64,000 nucleotides of DNA from Cinnamomum chago (Eukaryota > Streptophyta > Magnoliopsida > Laurales > Lauraceae). Location of the stretch: contig CP142451.1 of assembly GCA_038049695.1 (NCBI GenBank), positions 43,349,001 through 43,413,000 on the forward strand. Reading direction: 5' to 3'. A program made the translations under genes and the position numbers. This document shows positions 1 through 64,000 of the stretch, in pieces. The notes below the pieces were generated by a model. It did not search any database. It was not told where the DNA came from and saw nothing but the letters and a program-made list of their open reading frames with translations. The first letter of the stretch is position 1. Every line of letters begins with the position of its first letter.

Positions 1-1623
1 CAAAAAGGGTAGCCAAGGTCCCACCTAGCACTAAGGAAAAAAATAAAAATCTCAAAATCCACCGGACTCAAACTGAGTCCACCGATCGATCGGACCTTCG
101 GTCCGATCGATCGGCCAAAATTTTCTGAACAGGTACCGATCGATCGGTCGAAATTTCTACACAGGGCCCGATCGATCGGTCCAGAAACCCTTACAGTTAC
201 TGACAGACCGATCGATCGGTCTGCACGTCCGATCGATCGGTCCTGGGCGCAGTGCAGGTCCGGGAATTCTGATTTTTCTCTTTTTCTTTCCTTTCCTTCC
301 AACATATAATCAATCACATAAAACTATAAACAAGGGGGCTTAAACACATGTTTCCAAGACATTAAAATGAGCTAAAGAGCTCCTCATTTCAAGTTTTCCC
401 CCTTTCCATCTATTCCATTCACAATAAAACTCAAAGTGGAGAAAACTCATTCATGTGAAACCATTTGAAATTCTTGACAATAGGATGCATGCACTTTCAA
501 GAGCTTAACAAGAAAGAATAACTCATCAATAAGCACATCTCATAATCAATATTTATCATATCAAAAACAACTATTAAAATTACCAAAACCATCAATGAAA
601 TCAAGATTTTCATCACAAAACATGTTAATAAGCAAAACAATCCATTCATCCACTTGCCTTGGGTTAAGAAGATGCACAAATCACTCCACAAAAGCCTCAA
701 AGAAGTCTCTAGCTCCAAACCCACCAAAACCCCCAAATTTTCCCATGAAAACCCTAGAAAATCCAATCCATTGCAAACCTCAATGAAAATCCATGAATGG
801 AAGATAAAAATACTCCAAATGGTTTGGGAAAACAAAGATTAAAAGAAAGAAACCAAATGCTAACCTTTAAAGCCTTGAACCAAGAAGAAGAGCTTGAAAA
901 GAGAAGTTGCCTTTGCTCAAAATCCATGAAAATAACATCTTTGGAAAGCTTGGAAGGTATGGAAGATGATGAGGAGATCAAATCTCCATTTACAATCAAG
1001 AGAAGCCAAGGGAAAGAGGAGAGAGAGAGAGTGGCTGAGAGAGGAGTGGTTCCAGCTCTTGCTGGAACCGTTGCAGGGAAAAGGATGAAGAGGAAGGGGA
1101 AGGAACCCATTTTATAAAGGGGTGGGTGTGGGCCCCACCTCACTTAAACTTCTCAAAGGAAAAACACAAGTTTCTGGGCCCCGGATGAAAACGACGAAGA
1201 AGACAAACTTCATCAGAGAAAAATCTACTTTCCAAAAAGTCTAATTTTGCCAAATTCTGAAATTTTCGAAATTAATGGACAGATTTGGTGTGAAAAGACT
1301 GTTTTGCCCTCAAGGCCAAGAAATCGGTTTTTGGGTTCTCAAATGGATATGGGATCAACATGAAAGTTGTAGGATTCCTCAAGATGAATGCAACGGGCCA
1401 AAAACACGATACGAAACCAATCGGGAAAATCTCACAAGAAAAACAAAGCCGAAAAGGGAACCCCCAAAGGGCCCCACAAGCTACCAAAGCACTCAAAAGC
1501 CCAAAACTAGAAGAAAACCATTCTAGCTCACAAACTCAACCCAACAACTACTAATCCCACTAAAAGAACTAATCCACAAATAAAACAACACTAATCCAAG
1601 AGATTAGGGGTCGGGTTCTCACA
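1..1623 (-). mobile_element. Partial Del/Tekay-like gypsy LTR (fossil)
   Basis: This stretch is the terminal part of a long LTR in minus orientation; its other end lies outside the window. Seen: it parallels 13500-15009 of the solo LTR (opening phrase 'aaaagggtagccaaggtccc', a palindrome cluster, the phrase 'gggaacccccaaagggcccca', and the run to the terminus). Read on the minus strand it starts TGTGAGAACCCGACC, a usual start for Del/Tekay LTRs. A minus-strand TATA-like stretch (TTTATAAAAT) lies near 1111-1120. Short open frames inside it have no recognisable domain. The LTR is divergent from the solo LTR, so it is a separate subfamily or an old copy. Confidence 0.6.
82..240. repeat. Cluster of six CCGATCGATCGG palindromes
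   Basis: Six exact copies of the 12-bp palindrome CCGATCGATCGG lie at 82-93, 103-114, 136-147, 168-179, 208-219 and 229-240, separated by 9 to 28 bases of unrelated sequence. The first two are joined by a small hairpin-like stretch (ggaccttcggtcc). The cluster occupies the same relative place in this LTR as the CGGTCGACCG cluster of the related solo LTR at 13597-13795. Confidence 0.9.
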
Positions 1624-2733
1624 CCGTTGGACCAGGTCGACCTGGGGGTCATGGGGTCGACCGGGCCAACTAGCCGTTGGACTGTTTTTTGCATAAAAGT
1701 CCATTCCATTCCTTTCTTTGGATAGGCTTGTTGGGTGATCATTTGGAACTATTTTGAAGCCTAAGGAAGAGGAATGAGTTGATAAGGCTAGAGGGTCAAT
1801 GGAAATCAAAAATGCTTGAGACAAAGGTATATCTTTCAAGTTAAGACTTGGTTTCCATTCCATTTAAAATCAATGCATGTTTAACTCTTTGTATTTTCAT
1901 ATATGCATGATTTCTAGCTTTAAAAGAGATGTTTAGCAAACACAATATCATCTTTGGAATATTAGATTGCTTTGCAAACATTCTTGTCTAAATCACATGT
2001 GTTCTTAGTAGTTAATCTTCTTACAACTTGTTTAGTACTTTCTTTCAAGTTGCTTGAACCTTTCATGTGATTAGCATATATCTTCAATCATCATTTTCTG
2101 AGATTAGACTTTAAAATGCATCAAGCATTCATTTAAGAGCTTCATTTTAGAATTTGATTGAAGTAAACATTCATACACTTTGTGCACACACTTTAGCTAA
2201 TTGTTGTGTATGTTTGTACATTGATTTTCACTTTCATATCAGCCTATTTAAGAGGCAGTTCTATTGAGCTTAAATTGTATCTCTTAGAGTGTTTTTGTAT
2301 AGACGCTAGAGAAAACTTTCATTTGTAAAGTTATTGCTTAGCCTAAGAAAAGTACATTGTAAAGGTTATTGCTTAGCCTTGGAAAAGCATCTTGTAGAGG
2401 TTGTTGTTTAACCTAGAAAAACAACATTGTAAAGGTTATTGCTTAGCCTATTAAAAAGCATAGTTAGTGTAAATCCGGTGGGGTGATTGGATCACAAGCC
2501 GGTAGTGGATGTAGGCATTGAGGCCGAACCAGTATAAATCTTTGTGCAATGGTGTATGCTTGTGGTGATTTCTTATGTTAGCTTCTGCATCTTGTTTGGT
2601 AAATCATCACTTGTGACTAGTTTATTTTAATGAAATTAAAATTGGTCTAAATTGGTCACTTGTTGTAGCTCACCCTATTCAACCCCCCCCCCCCCCCCCC
2701 CCCCCCTCTAGGGTTAGGTCCTAGGACTTTTAA
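1624..2733 (+). mobile_element. Truncated LTR of the gag-only copia-like family (fossil)
   Basis: Plus-oriented LTR fragment related to the LTRs of elements 1-3, which are minus-oriented. Seen: two ggtcgacc boxes near 1637-1662, the phrase 'actagccgttggactg', a TATA-like 'tgcataaaagtccattcc', the minisatellite 'aaggttattgcttagcct', the box 'ccggtggggtgattggatcacaag' (in two shorter parts) and the terminal 'tctagggttaggtcctaggact'. Its start is missing, and no internal region follows it. It abuts the gypsy LTR at 1623 directly. It contains an exact MSA-type motif at 1671-1681. Confidence 0.8.
2683..2706 (+). repeat. C24 homopolymer
   Basis: An uninterrupted run of 24 cytosines sits where the family's other LTRs carry 7-9 C (read on the LTR strand) before 'tctaggg'. 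It is an expansion of an LTR homopolymer, although assembly error in a long homopolymer is possible. The complementary G24 could form a quadruplex. Confidence 0.9.
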
Positions 2734-3378
2734 GAATTAGCTGAGTTGAACATCTAAATAATTATCACTTTTGTTCTCCAAAACTCTCATAATTTGTAAT
2801 TTCCAAAGGCTACAAAGGACCTGAGTTGAGCATCATAAAATCCCAGTTTGAGGGAGACATCATTTGAAATTTCTCCAAATCCCTTGCAACCAAACAAGCA
2901 AGAGTCACATAAGTAGCAAGAGCTCCATGTGATACGTATCTTGCTTGGCTAAATTCAGGTTACACATGGCATACAACTTTCTTAGATAATGACACTTGTT
3001 AAATTCGTTATGTTTGTGTTTTTTTCCCAGTGTGTTAAAACTTTTAATTTCCATAAGCTGTTGGATTAGGATTTTGCTTCATTGCTTTTTCATGTTCTTG
3101 ATTCTGTTGGTTGTTACTTCATGTTATTAAATTGGAGGTGAGTTTTAGATTTCTTGTTCATAATTTCGTAAAGATGCGAAAGATATTGTTTTTTTTGTTC
3201 TCTTTGATTTGAAGTATATTAGCGACCCACAGTCATTATGCCATATCTCGGAACCCTCTACTCAAATGCTTGGTACACTACATGAGGTACAATATTGAAG
3301 TCAATGCTAGTTGCTATGCTTTTTTTCTTTGCTTTTCTTTTTGTTTCTTAATAAATTCAGTATGCAAGATGTTTTATG
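2734..3378. other. Host DNA left of element 1
   Basis: A 645-bp stretch between two transposon insertions. Most of it is T-rich on the plus strand and intron-like. It is the original left neighbour of 10948 onward, where a TGA-type exon begins about 310 bp further right. Apart from one possible minus-strand exon (2810-2948) I see no coding signal. Confidence 0.6.
2810..2948 (-). pseudogene. Possible short exon of unknown gene
   Basis: On the minus strand a splice-acceptor-like TTTAG at 2949-2953 is followed by an open stretch of about 45 codons ending in TAG at 2810-2812. The peptide includes GALATYVTLACLVARDLEKF and MMSPSNWDF, which looks more protein-like than its surroundings. I do not recognise the family. 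It could equally be chance open frame in intronic DNA. No upstream exon can be tied to it. Confidence 0.2.
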
Positions 3379-3644
3379 TGAAAGTCCGCTATGGATCCTA
3401 ACCCTAGAGGGGGGGTGAATAGGGTGAGCTACAACTAATGACTAATTATGACCAATTTTAATTTCTTAAACTAAACTAGTCACAAGTGGTGATTATAAGA
3501 AAAAATGCGGAAGCTCAAATAAACAATCACCACAAAAGCATGCACCACAACACCAAGGTTTATAGTGGTTCGGCCTCAATGCCTACATCCACTACCGGCT
3601 TGTGTCTCCATCACCCCACCGGATTCCACTACTTATGCTTTTTA

Positions 3645-3800
3645 CTAGGCTAAGCAATAACCCTTACAATATGCTTTTCTTAGGCTTAGCAATAACCTTA
3701 CAATGTTGTTTTTCTAAGGCTCAACAACAACCTCTCAATTGTGCTTTTCTAGGCTTAGCATTAACCTTTACAAATTGCTTTTCAAAGGCTAAGCAATAAC
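3645..3800 (-). repeat. LTR minisatellite (about 35-bp units)
   Basis: Four to five imperfect units built on 'aggctaagcaataaccttacaa' plus a variable 'tgcttttct' spacer. The same array recurs in every LTR of this family (9457-9612, 27579-27740, 33453-33614, 39370-39500, 45000-45160 and, inverted, 2330-2465). It lies downstream of the TATA box in LTR orientation, hence in the R-U5 transcribed part. Confidence 0.85.
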
Positions 3801-4484
3801 CTTACACAAAGATGATTTCTCATAGAAAGTGTCTTCACAAAAGATCACTCTAAGAGATTACAATTTAAGCACAATGGAATTTGCCTCTTAAATAGGCTAA
3901 TAGGAAAATGAAATTCCAATTACAAACATACACTAAAATAAACTAAAGTGTGTGCACAAAGTGTATGTATGAGTTTCTTCAATCAAATTTAACAATGAAG
4001 CTTTTAAATGAATGCATGATGCATTTTAAAATCAAGGTTTATAAAATGATGATTGAAGAGAAAACTAATCACATAAAGAATTCAAACAACTTTGATGAAA
4101 TGAATTAAACAAGTTGTATGAATGTTAAAATCTAAGAAAGCATGTGATTAGGATAAGAGAGTTTGCAAACTAATCTAATTTACCAAGGATGATTTAGAGT
4201 TTGCAACACATCTCTTTAAAAGCTAGAAATCATGCAAATATGCAAATACAAAGATTTAATGATGCATTGATTCTACTTTTAATGGAAATCAAAATGATAA
4301 GTAAGGTCTACCTTTTTAAATCTCAAACATTTGATTTCCAAATGGCCTTCTAGCCTTTCCAACTTCTTCCCCTTTGTTTGGCTCCAAAATGCTCTCAAGA
4401 GCTCATTTGTTCAACTTTTGAGAAGTTGGAAATGAATGGACTTTATAGGCAAAAAACAGTCCACGGGCTAGTTGTCTCGGTCGA

Positions 4485-4614
4485 CCTAGAGGTCTCGGTC
4501 GACCGGGAAGGCATAACGGTCGGATTTTTGACCGTTGGAGGTTTCAGTTCAGAAACTGTAAAAATTACCTCCAGTTGTCTCGGTCGACCGAGACCTGTGT
4601 CTCGGTCGACCGGC
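4485..4614 (-). promoter_or_regulatory. Palindrome array with MSA-like box in element 1 LTR
   Basis: Seen: four ggtcgacc boxes, one a perfect 14-bp palindrome CTCGGTCGACCGAG (4579-4592), plus an inverted AACGGTC/GACCGTT pair (4514-4537). The sequence at 4529-4539 read on the minus strand (TCCAACGGTCA) is an exact match to the MSA consensus YCYAACGGYYA. The array lies directly upstream of the LTR TATA box. A regulatory role is inferred from position only. Confidence 0.6.
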
Positions 4615-5130
4615 AACACTGCCGGGACACCCCATTTTGCAAAAATTCAATTTTTGCCTATTTGAAGGTATATCTATGGGGGACCTTTTGGGCCATTAAA
4701 TCAAGCTTAAATACATGTTTTAGAGATATTCTAAGATGTTTAAAAACAAGGGAAACACAAAGCCTAAAATGATTTGAAACTTTAAACCAAAGGCTAGCTT
4801 GATTTGAAAAACTCCTTTTTCCAAAAACAATGCATACAAAAGTGATTCTTAAAGAGATGAATGTATGCAAAGCTTAAACCTAAATTCTAACATGATTTTC
4901 CAAATGCAATGCACAATGAATTAGGTTTTCAAAAAGAGTTTGGGTTCTAAAACCAATGCATCCAAGTATAAAACCAAAACATGCATAAAACCAAAGCTTT
5001 TCCAAATCTTAAAAGCTATGCATGTATAAAACTAGATTTCAAGGGTTTTCTAAACCAATGCTAGTGTGTGAATACAAATGATGCCAATATGCAATGCATC
5101 CATCAAATTGCAAAAACAAAAGACCTAACA

Positions 5131-5720
5131 ATCTCCCCCTTTGCAATTTGATGGCAACTTACTCATCATTGAAAAAACACACTTTGTCTTTAGCTCCCCC
5201 TAAGCTTGACAAGTCTTGAAATCTTCTTGGATGCTCCTTCTCTTAGCTTGGGCTCTTTGGCTCTTTACTTCACTCTTCTTGATGCTTGGAGCTTGATCAT
5301 CCTTCAAGCTTTCTCTTCTCATCTTCCTCTTTATGGCCAAGCATCTTCTTTAGCTCCAAGCTTTCTTTCTTCTATTAGCTCTCCCCCTTTGACCATGCCT
5401 CTTTCTCCCTTTGGCAAGGTATGTATTCTCTCCCCTTGTAGAAGATCATACACAACTCTCCCCTTTGGAAGCTTGGACTTTCTCTTCACCCTTTTGAGAA
5501 CATGCATAATTTCTCCCCCTTTGCCATTAAATTGCAAAGGTACCTACACACATGAAACAAAGAAAATACCTTTAGTAGCACCTGTTAACAAATGACATCG
5601 AAAATGAAATACATAACAGGCTATCATGTGAGGTAGTAGTCTCTAAGGGTTCAAAGGCAATCCTAGGGTCAATTTGATCACAACTAATACTTCCTATGAA
5701 GGTTTACACTCCCCCTCAAT
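5131..5720 (-). promoter_or_regulatory. Multiple polypurine tracts of element 1
   Basis: Just inside the 3' LTR the minus strand carries repeated purine runs of the type CAAAGGGGGAGA (plus strand: 'atctccccctttg' at 5131, 'agctccccct' near 5192, 'ctctccccctttg' near 5384, 'tctccccctttg' near 5512, 'cactccccct' near 5708). The tract touching the LTR is the probable plus-strand primer. Several polypurine tracts upstream of the 3' LTR is a reported hallmark of Sireviruses. Open frames on both strands here (for example 5206-5595) follow from the low-complexity tracts and are not called as genes. Confidence 0.65.
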
Positions 5721-7535
5721 CCATTCTCTTCTTTTGTCAAACTTTTGACAAAGATTTAACTATTAGGTACAAGAAGAAGATGGTTTAACCAAGTGAGGGT
5801 CAACTTCAAAGAAAGGATTAGATTCATTTAACTATCAAGCTCATATGATCAAATTGCCAAAAGAAAGCAAGGTCTATGGAAAAAGCCATCATGGATATCA
5901 ATTGGAAAGACAAAGAATACCAATTGAGATTTAGGATATGACTATTTAAATCAATCACTCTAAAATGGATTTAAAAATATACCTATTAGGAAAAATCCAA
6001 ATTAGAGCTATCCATGATATGGGGTTTACTCAAACATAGCATCAAATAATCTAACTATGGAAAGCATATGCTATGAAGGTTTTGAAAATCATTTCATTCA
6101 ATCAATAAATATGACTTATTAAAGTGCAAATGAGTGAAATGAATTCCAAGCATGAAGCCAACCTCAACTAATAACCAACCAATATTATTAACACATAAAC
6201 ATGGTGGTCATGAGATATACCTATATGAGCAAAAGAGGTGGCAACATGAGCATTATGATGCTAATGGTGTGTGACATGGAACAATCATATTACTTATCAA
6301 GTTCAATCCAAAGCACACAAGGTCTATCACATACACAAGATAAGATATCAATTGGATAGAAATCAATGGAAAGTTATACCAAATGAAACCAATTGAATAT
6401 GATAACATGATTAAAAGCAAGGATGTGACAAACCCAAAAATCCATCAAGCATCATAAATGCATATTCATCACTTTTAAAGATATGACTAATGAGCATAGT
6501 GATGAACAAGGTAAATTGCAATGCAAAAATATATTACTTTGTAAAGCATGCAATTTCCAAAGTGACTAAATCATATGAATTCAACACTAAGATATCCATC
6601 AAACAAGAGATATAACTATGAAATACAAGGAATGGATTTCAAAGAGGTTCATATGATCAAGAACACTACTATGAAGTTGAAACATGTATAAAGATGACTC
6701 CAAGAGAATCTACATGAATCAACATCATAACCATCCATAAAGATATGACTAGAGAGCATAGAGGATGGATTTAGGTTCTAGTATGGTTTCTACAAATGAT
6801 ACTAAGATCACAACCATACATGGAACCAATTGTCATTTGCATATAAAAAGAATGTAAACACATAAGCTAAAGATGCAAACAACATACATTTCCATTTCTA
6901 AAGATAATGAAACCAAAAGAAAAAGGAAATGAGAATAATGGAACATGCTTAGATGAATATAACTAATGAGATTAAAAAGCATTTCCATTCAAAACAATCT
7001 TCAAATCATTTTGAAAAACAAAATCCAACAATGAGCATAAAGGAATGATTTTGAAGATCAATTATCAACATTGTATTTGAAAAGATATAACTTCATTAAA
7101 ACACATACAAGTTGATTTTTCAAAACACTGTTCTCCATATAAAATTATAACTTATAAATCCATGGAAAACTTGAATTGATTCAAATCATTTGTTCAAATA
7201 ATCTTACTATGACATAAACACAAATGATTCAACAATTGATCATGAAGAGTCTAGCTATGAAAGCTTTTGAAATCACAATCAATTGATCATGTAAAGAAAT
7301 GCAATGCAAGACATATGTGTGCAAAAGACAAATCAAACATGATGAAATTATAATCAAATGATTTTGAAAACCATGACATGTAACTTAGAATGGTGCATGA
7401 AACCAAAATCAAATGATCATAAAGAAGCAATGCATTTTAAGAAATCTAACTAAAAGAAACAAAATGCAAATGCACTCATGACCAACAAAGTGATTTAACT
7501 AATAAAGAGTAGGTTGGTCAATGAGGTTCAAGACC
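5721..7535 (-). other. Non-coding internal region of element 1
   Basis: About 1.8 kb of A-rich DNA with no long open frame on either strand. It is full of recurring short words ('atatgatc', 'tataact', 'aacatga') and is recognisably conserved in order and sequence with 29720-31501 (element 2) and 41420-43206 (element 3). It sits where an autonomous relative would carry pol. Confidence 0.75.
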
Positions 7536-9074
7536 CTAAGGTTTGTCTAGGTATAAAACTTTGGGAATCCACCTAAGGTCTTGGGAGGGTTGAACTTTGA
7601 GGTCAATTTTGAAATCCTCACCAACTATAGGAGATTTGACTTGATAAATTTTCAATTTAAACTTATCACCAAGATATTTAGATTTTACTAAATTTGGCTT
7701 AGAATGGTGATTAGTCTTTTGAGGTTGGTGATTATTCTTCATAGGGGATTGTTTTCTATTCTTCTTATTTTCTCCCTTTCTTTGACTTTTGAAATTTAGA
7801 TTTAACTTTGTAATTTTCTTCAAAAGTTCTTTCATGTTTTGACTTAAGGGAGGTAGGTTGAGAAGCTTTTTGTTAATAGATTCTTTTAAACTTGGTTTGA
7901 CTTGTTTAACCTTTTTAGAATCTATTTTTGGAGACTCCATTTTAAATGGTTTAACTTGTTTAGTCTTTTTGGAGTCTTCCTTTGTTTTTAGTGTCTTACC
8001 CTTCAAGTTTGATTTTACTTTCTTTGGTTCAAAGATGGGTTTAGACACATAGCTTCTTTTCCTTAGTTTGCACTCAAACCTAAAGTGTCCTTCATTGCCA
8101 CAATAATCACATTTTGATTTGGGCAAGGGAGGAAGAGTGCTAGAGAAAGAGGACTCACCTTTCACAAAAGTGTTGGTGAATTTAGGGTCATGAGACATAT
8201 TCCTATTGAATCCAATACCCGTCCTATCTCCAAGAGGTTTACCCATTTTAAATAATTTTTCAAGTCTATCTTCACTTTGGGTAACCTTGCACTCATACTT
8301 TTGTTTATAGTTTTCAAGTTGAGTGACTTTGGTTATAAGGATTGAATTTTCATGTTTGACTTTTGAAAGTTCATTTTCAATTTCCTTATAATTGCTTAGC
8401 TCTTCATTGGCAAGTTGTAATTTATGTTTAAGGTCATTAACAACATTAGTTCCAAGCTCTTGAGTTTTTAACTTACTTTTGATCAACTTGGCTTCTAAGT
8501 TGTTAAAGTCTTTATCTTGTCTTTTAATTGTATCTCTTAGGTTTAAATTTTCATTTTTAAGTTCATCACAATTTATCTTAATCTCATTTAATTCATCTTG
8601 AGCATTAGATAAATTTTCCTTAGAGATAGTCAATTTAGATTCAAGATTGTTAAAGTCTTTATCTTGCCTTTGTAATTGATCTCTTTGTTTTAGATTTCCC
8701 TTATTGACATTATCATAATCCATCTTTAATTCTTTTAGTTCATCTTGAATGTTAGATAGATTATTTAAAGAGATCATGAACTTAGATTCTACACAATTTA
8801 TTAATTCTTCTTTTTCTCTAAGTTCATCTTTTGAAGAAGCTAATTCTTTGGTTAGATTCATAGATTCTTCTCTTAAGCTCTTGTTTCTTTTATCAAGCTT
8901 TGTAGATAATGTATATAATTCATTATAGGCTTGTTGAAGCTCATCTTCATCATACTCAATTTCTTCCTCTTTTGAGTCAAATTGATATTCATTTAATTGA
9001 TGGTTTGAATCTCTAATAGAAGGAAGAGTGAGGGGTCTAGAAGAATCTACAAGATCTAGGATAGTGGAGTCCAT
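7536..9074 (-). CDS. Gag-like coiled-coil CCHC protein (element 1)
   Basis: An uninterrupted ORF of about 512 residues; the first ATG is at 9072-9074 (an in-frame TTG lies five codons upstream). Domains: acidic N-terminus; coiled coil over residues about 40-250 with ELxKE/NLRDQ-type heptads; a conserved block DRTGIGFNRNMSHDPKFT; a CCHC zinc knuckle CDYCGNEGHFRFEC (about residues 322-335); a Lys/Ser-rich basic tail; and a terminal LRWIPKVLYLDKP. This matches the C-terminal half of Sirevirus-type copia Gag, which is known for coiled coils. The N-terminal capsid-like (UBN2) part and any protease are not there. Likely role (inference): RNA binding through the knuckle and co-assembly with a partner element's Gag through the coil. 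It begins about 100 nt after the 5' LTR. Confidence 0.85.
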   Translation of the reverse strand: MDSTILDLVDSSRPLTLPSIRDSNHQLNEYQFDSKEEEIEYDEDELQQAYNELYTLSTKLDKRNKSLREESMNLTKELASSKDELREKEELINCVESKFMISLNNLSNIQDELKELKMDYDNVNKGNLKQRDQLQRQDKDFNNLESKLTISKENLSNAQDELNEIKINCDELKNENLNLRDTIKRQDKDFNNLEAKLIKSKLKTQELGTNVVNDLKHKLQLANEELSNYKEIENELSKVKHENSILITKVTQLENYKQKYECKVTQSEDRLEKLFKMGKPLGDRTGIGFNRNMSHDPKFTNTFVKGESSFSSTLPPLPKSKCDYCGNEGHFRFECKLRKRSYVSKPIFEPKKVKSNLKGKTLKTKEDSKKTKQVKPFKMESPKIDSKKVKQVKPSLKESINKKLLNLPPLSQNMKELLKKITKLNLNFKSQRKGENKKNRKQSPMKNNHQPQKTNHHSKPNLVKSKYLGDKFKLKIYQVKSPIVGEDFKIDLKVQPSQDLRWIPKVLYLDKP

Positions 9075-9176
9075 TCTAATGATTTTCAAGTAAGGACAAC
9101 TCTAGGGTTTTAACTCTAGGTTTTTACACCTAATCAAGAGTTCCAAACACTTGATCCTAAGGGATTAGAGCACTTG

Positions 9177-9188
9177 GCTCTGATACCA
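9177..9188 (-). promoter_or_regulatory. Primer-binding site, tRNA-iMet (element 1)
   Basis: The minus strand reads TGGTATCAGAGC two bases from the 5' LTR. This is the standard plant initiator-Met tRNA primer site and fixes the element's orientation. Confidence 0.95.
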
Positions 9189-9190
9189 AT

Positions 9191-10942
9191 TGAAAGTCCG
9201 CTATGGATCCTAACCCTAGAGGGGGGGTGAATAGGGTGAGCTACAACTAATGACTAATTATGACCAATTTTAATTTCTTAAACTAAACTAGTCACAAGTG
9301 GTGATTATAAGAAAAAATGCGGAAGCTCAAATAAACAATCACCACAAAAGCATGCACCACAACACCAAGGTTTATAGTGGTTCGGCCTCAATGCCTACAT
9401 CCACTACCGGCTTGTGTCTCCAACACCCCACCGGATTCCACTACTTATGCTTTTTACTAGGCTAAGCAATAACCCTTACAATATGCTTTTCTTAGGCTTA
9501 GCAATAACCTTACAATGTTGTTTTTCTAAGGCTCAACAACAACCTCTCAATTGTGCTTTTCTAGGCTTAGCATTAACCTTTACAAATTGCTTTTCAAAGG
9601 CTAAGCAATAACCTTACACAAAGATGATTTCTCAAAGAAAGTGTCTTCACAAAAGATCACTCTAAGAGATTACAATTTAAGCACAATGGAATTTGCCTCT
9701 TAAATAGGCTAATAGGAAAATGAAATTCCAATTACAAACATACACTAAAATAAACTAAAGTGTGTGCACAAAGTGTATGTATGAGTTTCTTCAATCAAAT
9801 TTAACAATGAAGCTTTTAAATGAATGCATGATGCATTTTAAAATCAAGGTTTATAAAATGATGATTGAAGAGAAAACTAATCACATAAAGAATTCAAACA
9901 ACTTTGATGAAATGAATTAAACAAGTTGTATGAATGTTAAAATCTAAGAAAGCATGTGATTAGGATAAGAGAGTTTGCAAACTAATCTAATTTACCAAGG
10001 ATGATTTAGAGTTTGCAACACATCTCTTTAAAAGCTAGAAATCATGCAAATATGCAAATACAAAGATTTAATGATGCATTGATTCTACTTTTAATGGAAA
10101 TCAAAATGATAAGTAAGGTCTACCTTTTTAAATCTCAAACATTTGATTTCCAAATGGCCTTCTAGCCTTTCCAACTTCTTCCCCTTTGTTTGGCTCCAAA
10201 ATGCTCTCAAGAGCTCATTTGTTCAACTTTTGAGAAGTTGGAAATGAATGGACTTTATAGGCAAAAAACAGTCCACGGGCTAGTTGTCTCGGTCGACCTA
10301 GAGGTCTCGGTCGACCGGGAAGGCATAACGGTCGGATTTTTGACCGTTGGAGGTTTCAGTTCAGAAACTGTAAAAATTACCTCCAGTTGTCTCGGTCGAC
10401 CGAGACCTGTGTCTCGGTCGACCGGCAACACTGCCGGGACACCCCATTTTGCAAAAATTCAATTTTTGCCTATTTGAAGGTATATCTATGGGGGACCTTT
10501 TGGGCCATTAAATCAAGCTTAAATACATGTTTTAGAGATATTCTAAGATGTTTAAAAACAAGGGAAACACAAAGCCTAAAATGATTTGAAACTTTAAACC
10601 AAAGGCTAGCTTGATTTGAAAAACTCCTTTTTCCAAAAACAATGCATACAAAAGTGATTCTTAAAGAGATGAATGTATGCAAAGCTTAAACCTAAATTCT
10701 AACATGATTTTCCAAATGCAATGCACAATGAATTAGGTTTTCAAAAAGAGTTTGGGTTCTAAAACCAATGCATCCAAGTATAAAACCAAAACATGCATAA
10801 AACCAAAGCTTTTCCAAATCTTAAAAGCTATGCATGTATAAAACTAGATTTCAAGGGTTTTCTAAACCAATGCTAGTGTGTGAATACAAATGATGCCAAT
10901 ATGCAATGCATCCATCAAATTGCAAAAACAAAAGACCTAACA
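9191..10942 (-). repeat. Element 1 5' LTR with promoter
   Basis: Right copy of the LTR, the transcribing one for the minus-strand element. The TATA box is the reverse complement of ctttata at 10253-10259. Upstream of it (higher coordinates) lies the palindrome array to about 10425, including CTCGGTCGACCGAG at 10391-10404. Downstream, the R-U5 part holds the minisatellite. It ends next to the primer-binding site. Confidence 0.93.
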
Positions 10943-10947
10943 TTATG

Positions 10948-11260
10948 TTCCTAGATTATATATTGTCACTGCATCGTGTTCTTATTTCTAAATATGTACT
11001 ATCAACTTTTCTTTACCTCTTAATACTGTTGTCCTTGAAAACGCCACCTGCTGCACCCTTTTCTCAGCCATAGATATTAAGGACTTAAACCCTCTCACCT
11101 CTTTCACACATTTACTATGATTCCTTGTTAACCAATGTGGTTTTCAAGTCCTTTCCATCATCTTCTTTAGTATGTTAGATCATACATAGAGATAAATGAA
11201 TTATGGATTCACATACCTCTACAAGGATGTAATTAATTATAAGGTGGTGTTTTCTTTTAG
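10948..11260 (+). other. Host intron-like DNA before TGA exon
   Basis: T-rich DNA ending in a pyrimidine tract and AG acceptor (ttttcttttag, 11250-11260). It resumes the host sequence broken by element 1. No coding signal seen. Confidence 0.55.
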
Positions 11261-11413
11261 GGAGATAACTTGAGGCAGCAAACCCTTCATCGAGTTAACT
11301 AGATTCTCACCATGCGTCAGGCTGATCGTTGCTTCTTAGCCATAGTTGATCAGTATTTCCACAGGCTCCGAGCCCTCAGTTCTCTGTGGTTGGCTAGTCC
11401 AAGACAAGAATAA
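11261..11413 (+). pseudogene. Last exon of a TGA-class bZIP factor, degenerate
   Basis: After an AG acceptor the frame reads GDNLRQQTLHRVN, a TAG (11300-11302), then ILTMRQADRCFLAIVDQ and YFHRLRALSSLWLASPRQE, ending in TAA at 11411-11413. The family is clear from NLRQQTL, ILTxRQAxR and the RLRALSSLW signature near the C-terminus of TGA/HBP-1b bZIP factors (DOG1-type domain). These are nuclear regulators of salicylate, redox and floral-meristem responses. Family members have a sense codon (usually Arg, as in HRILT) where the TAG lies, so this copy is a pseudogene or a non-functional exon. The bZIP region is not in the window; element 1 lies in what would be the preceding intron. Polyadenylation-type DNA follows. 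Confidence 0.8.
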
Positions 11414-11906
11414 CAATATTGCTCATTTGAATGAAATGGATACCATCATCTCAACACCTTCCTTCAATCTAATTTTATGTTATTTACTTACATGTAGTAA
11501 GGGCCCTGCCCTTTAGTAGAAACATGTACAGATGGATGGTCTGTTTAACTGCTACAGAAGATTGTTGAAAGATGGCCTCATGTCCCTCTGCCTGGTGTCC
11601 TTTTTATAGCTTTCCTTTTGATGTATTGGATTCAGCAGTACTCTCTTGGAACTAACTCATTTTAGCATTGGACTAAACCGCAGAGGAAGGACGAGTGTTG
11701 AAGTCGAAAGTGCAAGTGACTTCTGTTCTTGGGAACTAACTTTTTTGGTGTATCTGACCAAGGTGGCAAACAAGACTCTAGATGCTGGCCTTGGCTGGTT
11801 TTAGTAGGATAGTATTGCTTCCTTTCTTTTCTTCTTTTTCTTACTAAGCTTAAAACATTTTTAGTACTTTGACTAGTGTCGAGGGCATGGGTATGTTGAT
11901 GGTTTC
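11414..11906 (+). other. Probable 3' UTR and flank of the TGA pseudogene
   Basis: AT-rich, non-coding sequence with the look of a 3' untranslated region. It runs to the gtttc target site of the solo LTR. Nothing else recognisable. Confidence 0.4.
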
Positions 11907-14900
11907 TGTCGCCACCCCGGACCGGGCCCGAGGGACTAATCCGGGATCGGGACTATTGATGATGATGTACCACATCGGTTTAATGATAATACCATACATT
12001 TATTTAATTTCCCACAGGTGTCCGCGGTGAGGATATCACAACCATAAATGAATATTTCTTTTAAGTGCGAAAGCATGTAGCAAATCAAATAGTCAAACTA
12101 TCCCTCGTCATGAAGATAACATCAAGTATAAAATACTGTATCAGAATGAGCAATGATCAATAGCATGTTTCCCAAAAGTAAGTTAAAGTTTTACAAAAGA
12201 TCATTTAGTTACATTCCCCAAAAATAGAGGCCAACAAAGTCCAATATAAACAAAACAATAACCCAAAAGAATGGTTAAATAGTTTTCCCAAAATGTCACG
12301 TCTCTCGTAGCAACCCGATATCTACATGACATCGTCAGTACGCCACTCAACTAGGGGCTACGGTTCACCTACCGCCTCCTCCGGCTCGTCCTCAAGGTAA
12401 CCGGCAACTGGACCTGAGTACCAAAGAAAATGGATCAGACACGACGGTCTGGCAAGAGAGTGAAAAGATACAACAACATATAATAAGGAAATATCTTGAA
12501 AAGCATAGAAATCTGTTTAAACAAGAACTCCCATAAAGGAGATAAATCATTTGCTAGAAAACAAATAAACAAGATAAAACATGTAAGGTATCCAAGGAAT
12601 CGGGAACTAACAAGATGGCAATCACAAAAAGCTAAGTCCTCTATCACCAAAGTGACAAGAGTATAACGGGACGTTGGTCTCAGTCACACAAGGTGAGGAG
12701 ATTCAACGCAAAGCATATATACAATATAAATATACGGGACGGGACCACGGTAACGAACCGGGTATCGAGACAGGACCACGGTAATAAACCAGGCATCGGG
12801 ATCCAAACTGCAGCTGGCAGGACGGGAGGGGGATCTCCAAGTCGGTGGATCAAACCAACAAGGTTATCCAAGCTTAGTAATGCCGACTCATAGGTCAAAT
12901 AACAAATCGAGACATGAACAAGTAAATCAGGTGCAAGTAAATGAACATGCGGGGCAAGTATGTTCAAGGAATAATTTCCATTTCATGTGATACAATGCAT
13001 TTCTGGACAAGTAACTGTTACTAGTGTAACTTCAATGCTTTCGGGAAAACAAGTCGTGTAATGCAAATCTTGGAAATGAAGTGAAACAATGAACTATTAC
13101 AATTTCGGTAAAATATCAATTTCAAGATTTATTTAAAGTGAATAGGGGTCCCGTATGTCGATTATAATAATGACTTGGTACTCCTTGAGTTTGAAGACAT
13201 TCCGGGCTCCTTATACACTTTACGATTTTCAAAACTTTAAATGAGCTTATAGATAGTACTAGATGCTATGATAGAAAAATCAAGACTATAAACAGTCCAT
13301 CCTAAGTATGATGTTAATCCTGAAGCATCGTACAACCTACTCAGTCACCGAAAAGGATAGGGTTCGCGATTCCCAACGAAATAGACTTCACGTATAGATA
13401 TAAAAAGGATATCGCGTTGTCCCATACCGTTCAAGATTGAAATGGATTGGATTCCGATGCAACCGAACCAACCGTGAAGAATGTCGGCTCAAGACATCCT
13501 CACATATAGTCCAATGAGTCCAAAAAGGGTAGTCAAAGTCCCACCTAAGCCCATCCAAAAACAGGGTAAAAATCCCTTCCAGCAGGAATTTCTCGGTTGG
13601 CCCGGTCGACCTGGTACACAGCAGCCCCGGTCAACCTGAGAAGGTCAGGTCGACCTGGTCCCTGTGTGCCCGGTCGACCGAGCCCATGGCCGGTCGACCG
13701 GGAGTTGTAACATAAATGGGGTTACAGTGTTTTGGTCAGGGAGCCTGACCCTGTGTCCCCGGTCGACCGAGCCACCGTGGGGTCGACCGGGTACACTACG
13801 GAACAGAACCCAGGTTCTGTTCTACAGTGGGCTGGTTCCTCCTCTTTTTCCCTCCTTTCCACACTTATACAACCATCACAAGACTAGAGATAAGAAGGCT
13901 ATAAACTCATGTTTCCAAGGCATTTAATGAACTAACAAGATGCATTATGAGTATTTATTTCAACAATGCAAATCAATAAAAGCATGAGAAATTCATAAAG
14001 GTTTCATCAAATCATTTAAAACTCAAAACACCTAATCATCCACTTGCCTTAGGTCCAAGCTAGCCAAAACCAAGCCTCTAATCACCTCTTAAGCTCAATT
14101 CCAAGCTACAATAAAAAACCCCCAAAACAAACCCTAAAATGGGTCAAACAAAGAATGAAAAGGGTAGAACTTTCAATAATGAAAATGAAGCTTCTCAAGG
14201 GCTAGAAGAACACAAATCTAGAAGATGGAGAAGATTGCTTACTTGGATGACCTTCAAATAGAGAGAGTTAGCTCAAAGGAGATCTTGAAATGAGAGGTTT
14301 CCTTCACAAATGGTATCAATATGTAGCCTTCAAGATGAGGAAGAGAATGGTGATCTCCATTTCAAGATTGATGGTGCAAGATTAGTAAGAGATTGAGATG
14401 GAGAGAGCAAGAAGAAGAAGAGAAAAGCAAGAGAAACCTAGGTTGCTGGTTTGTGCTGGAAAAATGAAGAATGGAATGAAAGGGAGAGTGGGTTTCCCTT
14501 TGTTAACAAATGGGGTTGGGTCCCACTACTAAAGAAGCTTGTTTGGCTGAAATCATGTCTTTCGGGATCTCGAATGAATTCGACGAAGAAGGAAGAAATG
14601 ATCCCCGGAATATCTAGTTTCCAAAAGTATATGTTTCACGGGTTTCGAGGATATCAAGTTTTGGGTACAGGTTTAGTGTAAAATGACTGTTTTGCCCCTC
14701 AAGGCTAGTAAATCGGGTTTCGGTGCCTCGAATGGAAACGGGATCAACATGAAAGTTGTAGGGATCAATAAGATAAGTGAAACAGGATAAAAATGCAATT
14801 CAAAACGATTCCGAAAAATCCCCTAAGTAAATACAAAGTCGTAAAGGGAACCCCCAAAGGGCCCCACTAGTTACCAAAGCACTCAAAATTGCCCAAAACT

Positions 14901-15009
14901 AGAACAAAAGCTATTCCAAACCCAACTTAGCCAAAATCACTAATCAAGCTTAGAGCTAACACACGACTTAACTAGCACTAATTGGGTTCACTCGGGTTGG
15001 AGTCTTACA
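11907..15009 (-). mobile_element. Solo LTR, Del/Tekay-like gypsy (fossil)
   Basis: A 3,103-bp solo LTR with TG...CA ends and an intact 5-bp duplication GTTTC (11902-11906 and 15010-15014). It has no internal region, the expected product of recombination between two LTRs. Seen: 'tgtcgccaccccgg' at its left end and, on the minus strand, a TGTAAGACTCCAACCC start. The block 12530-12920 closely matches 60715-61075 of the LTR at 59416, whose minus orientation is fixed by a primer-binding site, so this one is minus too. The intact duplication suggests a moderately young insertion. Its short open frames show no domain. Confidence 0.85.
13597..13795. repeat. CGGTCGACC palindrome cluster in the solo LTR
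   Basis: At least seven ggtcgacc or ggtcaacc boxes, several extended to CCCGGTCGACCG or CCGGTCGACCGGG, are spaced by 10-40 bases. The core CGGTCGACCG is the same as in the LTRs of the copia-like elements 1-3, although the LTRs are otherwise unrelated. Confidence 0.85.
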
Positions 15010-15014
15010 GTTTC

Positions 15015-16095
15015 GCACAGAATTACTTAACATGGTAGATCAAAATATCCTCATAAAATATGAAGCCACTTTGCAACTGTTGAATATAGGTTATTTTGAT
15101 ATTTTAGGTGACGTTATTAATTATTGTTGCTTGATGGTCTCTCAGAGAAGGCCATTGAAGGATCTCTCTCTAAATTTTTCTAGCCTTTTTGTTACCTGCT
15201 TGGGTCAATGCTGATGGAGGCATAGAAAAGATGATATTAAGTGTGTTCACGAATATTAATATTATATGGGACCTGTTAAAACGATCCCATGAAGTGTTCA
15301 GAGAGAGAATAAAAGAGAGAGCTTGTTTTTCTGTGTTCCCATTTTCACTTTACTCATAGGTATCCAAACACATACAAAGTATTTTAGATTTCACTTTACA
15401 CAAAGCAACCAACCAGAGTGAAGTGAAGTTAATTTAATTAACTTCAACCCACTTCATCCCACTTCACTTTTTATGTGAAATTTACTCCACTTCACTCTGC
15501 TCCTCAGTTATCCAAACATGCCTTAGAGAATGCTAAGTTTGATTCTGAAATGAATTTTTCCTACAGAAAAGAGTTACTTTCATAGAAGAAAAGCCTCATC
15601 TCAAAAGCATTATAAACAACATAGAGTTCTTGCCCAGTGTAGATATACATTTTTGTGAGTGCCTAAATATTATGGACTCGGATTAGGTGAGTGTGAAACT
15701 CGTGATTGGTTGTTTAAGCTTCTTTGGGGAAGATGGATCGCCTCAGGACCTGAATGGAAAGGAGAAATAGATATCAGAGACCCTGACTGTCGTCAGCCAA
15801 AGGCTCTCCGATGCCTGAGTTAGTTCTATCACTGAACCAAGGATGGAGATGAGAGGTAAATATGCTAGTATTGCATGTTAAGGCGTTATTAGGCATGTCA
15901 TTGCGTAATTCAGCGTATCATTGCATACCTTAGAAGGGATTGGTATCCCTCTATAAATAGAGATTTCACCTGGCGCACCCTTAGTGGGGGTAGGTGGAGA
16001 TACTGTCCGGTCGAATCAAGAGATGACCTCCGGTATCAATGTGGATGTGATTGATCAAGACGACACCTGACCATTATCCGGCGCCTATTTTGTCT
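15015..16095. other. Gene-poor DNA between solo LTR and hAT
   Basis: About 1.1 kb with no convincing coding region. A 60-codon open frame at 15032-15214 has no recognisable domain. A TATA-like 'ctataaatagag' occurs near 15950. 15420-15490 contains short inverted 'gaagtgaagt / acttcactt' words. The sequence was continuous with 21098 onward before the hAT insertion. Confidence 0.5.
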
Positions 16096-16103
16096 ATCAG
16101 TAC

Positions 16104-16205
16104 CATGGTTTAAAATCTCGGTCTCGGTCGCGGTATCGGCCGGGCCGAAAAACCGATATGATATCGGTATCGGTCGCGGATATCGGTCCGTCACGGTCAT
16201 CGCGG
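16104..16205. repeat. hAT left end: TIR and subterminal repeats
   Basis: CATGGTTTAAAA is followed by a dense set of tctcggtc, cggtatcgg and gatatcgg words. These mirror the words at the other end (20945-21089) and are typical of transposase-binding subterminal repeats. Confidence 0.75.
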
Positions 16206-16693
16206 TGTGAATTTTTTTTTAATCCAAAAAAATTCGCAAAAATATCCAAAAAATCCAGAATATTAGAAAATGCTGGAAAACTATATTTGTTTCCATTAAT
16301 AACAACAATAAATCAAAATCTCGGTCACCTTAAGTTATGAGTCCTGTCTGTGTCGCAGACTCGCAGTTCACTATCTTTTTTCCAGTATTTCATATAATGC
16401 AAACATTATTGATGCTCTGCTCATGATCAATTTATTAGTGTCAAATATAAGAAGATAAAGATAACATATCAATCATCATTTAATACTAACTTAATCATCA
16501 AATAAAGTTGTGAAATTCAAGACCCTAAAGATTAGTGAATGAGATAGTGAGTTAGTGACTGGGATAGATAAATCATAAAGCACTTGGGCATCAAAATGTT
16601 CATGGTTAACCTGAAATTAGAGGAGACTAGTGGAGAGTACTAGTAGAGACTAGAGAGAGACTGATGAGTATGAGTGTATGACAGATTGACAGC

Positions 16694-17877
16694 CTAATAC
16701 CAAGTGGAGTGTCGCCCTGGCTCGATATCATCATCATCATCATTTCTTCGGTATTGGCTAAAAAGATATGCTCCATACTGCTGTGCAGCACTAGCACTAC
16801 CATATCCATAACCATATTCAGATTGTTCTTGATAAGATGATGAACTATCTTGATCCCCTGTGTCTGTGGATTGAGATGGCTGGTTGTAATCAAATGGCAT
16901 GAAATAGTTATGAGGGGCATAAATAGGTCGTCGAGAAATTGGTGGGGGAAGCCTCCCTTGCTCAATTAACATCTGTTGTTCGATAGAAATAATCAGTGTT
17001 GGTGAAGGGGGTACCCAATTAGGGTCATATGAATAACCGTCATGCTGTCCATACATGGCACCTTGTTGGCCAACATAATCCCTATGTTGTCCATACATGG
17101 CACCTTGTTGGCCAACATAATCCCTATGTTGTCCATACATGGCACCTTGGCCAACATAACTTCCATGATGACCATGAGTAGCGGCGCCGGCGCTACTACT
17201 ACCCCCTGCCTCAGTCTGTCCAACATGTCTGACATAGCCACGGCGAGGATCTAACTCAGTAGCATGAGGAAAATGCTCAATTGTCTCATAAGTGACATGC
17301 TCATCATCTCTATAATGACCCTCATCCCCGGGAGAGTCAGGTGGAATTCCTGCTGATGATGAAGAAGTAGAAATACTTGACTCACTCTCTTCATCCACCT
17401 CCTTTCCCCTTGGCTCACTTGTATTAGGTGCACGCCCCTGCTGCATTGTCAAGTTTATTTCTTCTATCCTTTCTGCAGCCCTCACTGGCTCAGGCCTTTC
17501 CCCAGTCAATTCCTCTATCAACTACCCAAACTCTGGGTCTTGGTCTAACACCGGTTCTTCTTGTTCCTCCAACCATTGACCTAACATAGTATCCTCTTCT
17601 GAAAAGATATAGTCCAAATTAATTGGACAGAAATAATCCCGGTGATCCTCAAACTGTCTTCTCCTTCTATTTCTACTCTGGAGTTTGAGGTTGTAGTGAA
17701 TGTAAACCAATTTATTTAGCTTTTGCATTGTCAATCTATTTCTTGGTCTTGTGTGGATAAATGAGAATGTGCTCCAGTTTCTTTCACAATTGGAAGACGA
17801 TGTAGTTTGACTAAGGACTTTAATAGCAATCGTCCTTAGTGCAGGAGCACACTCTCCATAATTCAACCACCATTCAG
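16694..17877 (-). pseudogene. hAT transposase exon 4 (dimerisation domain and tail)
   Basis: The acceptor TTTTTTTTCAG ends at 17878; the exon opens AEWWLNYGECAPALRTIAIK and runs through SSSNCERNWSTFSFIHTRPRNRL and NKLVYIHYNLKL, the hAT C-terminal dimerisation region. A TAG at 17522-17524 interrupts the frame; the same frame continues directly with an acidic, Ser/Gly/Tyr/Gln-rich tail of about 275 residues. That tail includes three 14-residue repeats (YGQHRDYVGQQGAM type) and ends at 16694. The tail is low-complexity; related plant transposases often end in such tails. Whether the TAG is a late mutation or marks the old end cannot be told from one copy, but the open, protein-like tail favours a mutation. 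Confidence 0.75.
17040..17160 (-). repeat. 42-bp coding tandem repeat in hAT tail
   Basis: Two full 42-bp units and a shorter third, built on 'ccatacatggcaccttg' plus 'ttggccaacataatcccta'. Each unit encodes 14 residues, so the reading frame is preserved through the array. A fourth partial match (ATHGHHGSYVGQGAMYGQH) precedes it in the protein. Confidence 0.85.
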
Positions 17878-17962
17878 CTGAAAAAAAATAGAAATGATAT
17901 TAGAGTCAATAAAAAAAATAATAAGTCCTTAAATAATATAGAGATGACATTACAATCAATAC

Positions 17963-18038
17963 CAGGATAGGTTTGTGTCACAGCTCTCCGTGCAGTTGTC
18001 ATTCCAAAGCTTCCGGCCCGTACATTGTATATGTCAAT
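17963..18038 (-). pseudogene. hAT transposase exon 3
   Basis: A 76-nt exon between acceptor ATCTTCAG and donor G|GTATTG. It encodes IDIYNVRAGSFGMTTARRAV and TQTYP. The last base pairs with the first two of exon 4 to make an Ala codon before EWW, so the phase agrees across the intron. This segment precedes the WW motif in plant hAT proteins. Confidence 0.7.
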
Positions 18039-18119
18039 CTGAAGATATTAACGTAGAAAAATAAATTAGAGAAATTACAATGTTATATACTTTTTTCCTT
18101 AATTATCCTACATTCCTAC

Positions 18120-18241
18120 CTGATTAGTAACCCAAATTGCTTCATCTGTACTCTCTGCCAATCTTTCAATTACATTTTTTAGTCCCAAACGGATTTCATT
18201 AGATATGTGTCCATCCGTAAATTGGGGATTAAAGAAGTATC
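18120..18241 (-). pseudogene. hAT transposase exon 2
   Basis: A 122-nt exon with acceptor TTACAG and donor CAG|GTAGG. It encodes YFFNPQFTDGHISNEIR and GLKNVIERLAESTDEAIWVTNQ. 'YFFNPQF' following exon 1's 'HDLHIAG' is the usual hAT order (HAAGYFLNP). The introns on either side are short and T-rich. Confidence 0.7.
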
Positions 18242-18365
18242 CTGTAACAGTAAAACCAATGAATTTTAGTCATTGATAAATTAATATAGTGAGGACTGAG
18301 GACTGAGGAGAGAATGGAGAGTTGAATACAACAATTCAAGTGTTAAAGGATATTCTTCACTTACC

Positions 18366-20038
18366 GGCAATGTGTAAATCATGTTTTAATTGTCATCCCC
18401 ATCGATCGTCGATGATCTTCCAAAACTTTTTGTAATATCTACAATCTCCTTGAATAGCCAGCTTTGATCTCTCCATGGCCTCATGTAAGAAGCCCATTGT
18501 TGGCTTATCATCGCCATCAACCAATCGAAGAACCTTTATTAGGGGTTCAAAAACATTTAAAACACCCTTCACATGAGGCCAAAACTTGTTGGACTCAATT
18601 GTTTTACATACTTCAACAGTAATGGGACTTGCCCTTTTTCCCCATTTTGAATTCATGAATTCATTTGATTTTATCAATCGGAGAAGTCCTTCTCTATACT
18701 TGTAAACACTTTCGATAGCAATGAAGTGGGTGGCAAATCTAGTGATGCCAAGCCGTAGTAATTCATGGTTGTCTGTATGCATTTTCATCATGGAAATGAG
18801 TCTATATGATTGATAAAAAAAATTGGTGATCTTCTTTATCTTACCAATCACAAACTTCATGACTTTTCCTTTTGCAATATCTTCAAGCATTAAATCCAAG
18901 CAATGTGCTGCGCATGGAGACCAGAAAATCCTTGGCCTTTGTTTCATAAGCATCGTTCCTGCAGCCTTCATGTTTGCAGCATTGTCGGTAACAACCTGAA
19001 CTACACAATCTGCCCCAACTTCTTCAATCACCTCATTCAATAACTTATTAATATATTTTGCATCTTGAATGTAATCAGTTGCATCAACTGATTTGATAAA
19101 CACCATGCCCATAGACGAGTAGACTAGAAAATTCAAGAGATGACGGTGTGTGATGGTCGTCCACCCATCGCACATTAGTGTGCAACCTCTTTCCTTCCAT
19201 GCCCATTTGAAAGTTTGCACCCAAGCCTGCAACTCTTCATACTCTTTCTCAACACATACATGCCCAATCTCATAAGGGGTAGGTGTCTTTATACTTGGAC
19301 CATGTTCTGCAGCTGCATCTAACATGGTGGTGAAATAAGGAGATGATGCCTTGTTGGGAGGAATGCCTCCGTCCAAAAAAAACTTCCCAGCGGCTCTCAC
19401 TAAATGTTCTCTTGCTTTACCAAGCCTACCCTTTAATGCTTTCATAATGCTGGGCTGCTTTGATGTTGGTTTTCTATAAGCATATGGGTCAGTTGGCCCC
19501 ACTTGCTGAGGTGCACGTGTAGGAGTTCTTTCAATCTCCTCAATGTCTGGATCTCGACGAGGTTGTTTTTGACTAAATGCCCGACGCAAACTTGCTCCCC
19601 CAGGTTCGGATGACCCACCCTGCTCATATTGGCTACCTCTAGAGGCTGCTTCATATTGCATTCTTCTTCTCTCTTCCTCCTCCTGAAGTGACCTAACACT
19701 TTCTCTCCTAGCCGTCCTCATTTCCAGGTCTTCATCGTCATCATCATCGGAGGAACCGAATACTTCTTCTCTACATGCATCAACTTCCTCAGTTCTTCTT
19801 TTTTGTTGTAACTCTTTTTTTTTTTTTTTGCTGATGCATTTAGGAGCTCCTTCATTTCAGCAGTTACATTTGGTGGCACTTTATGACATTTTATCACCTG
19901 TCCTGTTACATGCCCCAAATGTTGTTTCAATCGAGTAATCCCGCCATTGAGCACTCTTCCACAATAATTACATTTCACTCTACTTTTGCTTCCAACTGGT
20001 TCACCATGGTTTCATGCCGGATCTATTTCACGCACCAT
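18366..20038 (-). pseudogene. hAT transposase exon 1 (BED finger, catalytic core)
   Basis: Starts MVREIDPA at 20038. A BED zinc finger follows: CNYCGRVLNGGITRLKQHL then H and C (about 19978-19885). After an acidic linker comes the core: CTLMCDGWTT carries one catalytic Asp, VVTDNAANMKAAG the second, and SPCAAHCLDLMLEDI is the conserved CxxHxLxL block; it closes with IIDDRWG and the HDLHIAG donor side. Damage: TGA at 20012-20014 where relatives have Trp (DPAWxHG), a frame change at the A15 run (19815-19829) and TGA at 18393-18395. The frame change separates the finger from the DUF659-like part beginning at MRTARRES. This is an old, non-coding copy. Confidence 0.8.
19815..19829 (+). repeat. T15 homopolymer at hAT frameshift
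   Basis: On the coding strand this is a run of A within a lysine-rich linker. The frames on its two sides differ, so slippage here is the likely cause of the frame break. Sequencing error in the run is also possible. Confidence 0.7.
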
Positions 20039-20100
20039 CTTGTTCCTATAAAATAAGAAATTCATGCCATAGTAATACACTAATACTCTTAAGAACAATT

Positions 20101-20610
20101 ATTTTTAGGAAAAGTCAAGATTTAATAAAATCATTTTCAAAAATCCTAAATATATAGATATAGCATAAAAGTATGTAGATCAATCATTTACACATCATAC
20201 AATGATCATGAATCATTAAAAGAACATATTTATGATGAAATCCCCAATAAATGATATATTATAATTCAAATATTAAAAAATCCAAAAATAAAATAATTAA
20301 AATAAAAATCTAAATCATGTTTATGACTATGAGTAGATGTAGATCTATCATCTACACACTATTAATAAGCCTTTGGTATCACAAATATCCTAACAAGTAA
20401 CAACAATTATTTTTTGGAAAAAAAAAATTAATAAAATCATTTTCAAAATCCTAAATATATAGATCTAACATAAAAGTATGTAGATCTATCATTTACACAC
20501 TAAACAATGATCATGAATCATTAAAACAACATATTTATGATGAAATCCCCAAAAAATGATATATTATAATTCAAATATTAAAAAATCCGAAAATAAAAAA
20601 AATTGAAAAA
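20101..20610. repeat. Direct duplication of about 200 bp inside hAT
   Basis: 20101-20300 and 20410-20610 are near-copies, sharing long stretches around 'aaatcctaaatatatagat', 'catttacacac', 'caatgatcatgaatcatta' and 'gatgatatattataattc'-like text, offset by about 310 bp. They lie in the 5' untranslated part between transposase start and right end. Confidence 0.8.
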
Positions 20611-20944
20611 AAAGTTCAAAATCATGTGTATGAGTAGATCTAGCATGAAAGTATATAGATCTAACTTCTAAATGAAGAAAACAACACAATTACACAAGTG
20701 AGTAAGTGACAAACCTCTATGCTTCATCTATAAAAAAAAAAAAAAAAAAAACACATAATATGCTTTAAGTTGATTTCCTCTTACCTTAGATAATATTTTC
20801 TTCAAAAAATAGAAGTGAGATTTGAAAATATGGAAGAGAGATGGTGGCTGCTTCTATGGCTAGTAAGGGCCTTGAGAAGAGAGGAGAAGAAGATGAAGAT
20901 GGGAGAAGAATCATAAAAATTAGGGTTTTTGTGCTTTTTATACA

Positions 20945-21089
20945 TTTCAGCCGATATATCGGCCGAGATATTGAAAATACCGAGATAATGGTCATCTCGG
21001 CCGAGATGGCCTGAGATAATGGTGAATAAAGCCCGAGACCGATATCTCAGTGAGATATCGGCCCGGTCCCGCCGGTTTTTTAAACCATG
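20945..21089. repeat. hAT right end: TIR and subterminal palindromes
   Basis: Contains ccgatatatcgg, atctcggccgagat, gagatatcgg and related words, ending in TTTTAAACCATG. The paired words resemble those at 16111-16205, in keeping with transposase-binding subterminal repeats. Confidence 0.75.
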
Positions 21090-21097
21090 GTCAGCAC

Positions 21098-22099
21098 GTT
21101 CTGTAATGTAGCCGTAACTTTGTGGAAGAACAATCATGGCCTAGTACTGGTCTCTGTGGATGGACCGAGCTGAAGATGATACTGAGACCAGATTCGGATG
21201 CATCCTGGCACTATTGTCGAGGTACCTTAAACCGAAACCGAGATGAGCCCAGTCGGTACTCTTACCGAGACTGGCTCAAGCTTGGCGCAAGCTGGCACTG
21301 TTTGTCGAGCTGGTGCCGCTACCGAGCTAGACGAATCTTGACACTCTGGCTGAACTTGGATACCGAGATCGGGATGAGCTGAGCTAGTACTGCTACCGGT
21401 GATTAGCATAATCCTACTCTTAGGAAAACACCCCACACAATTGCCCCCCAACTCACGACCTTTTGGAGTTCTCTAACTTTTTGAGGTCGGGAGCTGAGTA
21501 TCATGTTGAGAGGATCTGAGGTATCAATTGAATTTCATCTCGGCGTTGGCTAATGACATCTGATCTTTATTATGAAGTCTGTTTGCCTTCCCGAGACAAT
21601 AAATAGCACGTCGGTGACGCTTCGTTTGCCCGAGGTGATAAATGTCAGGGAGGTGATGCTTCATCAGCCCAAGGCAATAAATAGCATGTTGATGTTTTTC
21701 CTTCCCAAGGCAATAAATATAGCGTCTGAATCTCTGTGCGAGATGAACAGGCAGTGCCACGTGTCTCCGTCTGGTTGGTCGTTAAGCGGAATTGAAGCGA
21801 CGCGTGCCTTTAGGAATTTGAACGGGCGTCATTCCGTCTATAAATAGGGCCTTTTCTCCTTCGTCTCTTCACTTTGTCATTTCATCAGAGAAAGCCCTGC
21901 TGCAAAAGAGGAGAATACCCTGTTGGAGCTCTGTTGGAACTTTGATTTAGTGAACTGGAGTCCGGAGTTTGTCCCTTTTTCTGTGAGTCTTCCTCCCTGT
22001 CCCTGTCTTTTGCGCATCGCCTTTTCTGTTTAGGGGTTCTGCTTTAGGGTTTAGGGTTTCTATCTCTCCCCATTTTTCGGTATCGCCATCTGTAGAAGA
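21098..22099 (+). promoter_or_regulatory. Promoter and leader of the gypsy-type transposon gene
   Basis: The stretch 21120-21400 holds degenerate, GC-rich repeats ('accgagctgg', 'cttggcgcaagctggcac'). 21580-21730 holds four spaced copies of 'aaggcaataaat'-type text at about 40-bp spacing. A clean TATA box (TATAAATA, 21839-21846) follows, then about 230 bp of leader to the ATG at 22100. It may be part of an LTR, but I could not find a partner LTR to its right. Confidence 0.5.
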
Positions 22100-24234
22100 A
22101 TGGGATCTTATAGGAGTTGGGCGGAGACCCCTGAGGCCATGGCCGGTTTCAGGGAGATGTATGGGATCCCAGAGGACGTCCTAACAAAACTGGATAACCC
22201 GAAGGACCTCTTCGAGGGTCAATCCTTTCGGGATGGCTGGATGTCGTTCCCGTTAGTCTCAATAATAGAGGGAGGGGTTAGGTTCCCCGTCCACCCTCTG
22301 CTTAGGACCTTCTTGGCGACATGGCACCTCGGCCCATGTCAGCTGATGCCCAATGGCTTCAAGGTCATAATGGGTGTTGCCGAGCTCAATAAGATATTGG
22401 GCATAAACCTCGGTGTCCATGACATCGAGGATGTAAATGACATGTGCAAGGCCGCCGGGGACGGTCATAGTTATTATCTCAAGGGGAAGTCAGAGATGGA
22501 GCCCTTCGTCCACGATCTAGAGGACTCAAAAAGACATGCCGGAGATGATCATCTGCTCGTCTTTAGCAACTAGGAGTTCGGCAAGGACGAGACCGAGTGG
22601 GAGAAATTGTACAAGATTCCTCGACACTTCAGGGTTCCTCCAAGTAATTACCGAACTCAGAGTGTGTTTCTTCCTTCTATTGTCTTGCCGAGCTTATGTT
22701 ATCTTCTATCGTGCAGAGATCATCCAGAGGAAGCTGGGCACTGAGTGCGCCGGCTGGAAACGGAACAACAGCTGGCTGAAACTCGTACGCGAGTATCAAG
22801 GCCACAACGGGTGAGCTGCCTGGTCCCTGCTCGGATACAAGCCGAGGTACCACACTTATATCAAGAGGAAGAAGCTCGCACCCGACAGCTCGGAGGCTGT
22901 TGACTTGGCCCAGCTCTTTGAGAGCTATTCGTCTCCCTCCAACCGTGAAGAAGAAAGGGGAGAGGAGATGGAGAAAAGGCGCCCTATTGTGAAGGTGAAA
23001 GACCTGGGGGAGAAAATTTTTGGAGGTCGAACTCCCTCTTCCTCATCAGTCTCGCGGAGCGTCGGGGAGCCTGCAGCTGGTGCTGCTACTGCCGTTCGTG
23101 GTGTTGCTATTGCTGCTGGCACTGCTGCTGGAACTGCTGTTGCTGGTGCAGCTCGGCAGCATTCCGCCGAGACCCCAAGAGAGGACGGTCAGGCTGAGAA
23201 GAGATCGCGGTCTGCAGGCCGCGGCTCGGGAGCTCAGCAGCATCCTGCTAAAGGGGCTGGAGAGAAGGCCCTGAAGGAGAAGCGGCACCGGGGCGAGGGC
23301 TCATCAGAGAAAGGCCCTGGGCAGGCCTCGGCTCCTCAGCCTGCGAGGGTGGCTTTATGGAGGCCAAGCCTGCAGCTTGGGCCTGGGAGGCCCATGGCGG
23401 TGGAAAACCGACAGTTGTTTCCACTCTCACCAATGCGTCGCCTTACCACTTGATATGCAGAGGCACAAAGGAGCGGACGACGTGACACTACTGTCCTCAT
23501 CTCTGCAGTCGATCTTCTCGGTAAGTGTCCGACGCAAATCTTCTAGTAGCATTTTGTTCCTGTTAGTTTTTCTCTGACACCTGTCTTCTTTCTCAGACTT
23601 TGCAGAGGGTTCAGGTGAACCTAGAGAGGGCCCTTGAAAGTGGCTTCAAGGTCGAAAAGCTGGAAGTGGAGAAGAAGAAACTTGTTGCGGCCTTGGAGGG
23701 GAGTAGTCAGGAGTTGAAGGCGGCATAGTAGAAGATAAGCAGCCAGGGGGCAGAGATTGTGTTCGCGCTCAATGAGCTCAGTAATGTGAAGGCTGAGACC
23801 CATGAGCTGAGAGGCGTGGCTGCGGTCAAGGAAATGAAGATTCTCGCACTTGAGGCCGAGCTGGTAAAGCGGGATGCCGAGCTCGAAATGGCGCACAAGG
23901 AGAAAGCCACTCTTCAAGTCTCGTTCCAAGCTGAGATTGAAACATGTTTCCAGGACGGGGTGGATGCGGCTACAAAACAGTATGAGGCCCAAGTCGAGAA
24001 TATCAGATCGGCGCTGTTCGAGCTCAGGTGTCGAGCTGCATTGAAGAAGGCAGGGGTCCCAGATGATCATCCTGTCTATTAAGACCTGCCAAAGTTTATT
24101 CGCCCCAAGCCTGAGCCGAGCTCTGCCCCCACTGCTGAAGCTGCTGCGGAAGTTGTCCCGACTCTGTCTGAGGTTACTCCCCAAGCCACCACGACCGAGC
24201 CTTTTGACGTCAACATCGAGGCTACTGAATCTTG
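22100..24234 (+). mobile_element. 'Putative gypsy type transposon' protein locus (fossil, broken)
   Basis: Coding remains in plus orientation. The first part (from 22100) reads VRFPVHPLLRTFLATWHLGP then CQLMPNGFKVIMGVAELNKI, which fits the plant domain Pfam names 'putative gypsy type transposon' (PF04195; recalled, not searched). Then come an Ala/Gly/Ser-rich low-complexity stretch (about 23040-23400) and a coiled-coil C-terminal part (about 23605-24080, ELEMAHKEKATLQVSF type). The locus is broken in several places and is not a working gene. GC content is far above its neighbours. Such proteins accompany gypsy-like elements in plants and lack recognised enzymatic domains; their role is unknown. 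Confidence 0.6.
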
Positions 24235-24392
24235 AATCATTTGTACTTTTTTTTCTTTTTCTTATGTAAAGAACATTGTAACCATTTTTTCATCAATGAA
24301 GAGAATTTTACATTCACACTTGCCTCCTCATTCTTTCTGATATCAATATGTGTGTGCCTGACTTTTGTTCCAGAACTGGGCTCTTAGCACAA

Positions 24393-25140
24393 ACGCCTGA
24401 TTTTTGACCAAGTAGTTGAGTTCGGTTCAGTAACCAGAACTGAGTGACTATTGGGCAATAATGACTTCGGTTCCATCACCAGAAGTGACTTTAGGCAAAT
24501 CGAACTTGGTTTAATAACCTGAATTCTAATTGCGCTAAGGTTTAAATAACTTTAAAAAGTACATGTACCTTTAGAGATAGAAAACTCATAGCTGATTCCG
24601 CAACTGAACTAGATTCTCATAGGAGGCCATCAGGTCCTTCAACTGCATAGTTGGTTCCATAACCGAACTAGGATAGCCGCCGAGTTCCATAACCTGGCAT
24701 TTTGCTCGTTTGGTCCCGCGACCAGGTTGGCTGGTTCCGTAATCGAACTGTAGTCTCTTCCATACTGGTGCTATCACCGAGCTGAGACTGTTGTCAAGTT
24801 CCATAACTGCGGCAATTTGCAGCTAGTTCTGTAACAGAGTTGTGGTCTCTTCCATGCTGGTGCTGTCACCGAGCTAGACCTTTGCCGAGTTCCATAACTG
24901 CGGCGTTTTACAGCTGGTTCTGTAACCGAGTTGTGGTCTCTTCTTTGCTGGTGCTGTCACCGAGCTGAGACCTTTGCCGAGTTCCATAACTGCGGCGTTT
25001 TGCAGCTGGTTCTGTAACCGAGCTGTCGTCTCTTCCATGCTGGTGCTGTCACTGAGCTGAGACCTTTGCCGAGTTCCACAACTGCGGTGTTTTGCAAATG
25101 GTTCTATAACCGAGCTGTTGTCTCTTCTGTGCTGGTACTG
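24393..25140. repeat. About 92-bp tandem repeats after the gypsy-type locus
   Basis: Units containing 'gagttccataactgcggc', 'cagctggttctgtaaccgag' and 'tgctggtgctgtcaccgagc' recur with starts near 24795, 24887, 24979 and 25070, a period of about 92 bp. Less regular, older copies ('ggttccataaccgaactag') extend left to about 24400. Confidence 0.85.
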
Positions 25141-25269
25141 CCAGAAAAATTATTGAAATGCATTCCTTATAAAAATAGCGAAATCGATGCATTGATGTTG
25201 CTGTCTCGACGTAGTCCTGAAAAGTGGAAGCAAATTGCCTTGTTGCCACTCATTCTGGCACCAGAGTAG
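25141..25269 (+). other. Open stretch of unknown meaning
   Basis: The end of an open frame reads LLKCIPYKNSEIDALMLLSR and SPEKWKQIALLPLILAPE before TAG at 25267-25269. It looks more protein-like than chance, but I do not recognise it and it runs in from tandem-repeat DNA. It could be a lone exon remnant. Confidence 0.2.
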
Positions 25270-27312
25270 TAGTAATATTTGAATACATTTCTTCGTCTAT
25301 TTCTTAGTTTTCTGATGTTTTGTGGTCAGATAAACATTCCGTGCATTCATTAGTAGGTCCCTACTTTTTATTAGTTTCCTTTTGGGTCTCTTTGTCTATA
25401 TAGAATACACATGAATTCATAGTCAAATGAGCTCCAGAAAGGGATTATAAAAGAGGTGAGGGGAGAAGGTTGTAAGATCGGGAGGTAAATGGTACCTAGA
25501 CTTTCCTAAGATTTGAATTAGAAGGGTGATGGCTGAAAATTCATTTCCCATCTTCCCTTGATTTAATCTCCATTGAAAGGGAAGTTCTTCGATGATAGTT
25601 TTTGGATATTCACTTTCGATTCTTCATTTTTAACCACGTATAGAAATAGAAAGTTTTACAATTCATAGGAATTCAATTCTATCAAACGTACTGGCCCTTG
25701 GGCCGTTTGCCTTTTACACATACAACTATTATGTAGGCAAACAGCTATATGCATATGTAACATATACAAAGTTTTAAATTGAAGAACATTACCATGTTTG
25801 TTAAAATCATCATTTTTCACATGAGTAAATGAGTATATATCCAATAATTTTAGATTTATTTGTATTTTTTCACAAATTTCTAAAAAACCATGAAGAATTA
25901 AGAATTGAAACTTTAAGTCTTGATATTTTCCATTAATACAAGAATATTGAGCAGTTCGGATCATGAATTGAGGGCCAATTGAAGTCTAGAAAACCAAATC
26001 TATAGACTTTTTCACAAATTACTCAAAATCTATGAAGATTAAAAATAATTGAGTGCAAGGTTTTGGGGTTAATTAGTTCAATAAACAAATTGAATGGCTT
26101 GGATTACAATGTGGAGCCAAGTTTTATATGAAAATAAAGGTCTTTGATGGGCCTCATGTGAAGAAAAGATCACCATGTAAAAACTTGTACCAGCTCCTTT
26201 TGCAAAGAGGGATGTGAATCATTTTCACACCTGTGTAAATTGCATGATTGATACTGATGGACCCGGCTTTTGTCCTCTCCTTCCGCCCCGGGGCTACCAG
26301 GGTCCGGTGGAGGAGAAAAGCGAGTCATCAATATTTTTTTGTACAGGTATGCCAGATTTCCTATTCTACTTGGAATTTGAAGTGGTGATCCGGAGATTCA
26401 CCATCACGAGTAGAAAGGAAATCAACTCTTTTTTCTAACTTTCCTTTGTACATATATTTTAAGAAAGAGACACAATTTTTTTTTAAATGCCGTGAGAGGC
26501 GATTTCATTTTGTTTGCCGTGAGAGGCAATTTGTGCCATGAAAGGCGATCTCATCAATAATGAAAGACAAGAAATGTGATTTTTTTGTCTCTTTACAAAG
26601 AACACAAAATACAATAGAAAAGTAAGAAAAGGAATCTGACTTCTCAAGAGATTGCGAGGACTCGTTCAGATCAACGGTCGCAAGTCATGTATGGACTTCG
26701 CCATCGTCCTTCAGATGAGAACACATGATGCTTTTATTCTTTAGCTTGAGAGGCGATCTCATCAATTTGCGCCTTCTTCTCTGTTTTTTAGAGGATAAAG
26801 ACCAAGGGGAGGTCCTATATCCAATAAAAAACCGAGTAAACGGGCTGAAAAGCCACGTTTAGGCCATGTTGGATAGAAGGAGAGAGGACCTTGCCTTGGG
26901 GGTGGCCCCTCAAGGGGCTTCGATCACCTTGTGGTGTTTCTGTAGCAGAGTAGCCGGACTTCTTCAGAATTTCTCTCTCTTGTTTGTGTGTGTATGGATC
27001 TCTCTCTGTGTGCCTGTGTATGTGTCTCTTTGTGTGTATATGTTTGGATCTCTTTGAATGGCCCCTTTTTATAGGCTCTTGGTAGCCATGGGGTGATTTA
27101 TGGCATTGATGGCCCATGATGAGAGAATTGATGGTATTGATGATCCATGATGGAAGGAGTTACAAGTTTTAATTCTTTTATTTTGTAACTCCTTTTTCTT
27201 GGCTTGTGATTGGCCGATGGAGAATGATGGGCATTTAATCCCCTTTAATCTCCATGATGAGAGGAGTTTCATGGTTTTAATGCCATGATTGTTTGGATTT
27301 GTAACTTCCATT
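25270..27312. other. Gene-poor AT-rich DNA
   Basis: No supported gene. Visible items: a 'gccgtgagaggcgattt' word repeated about three times at 26487-26560 and once more near 26750; T/G-rich simple sequence (tgtgtg, tctctctgtg) at 26970-27055; and three 'atgatggaaggag/gatgagagga' words at 27115-27265. A TATA-like 'tttttataggct' is at 27065. Confidence 0.5.
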
Positions 27313-29077
27313 TGAAAGTCCACGAGGATCCTAACCCTAGAGGGGGGGGTGAATAGGGTGAGCTACAACTAATGACTAATTAAGACCAATTTTAATTTCT
27401 TAAACTAAACTAGTCACAAGTGGTGATTATAAGAAAAAATGCGGAAGCTCAAATAAACAATCACCACAAAAGCATGCACCACAACACAATATTTATAGTG
27501 GTTCGGCCAACGTGCCTACATCCACTACCGGCTTGTGTCTCCAACACCCCACCGGATTCCACTAAGTATGCTTTTTACTAGGCTAAGCAATAACCCTTAC
27601 AATGTGCTTTTCTAGGCTAAGCAATAACCTTACAAGATGCTTTTCAAAGGCTAAGCAATAACCTTACAAGATGCTTTTCAAAGGCTAAGCAATAACCTTA
27701 CAAGTTGCTTTTCTTAGGCTTAGCAATAACCTTTACAAATATAGTTTTCTCAAAGAAAGTGTCTTAACAAAAGAACACTCTAAGAGATTACAATTTAAGC
27801 TCAATGGAATTGCCTCTTGAATAGGCTAATATGAAAGTGAAAACTAAACTCACACAAACACTCTATGAATGCAAAGATGTATGCTTATGAGGTGTGTGTG
27901 TGTGATGACTTCAATCAAGTTTAAAAAGAAAGCTTAATCAAATATATGCTTAAAGCATTTGAAAGTTTAAGACACACAAAAGTTTTGATTGAAGTTTGAT
28001 GCAAATCACATGAATAATAAACAACTTGTTAATGACATGAAATTCAAAGAATCACAAGTTGTATGAAAAATAAAGTTTAAGAAAGCATGTGATTTGATAA
28101 GAGTGATTGCAAACTAATCTAATTTACCAAGAAAGATATTGAGCTTGCAAATCAACTCTTTAAGGACTTGAAATCATGCATAAATGAAAATACAAAGGAT
28201 TTGAACATGCATGAATTTCATTTGTATGGAAATCAAAATAACTTAGAAGATGTACCTTTTAAAAACTCATGAGTTTGATTTCCAAATTGCCCTCTAGCCT
28301 TTCCAACTTCTTCCCCTTTCTTTGGCTCCAAAATGCTCTCAAAAGTTCATAGTTCAAGCCTTGAAAAAGGTTGGAAATGAATGGACTTTATAGCCAAAAA
28401 GTTGCCAACGGCTAGTTCTCGGTCGACCTAGACACAGGTCTCGGTCGACCGAGAAAGCACAACGGTCATATTTCTGACCGTTGGCCTGAAACAGTTCAAA
28501 AACTGTCCATTTGCCCTGCAGTGTTCTCGGTCGACCGAGACACAGGGCTCGGTCGACCGACGACACTGTCGGGCGAGTCCCTGGGCCAAAATTCCAACTT
28601 TTTCCATTTTCAAAGTTTTTCTTTGGTGGAACTTTTGGCCACTAAATCAAGCTTAAATAACATGTTTTAAGGTATTCTAAGATGTTTAAAAACATGAGAA
28701 ACACAAAGCCTAAAATGATTCACAAGATTAAAACCAAGGGCTAGCTTGATTTGAATACAACTCTTTTCAAATGAAATTGCATACAAAATGATTCTTTTTG
28801 TGAAGAATGTATGCAAGACTTAAACCTAAATACACAAGATGATTTTCCAAATGTAGTGCACAAGGAAATAGGTTTTCAAAAGAGTTTTGGGTTCTAAAAC
28901 CAATGCATCCAAGTTTAAAACCAAAACATGCATAAAACAAAAGCTTTTCCAAATCTTAAAAGCTATGCATGGGTAAAACTAGATTTCAAGATATTTTAAA
29001 TCAATGCATGTGTGTGAATTCAAATGATGCCAATATGCAAATGCATCCACCAAATTGCAAAAACAAAATACCTAACA
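27313..29077 (-). repeat. Element 2 3' LTR
   Basis: Left LTR. It carries the minisatellite (27579-27740) and the palindrome array 28416-28561, with CTCGGTCGACCGAG at 28440-28453 and 28526-28539 and a one-base variant at 28548-28561. The TATA box on the minus strand lies beside 28386-28393. Confidence 0.95.
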
Positions 29078-29720
29078 ATCTCCCCCTTTGCAATTTGATG
29101 GCAACTTACTCATCATAGAAATTAACACACCAAGTCTTCAGCTCCCCCTAAGCTGGACAAGTCTTGAAATCTTCTTGGATGCTCCTTCTCTTAGCTTGGG
29201 CTCTTGAGCTCTTTTCTTCAATCTTCTTGATGCTTGGAGCTTGATCATTCTTCAAGCTTTCTCTTCTTCTTTCTTTCTTTAGCCAAGCATCTTCTTTAGC
29301 TCCAAGCTTTCTTTCTTCTATTTGCTCTCCCCCTTTGACCATGCCTCTCTCTCCCTTTGGCAAGGTATGCATTCTCTCCCTTTGAGAACTTGAGTTCTTT
29401 CTCCCCCTTTGATGGATAGGAGATCTTCGAGTACTTGAACTCTCGAACTCTCTCCCCCTTTGAAGAGTAGGAGATCTTTGAGTCACACTTGAACTCTCTC
29501 TCCCCCTTTGACATTAAATTGCAAAGGTACCTACACACATGAGACAAGAAGAATACCTTTAGTAGCACCTGTTAACAAATGAAATCGAAAATGAAATTCA
29601 TAACAGGCTATCATGTATGTAAGTTATCTCTAAGGGCTCAAGGGCAATCCAAGGGTGAATTTGATCAAAACTAATACTTCCTATGAAGGTTTACACTCCC
29701 CCTCAATCCATTCTCTTCTT
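29078..29720 (-). promoter_or_regulatory. Multiple polypurine tracts of element 2
   Basis: About eight pyrimidine blocks of the type ctcccccttt or ctccctttg (29079, 29142, 29326, 29350, 29373, 29400, 29451, 29501 and 29696, approximate) give purine tracts on the element strand. The one touching the 3' LTR should prime plus-strand synthesis. The array is longer than in element 1. A minus-strand open frame through it (29148-29486) consists mostly of repeat-derived KGERG/RGRE text and is not called as a gene. Confidence 0.65.
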
Positions 29721-31501
29721 TTGTCAAACTTTGACAAGATATAACTATTAAATGCAAGAAGTAGATGGTTTAACCAAGTGAGGGTCAACTTCAAGGAAAG
29801 GATTAGATTCATTTAACTATTAAGCACAATATGATCAAATTACCAAAAGAGAGCTAGGTCTAATGGGAGAAGCAATCATGGATATCAATTGAAACAAACA
29901 TATCAATTGAGATTAAAGGATGTGACTATAAACTCAATCACTCTAAAATGGATTTAAAAGTATAACTATTATGAGAAATCCAAATTAGAGCTATCCATGA
30001 TATGGGGTTTACCTAACATAGCATCAACTAATTTAACTATGAAAATCATATGCTATGAAAGTTTTGAAATCATTTCATTCAAACAATAAATATGACTATT
30101 AATGAGCAAGAATGAGTGAAATGAAATTCAAACATGAAGCCAACCTCAACTACCAACCAATATTATGAACACATAAACATGGTGGTCATGAGATATACCT
30201 ATATGGGCAAGTGAGGAGGCAACATGAGCATTATGATGCTAAGGGTGTGTGACGTGGAACAATTATATAACTATGAAGATTAGTCCAAAGCACACAAGGT
30301 CTATCACATACACAAGATAAGATATCAATTGGATATGAAATCAATGGAAAGTTATACCAAATGAAACCAATTGAATATGATAACATGAGAAAAAGCAAGG
30401 ATGTGATAAACTTCCATCAAGCAACACTAATGCATATTCATCACTTTTAAGGATATAACTATTGAGCATAGTGATGAACAAGGCAAATTGCAATGCAAAA
30501 GGATAAAGCTTTGTAATGCATGCAATTTCCAAAGTGTCTAGATCATATGAATTCAACACTAAGATATCCATCAACCAACATAAATGTAAGGAATGGATTT
30601 CAAAGAGATTCATATGATTAAGAACACTACTTATGAAGTTGAAACATGTATAAGGATGACACCAAGAGAATCTACATGAATCAACATCATAACCATCCAT
30701 AAAGAAATGACTATAAGGCAAAAAGGATGGATTTGGGTTCTAGTATGGTTTTTACAAATACTACCAAGGTTACTACCATACATGGAACCAAATAGACATT
30801 TGCATATGCAAGTAATGTAAACAAACAAGCAAAGATGCAAACAACATACATTTCCATTTCTAAAGATAATGAAACCAAAAGAAAAGGAAATGATAATCAT
30901 GGAACATGCTTAAAAGATTATAACTAATGAGATTAAAAAGCATTTCCATTCAAACAATCTTCAAATCATTTTGAAAAACAAAATCCAACAATGAGCATAA
31001 AAAGAATGATTTTGAAGATCAAGAATCAACAATGTATTTGAAAAGATATAACTTCATTAAAACACATACAAGTTGATTTTTCAAAACAATGATTTTCCAT
31101 ATAAAGGTATACCTTATAAATCCATGGAAAAACTTGAATTGATTCAAATCATTTGATTTACAAAAAGGATCTAACTAAGACATCCATCAAATGATCTAAC
31201 AACAATTGATCATGACAAATTAGCTATGAAAGCTTTTAACATCACAATCAATTAATCATGTAGAAATGCAATGCAAAACATATGAGTGCAACAAGCAAAT
31301 CAAACATGATGAGATTATAATCAAAAGATTTTGAAAACCATGATATGTAACTAGAATGGTGCATGAAGACAAAATCAATTGATCATAAAGAAGCAATGCA
31401 TTTTATGAAATGTAACTAAGAGAAACAAAATGCAAATGCAATCATGACCAACAAAGTGATTTAACTAATAAAGAGTAGGTTGGTCAATGAGGTTCAAGAC
31501 C
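29721..31501 (-). other. Non-coding internal region of element 2
   Basis: A-rich, no long open frame except chance ones, collinear with 5721-7535 of element 1. Its conservation between subfamilies suggests it is carried as a unit with the element, as RNA structure or spacer. Confidence 0.7.
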
Positions 31502-33070
31502 CTAAGGTTTGTCTAGGTAAATAACTTTAGGAATCCACCTAAGGTCTTGGGAGGGTTGAACTTTGAGATCTATCTTGGAATTCTCACCAACTAAAGGAGA
31601 TTTAACTTGATAAATTTTCAATTTGAACTTATCACCATGATATTTAGATTTTACTAAATTTGGCTTAAAATGGTGATTAGTCTTTTGATGTTGGTGAGTT
31701 TTCTTCTTAGGGGATTGTTTCACTTTTCTTTTCTTCTTATTTTCTCCCTTTCTTTGACTTTTGAAATTTAGATTTAACTTAGTAATTTTCTTCAAAAGTT
31801 CTTTCATGTTTTGACTTAAGGGAGGTAGGTTAAGAAGCTTTTTGTTAATAGATTCTTTTAAACTTGATTTGACTTGTTTAACCTTTTTAGAATCTATTTT
31901 TGGAGACTCCTTGTTAATTGGTTTAACTTGTTTAAGCTTTATGGAGTCTTCCTTTGTTTTTAGTGTCTTACCCTTCAAGTTTGATTTTACTTTCTTGAGT
32001 TCAAAGATGGGTTTAGACACATAGCTTCTTTTCCTTAGTTTGCACTCAAATGTAAAATGCCCTTCAATGCCACAATAATTACATTTTGATTTGGGCAAGG
32101 GAGGAAGAGTGCTAGAGAAAGAGGACTCACCTTTCACAAAAGTGTTGGTGAATTTAGGGTCATGAGACATATTCCTATTGAATCCAATACCCGTCCTATC
32201 TCCATGAGGTTTACCCATTTTAAATAATTTTTCAAGTCTATCTTCACTTTGGGTAACCTTGCACTCATACTTTTGTTTATACTCTTCAAGTTGAGTGACT
32301 TGGGTTTTAAGGGTTGAATTTTTATTTTTAACTTTTGTTAGTTCATTTTCAATTCCCTTAAAATTGTTTAGCTCTTCATAGGCAAGTTTTAACTTAGAAT
32401 TAAGCTCATTAACAACATTTGATCCAAGTTCTAAAGTTTTTAAATTACTTTGAGCATTAGACAAATTTTCATTGGAAATTGTCAACTTGGATTTTAAAAA
32501 GTTAATGTTTTCATCTTGTCTTTTAATTGTATCTCTTAGGTTCAAATTTTCAATTTTAAGCTCATCACAATTTATCTTAATCTCATTTAATTCATCTTGA
32601 GCATTAGATAAATTTTCCTTAGAGATAGTCAATTTAGATTCAAGATTGTTAGAGTCTTTACCTTGCCTTTGTAATTGATCTCTTAGCTTTAAATTTTCCT
32701 TATTGACATTTTCATAACCCATCTTTAATTCTTTTAGTTCATCTTGAATGTTGGATAGGTTATTTAAAGAGATCATGAACTTAGACTCTACACAATTTAT
32801 TACTTCTTCTTTCTCTCTAAGTTCATCTTTTGAAGAAGCTAATTCTTTGCTTAGATTTTTAGATTCTTCTCTTAAACTTTTGTTTTTCTTCTCAAGCTTT
32901 AAGGATACTTCATATAATTCTTCAAAGGCTTGTTGAAGATCTTCTTCATTATATTCTTCTTCTTCATTTAGTTTACATTGAGATTCTTTTAATTGAATGT
33001 TTGAATCTCTAATAGATGGAAGAATGGTAAGTCTAGGAGAATCTACAAAATCTAGCATAGTGGAGTCCAT
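31502..33070 (-). CDS. Gag-like coiled-coil CCHC protein (element 2)
   Basis: Intact ORF of about 522 residues from the first ATG at 33068-33070 (an in-frame TTG is five codons upstream). It has the same plan as in element 1: MDSTMLDFVDSPRL start, long coiled coil, DRTGIGFNRNMSHDPKFT block, CCHC knuckle CNYCGIEGHFTFEC (about residues 330-343), Lys-rich tail and LRWIPKVIYLDKP end. The coiled coil contains internally repeated NLSNAQ/ELNEIKINCDELK modules, one more than in element 3, so coil length varies by module. No capsid-like domain or enzyme is present. Likely an RNA-binding accessory Gag that acts with an autonomous relative's Gag-Pol (inference). Confidence 0.87.
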   Translation of the reverse strand: MDSTMLDFVDSPRLTILPSIRDSNIQLKESQCKLNEEEEYNEEDLQQAFEELYEVSLKLEKKNKSLREESKNLSKELASSKDELREKEEVINCVESKFMISLNNLSNIQDELKELKMGYENVNKENLKLRDQLQRQGKDSNNLESKLTISKENLSNAQDELNEIKINCDELKIENLNLRDTIKRQDENINFLKSKLTISNENLSNAQSNLKTLELGSNVVNELNSKLKLAYEELNNFKGIENELTKVKNKNSTLKTQVTQLEEYKQKYECKVTQSEDRLEKLFKMGKPHGDRTGIGFNRNMSHDPKFTNTFVKGESSFSSTLPPLPKSKCNYCGIEGHFTFECKLRKRSYVSKPIFELKKVKSNLKGKTLKTKEDSIKLKQVKPINKESPKIDSKKVKQVKSSLKESINKKLLNLPPLSQNMKELLKKITKLNLNFKSQRKGENKKKRKVKQSPKKKTHQHQKTNHHFKPNLVKSKYHGDKFKLKIYQVKSPLVGENSKIDLKVQPSQDLRWIPKVIYLDKP

Positions 33071-33173
33071 TCTAATGATTTTCAAATAAGCACAACTCTA
33101 GGGTTTTAACTCTAGGTTTTTACACCTAATCAAGAGTTCCAAACACTTGATCCTAAGGGATTAGAGAACCTGT

Positions 33174-33184
33174 CTCTGATACCA
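33174..33184 (-). promoter_or_regulatory. Primer-binding site, tRNA-iMet (element 2)
   Basis: The minus strand reads TGGTATCAGAG, two bases from the 5' LTR. It matches the initiator-Met tRNA 3' end over 11 bases. Confidence 0.93.
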
Positions 33185-33186
33185 AT

Positions 33187-34951
33187 TGAAAGTCCACGAG
33201 GATCCTAACCCTAGAGGGGGGGGTGAATAGGGTGAGCTACAACTAATGACTAATTAAGACCAATTTTAATTTCTTAAACTAAACTAGTCACAAGTGGTGA
33301 TTATAAGAAAAAATGCGGAAGCTCAAATAAACAATCACCACAAAAGCATGCACCACAACACAATATTTATAGTGGTTCGGCCAACGTGCCTACATCCACT
33401 ACCGGCTTGTGTCTCCAACACCCCACCGGATTCCACTAAGTATGCTTTTTACTAGGCTAAGCAATAACCCTTACAATGTGCTTTTCTAGGCTAAGCAATA
33501 ACCTTACAAGATGCTTTTCAAAGGCTAAGCAATAACCTTACAAGATGCTTTTCAAAGGCTAAGCAATAACCTTACAAGTTGCTTTTCTTAGGCTTAGCAA
33601 TAACCTTTACAAATATAGTTTTCTCAAAGAAAGTGTCTTAACAAAAGAACACTCTAAGAGATTACAATTTAAGCTCAATGGAATTGCCTCTTGAATAGGC
33701 TAATATGAAAGTGAAAACTAAACTCACACAAACACTCTATGAATGCAAAGATGTATGCTTATGAGGTGTGTGTGTGTGATGACTTCAATCAAGTTTAAAA
33801 AGAAAGCTTAATCAAATATATGCTTAAAGCATTTGAAAGTTTAAGACACACAAAAGTTTTGATTGAAGTTTGATGCAAATCACATGAATAATAAACAACT
33901 TGTTAATGACATGAAATTCAAAGAATCACAAGTTGTATGAAAAATAAAGTTTAAGAAAGCATGTGATTTGATAAGAGTGATTGCAAACTAATCTAATTTA
34001 CCAAGAAAGATATTGAGCTTGCAAATCAACTCTTTAAGGACTTGAAATCATGCATAAATGAAAATACAAAGGATTTGAACATGCATGAATTTCATTTGTA
34101 TGGAAATCAAAATAACTTAGAAGATGTACCTTTTAAAAACTCATGAGTTTGATTTCCAAATTGCCCTCTAGCCTTTCCAACTTCTTCCCCTTTCTTTGGC
34201 TCCAAAATGCTCTCAAAAGTTCATAGTTCAAGCCTTGAAAAAGGTTGGAAATGAATGGACTTTATAGCCAAAAAGTTGCCAACGGCTAGTTCTCGGTCGA
34301 CCTAGACACAGGTCTCGGTCGACCGAGAAAGCACAACGGTCATATTTCTGACCGTTGGCCTGAAACAGTTCAAAAACTGTCCATTTGCCCTGCAGTGTTC
34401 TCGGTCGACCGAGACACAGGGCTCGGTCGACCGACGACACTGTCGGGCGAGTCCCTGGGCCAAAATTCCAACTTTTTCCATTTTCAAAGTTTTTCTTTGG
34501 TGGAACTTTTGGCCACTAAATCAAGCTTAAATAACATGTTTTAAGGTATTCTAAGATGTTTAAAAACATGAGAAACACAAAGCCTAAAATGATTCACAAG
34601 ATTAAAACCAAGGGCTAGCTTGATTTGAATACAACTCTTTTCAAATGAAATTGCATACAAAATGATTCTTTTTGTGAAGAATGTATGCAAGACTTAAACC
34701 TAAATACACAAGATGATTTTCCAAATGTAGTGCACAAGGAAATAGGTTTTCAAAAGAGTTTTGGGTTCTAAAACCAATGCATCCAAGTTTAAAACCAAAA
34801 CATGCATAAAACAAAAGCTTTTCCAAATCTTAAAAGCTATGCATGGGTAAAACTAGATTTCAAGATATTTTAAATCAATGCATGTGTGTGAATTCAAATG
34901 ATGCCAATATGCAAATGCATCCACCAAATTGCAAAAACAAAATACCTAACA
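33187..34951 (-). repeat. Element 2 5' LTR with promoter
   Basis: Right, transcribing LTR. The TATA box is the reverse complement of ctttata at 34260-34266, with the CGGTCGACCG palindrome array immediately upstream (34290-34437) and an AACGGTC/GACCGTT inverted pair between the palindromes. It appears identical to the left LTR. Confidence 0.95.
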
Positions 34952-34956
34952 CCATT

Positions 34957-37900
34957 TACTTGATTCTGATTGGGCCATCCAAAATAATGGGTTAATGACT
35001 GCATTAAGTCGTCATAAAACGGATTAATTAACAGCATTAAGTGGTCTCCAGGGCATTTGAAGAGTCGTGGGCCGTGCCGCGTCTTTTGGAATTCTTCTTG
35101 TGACAATCGCCGATAGATCCACATGTTGTTTGATGTCGAATGGCGATGCAACTTCAAACATTGATTGGTTCCAGTGGACTGGTGACATCTGTCTTGTCGA
35201 TTTCTCGATCGGTCGGACAAAAACTATACTTTCTTGGTCAGCCGGTTGGCGATCTTGGAGCGATCAATGATGATTTCATGCTCTTGACGGCGGATCCTAA
35301 ATGTTGATGAAGATCAATTGATTTCAAGCATCAAAATCAGGTTTCCGGAAAAACACAGGGGCTGGAATTCTTGAAACCCGAAGAGGGTCGAAAAAGGGGC
35401 CATCCGGCAACCCGGATTTCCAAAGTCACCAGCGACCATGCACCCTATGGGGTCGCTGGGGATTTTTCCCCTTTCGGTCGCCATTTCTCCGTCGTTTTTT
35501 TTTTCTTTTTTCTCTTGTATTTTTCTTGAAATTCTTCCTCATTTATTGGCTTCATTCTCCTGAAGAAAACTTGATGAGAAGCCCTGCAAATCAGAGCACA
35601 AAGTTTCCGATTTTCCGGAAAGGCCGAAGACTGTAGCTGATTTTCCGTCAAGAGTCAAACTAGGTCAAACGATGTCGGAATGATCTGAAATTTGAGGTGA
35701 AGCCTCCTAAGCAGTGGGTAGGACCTGCCATGGGCTTTTATTTGAGTTTTGAAGCCGTGTGGGATCCCGTCGTCAGTAGACTTGATTTTGCCGCGAGGAA
35801 AATGTTGCGCTTTGATGTACGGTCAACCGATGTCTGATCGACTTGAAATTTGACAGGGAGCCTATTGGAGTCATTTTAAGACGACCCATTAGCTCCGATT
35901 TGGATGTCATGGTCCTGGGTCCCGGGAAGCTCCGCTGCCGGGAGGCTTGATTTTGTTTCGGAGCATCAAAGTCGGGTCAAACGTTGTCGGAATGACCTGA
36001 AATTTGACGTGCAGCCCTTTGGAAGCATGTTGAAGTCATCCATGTGCTCTGTTTGATGAGTGATGGCCTTGGTGGTTCTCACAGCCGAGAGGTTTGATTT
36101 TACTACTCGAGAGTTTGATGCTGGTCAAACATTGTCGGTTTGACTTGAAATTTGACATGGAGCCTTTTGGAGGTATTTTGAGACCATCTGTAGGCTCTGA
36201 TCGAAGTTTTGATGTCTTCGACGCTGTCGCCGCCGGGAGAGCCTGTTTAGTTACCAAAGGAATGAAGTTAGACCAAATGATGTCGAAATGGCCTGAAACT
36301 TGATGTAGAGCCTCCTAGTGGCATCTTGGGGCCAGCTGTGTGCTTTGTTTTATGTGTCAGGGTCTCTGGCTTTACTGCTGTCGTGAGCACCTGCTCAGTT
36401 GTTGGAGGAGTGAAGTTATGCCAAATGATGTTAAAATGGCCTGAAACTTCACGAGTACCCTTCTTTTAGCTATTTTGAAGGATCTTGCAGTTTTTGTTTG
36501 ATTCTGACAAGATCTTATGCTTGAAGTAGCATTGCCTGTTTGCAGTAGGATGCGGCTTCATGTAGCTTTTTTATGTTGAGGAGGCAATGTGACTTTTTTT
36601 GTGTCAACAAATGCCCCATCGAGGTACAGCGACAATTAGCTTTTAGAGTCGATGTACCTCGAAGAAAAGTTTGAATGAGAGCTTTTGACTTGACCAAGAG
36701 CTCTGTGAGCATTTTTTTTAATAGCCTTTTGAGTTTCCAAGGGTATTTTATGGTAGTGAGAGTGATCACGTACCGTCTCAATGCAAAGTTTTGAAAATGA
36801 CATGGGGGAGTTGGATTTTTGGATTTTGGGTTTTGGGTTTTCCTTTTGACCTTGTGAACCTAAGGGCTATATGTGACGCATTAGGCGGTCAAGAGGGTTT
36901 TTTGACCTTGTGACCTAACAAGCAGTATGTGGCGAGTTAAGAATTAGGATTTGTTTTTTGGGTTTCGGCCTTGTGACTTAACAAGCTGTATGTGCCAAGT
37001 TAGGAGACCAGAGTTTTTTTTTTTTTTTGTGGAATGTCAATTTCAAGATTTTGGCTTAATTTGGTTCATGAGGTTGGATGGTTTGGATTTTTGGAAACTC
37101 ATGAGGCTCTCTTTTTTTTTTTTTTTTTTTTTTTTGAATGGTTCAATCAACTCAAAAAGAGGCATGGAACCATTTTGTATGCTCTTAGAAAAGGAGGTTT
37201 TTTATAGGACGCCATTTTTAGTGCTAGGTGGTCAAACCTGACTCATATGGGCTAACCCATGGGATCTTAAGATTTTAAAGATGGCTTAGATCTCATATGG
37301 TGTCATTTTGTAGAGAATATCTAAAAATGTCTCTTTTGGGTAGAGAATATCTAAAAATATCCTTACTTAGAGAGAATCTCTCAAGTTTCCTTGATTTTGG
37401 GAGAGATTTTCTCAAAGTATCTTTCTTTGGGAGAGAATCTTTCAAGTTTCCTCTCTTTTGAGAGAGAATTTCTCAAAGAAACTTCTCTTTAGGAAGGTTG
37501 CTAATTTTTAGCACTTACCTCCTTTCTTTTCTCCTTGTTTCCTCTTTTGGTTTGCTCTCCTCTATAAAAGCAAAGGGAGATTAGATCTTTGCCCTTATTG
37601 CTTTCTTTTTGCAAGAGTCTTCAAGAGTGCTCCAGGATCAAGAACTACTCTTCTTCTTCAAGAATCTTCAAGTTCTCTTTCTTTTCCATCCATGGCTTCA
37701 AGTAAGTTTTCTTCCTTCACAAGAAACTCCATGTAGAAGTAGAAAAAGTTTCTTTATTTTCTTTTCTTTTCTTTTCTTTTCTTTTTCTATTCTTCTTTTT
37801 CTTCTTTTTTTTCCACGTGTTTTCTTCTCCCCTATTTTTTTACACGTGCTCTTTTTTTTTTCTTGTCACGGTTTTTCTTTTTTTCTTTTTTTGTCTTTTT

Positions 37901-37990
37901 TTCTGGTTGTATGTCCAAAGAGTAATCGAAAGCTCTTGTGTACAAGATGAATGGTTTTCCAGTTGTGGGGGCAGCCAACACTGGAGGTTT
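34957..37990 (+). other. LTR-like region with tandem repeats and a plus-strand TATA box
   Basis: Contains six degenerate repeats of about 150 bp (35640-36500), a near-perfect inverted repeat CGAGGTACA...TGTACCTCG (36620-36661), T-runs at 37015 and 37110, and 'caagctgtatgtg'-type repeats at 36850-37000. A plus-strand promoter-like 'cctctataaaag' (37560-37571) is followed by a leader-like stretch and a polypyrimidine block (37740-37900). It looks like the U3-R part of a plus-oriented LTR, but I could not define its ends or a partner LTR. No protein domain seen. Confidence 0.4.
35640..36500. repeat. Six degenerate ~150-bp tandem repeats
   Basis: Each unit holds 'ggtcaaacgatgtcggaatg', 'cctgaaatttgac' and 'gagcctcc'-like text. 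Starts fall near 35663, 35821, 35975, 36123, 36272 and 36421, giving spacings of 148-158. Units are diverged, so the array is old. Confidence 0.85.
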
Positions 37991-39108
37991 GGTCAGGTAT
38001 GTCTGCCAACATTCCTTGAAGCCCTTTCAGTTCTCTTAGGGTTCTCGGAGATGGCATTTCTAGGATAGCCTTGACTTTGGTGGGGTCAAGTTCTATTCCG
38101 GCTTTCCGAACTATGAATCCGAGGAACTTACCCGATGATACACCGAAGAAGCATTTTAGTGGATTCATCTGCAGTTTGTGTTTGCGAAGTCAGAGGAAGA
38201 CTTCTCGTAGATCTTTGAGATGGTCTTCTTTTCTTTGGCTTTTGACGGCGAGGTCATCAACGTAACATTCGACCATCTTGTGCTGCATATCTTGGAATAT
38301 CTTTATCATAGCCCTCTGATATGTTGCACCAGCATTTTTCAGACCGAATGGCATGACATTGTAGCAATTCACGCCAAATTGAGTCCGAAATGATGTATGT
38401 GTTTCATCTTCAGGATGCATCTTTATCTAATTGTAGCCAGAGAAGCCATCCATGAATGTCATTCACTCGAATCTGCAGGTGTTATCAATCATCACCTCCG
38501 GTATGGAGAGCGGAAATTCATCTTTAGGGCATGCATTATTCAGGTCTCTATAGTCAATACAGACCCTGATCTGCCCATTTTTCTTTGTCACGGGGACGAT
38601 GTCGGCCAACCATTCAAGATGTTGTTCCTTGCGGATGAAGCCAACGCTTTTGAGTTTCTGAACTTCTCATTCAATTTTGTCCACCACATCAGGACAGAAC
38701 CTTCTTTGGCCTTGTTTGACAGGCTTGATATCTTTTTGCAGATTAAGTTTGTAGACTTTTATTTTGGGGTCTAAGCCAGGCATTTCAACGTAAGACCATG
38801 CAAAACAACCAACGAACTCATGAAGAAAAGCGATATACTCGGGTAACTCATCATCCTTTATATTCTTACTTATGAATACAGGACGTGGGTTATCGGGTGT
38901 CCCCAAGTCTATCTTTTGAACGATATTCTATTGGAAGGTTTGAAAGTGGTTCCTCCACAATGTTTTCGGAGGCTTCCAACTCAACAAGACCTTCTGGAGT
39001 TCTAAAGGCATTTACAGACCAAGGCTCTGCTTCTGTCCATGGGTCTTCTTGATCGGTACTCTTCTCAAGACTTGCAATGAGATGATCCCAATCACCTTTT
39101 GAAACTGG
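37990..39108 (-). mobile_element. RT part of the Tat/Ogre-like fossil
   Basis: Decayed reverse transcriptase with recognisable blocks: ELPEYIAFLHEFVGCFAWSY and PVKQGQRRF leading into RT, TSFRTQFGVNCYNVMPFGLK, the active-site ECYVDDLAVKS, and SGKFLGFIVRKAGIELDPTK followed by LRELKGLQG. These are the standard gypsy RT motifs. The part is broken. Confidence 0.8.
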
Positions 39109-40787
39109 TGTAAGTCCTGGGGATCCGAACCCTAGAGGGGGGGTGAATAGGGTGAGCTTCATTTATGACCAATTTAGACCAATTTTAATTTCTTAACAAA
39201 AACTAGTCACAGTGATGATATTAATCAAACAAGATGCGGAAGCTAATAAATGAATCACCACAAGCATACACCACAACACAAAGGTTTATAGTGGTTCGGC
39301 CTCAATGCCTACGTCCACTACCAGCTTGTGATCCAATCACCCCACCGGATTTCCACTATTTATGCTTTTTACTAGGCTAAGCAATAACCCTTACAATGTT
39401 GTTTTTCTAGGCTAAACAACAACCTCTCAATGTGCTTTTCTAGGCTAAGCAATAACCTTTACAAAATGCTTTTCTTAGGCTAAGCAATAACCTTTACAAA
39501 TGAATGATTTCTCTAAGAAGGTGTCTTCACAAAAGAACACTCCAAGAGATACAATTTAAGCACAATTGAATTGCCTCTACATAGGCTAATATGAAAGTGT
39601 AATTCAAATTACAAACATACACTAAATGAGCTAAAGTGTGTGCACAAGTGTATGAATGCTTTTCTTCAATCAATTTCAACAATGAAGCTCTTAAATGAAT
39701 GCATGATGCATTTTAAAATCAAAGCTTATAAAATGATGATTGAAGAGAAAACTAATCACATAAAAGATTCAAACAACTTTGAAGAAATGAACTAAACAAG
39801 TTGTATGAATATTAAAATCTAAGAGCATGTGAATTAGTCAAGAGAGTTTGCAAACCATTCTTAATATTCCAAAGATGGTAATGAGTTTGCAAAACAACTC
39901 TTTAAAAACTAGAAATCATGCATAAAAGAAAATACAAAGATTTAACCATGCATTGATTCTAATTTTAATGGAAATCAAAATGATAAGTAAGATGTACCTT
40001 TTTAAAACTCAAGCATTTGATTTCCAAATAGCCCTCTAGCCTTTCCAACTTCTTCCCCTTTCTTTGGCTCCAAAATGGTCTCAAAAGTCCATGTATCAAG
40101 CCATTTGAAAGTTGGAAAATGAATGGACTTTATACAAGAAAACAGTCCAACGGCTAGTCCTCGGTCGACCTGGAAACAGGTCTCGGTCGACCGGGATCAC
40201 ACAACGGTCGGAAATATGACCGTTGGGGCTCCAGGGGCCCTTTCTGCCTGCAGTGTTCCCAGTCGACCGGCCACACTGGCAGCAGACCCCCTGGGACAAA
40301 AATTCCCATAAATTGCAAATTTGAAGGTGTTTCTTTGTGGGGATTTTTGGGCCACTAAACCAAGCTTGGAAACATGTTTTAAATCAAACGAAAATGTTTA
40401 AAATCATGAAACACAAAAAGCCTAAAATAATTTGGAAGATTTAAAACATAGGCTAGCTTGATTTCTAAAAACTCTTTTCACATAAAAATGCATACAAAAA
40501 AGATTCTGAAAGTGAAGAATGTATGCAAGGCACAAACCTAAATTCTCAATATGATTTCTCAAAAGTAAAGCACAAAGAATTAGGATTTCAAAAGAGTTTG
40601 AATTCTAAAATCAATGCATCCAAGTATAAAAACAAAACATGCATAAAACAAAACTTTTTCAAATCTTAAAAGCAATGCATGTATAAAACCAGATTTCAAG
40701 GTTTTCTAAAACAATGCAAGTGTGAAAATTCAAATGATGCTAAAGTGAAAATGCATCCATCAAATTGCAAAAACAAAATTCCTAACA
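39109..40787 (-). repeat. Element 3 3' LTR
   Basis: Left LTR with the shorter minisatellite (about 39370-39500). Palindromic boxes lie at 40160-40174, 40182-40195 and 40259-40270. Two exact MSA-type motifs are present: TCCAACGGCTA on the plus strand at 40146-40156 and, on the minus strand, CCCAACGGTCA at 40217-40227. The TATA box is the reverse complement of ctttata at 40128-40134. Confidence 0.9.
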
Positions 40788-41420
40788 ATCTCCCCCTTTG
40801 CAATTTGATGGCAACTTACTCATCATTGAAATTACACACTTAGTCTTCAGCTCCCCCTAAGCTGGGCAAGTCTTGAAATCTTCTTGGATGCTCCTCCTCT
40901 TAGCTTGGGCTCTTGGGCTCTTTTCTTCAATCTTCTTGATGCTTGGAGCTTGATCATTCTTCAAGCTTTCTTTTCATCTTCCTCTCTATGGCCAAGCATC
41001 TTCTTTAGCTCCAAGCTTTCTTTCTTCTATTAGCTCTCCCCCTTTGACCATGCCTCTCTCTCCCTTTGGCAAGATATGCATTCTCTCCCCTTGTAGAAGA
41101 TCATACACAACTCTCCCCTTAGGAAGCTTGGACAATCTCTTCACCCTTTTGAGAACTTGAATGCTCTCTCCCCCTTTGAAGAGTAGGAGATCTTTAAGTA
41201 CTTGAACTCTCTCTCCCCCTTTGCCATTAAATTGCAAAGGTACCTACACACATGAGACAAGGAGAATACCTTTAGTAGCACCTGATAATAAAAGAAATAA
41301 AAAATGATAATCATAACAGGTGATCATGTATGGTAGTAGTCTCTAAGGGTCTAAAGGCAATCCAAGGGTAAATTTGATCAAAACTAATACTTCCCATGAA
41401 GGTTTACACTCCCCCTTAAT
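40788..41420 (-). promoter_or_regulatory. Multiple polypurine tracts of element 3
   Basis: Repeated ctccccctttg-type blocks (40790, 40853, 41036, 41170, 41213 and 41410, approximate) give purine tracts on the element strand, the first touching the 3' LTR. The layout agrees with elements 1 and 2. Confidence 0.65.
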
Positions 41421-43206
41421 TCATTCTCTTCTTTTGTCAAACTTTTGACAAGGTATAACTATTTGGTTCAAGAAGTAGATGGTTTAACCAAATGAGGGTC
41501 AACTTCAAGGAAATGATTAGATTCATTTAACTATAAAGCTCAATATGATCAAATTACCAAAAGAAAGCAAGGTCAATGAGAAAAGCAATCATGGATACCA
41601 ATTGGAAAAACAAAGAATACCAATTGAGATTTAAAGATAAGTCTATTAAACACAATCACTCTAAAATGGATTTAAAAATATAACTATTAAGAAAAATCCA
41701 AATTAGAACTATCCATGATGAGATGGGGTTTACTAAACATAGCATTAAATAATCTAACTATGGAAAGCATATGCTATGAAGGTTTTGAAAATCATTTCAT
41801 TCAATCAATAAATATGACTATTAATGAGCAAGATGAGTGAAATGAAATTCAAACATGAAGCCAACCTCAACTAATAACCAACCAATATTATGAACACATA
41901 AACATGGTGGTCATGAGATGTACCAATAAGAGCAAGAGAGGTGGCAAACATGAAAATTATGATGCTAATGGAGTGAGACATGGAACAAATATATAACTAT
42001 CAAGTTCAAACCAATGTACACATGGTCTATCACATTCACAAGAAATCAAATCAATCGAAAATTTTACCAATTGAATTTGACAACATGAAAAAGAGCAAGG
42101 ATGTGACAAACACAAAATTCCATCAAGCATCATAAATGGATATTCATCACTATTAAAGATATGACTATAGAGCATAGTGATGAACAAGGCAAATTGCAAT
42201 GCAAAAGGATATGACTAGGTAAAGCATGCAATTTCCAAAGTGTCAAAATCATATGAATTCAACATCTAAGATATCCATCAACCATATAGAAATTCAATGA
42301 ATGGATTTCAAAGAGTTTCATATGATCAAGAACACTACTATGAAGTTGAAACATGTATAAGGATGACATCACTTAGAGAATTCACATGAATCAACATCAT
42401 AACCATCCAAAAAGAAATGACTAGAGTGCATAGAGGATGGATTTGGGTTCTAGTATGGTTTCTACATATATAACTAAGATCACAACCATACATGGAACCA
42501 ATAGTCATTTGCATATAAAAAGAATGAAAACAAATAAGCAAGAATGCAAACAACAAACATTTCCATTTCTAAGATAATGAAACCAAAAGAAAAGGAAATG
42601 AGAACATGGAACATGCTTAGATGAATATAACTAATGATGTTATAGAGCATTTCCATTCAAACAATCTTCAAATCATTTTGAAAAACAAAATCCAACAATG
42701 AGCATAAAAAGAATGATTTTGAAGATCAATTTTCAACATTGTATTTTAAAAGATATAACTTAAAAGAAACACATACAAGTTGATTTTTCAAAACAATGAT
42801 TTTCCATATAAAAATATAACTTAGAAGTCTATGGAAAAACTTGAATTGATTCAAATCATTTGTTCAAATAATCTAACTATGACATCTACACAAATGATTC
42901 AACAACAATTGATCATGAATAAATTAGCTATGAAAGCTTTTAAAATCACAATCAATTAATCATGTAAAGAAATGCAATGCAAGACATATGTGTGCAAAAA
43001 GCAAATCAAACATGATGTAATTATAATCAAAAGATTTTGAAAACCATGATATGTAACAAGAATGGTGCATGAAAACAAAATCAATTGATCATAAAGAAAC
43101 AATGCATTTTAAGAAATGTAACTATATAGAAACAAAATGCAAATGCAACATGACCAACAAAGTGATTTAACTATAAAGAATAGGTTGGTCAAGAGGGTTC
43201 AAGGCC
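41421..43206 (-). other. Non-coding internal region of element 3
   Basis: A-rich and collinear with the matching regions of elements 1 and 2. No supported coding region. Confidence 0.7.
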
Positions 43207-44631
43207 TTAAGGTTTGTCTAAGTAAATAACTTTAGGATTCCACCTAAGGTCTTGAGAGGGTTGAACTTTGAGGTCTATTTTGAACTTCTCACCAACTAAA
43301 GGAGATTTGACTTGATAAATTTTCAATTTAAACTTATCACCATGATATTTAGATTTGATTAAATTTAGCTTAGATTGGTGATTAGTCTTTTGATGTTGGT
43401 GAGTTTGTTTCTTTGGGGATTGATTCACTTTTCTTTTCTTCTTATTTTCTCCCTTTACTTGACTTTTGAATTTTAAATTTAACTTTGTTACTTTATTCAA
43501 AAGTTCTTTCATGGGTTTATATAAGGGAGATAGGTTGAGAAGCTTTTTGTTTATAGATTCTTTTAAACTTGGTTTGACTTGTTTAACCTTTTTAGAATCT
43601 ATCTTTGGAGACTCCATTTTAATAGATTTAACTTGTTTAGTCTTTTTGAAGTCTTTCTTGATTTTTAGTGTCTTACCCTTCATAGATTTAGATTCTACCT
43701 TTTTGGGTTCAAGGAGGGGTTTAGACACATGGCTTCTTCTTAGTTTGCACTCAAATTTGAAATGTCTTACTTTACCACAATAATGACATTTAGTTTTGGA
43801 CATTGGAGAAAGAGTGCTAGAGAAAGAGGACTCACCTTTCACAAAAGTGTTGGTGAATTTAGGGTCATATGACATATTCCTATTAAATCCAAGACCCGTC
43901 CTATCTCCATGAGATTTACCCAATTTAAATAATTTTTCAAGTCTTTCTTCACTTTGGGTAAACTTGCACTCATACTTTTGTTTATATCCTTCAAGTTGAG
44001 TGACTTTGGTTATAAGGATTGAATTTTCATGTTTAACTTTTAAAAGATCATTTTCAATATCCTTATAATTACTTAGCTCTTCATTGGCAAGTTTTAATTT
44101 AAGTTTTAGTTCATTAACAACATTAGATCCAAGTTCTGAGTTTTTTAACTTACTTTTAATCAACTTGGATTCTAAATTGATAAAGTCTTTATCTTGCCTT
44201 TTTATTTGATCTCTTAGATTTAAATTTTCCTTATTGACATTATCATAACCCATCTTTAATTCTTTTAGTTCATCTTGAATGTTAGATAGGTTATTTAAAG
44301 AGATCATGAACTTAGATTCAACACAATTTATTACTTCTTCTTTCTCTCTAAGTTCATCTTTTGAAGAGACTAATTCTTTGTTTAGATTCATAGATTCTTC
44401 TCTTAAACTTTTGTTTTTCTTCTCAAGCTTTAAGGATACTTCATATAATTCATTATAGGCTTGTTGAAGATCATCTTCATCATAATCAATTTCTTCTTCT
44501 TTTAACTCATATTGAGATTCATTTAATTGAGGGTTTGAATCTCCAATAGAAGGAAGAATGAGGGGTCTAGGAGAATCTACACAAGAATCTAAACTATCTA
44601 TCATAGTGGAATCCATCCTAATGATTTTCAT
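43207..44631 (-). CDS. Gag-like coiled-coil CCHC protein (element 3)
   Basis: Intact ORF of 474 residues. Here the first codon of MKIIRMDSTM is a true ATG (44629-44631), where elements 1 and 2 have TTG. Order: short N-terminus, coiled coil (about residues 45-220, shorter than in elements 1 and 2 by about one module), DRTGLGFNRNMSYDPKFT block, CCHC knuckle CHYCGKVRHFKFEC (residues 282-295), Lys-rich tail and LRWNPKVIYLDKP end. Staying open in the oldest copy, with the knuckle cysteines and histidine kept, argues that the protein matters to the element. No enzyme domains. Confidence 0.85.
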   Translation of the reverse strand: MKIIRMDSTMIDSLDSCVDSPRPLILPSIGDSNPQLNESQYELKEEEIDYDEDDLQQAYNELYEVSLKLEKKNKSLREESMNLNKELVSSKDELREKEEVINCVESKFMISLNNLSNIQDELKELKMGYDNVNKENLNLRDQIKRQDKDFINLESKLIKSKLKNSELGSNVVNELKLKLKLANEELSNYKDIENDLLKVKHENSILITKVTQLEGYKQKYECKFTQSEERLEKLFKLGKSHGDRTGLGFNRNMSYDPKFTNTFVKGESSFSSTLSPMSKTKCHYCGKVRHFKFECKLRRSHVSKPLLEPKKVESKSMKGKTLKIKKDFKKTKQVKSIKMESPKIDSKKVKQVKPSLKESINKKLLNLSPLYKPMKELLNKVTKLNLKFKSQVKGENKKKRKVNQSPKKQTHQHQKTNHQSKLNLIKSKYHGDKFKLKIYQVKSPLVGEKFKIDLKVQPSQDLRWNPKVIYLDKP

Positions 44632-44718
44632 GTAAGGACAACTCTAGGGTTTTGACTCTAGGTTTTTACACCTAATCAAGAGTTCCAAACACTTGATCCT
44701 AAAGTATAGAGCACTTGT

Positions 44719-44729
44719 CTCTGATACCA
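44719..44729 (-). promoter_or_regulatory. Primer-binding site, tRNA-iMet (element 3)
   Basis: The minus strand reads TGGTATCAGAG, two bases from the 5' LTR. Confidence 0.92.
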
Positions 44730-44731
44730 CT

Positions 44732-46446
44732 TCTAAGTCCTGGGGATCCGAACCCTAGAGGGGGGGGTGAATAGGGTGAGCTTCATTTATGACCAATTTA
44801 GACCAATTTTAATTTCTTAACAAAAACTAGTCACAGTGATGATATTAATCAAACAAGATGCGGAAGCTAATAAATGAATCACCACAAGCATACACCACAA
44901 CACAAAGGTTTATAGTGGTTCGGCCTCAATGCCTACGTCCACTACCAGCTTGTGATCCAATCACCCCACCGGATTTCCACTATTTATGCTTTTTACTAGG
45001 CTAAGCAATAACCCTTACAATGTTGTTTTTCTAGGCTAAACAACAACCTCTCAATGTGCTTTTCTAGGCTAAGCAATAACCTTTACAAAATGATTTTCTT
45101 AGGCTAAGCAATAACCTTTACAAGATGTTTTTCTTATGCTAAGCAATAACCTTTACAAATGAATGATTTCTCTAAGAAGGTGTCTTCACAAAAGAACACT
45201 CCAAGAGATACAATTTAAGCACAATTGAATTGCCTCTACATAGGCTAATATGAAAGTGTAATTCAAATTACAAACATACACTAAATGAGCTAAAGTGTGT
45301 GCACAAGTGTATGAATGCTTTTCTTCAATCAATTTCAACAATGAAGCTCTTAAATGAATGCATGATGCATTTTAAAATCAAAGCTTATAAAATGATGATT
45401 GAAGAGAAAACTAATCACATAAAAGATTCAAACAACTTTGAAGAAATGAACTAAACAAGTTGTATGAATATTAAAATCTAAGAGCATGTGAATTAGTCAA
45501 GAGAGTTTGCAAACCATTCATAATATTCCAAAGATGGTAATGAGTTTGCAAAACAACTCTTTAAAAACTAGAAATCATGCATAAAAGAAAATACAAAGAT
45601 TTAACCATGCATTGATTCTAATTTTAATGGAAATCAAAATGATAAGTAAGATGTACCTTTTTAAAACTCAAGCATTTGATTTCCAAATAGCCCTCTAGCC
45701 TTTCCAACTTCTTCCCCTTTCTTTGGCTCCAAAATGGTCTCAAAAGTTCATGTATCAAGCCATTTGAAAGTTGGAAAATGAATGGACTTTATACAAGAAA
45801 ACAGTCCAACGGCTAGTCCTCGGTCGACCTGGAAACAGGTCTCGGTCGACCGGGATCACACAACGGTCGGAAATATGACCGTTGGGGCTCCAGGGGCCCT
45901 TTCTGCCTGCAGTGTTCCCAGTCGACCGGCCACACTGGCAGCAGACCCCCTGGGACAAAAATTCCCATAAATTGTAAATTTGAAGGTGTTTCTTTGTGGG
46001 GATTTTTGGGCCACTAAACCAAGCTTGGAAACATGTTTTAAATCAAACGAAGATGTTTAAAATCATGAAACACAAAAAGCCTAAAATAATTTGGAAGATT
46101 TAAAACATAGGCTAGCTTGATTTCTAAAAACTCTTTTCACATAAAAATGCATACAAAAAAGATTCTGAAAGTGAAGAATGTATGCAAGGCACAAACCTAA
46201 ATTCTCAATATGATTTCTCAAAAGTAAAGCACAGAGAATTAGGATTTCAAAAGAGTTTGAATTCTAAAATCAATGCATCCAAGTATAAAAACAAAACATG
46301 CATAAAACAAAATTTTTTCAAATCTTAAAAGCAATGCATGTATAAAACCAGATTTCAAGGTTTTCTAAAACAATGCAAGTATGAAAATTCAAATGATGCT
46401 AAAGTGAAAATGCATCCATCAAATTGCAAATACAAAATTTCTAACA
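44732..46446 (-). repeat. Element 3 5' LTR with promoter
   Basis: Right, transcribing LTR. The TATA box is the reverse complement of ctttata at 45787-45793, with the palindrome array and the MSA-type motifs just upstream (45805-45930). The minisatellite has one more unit than in the left LTR. Confidence 0.9.
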
Positions 46447-47321
46447 ACTGGGTCAAAGTAAGGTACTTCTTTTGGAGACGATGGTTCTTCTGGGTCAGAA
46501 AACCGTGCGTCTGTGTCATCGGACAATTCTTCTTCATCATCTGAGAAATCATACCAATTAGAGGAGCTTCCTGGATCCTTAACAGGTCACTCCTCAAAGA
46601 GATATCCAGGGAGATCAATGTCATCATGGACACGAGATGTTGAGACTTGGTCTGCAAAAAGACTTTGCAGCCTTTGTGTCAACTATCTCATGGGAGTGTA
46701 ATGATCATATCCCAACCCGTATGAAGACTTGTCTATATGACGATAGAGTTTCCAATCCGCCAGTTGACTTTTGGTCATGGTGGGTTCCAATGGTGTGAGA
46801 ATACCACGGCCACCTCCCAAACCTATTGGATTCTGAGCATCATAGCCCATTTTCTTCCTGATAGCTTGTGCCATTAGACTATACAGGAATAGTTGAGGCA
46901 TACCTTCATTTTGGAAAGGTTCAAGCTAAGAATTTGATGAAGAGGCTTCCGATCTGTGGAAAAAGATTGTTTTTACTTCTGCCGAAGTTGCCGGGACGAC
47001 GAAGGAAGCAAACATAGGGTCTTCTACGACAACAGGTGTCTCCAATGGAGTGAGAGTGGGCTAAACTTGCTGAGTATCAGCTTGGCTTGACGCTGTGTCG
47101 TCTTCTGGTTCTGAATCTGATCCTGTGTCTTGGATGATAGAAACAACGGAAACAGCAAACTTGCCCCCAGTCTTTTGTTTTGTCTTCTTTGTTTTGGTGG
47201 TGATTATCAAAGGCTTTGAAGATTTGAGAGAGACAACAAAGGAAGAATGACTGCTCTCTTCATATTTGTTGGAAGGTTTATTTTCTTCCGATGATTGCTA
47301 AGGAGCATTGCCCTTATCTTT
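46447..47321 (-). other. Tat/Ogre-like fossil between RT and protease
   Basis: Degenerate minus-strand remains. An RYDAQNPIGLGGGRG-like segment (about 46780-46860; visible as GYDAQNPIGLGGGRG) is a G-patch-like motif, as found next to the protease in some gypsy elements. No intact frame. Confidence 0.5.
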
Positions 47322-47963
47322 CTAGAGATTTTCGGCAAAGGGTGTTGTTTCTTCCTCCTTTTCTTCTTTTTCATTTTTATACGTCTGAGTATCTGCAAAA
47401 TGGACGTCTTTGCCTTTGAATGGCTTTTTATCAGCAGACACTCGATGTATTAAGTTGTCGTTGCCAACGAACTTAATGCACTGATGTAGAGTTGAAGGGA
47501 CGACATCATTCTCGTGTTTCCAAGGGCGTTCAAGAAGGATGTTGTAGCATGAAGGGGTTCTTATTGCATACACAGTGACTTCAGAGATAAGGTCACCGAT
47601 TTGCAACTTGAACCTGATTTTGTTGATAGGCCTTTGAGCGCTCCCATCGTATCCAAAGATGGATACAGGCGTGTGACTCAGCTTGCTAAGTGGGATGCCC
47701 AGCTCTTCGAGTGCCGAAGTATAAATGAGGTTGAGTGCAGAACCTAGGTCGATTTGGACTCTGCGTATTGACATTTCTTTGACGTACCCTGTGAAGTACA
47801 AGGGTCGATTGTGCTTTGTCTCGCCTAGCAGGAGGTCATCCTTATCGAAGGCAATTATTGCACTTGTTATTTTCTGAACCGAGAGGCATTCAATGCCTGA
47901 TCCCACGGTTTTCTTCTTTTCTCCCTTTGGGGAAGTATTTGATTTTTTGACCCTATAGTCCAT
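47322..47963 (-). mobile_element. Protease part of the Tat/Ogre-like fossil
   Basis: About 213 open residues. VQIDLGSALNLIYTSALEEL aligns with the retropepsin active-site region, followed by PVSIFGYDGSAQRPINKIRF, then TVYAIRTPSCYNILLERPWK and PSTLHQCIKFVGN. That succession is typical of Tat/Ogre-type gypsy pol. Part of a broken element. Confidence 0.75.
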
Positions 47964-49399
47964 TTCAATTTGTAGGACTTGTGGGGCATGTTTGTCGACA
48001 TCCGCATTCAGCCTTTGTAGTTCTGAATGACATTATCATGAATTTGTGGAGACATTCGTAATAAGTCAAAGATGTGCAGTCGTGCAGGTATGTGTTTGAA
48101 GTGCTCAATCAAATTGTACTTGAAAGCCTCCTTCGGGCCTGCAATTTCATTATTGTTGCCTCTTGGGGCGTTTACAACTTGCTTTCCCGAAGGATTTACA
48201 TAAGAAGAAGAAAGTTGGTTGTAATTTTTGTGGTAATCCCGGCCAGAACGGGTACCTCTACCAACTTCAAGAGCTTCTAGAGAAGGGTCTTATTTTGGAA
48301 GATCACTCTCGAGATCAAGGGGTTGATCATTGTCATTTGTTGAAGACATCTCTGTAGCAGTATTGTCGTCTTCAGTGATCGCGTTGCACGGAGCATTTTC
48401 TATGAACAAGTCCTGAACAGCATCTAGCAACTTCTTTTCTTCGTTGAGTAATTTATCGGTCCAAACATTGCCTATGAGGTCGGGTATCTGGGACCAGTTG
48501 ACCGGATTTTCATTGAAGAAGACTTCATTGGCAGGAGCTTATTCAAGATGATCAGTCGGAAAAGACTTGAGTTCTGATGTCATAGTTTCAGGAGACGAAG
48601 GCTGAGAAGATGATATCTCTGTGGAAGTCACATGAGGAGATGTAGCTCCAGAAGATATGCTACCGGACGTAGTCTGAGAATCTGAGGCCTCGGCAAACGA
48701 AGCTTCAGAGGCATCATCATCCCGAACTATCGCATTGCAAGTAACCCCGATAGGAGATGCCTCTAGAATGCACTATTGAGATTCAGACTCGTCTTCAGAT
48801 GTGAGAGGATCATCAATCTAGCAGTTTTCTTCATTTTCTGGGGTTACCGGAGGAGATGTTTGTAAATTTTCCGGGATTTTCGGTTTTTGATTTTGATTAT
48901 GACGAAGCCCATTGATACGATCCTACCCCTACTCTATGGCAATACGTTGCAAGATTCTTGCATATTCTTCGAGATCGGGCATATAAGCCAAATCTTCTTC
49001 GTCGTCTACTACTTATGGTTCATCAATGTTGGGTTCCATTGGAGCGCTTGCTTGTGCTGGATCAACAACATTTTCTTGAACAACCTCTTGGTCTTCTTCA
49101 TCATCAGACCAGAATCCTTGTGGCTGTAATGGGTTATACTAGATTACTGGCATAAGATGAGATTCAGGAATCCATTCCTCATCGGAGAGGTATTCTCCTA
49201 TTTCAAGGGATTCCTCCCACTCATCAGTATCACTCAACTCGTATCCATCCATGGAGAATCCAATTACAGAGTTGCAAGAGTATGCCGCCTGCGTAGTTTC
49301 ATTTCTAAGCTGTGGTGGCATGAAATCACCAATGGTGAGTTTTCTTACCACCTTTGAAGCCTTGGGAAAGGACTCCTTTGTTGCCTCAGTGAAGTAGAA

Positions 49400-51070
49400 G
49401 AGGTCTCTGCCTTTTCAGGGACTTCTTATTTTGGTTGAGCTTTCTCCTACTGTTTGAGCTTACAGAGTTGTTTCTTGGCTTGCCTTCGCTGTTGAGCAGT
49501 AGGCTTTGTTTTGACGATCTCCCAATTTTCATCTTCCAAGAGATCGAGATGCACCCATATGGGTTGTCCATCTGGTGTTGGGTAAAGGACCAGCTCTTGG
49601 GACTTTTGAGTCATTTTTATCACCCTGAAGAAAGTAGTGATCTTCTCCTTTGGTGACTTTGATGTTTGTCTAAATGACACCATGTTGACGGAGGCAAACC
49701 CATAGTTTTTGTCAAAGGTAATGACTTCATTTTTCCACATCTCGTTGATCTTTTCCCTCACAACGAAGCATTGATTGAGATGATGCGAGACCATCTGGTG
49801 GTATGGACAATACCGGGGATCATTGGTTTTGCCAACATCTCCCGGTCTTTTGGGCTCAGGTAAGGTGAGTTTACCATTTACTACGAGAGCCTCGAAGATT
49901 TCTTCAACATCTTCATTGAACGGGTATTTCTTCTCTACTCATTCTTTGAAGGCCTCAGAGAGTTCAGGCTTCTTACTTGCAGTTTTGTTTTCAGCTTTAT
50001 TTGGCTGCTAAGTAGTTGACTTGGTTTGCACATTAAGAACCTCATGTTTCTTTATTTTTGAGGTCGTAATGGCAGTCAGCTCTTTCTTTGATGATTTCTG
50101 ACTGTTGAGGTCTTTGATCGCCGTTTCGGCCTCCATAGCTGCTTCCAGGTGTTCTCCCAGGTTTTTTGATTTGTTGTCGATAATCATGGAGCGGATCCTT
50201 GCTCTCATGTTGTTACGGCAGATGTCGACCAGCGATGCTTGTGGCAGTACATTCTGAGCCCTAGTACGTCATCGCCTTCCACTTGTAAATGAAGTCGTAT
50301 GTTGATTCATGCTCTCCCTGTTTTAGGCTGCAGAGCTGTTTCATAGTAATAGGATGATCCTCACCTTTGAAGTAGGTCAGGAAGCGTATCTCCAGCATGG
50401 CCCAGTTTTGGATGGAATTCTCCAGCATAGTGGAGTAACAATCAAAGGTTGTACATTTTAGGGTACTTGCAAAGAGATGGATCTTGAGGGCATCTTGATC
50501 CGCAATAGCTCCCGTCAGGATCTTGAAGTAGATGACATGCTGTCTGGCTAAACCTTTCCCCGTATATGTTTGGAGAGTAGGTTGTTTGAATTTTGCAAAG
50601 AATGGAACAGAATCCATCCATAAGAGATATGGTGGCTTGATCCCATGTTCTTTCAGTGTATCCTCTTCTTTTGTTTTGGCGAGGATATCGTCGACGTCCT
50701 TTTTAGTAAGGGTGCGTGACTCATTGTTTTCCCCATTAACGTCGTCATCTTGATGACTCGGAGGAGCTTCATTGTTAGGTGGACGCTGGAAAGTGGGAAG
50801 GAGGTTTTCCATCAGAGCCTCAATTCTCTGTTGTCCTTGCTCCAACTGCTGGATGCGTGCGGTTACGTCATCATGCGGTGGGGGCTGCTCAGCATTTGTA
50901 ACCAGGACGTTCATCCTTCGAGAATCGAATGAGGATATCGTCTTGGTGACTGAGCTGGAGCTCATTCTTTTGGATGAAGAGTCCGAGGAGTGGTTGCTCC
51001 GATGTCCTTGGCTGAAAGGAGTAGAGGATTCATTTGGATGTCTTCGTGTCCGGGAGACGCTACGAGTCAT
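49400..51070 (-). mobile_element. Gag part of the Tat/Ogre-like fossil
   Basis: Begins MTRSVSRTRRHPNESSTPFS at 51070. A coiled linker (IQQLEQGQQRIEALMENLLP) is followed by the retrotransposon-gag core (LHLFASTL-, NWAMLEIRFLTYF-, ITMKQLCSLKQGEHESTYDF- type text, visible at 50261-50520). A CPYHQMVSHHLNQC finger-like motif lies near 49760-49800. The region from there to 47964 is mostly low-complexity, decayed coding DNA. Broken. Confidence 0.75.
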
Positions 51071-51100
51071 CGGTCGTCTGACATGAAGTTTGGTTGCCGA

Positions 51101-51671
51101 CTTCTAGCGTCTTCTGATTTTGTTAACCACATGGACAGCAATAACTTGGTCAGGTCTTTCTTTTTCGACCCATTTTTCAGAGACCTAAATGATAGAATGC
51201 TGGGTTATTTGCTTCTTTAGTCTCTTTTGTCGATATGCCGCTTGGCGACATATGCAACAAGCAATTTGAGCTTCAGTCAATTCTGGTTGGGCTTTGGCGA
51301 TGAAGGAGGTAGTCCCCCGCGCGTAGCAGCCCAACTTGTCTTCTTTGAAACTAGGCATGGACAGGATCCGGACGCGGTCCTTTGCCTGTCGCAGTGAGGC
51401 TTTGAATTTTGCGAATTCGGCCCCTGTTGAGATGAATGGTCGACTTGCATGAGTGTAGGCCTTAGTAGGTTCTTACAGAGGCCTGGTGATGCATGACTTG
51501 ATTTTGGGCTTGTAGGAGCAAGTCGGCTCATGCTGGGTTGATTTGTTTGTTTGGCAGAGGGTAGGTTTCTCCTCTTTCATGCAAGAGAGAGGGTAGAACC
51601 GGTTCTCCTTGAGAGGGGCCAGGTACGCTGGCTTTGTAGATGTTCGGGACCTCCTTTGGTTTGGTGAAGGT
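51101..51671. other. Flank between the Tat/Ogre-like gag and the Tekay LTR
   Basis: No clear domain. A minus-strand open frame (51277-51531) could be leader of the gypsy element or chance. No LTR end of the Tat/Ogre-like element is recognisable here. Confidence 0.3.
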
Positions 51672-51886
51672 TGTCACGCCCCCAATCCAGGACATCGGGG
51701 GCGCGAAATGGGATTTAAGCATAAATATATTTTTCTCCCAAGATCCGCGTGTATGAAGACAACACATTCCAACACCTTCTGAATATTTGCAGAAGCTTTC
51801 GTGGCGTTGCGACCCGGAGTCCGTGGCCATCGGATTCCGCGTCGCACTCAACCTCTAGCATATAGCTATAATATCAATAATCATCT
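51672..51886 (-). mobile_element. Tekay-like LTR fragment, left of copia insertion (fossil)
   Basis: A 215-bp piece starting TGTCACGCCCCC that matches 59416-59630 almost base for base. The match stops exactly where the copia LTR begins. Together with the LTR at 59416 it marks the two ends of one minus-oriented Del/Tekay-like element, most of which is gone. Confidence 0.85.
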
Positions 51887-53901
51887 TATTGGGATTGGTG
51901 TATGCCCTAAAGCCCACTGACTGCACTCACATCTCTGTTACTGGATATTTATTGGTTATTTAATAGAATGACATCTTTCTCTTATTACTTGTGTATATGT
52001 ATGGTTGTGTAAGGCCCATTGTTTTCTAGTAATGACTTGGGTGTGTAGTGGCTACACACAGTAAGGTCTGAGTCATGGACACTTGAAACAATAAACTTGT
52101 TCATAACTGAGAGATGGAGTTGGGCACTTCATCTTGGTATAAGTTATAATGAGATACTCTCCTGTATTCAGGGTGACTTACCTAAGTCACGGGAGGCTTT
52201 TCCGGATTTATCTCATTAGTGCATGTGTCATGCATTGAACAGGACCACTTGTAGGTGTGATCTCTAAAATAGTACTATCACAGAGAGAGATCAATTCACC
52301 TCTTGCTACTGAGTGACCAGTGCTCTTAATCTTGAGCATTTGTGGATGAACTGACGAAGTCAAGTTCTTGTGCTTTAATTCACTATGGGTGAGGTCATGT
52401 TCATGGGTCAACAGCTCTGTGTTTTGGGTGCTCGGGCTTGATTAGTTGGGACGTGCAAATGCAATATGGAATCTATGTCATCGTGTGATGGAATGATCGT
52501 CCCCTTAGAATTATCCGATTAATCATCAGAATCTAAGATCTTAGTATATGGATGTTCCATATGGATATTGAACTTGTGGGTCGCTCCCTGGATCAAGAGA
52601 ATGATTTCCGGATGATGATTAAGTCAAGGGTATGAAGTTCTAAGGATGAGATGTAATCAAGAAGGTAGATAGTACATCGGTTAACCTACTTGATTATGGA
52701 TGTTACATAGAGGGGCATTGTGGTCATTGTACTTGGTAGGTCAAAGACAATCGTCAGTTTATGATGAGCTTTATTTGCAATTTAATATTTTTCCCTGGAG
52801 TGCAACCATAACTCTTTAGTGGAATGAGTTAGGGTTAAAATGATCTTAATGTTGCTATGGGGTTAGCATGGACATTTTGGTCATTTTGGGAGCCAAGGGC
52901 AAATATGTCTTTTGGTCCCTCTTCTAGCCATCTTCCTATATTGGCATGGTTTCCTAATTTAATTATATGATATGTGGTTGAATTAATTTTGTGGAAGAAT
53001 AATTTTGAGTTTAAATTCAAATAGGCTTTTGATGGCATACATGAATTTAACTCTAGCTAAATTATTAACTAGTGGGCCATGGTGTGTTTATCTATCTTGT
53101 GGGCCAGCCATAAGGGGAGCCACTTGTGTGAGGTTTCGAAGTTTGACTAGGTGTCTTTACTTGGAAGGAAGAACTCCTCTTTGGGTAAGAATTCCTATAA
53201 TTAAAGCTTACTAATTTTTAGTATCTTTAATTAGAAAGTGTTGCACAACTAAGGGGGCTGGTTGCTTATTTTATGGGATTGTCATTCCTATTAGAAAGAG
53301 AGCTATCTTAAAAGGAATGTGATCTTTATAAATAGAGAGGAACTACCCTTGGGCGTGCAATATAGAAAACAAGGAAGAAACAAGGCTGGAATAAAACCCT
53401 AGGGCGTGAAACACATCATATACCTATTGGCCGCCCAAGACAAAGAGGCAGCACACTCACGCCCAGCCCTTGCTGCCTTCTTCTTCTTCATTGGAGAGAG
53501 TAGATCAGGTCCTGGGCTTTTTTCCACAAATTGTAGATTCAGAAAACCCTTCTTGGAATCCATATTTTGATCCCACAATCAACACCAATCAGATTGGGTT
53601 GTGGAATAGAAGAGAAGAACAAAAGGAAAGTTGCTGCAGTAAATTCCTGCAACCTGTATAGCTGATTGCAGGCTTGTGATCAGCAGTTTGCAAGTTCAGT
53701 TTCAGAGATTTGAAGACTTCATATCAGCAAGGTATTAGTCCTCTATCATCTCCTTTCATTCTACACATGTTGATCATGATTTCATGGAGTTTTTATGCAT
53801 GTTTCATGGCTGGAAATCAGATCTGTGTTCTTGTTTTAAAACTTGAAAAACCAAATCAGCCATGGAAGTCCAAGTTCAGATCTGTAATGCATGAACTTTC
53901 A
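51887..53901 (+). repeat. Copia 5' LTR with promoter
   Basis: About 2,015 bp, ending CA. Its start was set by the point where the surrounding Tekay LTR match ends. A TATA box (TATAAATA) lies at 53327-53334, so U3 is about 1.45 kb and R-U5 about 0.55 kb. The leader after the TATA box carries no long frame. Confidence 0.82.
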
Positions 53902-53902
53902 G

Positions 53903-53914
53903 TGGTATCAGAGC
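53903..53914 (+). promoter_or_regulatory. Primer-binding site, tRNA-iMet (copia)
   Basis: TGGTATCAGAGC one base after the 5' LTR; continues cctctcc. Confidence 0.95.
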
Positions 53915-55665
53915 CTCTCCATGTGAAATCATGATCCCATGTTGTGTGGATATCAATCCTAGATTAATCAAAGGCATGGTGGTGCCCTTTAGGATGTTAT
54001 TTACTGCATAAATAGTGTGCAGAAATTTTTCCAGGTTGCTGGAATTTTTCCAGAACACAGTTTACTGCAGTTTCGGAGTGCAGGAATTTTTCCAGACTGC
54101 TGGAATAATTTCAGAATGCTATATAGTGCTGTACACAGCACAATGAATGCACTAATCTTTTTGGTTGCAGCCATATAATTGCATCCTTGATGGTTCGCAT
54201 GTATGTGTGTGGATTTGGATGTTTTTTAATTAGTTAGAAAGTGTACGATTGCGCGTTTAGCGATCATAGGAGGTTGTAATTTTTTCCTTGTTTTTATTCC
54301 AACTAGTCTTGATGTAAGCTTTCATAAAAAGCATAGGGATCTCCAATGTAATTTTTGGTTTTTGCTTTTCATGGGTTTGCTTGTATAAATTTATTTATTG
54401 TAACAAGCAAGGAGAAGAAAGCTTCAAAGATTGCATGGTTGCAAGTAGAAGAGGATTCCATGGTGGTGGAGGCAACGAAGGTTTCCTAGTGCGAAAAGGA
54501 CTCTTAACCAAGTATCCTAGTTGGATTAGGATTCCTAGTTGGATAAGGATTTGAAGTCCGAAGAGCAGGGAGCCATCAAGGATTGCATTCTTTTATTTGC
54601 TTTTATATATGGAATGCATGGTTGAATGCTTTATATAATTGCTATGTTTATCACCTAGTAACATGGCCACCACTAGGTTCTTAAAATTGGCATCTTTCTA
54701 TATTGGATTGTTTTTAGTTTGGCAAATTGTTTTAAACGGATCTTAGACCAGCACCTTCTATTTGTCTAAGGTTTAAAAATTGGATAGGGTTTAGTTTATC
54801 TTGGTACCCTAAGTTTCCAAAAGAGGCCAAACTAAAATCTAATATGTTGCTACCTTAGTGGGCCCATAACCCACAGGTCCCAAGTTAGGAAATTTGACCC
54901 TTTAAAGTGATTTGCTCAAATATTTTAAAGCAAAAGTTATTTATATTCAAGATGACTTAAGTCATTGAGTCATGAATTTAATTAACTAAGTTTGCTAGAT
55001 TTAAAAGGATTTTTTGAGTAACCAATGTAAAGGTCAAAAGAGCTTTTCTAAACCCTAGTGTTAAATAATCAAGTGGGAGAGGGGTTTGGAAAAACCCCAC
55101 GGCCTTCTATTTTCGGTTCATGCTATCTCAATGGAGTGTTGGTGGGAGCGGCCATCCCTTCGGTGGAGTTCTTTACTAAAGATCACTTCTATAGAATGTC
55201 AATGAAGTGTTGGTGGGAGCGGCCATCCCTTCGGTGGAGCTCTTTACTAAAGTTCACTTCAAGATTGGATTAAAGTCACTTCCCTTCGGAGGACTTGAGT
55301 CATAGACATTCTGGGAACGTTCATAAGAGATGGTAATACACTTGACATAAGACGGTAATAACCTCTCCCTAGGAGTTAGTGTTATTTGTCATATGAGGCC
55401 AAAAACAATCAGTGATTGGACTATCACTGGATATGCGTATCCAGACAGTGATGATCCAAATAAGCAGACCTTAACTCAACGTGACTGTAGGCTCGGCCAT
55501 CCCTTCGATGGAGGGTCTATGAGGAGGTTGAGACACTAATACATTATGATTAGGGTTAAATAATGTAAAAAGTCTTGTGCATGTTTTTTCCTTTTATTAC
55601 AAGCACCATATACATGTTACATATATACTGCCTGTCTAATTATAACCTGTTATATATCCAGAGAG
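53915..55665 (+). other. Copia untranslated leader
   Basis: About 1.75 kb without a long frame. It includes repeated 'gcaggaatttttccag'-type words (54010-54120) and a 71-bp tandem duplication starting 'gtgttggtgggagcggccat' at 55136 and 55207, with a further echo 'cggccatcccttcgatggag' near 55494. Confidence 0.7.
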
Positions 55666-57669
55666 ATGGGGAAGGATTCTTTTAGCCCGTTGATGAGTAT
55701 TCTGCGTGAGAACAAATTGACTGGCCCAAATTACGTAGACTGGAAAAGAAACCTTAACATAGTACTCATCGCTGAGGAGTACAAGTATGTTTTGTCGGAA
55801 CCCTGTCCTACCATTGATGATTATTCTACAGATGACCAGCTAGAGGCTGAAAGGAAATGGAAAAAGGCGAATAGCATGGCCAAATGCTACATGCTTGCTT
55901 CCATGTCCAACGTGTTGCAAACGCAGCATGAGCAAATGGACACAGCTTCTGATATCATGTTGTCCTTGTCTAAGATGTTTGCAGACAAAAGCAGGCCAGC
56001 TAGGCAAGCTGCTTTAAGGACAATCATGAATACTAGGATGGCTGAGGGAACACCTGTCAGAGAGCACATGCTCAAAATGATGGATTGTTTCAATGAAGCT
56101 GAGATCCTAGGGGCTGAGATTGATGCAGGGAGTCAGACCGATATGATTCTCGAAACTCTGCCGGAGTCTTTCAACCAGTTCAAGCTCAACTTCAACATAA
56201 GAAAGATGGACATGACTCTCTCTGAGTTAATGAAAGAACTCCAGGCGGCAGAGGCCATCATGAAGCCTAAAGGCCAAGTTCACTTTTCCCAGTCTTCCTC
56301 TAAACTTAACCCGAAAGGGAAAAAGTTCAAGAAGAAGCAGGGTAAGGAAAAAGGACAGAAAAAAGGCAATGCTGGAAAGAAGGACAAAGGTACAGGTGAA
56401 AAGCCCAAAGGAAAATGCTTCAAGTGCGGCCTCAAAGGTCACTGGAAGAAAGATTGTCCCAAGCTCCTAGGCTCAGATAAGAAAGGTATACCTCTTTCCT
56501 ACTACATTGAAACCTGTCATGTGGTTGATTCTACTGATTCATGGATAGTAGACTCTGGAGCCACTAATCATATCTGCAATTCATTGCAGGGGTTTCAGAT
56601 AATGAAAAAGCTTGAGAAAGGGGAGTTTGACCTTAGAGTTGGAAATGGAGCAAAGATTTGGGCTGTTGCAGTGGGAACTGTTACTTTACATTTTCCGCAT
56701 GATAGGATATTAGTTTTAAATAATGTTATCTATGTTCCGGACATAAGGAAGAATTTAATTTCAGTTTCCAGACTTATTGAATTTCATTATTCAGTTTCTT
56801 TCCATTCTGGTGTTGATATCAGTAGAAATGGAAATATTATATGTTCCGGTAGAATGCATGACAACTTATTTTATATATATCCTATTGCTCCCACACTGCA
56901 TAATGTACAACTAGAAAGCTCATCTTCCCTTAAGAGGAAGGTTTCTTCGACCAATGACACTTATCTTTGGCACTTACGTTTGGGTCATATTAACCTAAAA
57001 CGGATTCAGAGGTTGGTAGAGGATGGGCTTCTGAGCTCATTAGATCTCGAACCTTTACCTCAGTGTGAATCTTGTCTCATGGGAAAGATGACCAAAAGGT
57101 CATTCTCTGGAAAGGGACTGAGGTCAAAGGAGTTGTTAGAATTGGTTCACACTGATGTGTGTGGTCCTATGAACAAACTAGCGAGAGGAGGTTATGAGTA
57201 TTTCATCACCTTCACTGATGATTACTCTAGGTATGGATATGTGTACCTAATGCGACGCAAGTCTGAAGCGTTTGATAAGTTCAAACAATTTAAGGCTGAG
57301 GCGGAGTTACAACTAGGGAAACATATCAAAGCTCTTCGATCTGATAGAGGTGGCGAGTACCTCCTGGGTGAGTTCAAGGAGTACCTCACACAACATGGGA
57401 TTGTGTCTCAGTTGTCTGCACCGGGTACACCCCAACAAAATGGTGTAGCAGAGAGAAGAAACCGTACCCTTCTTGATATGGTAAGGTCCATGATGAGTCA
57501 TGCAACCCTACCCATATCTTTTTGGGGATATGCCTTAGAAGCAGCAGCATACATTTTGAATATGGTACCTTCTAAATCAGTACCTAGGACACCTCAAGAA
57601 ATGTGGACAGGTCGAAAACCCAGTTTAAGACATCCACATTTGGGGTTGTCCAGCCTATGTACTGAATGA
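55666..57669 (+). mobile_element. Copia gag-protease-integrase part
   Basis: An open stretch of 667 residues from MGKDSFSPLMSILRENKLTG. Domains: UBN2-type Gag (about 1-220); Lys-rich linker; CCHC knuckle CFKCGLKGHWKKDC (251-264); aspartic protease SWIVDSGATNHIC (Asp at 296); gag-pre-integrase with HLRLGH and CESCLMGK; integrase core with VHTDVCGPM, FTDDYSRYGYVY and a C-terminal PQQNGVAERRNRT glutamate, that is, the DDE set. It belongs to a broken element. Confidence 0.9.
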
Positions 57670-57700
57670 TAAAGCTACCAAGCTAGAACCCAGATCGGAA

Positions 57701-58838
57701 ATGTGCTACTTCATTGGGTATCCTAAGGGAACGAGAGGAGGCATCTTTTATCATCCAAAGGAGCAAAAGGTGCTTATCAGCACTCATACTAGATACTTAG
57801 AGGATGATTGCATGATGCACCAAGAGCTTGGTTGTAAAGAAACACTTGAGGAGATTCTTTTAGAAACTCCTGCAACATCTGTGCCAGATCCTGAGACTGT
57901 AGATAATCAAGACATTCCTTTTAACACTCCGGAGCCTCATCGTAGTGGGAGAATTTCTAGACCACCTGATAGATACCTAGGAGTGTCTTTTATGACAGAC
58001 TCCGAGGATCTGGTTGAAGATCCTACTAGTTACGATGAAGCAGTAACGGATATAGATGCTGACATGTGGCAGCAAGCGATGAAATCTGAATTGGATTCTC
58101 TGTATTCCAATCAAGTCTGGGAACTTGTGGATGCACCTGAAGGGATCAAACCCATAGGGTGCAAGTGGATCTACAAGAGAAAGAGAGGAGTGGATGGGAA
58201 GGTTGAAACCTTCAAAGCAAGACTGGTGGCGAAAGGATATACTCAGAAAGAGGGTATCGATTATGAGGAAACCTTCTTGCCAGTAGCCATGCTCAAGTCC
58301 ATAAGGATTCTCTTAGCCATCGCATGTCATTATGACTACGAGATATGGCAAATGGATGTCAAGACAGCTTTTCTTAATGGAAGTCTTGACGAATGCATCT
58401 ATATGATGCAACCAGAGGGTTTCATTGCTGGTGGCCAAGAGAACATGGTCTGTAAGCTTAAGAAGTCTATTTATGGACTTAAGCAAGCATCTAGGGCTTG
58501 GAACATCAAGTTTAATCAGGCAGTCAAATCCTTTGGCTTTGATCAAAACATTGATGAACCATGTGTGTATAAGAAAGGGAGTGGAAACGCAGTTGCATTT
58601 TTAGTCCTATATGTGGATGACATATTACTCATTGGAAATGATGTTGGCATGTTGTCGTCTGCTAAGGTTTGGTTATCATCTCAATTTCAGATGAAAGATT
58701 TGGGTGAGGCGAGCTATGTCTTAGGGATCAAGCTTTTGCGAGATCGCAAGAACAAGATGTTAGCCTTATCCCAATCTTCGTATATTGAGAAGATATTGGT
58801 CAAGTATAACATGCATGACTCCAAGAAGGGCTTGCTAC
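57701..58838 (+). mobile_element. Copia reverse-transcriptase part
   Basis: Integrase C-terminal end followed by RVT_2-type RT: SELDSLYSNQVWELVDAPEG, GCKWIYKRKRGVDGKVETFK, WQMDVKTAFLNGSLDECIYM, KSIYGLKQASRAWN and the active-site LYVDDILLIGND (YVDD at residues 304-307 of the open stretch). RNase H is not recognisable in what follows. Part of the broken copia element. Confidence 0.88.
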
Positions 58839-59415
58839 TTTTCATATCTTTTTGGAGCTGCACCACTGAAAATCACTTCAAACCTCATAAAGTCCATCAC
58901 TTCTTCGGCTTATGGAGTCTTCTGACTTAGGAAAGTAATCCAAGTTTATCCAAAAATCCACACTTACTTGCCTGATGAATCCTCTGATGGTACCCGATCA
59001 ACTGTAATTAGGTCTTGACATACTGCTCACATTCCTTACTGACGAACAATTGGTCGCAAATTCCTTCTCTAGCTCCATCTGTGACATCGAAAAGCTGAAA
59101 ATTCTGCCCAAGTCCTTCGAGAAACACATGCTAAGTCCACAAAACTCCGACTCTCTGGCGCGAAAATAAGGAAAAGGAACTAAATGTGGGTGCGGAGACA
59201 TTAAATTCTCCCCCACTAGAAAAGAATTTGGTCCCCCAAATTCTCTAACAAGAAGGACAAGAATAGGAGACAAAACTAATCTCCCCCACTAGAAGAAAAA
59301 CAGACACGAACTCACAGAAAAATCAACTAGAGAAAAGAAAACGAGTCCTCACCACACGTCTTAAGGTTCCTAGAGTGTTTTATTTCCTAGAAACTTGCCC
59401 GCTCTGATACCAGTT
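58839..59415 (-). other. Leader-side remnant of the Tekay-like element
   Basis: Between the copia remains and the LTR at 59416. The purine/pyrimidine-rich blocks 'ctcccccactagaa' occur twice (59210 and 59282). The minus-strand primer-binding site CTGGTATCAGAGC is at 59401-59413, two bases from the LTR, which fixes the gypsy element in minus orientation. Confidence 0.7.
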
Positions 59416-61105
59416 TGTCACGCCCCCAATCCGAGACATCGGGGGCGCGAAATGGGATTTAAGCATAAATATATTTTTCTCCCAAGATCCGCGTGTGTGA
59501 AGACAACACATTCCAACACCTTCTGAATATTTGCAGAAGCTTTCGTGGCGTTGCGACCCGGAGTCCGTGGCCATCGGATTCCGCGTCGCACTCAACCTCT
59601 AGCATATAGCTATAATATCAATAATCATCTCAGACTGGAGATAACTATCACAACAAAGTACAGAGCTGACAGTAACAGGATATTACTTTCCCAAATATGT
59701 TCCAGTTACAATTATCAATGTACATTAATTAAGAATCCCAAGAAAAAGGCTAATAAAAGCCATGCAACAATAAGCTATAATCACTACCCCAAATATGACG
59801 TAGCTCTGATGTCAAGCTCAATGTCTACATGACATAGCCGACAAAACAACCTGCAAAACATGGCTCCACAGCCAACCCAAGCACTCATCTCGAGACGAAG
59901 AAATCTGAACCTGAGTACCAACAGTAGTGGGTCAGACACGACGGTCTGGCAGGTGGATGAAAAGATAACAAATATACTAAAGAATAAAACATAAGATAAA
60001 TCATGCTATTCGATCAAATGCTGCATATAATTAATCGGGTGATAAATCATGGATCTCGGACAAAACATGTATTCGTTTCAAACGTGGGAAAAACATGAAG
60101 ATCTAATAAAATGTCTGTTCATTTACATCATCCATAAAGGCATAGATATTTGACAGTCGGGTGTTCGTCTAAAACATGTGTAAATATAGTGGTTTGACAA
60201 AACAAACGTTCATTTGAGACTTAAGTAAAAACATAAGTATACAACAAACCGAGTATTCATTTAAAGCATGTGTAACCAAAGAAATCTGACAAAACTAATG
60301 TTCATTTAAACATATTTCAAAGCATGGGTATTCAACAAATCGGGTATCATTTAAAAACAGGTATAAACATAGGATTCTGGCAAAACGCGTGTCATTTAAA
60401 ACATATTTCAAAGCATGGATATTTAACAATTTGGGTATTCATTTAAAACATGTATAAACATAGATATCTGACAAAGCAAATGTCATTTAAAACAAAACAC
60501 GGATATTTAACAATTCGGGTATTCCTTTAAAACATGTGTAATCATATAAATCTAGCAAAATCATTGATCGTTTGAAACATATGTAAAAGCATGGGTATTC
60601 ACCCAACCGGCATTCATTTAAAACATGTGCGTGTACAAAGAACAGAAAACGATATAATAATAACTGAATTTACATTGGAGAATATGAACACTTGTTTAAA
60701 TAACAACTTTCATAAAGGAAACGAATCATTTATCGGAAAGCAAGTAAGCAATATAAAACGTGTCGGGTATCCAAGGAATCGGGAACGGGCAAGATGGCAA
60801 TCACAAAAAGTTAAGTCCTCTATCACCGAAGTGACAAGAGTATAACGGGACGTTGGTCTCAGTCACACAAGGTGAGGAGACTCAACGCAAATCATATATA
60901 CAATATCAATATACGGGAACGGGACCACGGTAGCGAACCGGGTATCGGGATCCAAACTGCAGCTGGCGGGACGGGAGGGGGATCTCCAAGTCGGTGGATC
61001 AAACCGACAAGGTTATCCAAGCTTAGTGATGCCGACTCATAGGTCAAATAACAAATCGGGACATATGCAAGTAAATCAAGTACAATAAATAAACGGGTAA
61101 AACGG
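59416..61105 (-). mobile_element. Tekay-like 5' LTR, interrupted on the right (fossil)
   Basis: Minus-oriented LTR ending (element sense) GGGGGCGTGACA beside the primer site, the classic Del/Tekay arrangement. 60715-61075 closely follows 12530-12920 of the solo LTR. An array of about 87-bp repeats fills 60060-60630. Similarity to the solo LTR stops near 61100, where another element begins. Confidence 0.78.
60060..60630. repeat. Six-unit ~88-bp tandem array in the Tekay-like LTR
   Basis: Units carry 'gggtattcatttaaaacatg' and 'taaacatagatatctgacaaa' variants, with starts near 60159, 60249, 60340, 60432, 60514 and 60606. The solo LTR at 11907-15009 lacks the array, so it arose or expanded within one subfamily. 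Confidence 0.85.
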
Positions 61106-62532
61106 GGGTGCTCAAGGGCACTGACCGATCCTAAAATAGGGTTGCAATTATAAATTATTCTCCGCTATTATCTCTGCTTGCAAAAGCAGAGATGTTAACC
61201 GAGTATCGTATCCACTGGGACAAAAAGGCTAAGTTGCGTTGTTTCCTAAATTCCTAAACTAATCTTACTGGAAAACAAAGTTCTGATTATTAAACTAATC
61301 CTATTAGGAAGCGAAGTATTGGGTTTATGGGTTCTGATTTCTAAATTAACAAAGGTAAAGACAACTTTGATTCAATCAGAGAAAAGATTATCTAAGGGTA
61401 CGAATCCACTCTAACCTCACACGATGGAAAGTATAGACCTAGGGTTTTTCTGTCAACGCTATAGAGACTCGTCTTGGTTACAAACCTTCAGAGTCAACAA
61501 ATAAAGGATGTGGATGTAAATCGGGGCATAACCTATCTCTATGGCATAGATTATCCTAAATCTGACAAACACATTCATTCAAGCATCATTATATGACTTA
61601 GTATTCAAATCTACAAGATTAAAATACCAAAGAAAGAAATATTGCATTCATAAAATCCAATCAATGGATTAACATCTTGTCATATAATTAAAAGCGTTTA
61701 AAATAAACCCTAAACCTATACATCACCATAAACAAGAGGTTAGGGCTTCATCGCAACCCAAAGATAAGGAGTTAGTTACGCATGGAAGACGATTGGCAAG
61801 GAATCTCCGATGAAATCGCCATGGATGCTCTCCCCCAAGCTCCAAAACCTTCTCCAGACCTTCTCCCAAAGTGTGAATATCCTCAAAAACGAGGTTGGGG
61901 CTCTTATTTATAAGTTTTGGGATGAAAAAGGTCTTCAAAACGTGCAGGGGACGGACTCCCAGACGGTCTGGGCGTCCGGACGCCAGAAAACATTCCTGCG
62001 CGCAACTCTCTGCCTCCGGGCGTCCGGACGCCAGGACTCATCACAGCAAACTTCGCGAGGTCATATCTCCCTCGATATAGCTCTGATTTATATAATCTTG
62101 GACTCCACGGCTATTTACTCGAAAAGATCTTTCCAACGGTATGTAGATTTCACTAATCCGACACTCGAGTTCAAAGTTATGACCATTTCAAGTTGCTGCC
62201 CCTGAAAATTCCGAGAATAATGGTGCAATTAAAAGAACTTCCATGTTGGCATGCTATGGGGTGAGTGGGACCCATGTTGGACGTCCAAGGCATGTTTGGA
62301 GTCTTGCTTTGCTTTCTTATTTGAGTCTCCTCCCATATTTGGCACGCTTTCTTACTTGCAACTCCGGTTTGTCATGCTTTGTGAGATTTCTTCCATTTTA
62401 GCTCTGAATTTCGCTCCTTCCATCTGTAGTACCTACAAACAATAAAATAACATAATTAAGCTAATTAATCTCTTCCGACGGTATAACCAAGTCCTCATTA
62501 AGGGGCCTAAAATGTATCTTTTAGGCTCTCAT
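61106..62532 (-). mobile_element. Probable 3' LTR of another gypsy-like element (fossil)
   Basis: Similarity to the Tekay LTR ends here and a new repeat begins. On the minus strand it starts TGATGAGAGCCTAAAA, right after a purine tract (GTTGGGGGGGTG), as expected for a 3' LTR. The other end is near 61109-61122. It contains a minus-strand TATA box (revcomp of 'ttatttataag', about 61904-61914) and, just upstream of it, two perfect 14-bp palindromes. Phrases such as 'gtatcgtatccactgggaca' are common in plant gypsy repeats. The rest of the element is off-window. Confidence 0.55.
61971..62032. promoter_or_regulatory. Two GGCGTCCGGACGCC palindromes upstream of an LTR TATA box
   Basis: Perfect 14-bp palindromes at 61971-61984 and 62019-62032, 48 bp apart. 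A weaker 'cccagacggtctggg' palindrome lies at 61958-61972. They sit about 55-130 bp upstream of the minus-strand TATA box, the same layout as the palindrome arrays of elements 1-3 but with a different sequence. Confidence 0.7.
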
Positions 62533-64000
62533 CACACCCCCCCAACTTACACTTTGCTAGACCTCGAGCAAAGCTAAAGCTAAAACAAAGACTAACTAAG
62601 GCCACTTTCGTAGGGAGCACAGCTGCACTTAGCATGTGCAGCAAGCCTTTAAACCTCTAAGTTCCCCCTAGAGGACGAGTTATAGTCTTGTGAGGGTTTG
62701 CAGTGAATCTACCCACAAAATTCCTAAAACATAAAAGAAAAACAGGGAGTATTTTTCACCAAGGTATCTACGAACACCGGATATTCCTGATTTTGGGGTT
62801 TTCAATACACAACTCAAATGTGGTTCACAAATCCTATCTTTTGGTCAGAAATCCTTAAAATCATGCTGGAAAAATTGATCGTGCACGGTGAAAATTGTGT
62901 ATATATAGAAGCATGAAAGCATAAAACGATCCACTAACAATTTCTGTGAAAACACATCTTGTTTCTTTCAAAATGCTGGGCCACCGAACCTCAGTAAAAG
63001 TTAACATGATTCCTCTCAAGGCATTTGTGGTGGCTTTCACACTATTGTTTTTCAAAGGACATGACAACGCTATTTTGAAAAAAAAATTCGCTCTTTTTTT
63101 TATATATTTTATTTTTTTTTATTTTGTTTTTTTTAAACAAATGACTGTGCAATGCCTAGGTCCCTTAAGCTTTCTAATTAACCCATGTAACGAGCATTCA
63201 GCCAATCACTCCCAGGACAGATGTCTTTAGGGCACTAGGTATGGCAATACCCCTATGGGCTTACTGGCTCGAGTTAAAAAGGCTACGAACCCAAACTAGT
63301 CACAACTTTTTCTTCTTTTTTTTTTTTGTTAACGGTCCCTAACAATAGGTAGCCCTTTCCATATGCCCGACTTAAGTATAACCGAGGGTCAGCTTTCCAT
63401 CATAATTGTTCTGAAGTTTTCACTAGCATGAAAATCATAGTTTCACATTTCAAATTGTCTATATAATACGTGTTAAGTGAGAGATCAATAATTCAAAATT
63501 TTCTCAAAAACTCTTTCCTAAAACAAGATAGTGAACCCTTTTTCTCTTTTTCCTCACAAAAAGTTCCAAAAATCGGGGTATCTTCGTTTCATAAAAACCC
63601 GGTTAGAAATCTCCCGAAAGACTAACAACACTGGCAAAAACTATTTTTGTTTCTTTTTTTTTTTTTTTTTTTGAAACTAAAGGAAAAGACTACAAGTAAA
63701 AAGAACTAAAAACAAAGGAAAAGACTACAAGTAAAGAGAACTAAAAACCGCTAAAAACTACCCCTAGACTACTCCAAAGGTTAATACCCCACCCCCCAAC
63801 TTAACCTAACATTGTCCACAATGTTAAAAACAAAATAAAAGATAAAGGACAAGGAAAGTAAATGAAAAGGAGGGATATCACCTGGGTACCGCTTAACAAG
63901 AAGTGGAAGGGAGGAAAACGGGGAGGACGCCCCCCAACTCAGACCAAAGTACCTGCGGAATGTTAGCAGCAAGCACAATAAACAGAAACAAAGAAAACCT
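62533..64000 (-). other. Non-coding internal region of the last gypsy-like element
   Basis: No domain-bearing frame. Landmarks: C-runs in 'cacccccccaacttac' (62534) and 'ccccaccccccaactta' (63787), each followed by a 'cattgtccacaatgtt' or 'agacctcgagcaaag' box; T-runs at 63087-63140, 63311-63328 and 63650-63673. Such repeated purine tracts (minus strand) next to a 3' LTR fit gypsy 3' untranslated DNA. The element continues beyond the window. Confidence 0.45.

What the first reader, a model, noticed from the sequence alone, without database searches (positions are those of the whole stretch)
3379..46446. Three whole copies of a pol-less LTR family that keeps an intact coiled-coil CCHC ORF
Elements 1, 2 and 3 each have matched LTRs, a 5-bp target duplication, a tRNA-iMet primer site and polypurine tracts, yet encode only one protein of 474-522 residues. 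That protein corresponds to the C-terminal half of a Sirevirus-type Gag (coiled coil, CCHC, basic tail), without capsid-like domain or enzymes. Most non-autonomous families (LARD, TRIM) carry no intact ORF. Keeping this one open in copies of three different ages suggests it is needed in cis or in trans, for instance to bind the element's RNA and recruit a helper Gag through the coil.
Basis: partly seen in the sequence, partly recalled or inferred. Interest (0 to 1): 0.85.

Follow-up and report, generated by a model that had tools for sequence, protein, structure and literature searches.

The report
Enzyme-less jumping genes keeping Gag tail
A numerous family of plant retrotransposons has lost its enzymes and the shell-forming part of its coat protein, yet keeps the RNA-binding rear part of that protein under natural selection, which suggests that it makes its own adaptor for hitching a ride on other elements.

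Summary
Three complete LTR elements (minus strand; TSDs CATAA, AATGG, CCAGT) each carry one ORF of 474-522 aa and no pol. The assembly (unnamed, 1.06 Gb) has 2,937 places with their leader. Of 52 distinct copies read, 49 keep the ORF open. Selection acts on the protein: vN/vS 87/153 = 0.57; in one set of 23 copies 0.58 against 1.11 in their LTRs. A Sirevirus-type gag-pol element of the same genome shows what was kept: coil, second zinc knuckle and tail of Gag; capsid domain and first knuckle are gone. New here: a sibling family with 78-90% identical LTRs but no ORF in the part read (1,998 leader places) has the gag-pol elements' leader motif; 0 of 52 ORF-bearing copies have it. Copies are mosaics; linkage disequilibrium decays within 400 bp. 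Best reading: a self-encoded packaging adaptor for helper particles, partly cis-acting. Selection is shown; the adaptor role is inferred. Pol-less families with a selected Gag are known (Athila), as are single-ORF TR-GAG elements, so this is a new variant. No autonomous partner with matching LTRs was found.

The parts
9191..10942 (-). E1 5' LTR; contains 3 CGGTCGACCG boxes and a polyC integrase-signal-like stretch
9177..9188 (-). E1 primer binding site TGGTATCAGAGC
   Evidence: tRNA identity recalled
9075..9190 (-). E1 leader (primer site included) with the family's own motif GATCAAGTGTTTGGAACTCTTG (52 of 52 distinct copies) and no helper-type motif (0 of 52)
7536..9074 (-). E1 ORF, 512 aa: coil (helices 43-136 and 142-259 predicted), CCHC at residue 322, basic tail
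5131..7535 (-). E1 non-coding linker with 5 AGGGGGAG octamers; terminal one at 5133-5140 next to the 3' LTR
3379..5130 (-). E1 3' LTR
3374..3378 (-). E1 target site duplication CATAA (other copy 10943-10947)
33187..34951 (-). E2 5' LTR
31502..33070 (-). E2 ORF, 522 aa
29078..31501 (-). E2 linker with 7 AGGGGGAG octamers
27313..29077 (-). E2 3' LTR, identical to its 5' LTR; TSD AATGG at 27308-27312 and 34952-34956
44732..46446 (-). E3 5' LTR (its end and primer site are mutated)
43207..44631 (-). E3 ORF, 474 aa (MDST start at 44616)
40788..43206 (-). E3 linker
39109..40787 (-). E3 3' LTR; TSD CCAGT at 39104-39108 and 46447-46451

Best explanation
A high-copy non-autonomous family derived from Sireviruses encodes one protein, the C-terminal module of Gag (long coil, CCHC knuckle, basic tail), without capsid domain or enzymes. 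Shown: the module is maintained by protein-level purifying selection, the cis signals are of Sirevirus type, and the copies are intensive recombinants. Inferred: the knuckle and basic tail bind the element's own RNA, often the RNA being translated (cis preference), and the coil pairs with the homologous coil of a full-length helper Gag, so that the RNA is drawn into helper particles and copied and integrated by helper enzymes. In this reading the protein replaces the helper-type leader motif that gag-pol elements and the ORF-less sibling family have and this family lacks.
For: ORF open in 49 of 52 distinct copies read. dN/dS about 0.53 over 1,225 pairs; vN/vS 87/153 in 39 representatives, and 61/105 = 0.58 against 249/224 = 1.11 for LTR pseudo-codons in the same 23 copies. 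Indels in those 23: 13 of 13 multiples of three in the ORF, 15 of 140 in the LTRs (broken ORFs had been left out, see Tried and rejected). CCHC pattern in 51 of 52. Homology to Gag of gag-pol elements in the same genome, 33-45% identical in the matching pieces and 28% over a longer one; the element read (L071) also has Retrotran_gag_2, a first CCHC, Pol_BBD, gag_pre-integrs and integrase core. Two long helices predicted. Part before the knuckle pI about 5.3, tail about 10.4, in E1-E3. Helper-type leader motif in 10 of 10 readable gag-pol junctions out of 12 examined and in 6 of 6 sibling copies, in 0 of 52 copies of this family. LD decay suggests that different copies are co-packaged, so individual ORFs should decay unless products favour their own RNA (argument of PMC9073684, Discussion read).
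Against: No binding or packaging shown. vN/vS is only 0.57 and does not fall with variant frequency (0.48, 0.75, 0.59, 0.63, 0.55 from singletons to the commonest class), unlike the published Sirevirus pattern (0.15 for common variants). The sibling family has 1,998 leader places and no ORF in the part read, so such RNAs seem to move without encoding the protein. No helper with matching LTRs was identified. Leader folds: z from -1.41 to 0.22 in five leaders, not clearly better than shuffles. AlphaFold confidence is low outside the coil (mean pLDDT 48.7).
Confidence: 0.45

Rival explanations
1. The protein interferes with full-length Gag, as Ty1 p22/p18 does: a C-terminal Gag piece that enters or disturbs helper particles and limits competing elements.
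For: [quoted passage not shown] Sunflower capsid-less Gag isoforms were given both readings, RNA protection and dominant negative (PMC7730604, passages).
Against: A freely diffusing inhibitor gives no clear advantage to the copy that encodes it (inference); p22 arises from an alternative transcript of Ty1 itself, here the module is the only long ORF of a separate family; a family dependent on a helper would harm itself (inference).
Confidence: 0.15
2. The protein serves host-side traffic or RNA protection: the coil region binds LC8-type light chains or shields the RNA, without contact to helper Gag.
For: Sirevirus Gag interacts with the LC8 family (stated in PMC2829016 Background, passage; the original paper was not held). 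The coil is among the regions kept.
Against: A search for TQ[TVS] words gave CKFTQSE, CKVTQSE and twice TLKTQVT, no TQT; other LC8 motif types were not searched. Some contact with a helper's enzymes is still needed (inference).
Confidence: 0.15
3. The ORF is maintained for a non-protein reason or by recent ancestry only (translation as such, RNA stability, too little time to decay).
For: E1-E3 are too young to have decayed. Selection is moderate and flat with frequency.
Against: vN/vS against the LTR control at a mean LTR divergence of 0.18 and a median dS of 0.156 between copies; in-frame indels, with the bias named in Tried and rejected.
Confidence: 0.1
4. These are reduced copies of a family whose members mostly carry full pol.
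For: The linker, LTR signals and ORF look derived from a gag-pol ancestor.
Against: 50 of 50 junction-selected copies have this ORF, or a damaged form of it, behind the leader, and 0 of 52 show the capsid word FDGxxY in the 1.5-1.8 kb read. For 0 of 50 the 95% bound would be about 6%, but the sample is by exact match and contig order, and what follows the ORF was read in full only in E1-E3. All 10 readable gag-pol junctions have other LTR ends.
Confidence: 0.04

Closest known systems
Athila pol-less families of Arabidopsis (PMC2410132; passages read)
   Same: Complete non-autonomous families with LTRs and an intact Gag ORF under purifying selection; recombination between families.
   Different: Gag or Gag plus Env of the Athila lineage (Ty3/gypsy, by recall); here Ty1/copia of Sirevirus type and only the part of Gag behind the capsid domain and first knuckle.
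TR-GAG elements (Chaparro 2015 not held; described in PMC8704663 and PMC5818461, passages read)
   Same: Two LTRs and a single ORF derived from GAG; one was found newly inserted in ddm1 Arabidopsis.
   Different: The ddm1 element has a 562-aa ORF called full-length GAG; here capsid domain and first knuckle are absent, and between-copy selection is measured.
HAL1 (half-L1) of mammals (PMC5753468, passages read)
   Same: Works-like parallel: a non-autonomous element that encodes only ORF1p. That ORF1p is an RNA-binding protein that trimerises through a coiled coil is from the abstract of PMC5940361 in a search listing.
   Different: Non-LTR; complete ORF1p; a protein of another family (recalled).
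Ty1 p22/p18 (PMC4599808 abstract; PMC8458377 search listing)
   Same: A C-terminal Gag product that is made apart from full-length Gag.
   Different: Made by Ty1 itself from an alternative transcript; a restriction factor.
Capsid-less short Gag isoforms of sunflower retrotransposons (PMC7730604, passages read)
   Same: Gag product with RNA-binding motif and without capsid domain.
   Different: Splice isoforms, not the sole ORF of a separate family.
LARD-type elements (definition from PMC5818461 passages)
   Same: The sibling family here (LTRs and an interior without ORF, as far as read) fits.
   Different: The family under study keeps a selected ORF.

Membership tests
Sirevirus (non-coding signature of PMC2829016) | Multiple AGGGGGAG tracts in the linker, clustered near the 3' LTR | tested here: met
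   5 in E1, 7 in E2
Sirevirus (non-coding signature of PMC2829016) | AT/TG attachment site at the terminal tract, flanked by an inverted repeat | tested here: met
   AGGGGGAG-AT-TGTTAGG in E1, E2, E3; arms CCATCAAATTGCAA and TTGCAATTTGATGG seen in E1
Sirevirus (non-coding signature of PMC2829016) | Palindromic CGG-CCG boxes in the LTRs | tested here: met
   CGGTCGACCG, 3 exact copies per LTR in E1 and E2, the box of the published Vitis element; but published elements with boxes have at least 8 copies, and boxes were found in 13 of 21 published elements
Sirevirus (non-coding signature of PMC2829016) | PolyC integrase signal and 5' LTR/PBS junction | tested here: inconclusive
   CACCCCCCCTCTAGGG near the LTR end and CTTTCA-ATTGGTATCAGAGC present in E1; the paper's own consensus was not read (part 3 of its Results not opened)
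Sirevirus (coding) | gag-pol with capsid region, PR, IN, RT, RH | tested here: not met
   single 474-522 aa ORF, no other ORF of 150 aa or more inside E1-E3, no capsid or pol domain in Pfam
TR-GAG | LTRs and one intact ORF encoding a GAG protein, no pol | tested here: inconclusive
   one intact ORF, no pol; the ORF is only the C-terminal part of Gag
TR-GAG | Length limits and domain cut-offs of the original definition | not tested
   Chaparro 2015 not held
LARD / TRIM | No coding regions | tested here: not met
   selected ORF; the sibling family fits as far as read
Ty1 p22-type restriction factor | Trans-dominant inhibition of full-length Gag assembly | not testable with these tools
   needs an assay

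The most novel reading that the evidence does not exclude
An LTR retroelement that has exchanged its packaging signal for a self-encoded packaging adaptor: a capsid-less Gag tail, cis-preferring, that loads its own RNA into another family's particles, while a sister family lacking the protein keeps the helper-type leader motif and needs no adaptor. This would be an LTR counterpart of HAL1 and a natural test of how cis preference can arise in LTR elements.
Probability: 0.27. Interest if true: 0.82.

Novelty: new variant of a known kind. Interest (0 to 1): 0.6.

Why it matters
How LTR retrotransposons favour their own RNA is an open problem: PMC9073684 infers cis-targeting in Sireviruses and says that it is difficult to see how it could be brought about (Discussion read). 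Here selection acts on one Gag module in an element with no other long ORF, which narrows the search to coil, second knuckle and tail. The sibling with similar LTRs and linker but another leader and no ORF seen is a ready-made comparison, and at 2,937 and 1,998 leader places both are large.

Tried and rejected
Rejected: that the three window copies alone prove selection (too young); that they are reduced members of a gag-pol family with the same ends; conserved leader structure; known RNA families (0 Rfam matches in the window); a TQT-type LC8 motif; a fall of vN/vS with frequency (not seen). Led nowhere: finding an autonomous partner with matching LTRs. The fully specified pattern found 20 places; six of these (L093-L098) were read for 1.46-1.52 kb behind the primer site; in the three forward frames no stretch between stops exceeds 68 codons. 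They are the sibling family, not the partner. The rest of its interior, about 1.7-2 kb by array spacing, was not read. They were found by a pattern that holds GGTTACTCC, so that half of the leader motif is by construction; CAACCCGGAGTTGATC is not.

Biases and slips: L010 is E1 itself, so the 53 rows are 52 distinct copies, and the 50 rows hold this copy twice; the 39 representatives and the 23 LTR rows hold it once. 50 of the 52 (all but E2 and E3) were chosen by an exact 31-base LTR-end/primer-site match, in contig order, so they are mostly young and of one LTR type. L024, L025 (neighbours in one array) and L084 were dropped before the selection and indel tests as broken or truncated; a frameshifted ORF could not enter the indel count, so '13 of 13' is partly by construction, limited by the fact that only 3 of 52 were dropped. 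LTR gaps may be inflated by alignment ambiguity. LTR comparisons use 23 of the 39 representatives; the copies hold no LTR and E3 was left out. In one search the E1 and E2 queries were out of frame by a slip; only E3 counted; one search repeats the test with E1 in frame. In one search, two of 12 gag-pol stretches showed neither primer site nor motif, and L102 holds a 51-base stretch 85-89% like this family's LTR end about 550 bases before its own, different, junction (nested insertion suspected).
Full report
What is there. The window is G000:C1:43349001-43413000 of an unnamed 1.06-Gb assembly in 14 contigs; that it is a plant is inferred from its size and elements. On its minus strand lie three complete LTR elements with 1.68-1.77 kb LTRs, 5-bp target duplications, a primer site directly after the 5' LTR, a leader of about 115 bases, one ORF, a non-coding linker of about 2.4 kb with repeated AGGGGGAG tracts (counted in E1 and E2), and a 3' LTR. 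LTR divergence is 0.0011 (E1), 0 (E2) and 0.0066 (E3).

Sirevirus signature. Against the published non-coding hallmarks (PMC2829016; abstract, parts 1 and 2 of its Results and passages read) the elements have the multiple octamers, the AT/TG attachment site, the inverted repeat around the tract/LTR junction, and CGG-CCG palindromes, here CGGTCGACCG as in the published Vitis element, three exact copies per LTR (fewer than the eight or more in published elements with boxes). They lack gag-pol, so they are derivatives, not members in the full sense.

What the protein is. A pattern for a pol motif (recalled) found 207 places. Of the 30 loci cut out, 14 matched the E3 ORF by tblastn, at 33-45% identity. 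One of these elements, read over 5.5 kb (L071), is open for 947 aa to the end of the stretch: Pfam finds Retrotran_gag_2 at 34-214 and a zinc knuckle at 294-309; the coil starts at 389, a second CCHC lies at 545, then the WVPK end of Gag, Pol_BBD, gag_pre-integrs and integrase core. The family's ORF corresponds to coil, second CCHC and tail only. AlphaFold on the three window proteins gives helices 43-136 and 142-259 and little else (mean pLDDT 48.7). In E1-E3 the part before the knuckle is acidic (pI about 5.3) and the tail basic (pI about 10.4).

How many copies, and how intact. The leader pattern with up to 3 mismatches occurs 2,937 times, tandem arrays included. A 31-base LTR-end/primer-site pattern occurs 275 times. 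I read 52 distinct copies: 30 loci (one is E1), 20 fetched, E2 and E3. In 49 the ORF is open, in 25 to its natural end (456-523 aa) and in 24 to the edge of the locus; 3 are broken or truncated, two of these in one array. The CCHC pattern is kept in 51 of 52.

Selection. NG86 over 1,225 pairs gives median dS 0.156, dN 0.083, ratio 0.53. By the counting method of PMC9073684 (section read; the codon sets beyond its examples I derived) 39 representatives give vN 87, vS 153; minor count 3 or more: 54 to 91 (binomial P = 0.003); singletons 24 to 50 (P = 0.003). The ratio does not fall with frequency (0.48, 0.75, 0.59, 0.63, 0.55). As a control the same count on LTR pseudo-codons in three frames gives 249 to 224, while the ORF of the same 23 copies gives 61 to 105. 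ORF indels are in frame 13 of 13 times, LTR indels 15 of 140; broken ORFs had been left out (3 of 52), so this contrast is partly by construction. With about 83 stop-target sites per ORF and roughly 0.08 substitutions per lineage, a neutral lineage would be expected to gain about six stops (my arithmetic). In gag-pol copies the matching Gag region gives 44/64 in all and 14/36 without singletons (13 copies), against 63/103 without singletons here: somewhat stronger constraint there.

Recombination. Distances between 23 copies in LTR and ORF are uncorrelated (r between -0.12 and 0.05 for four half-by-half comparisons), while the two LTR halves correlate (r = 0.47, P = 0.002); the two ORF halves do not (r = 0.06). 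In the ORF of the 39 representatives, r2 falls from 0.28 below 20 bp to 0.03 beyond 400 bp, and 0 of 300 site permutations do as well. So the copies are mosaics; I infer co-packaging of different RNAs and template switching.

A sibling without the ORF. Asking whether this family's LTR end ever sits before the gag-pol type leader (20 places) uncovered a second family. In six copies its LTR matches that of E2 at 78-90% in the main pieces, its interior matches the start of the linker at 77-80% with further matches beyond, and a remnant of 70-90 bases of the ORF's 3' end lies between leader and linker in 4 of 6; no stretch between stops above 68 codons was seen in the 1.46-1.52 kb read behind the primer site. 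Its leader occurs 1,998 times. The motif CAACCCGGAGTTGATC (up to 3 errors) is in 6 of 6 sibling leaders and in 10 of 10 readable gag-pol junctions out of 12 examined, but in 0 of 52 copies of the ORF family, which has its own leader motif in 52 of 52. All 10 gag-pol junctions have LTR ends other than this family's; L071's 3' LTR starts TGTAAG behind the same kind of tract and attachment site.

Mechanism. Shown: protein-level selection, derivation, cis signals, mosaicism. Inferred: RNA binding by knuckle and tail, docking on a helper Gag through the coil, use of helper enzymes, cis preference. The ORF/leader exchange is a correlation over two families and one gag-pol lineage, not an experiment. 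The sibling's success suggests that the protein is dispensable where the helper-type leader is present, or that the sibling uses this family's protein in trans; both can be tested.

Known or new. Non-autonomous LTR families with selected Gag are known in Athila (PMC2410132, passages), and a single-ORF TR-GAG element transposed in ddm1 Arabidopsis (PMC8704663, passages). Capsid-less or C-terminal Gag products are known as Ty1 p22 (PMC4599808, abstract) and as sunflower short isoforms (PMC7730604, passages), but I saw none described as the sole selected product of a high-copy LTR family in the listings of the ten literature searches made. That covers only this open-licence library, and most listed papers were not opened.

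Noticed in passing
G000, places listed: By hand count 50 of the 100 places listed lie in same-strand runs of near-constant spacing (3.9-6.1 kb; for example 8 at 5,829 bases on C5 from 36330133); the sibling family has 9 at exactly 5,208 bases on C1 from 60543853.
   Followed up: partly
window 1848-2048 and 2396-2570 (+): Fragments similar to the LTRs of this family group in opposite orientation (80 and 93%), probably an older partial copy.
   Followed up: no
ORFs of L009-L038 and L072-L091: Linkage disequilibrium decays within 400 bp among copies of one retrotransposon family, as in a recombining population.
   Followed up: yes
L069:5257-5499: Two pieces 76-84% identical to this family's LTR lie behind the gag-pol part of a Sirevirus copy, which suggests a nested insertion; L102 has a similar 51-base LTR-end piece.
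   Followed up: no
L039, L041, L044, L046, L068: Other gag-pol copies with a DSGCSSHMTG motif and three CCHC-like knuckles around their coil.
   Followed up: no
L092:3253-4464 (-): An ORF of 404 aa before the 3' LTR of the L071 gag-pol element, in the place of the Sirevirus envelope-like ORF; Pfam calls it Transposase_32.
   Followed up: partly
window 55666-58930 (+): A copia element of another kind with Retrotran_gag_2, zf-CCHC, rve and RVT_2 in two ORFs of 667 and 409 aa.
   Followed up: no
window 18393-19721 (-) and 50261-51070 (-): A DUF659 protein (hAT-type by recall) and a Retrotrans_gag fragment just below its cut-off.
   Followed up: no
window 9089, 33085, 44631: Five codons before MDST the frame has TTG in E1 and E2 but ATG (MKIIRMDST) in E3 and in a few other copies: alternative starts.
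   Followed up: no
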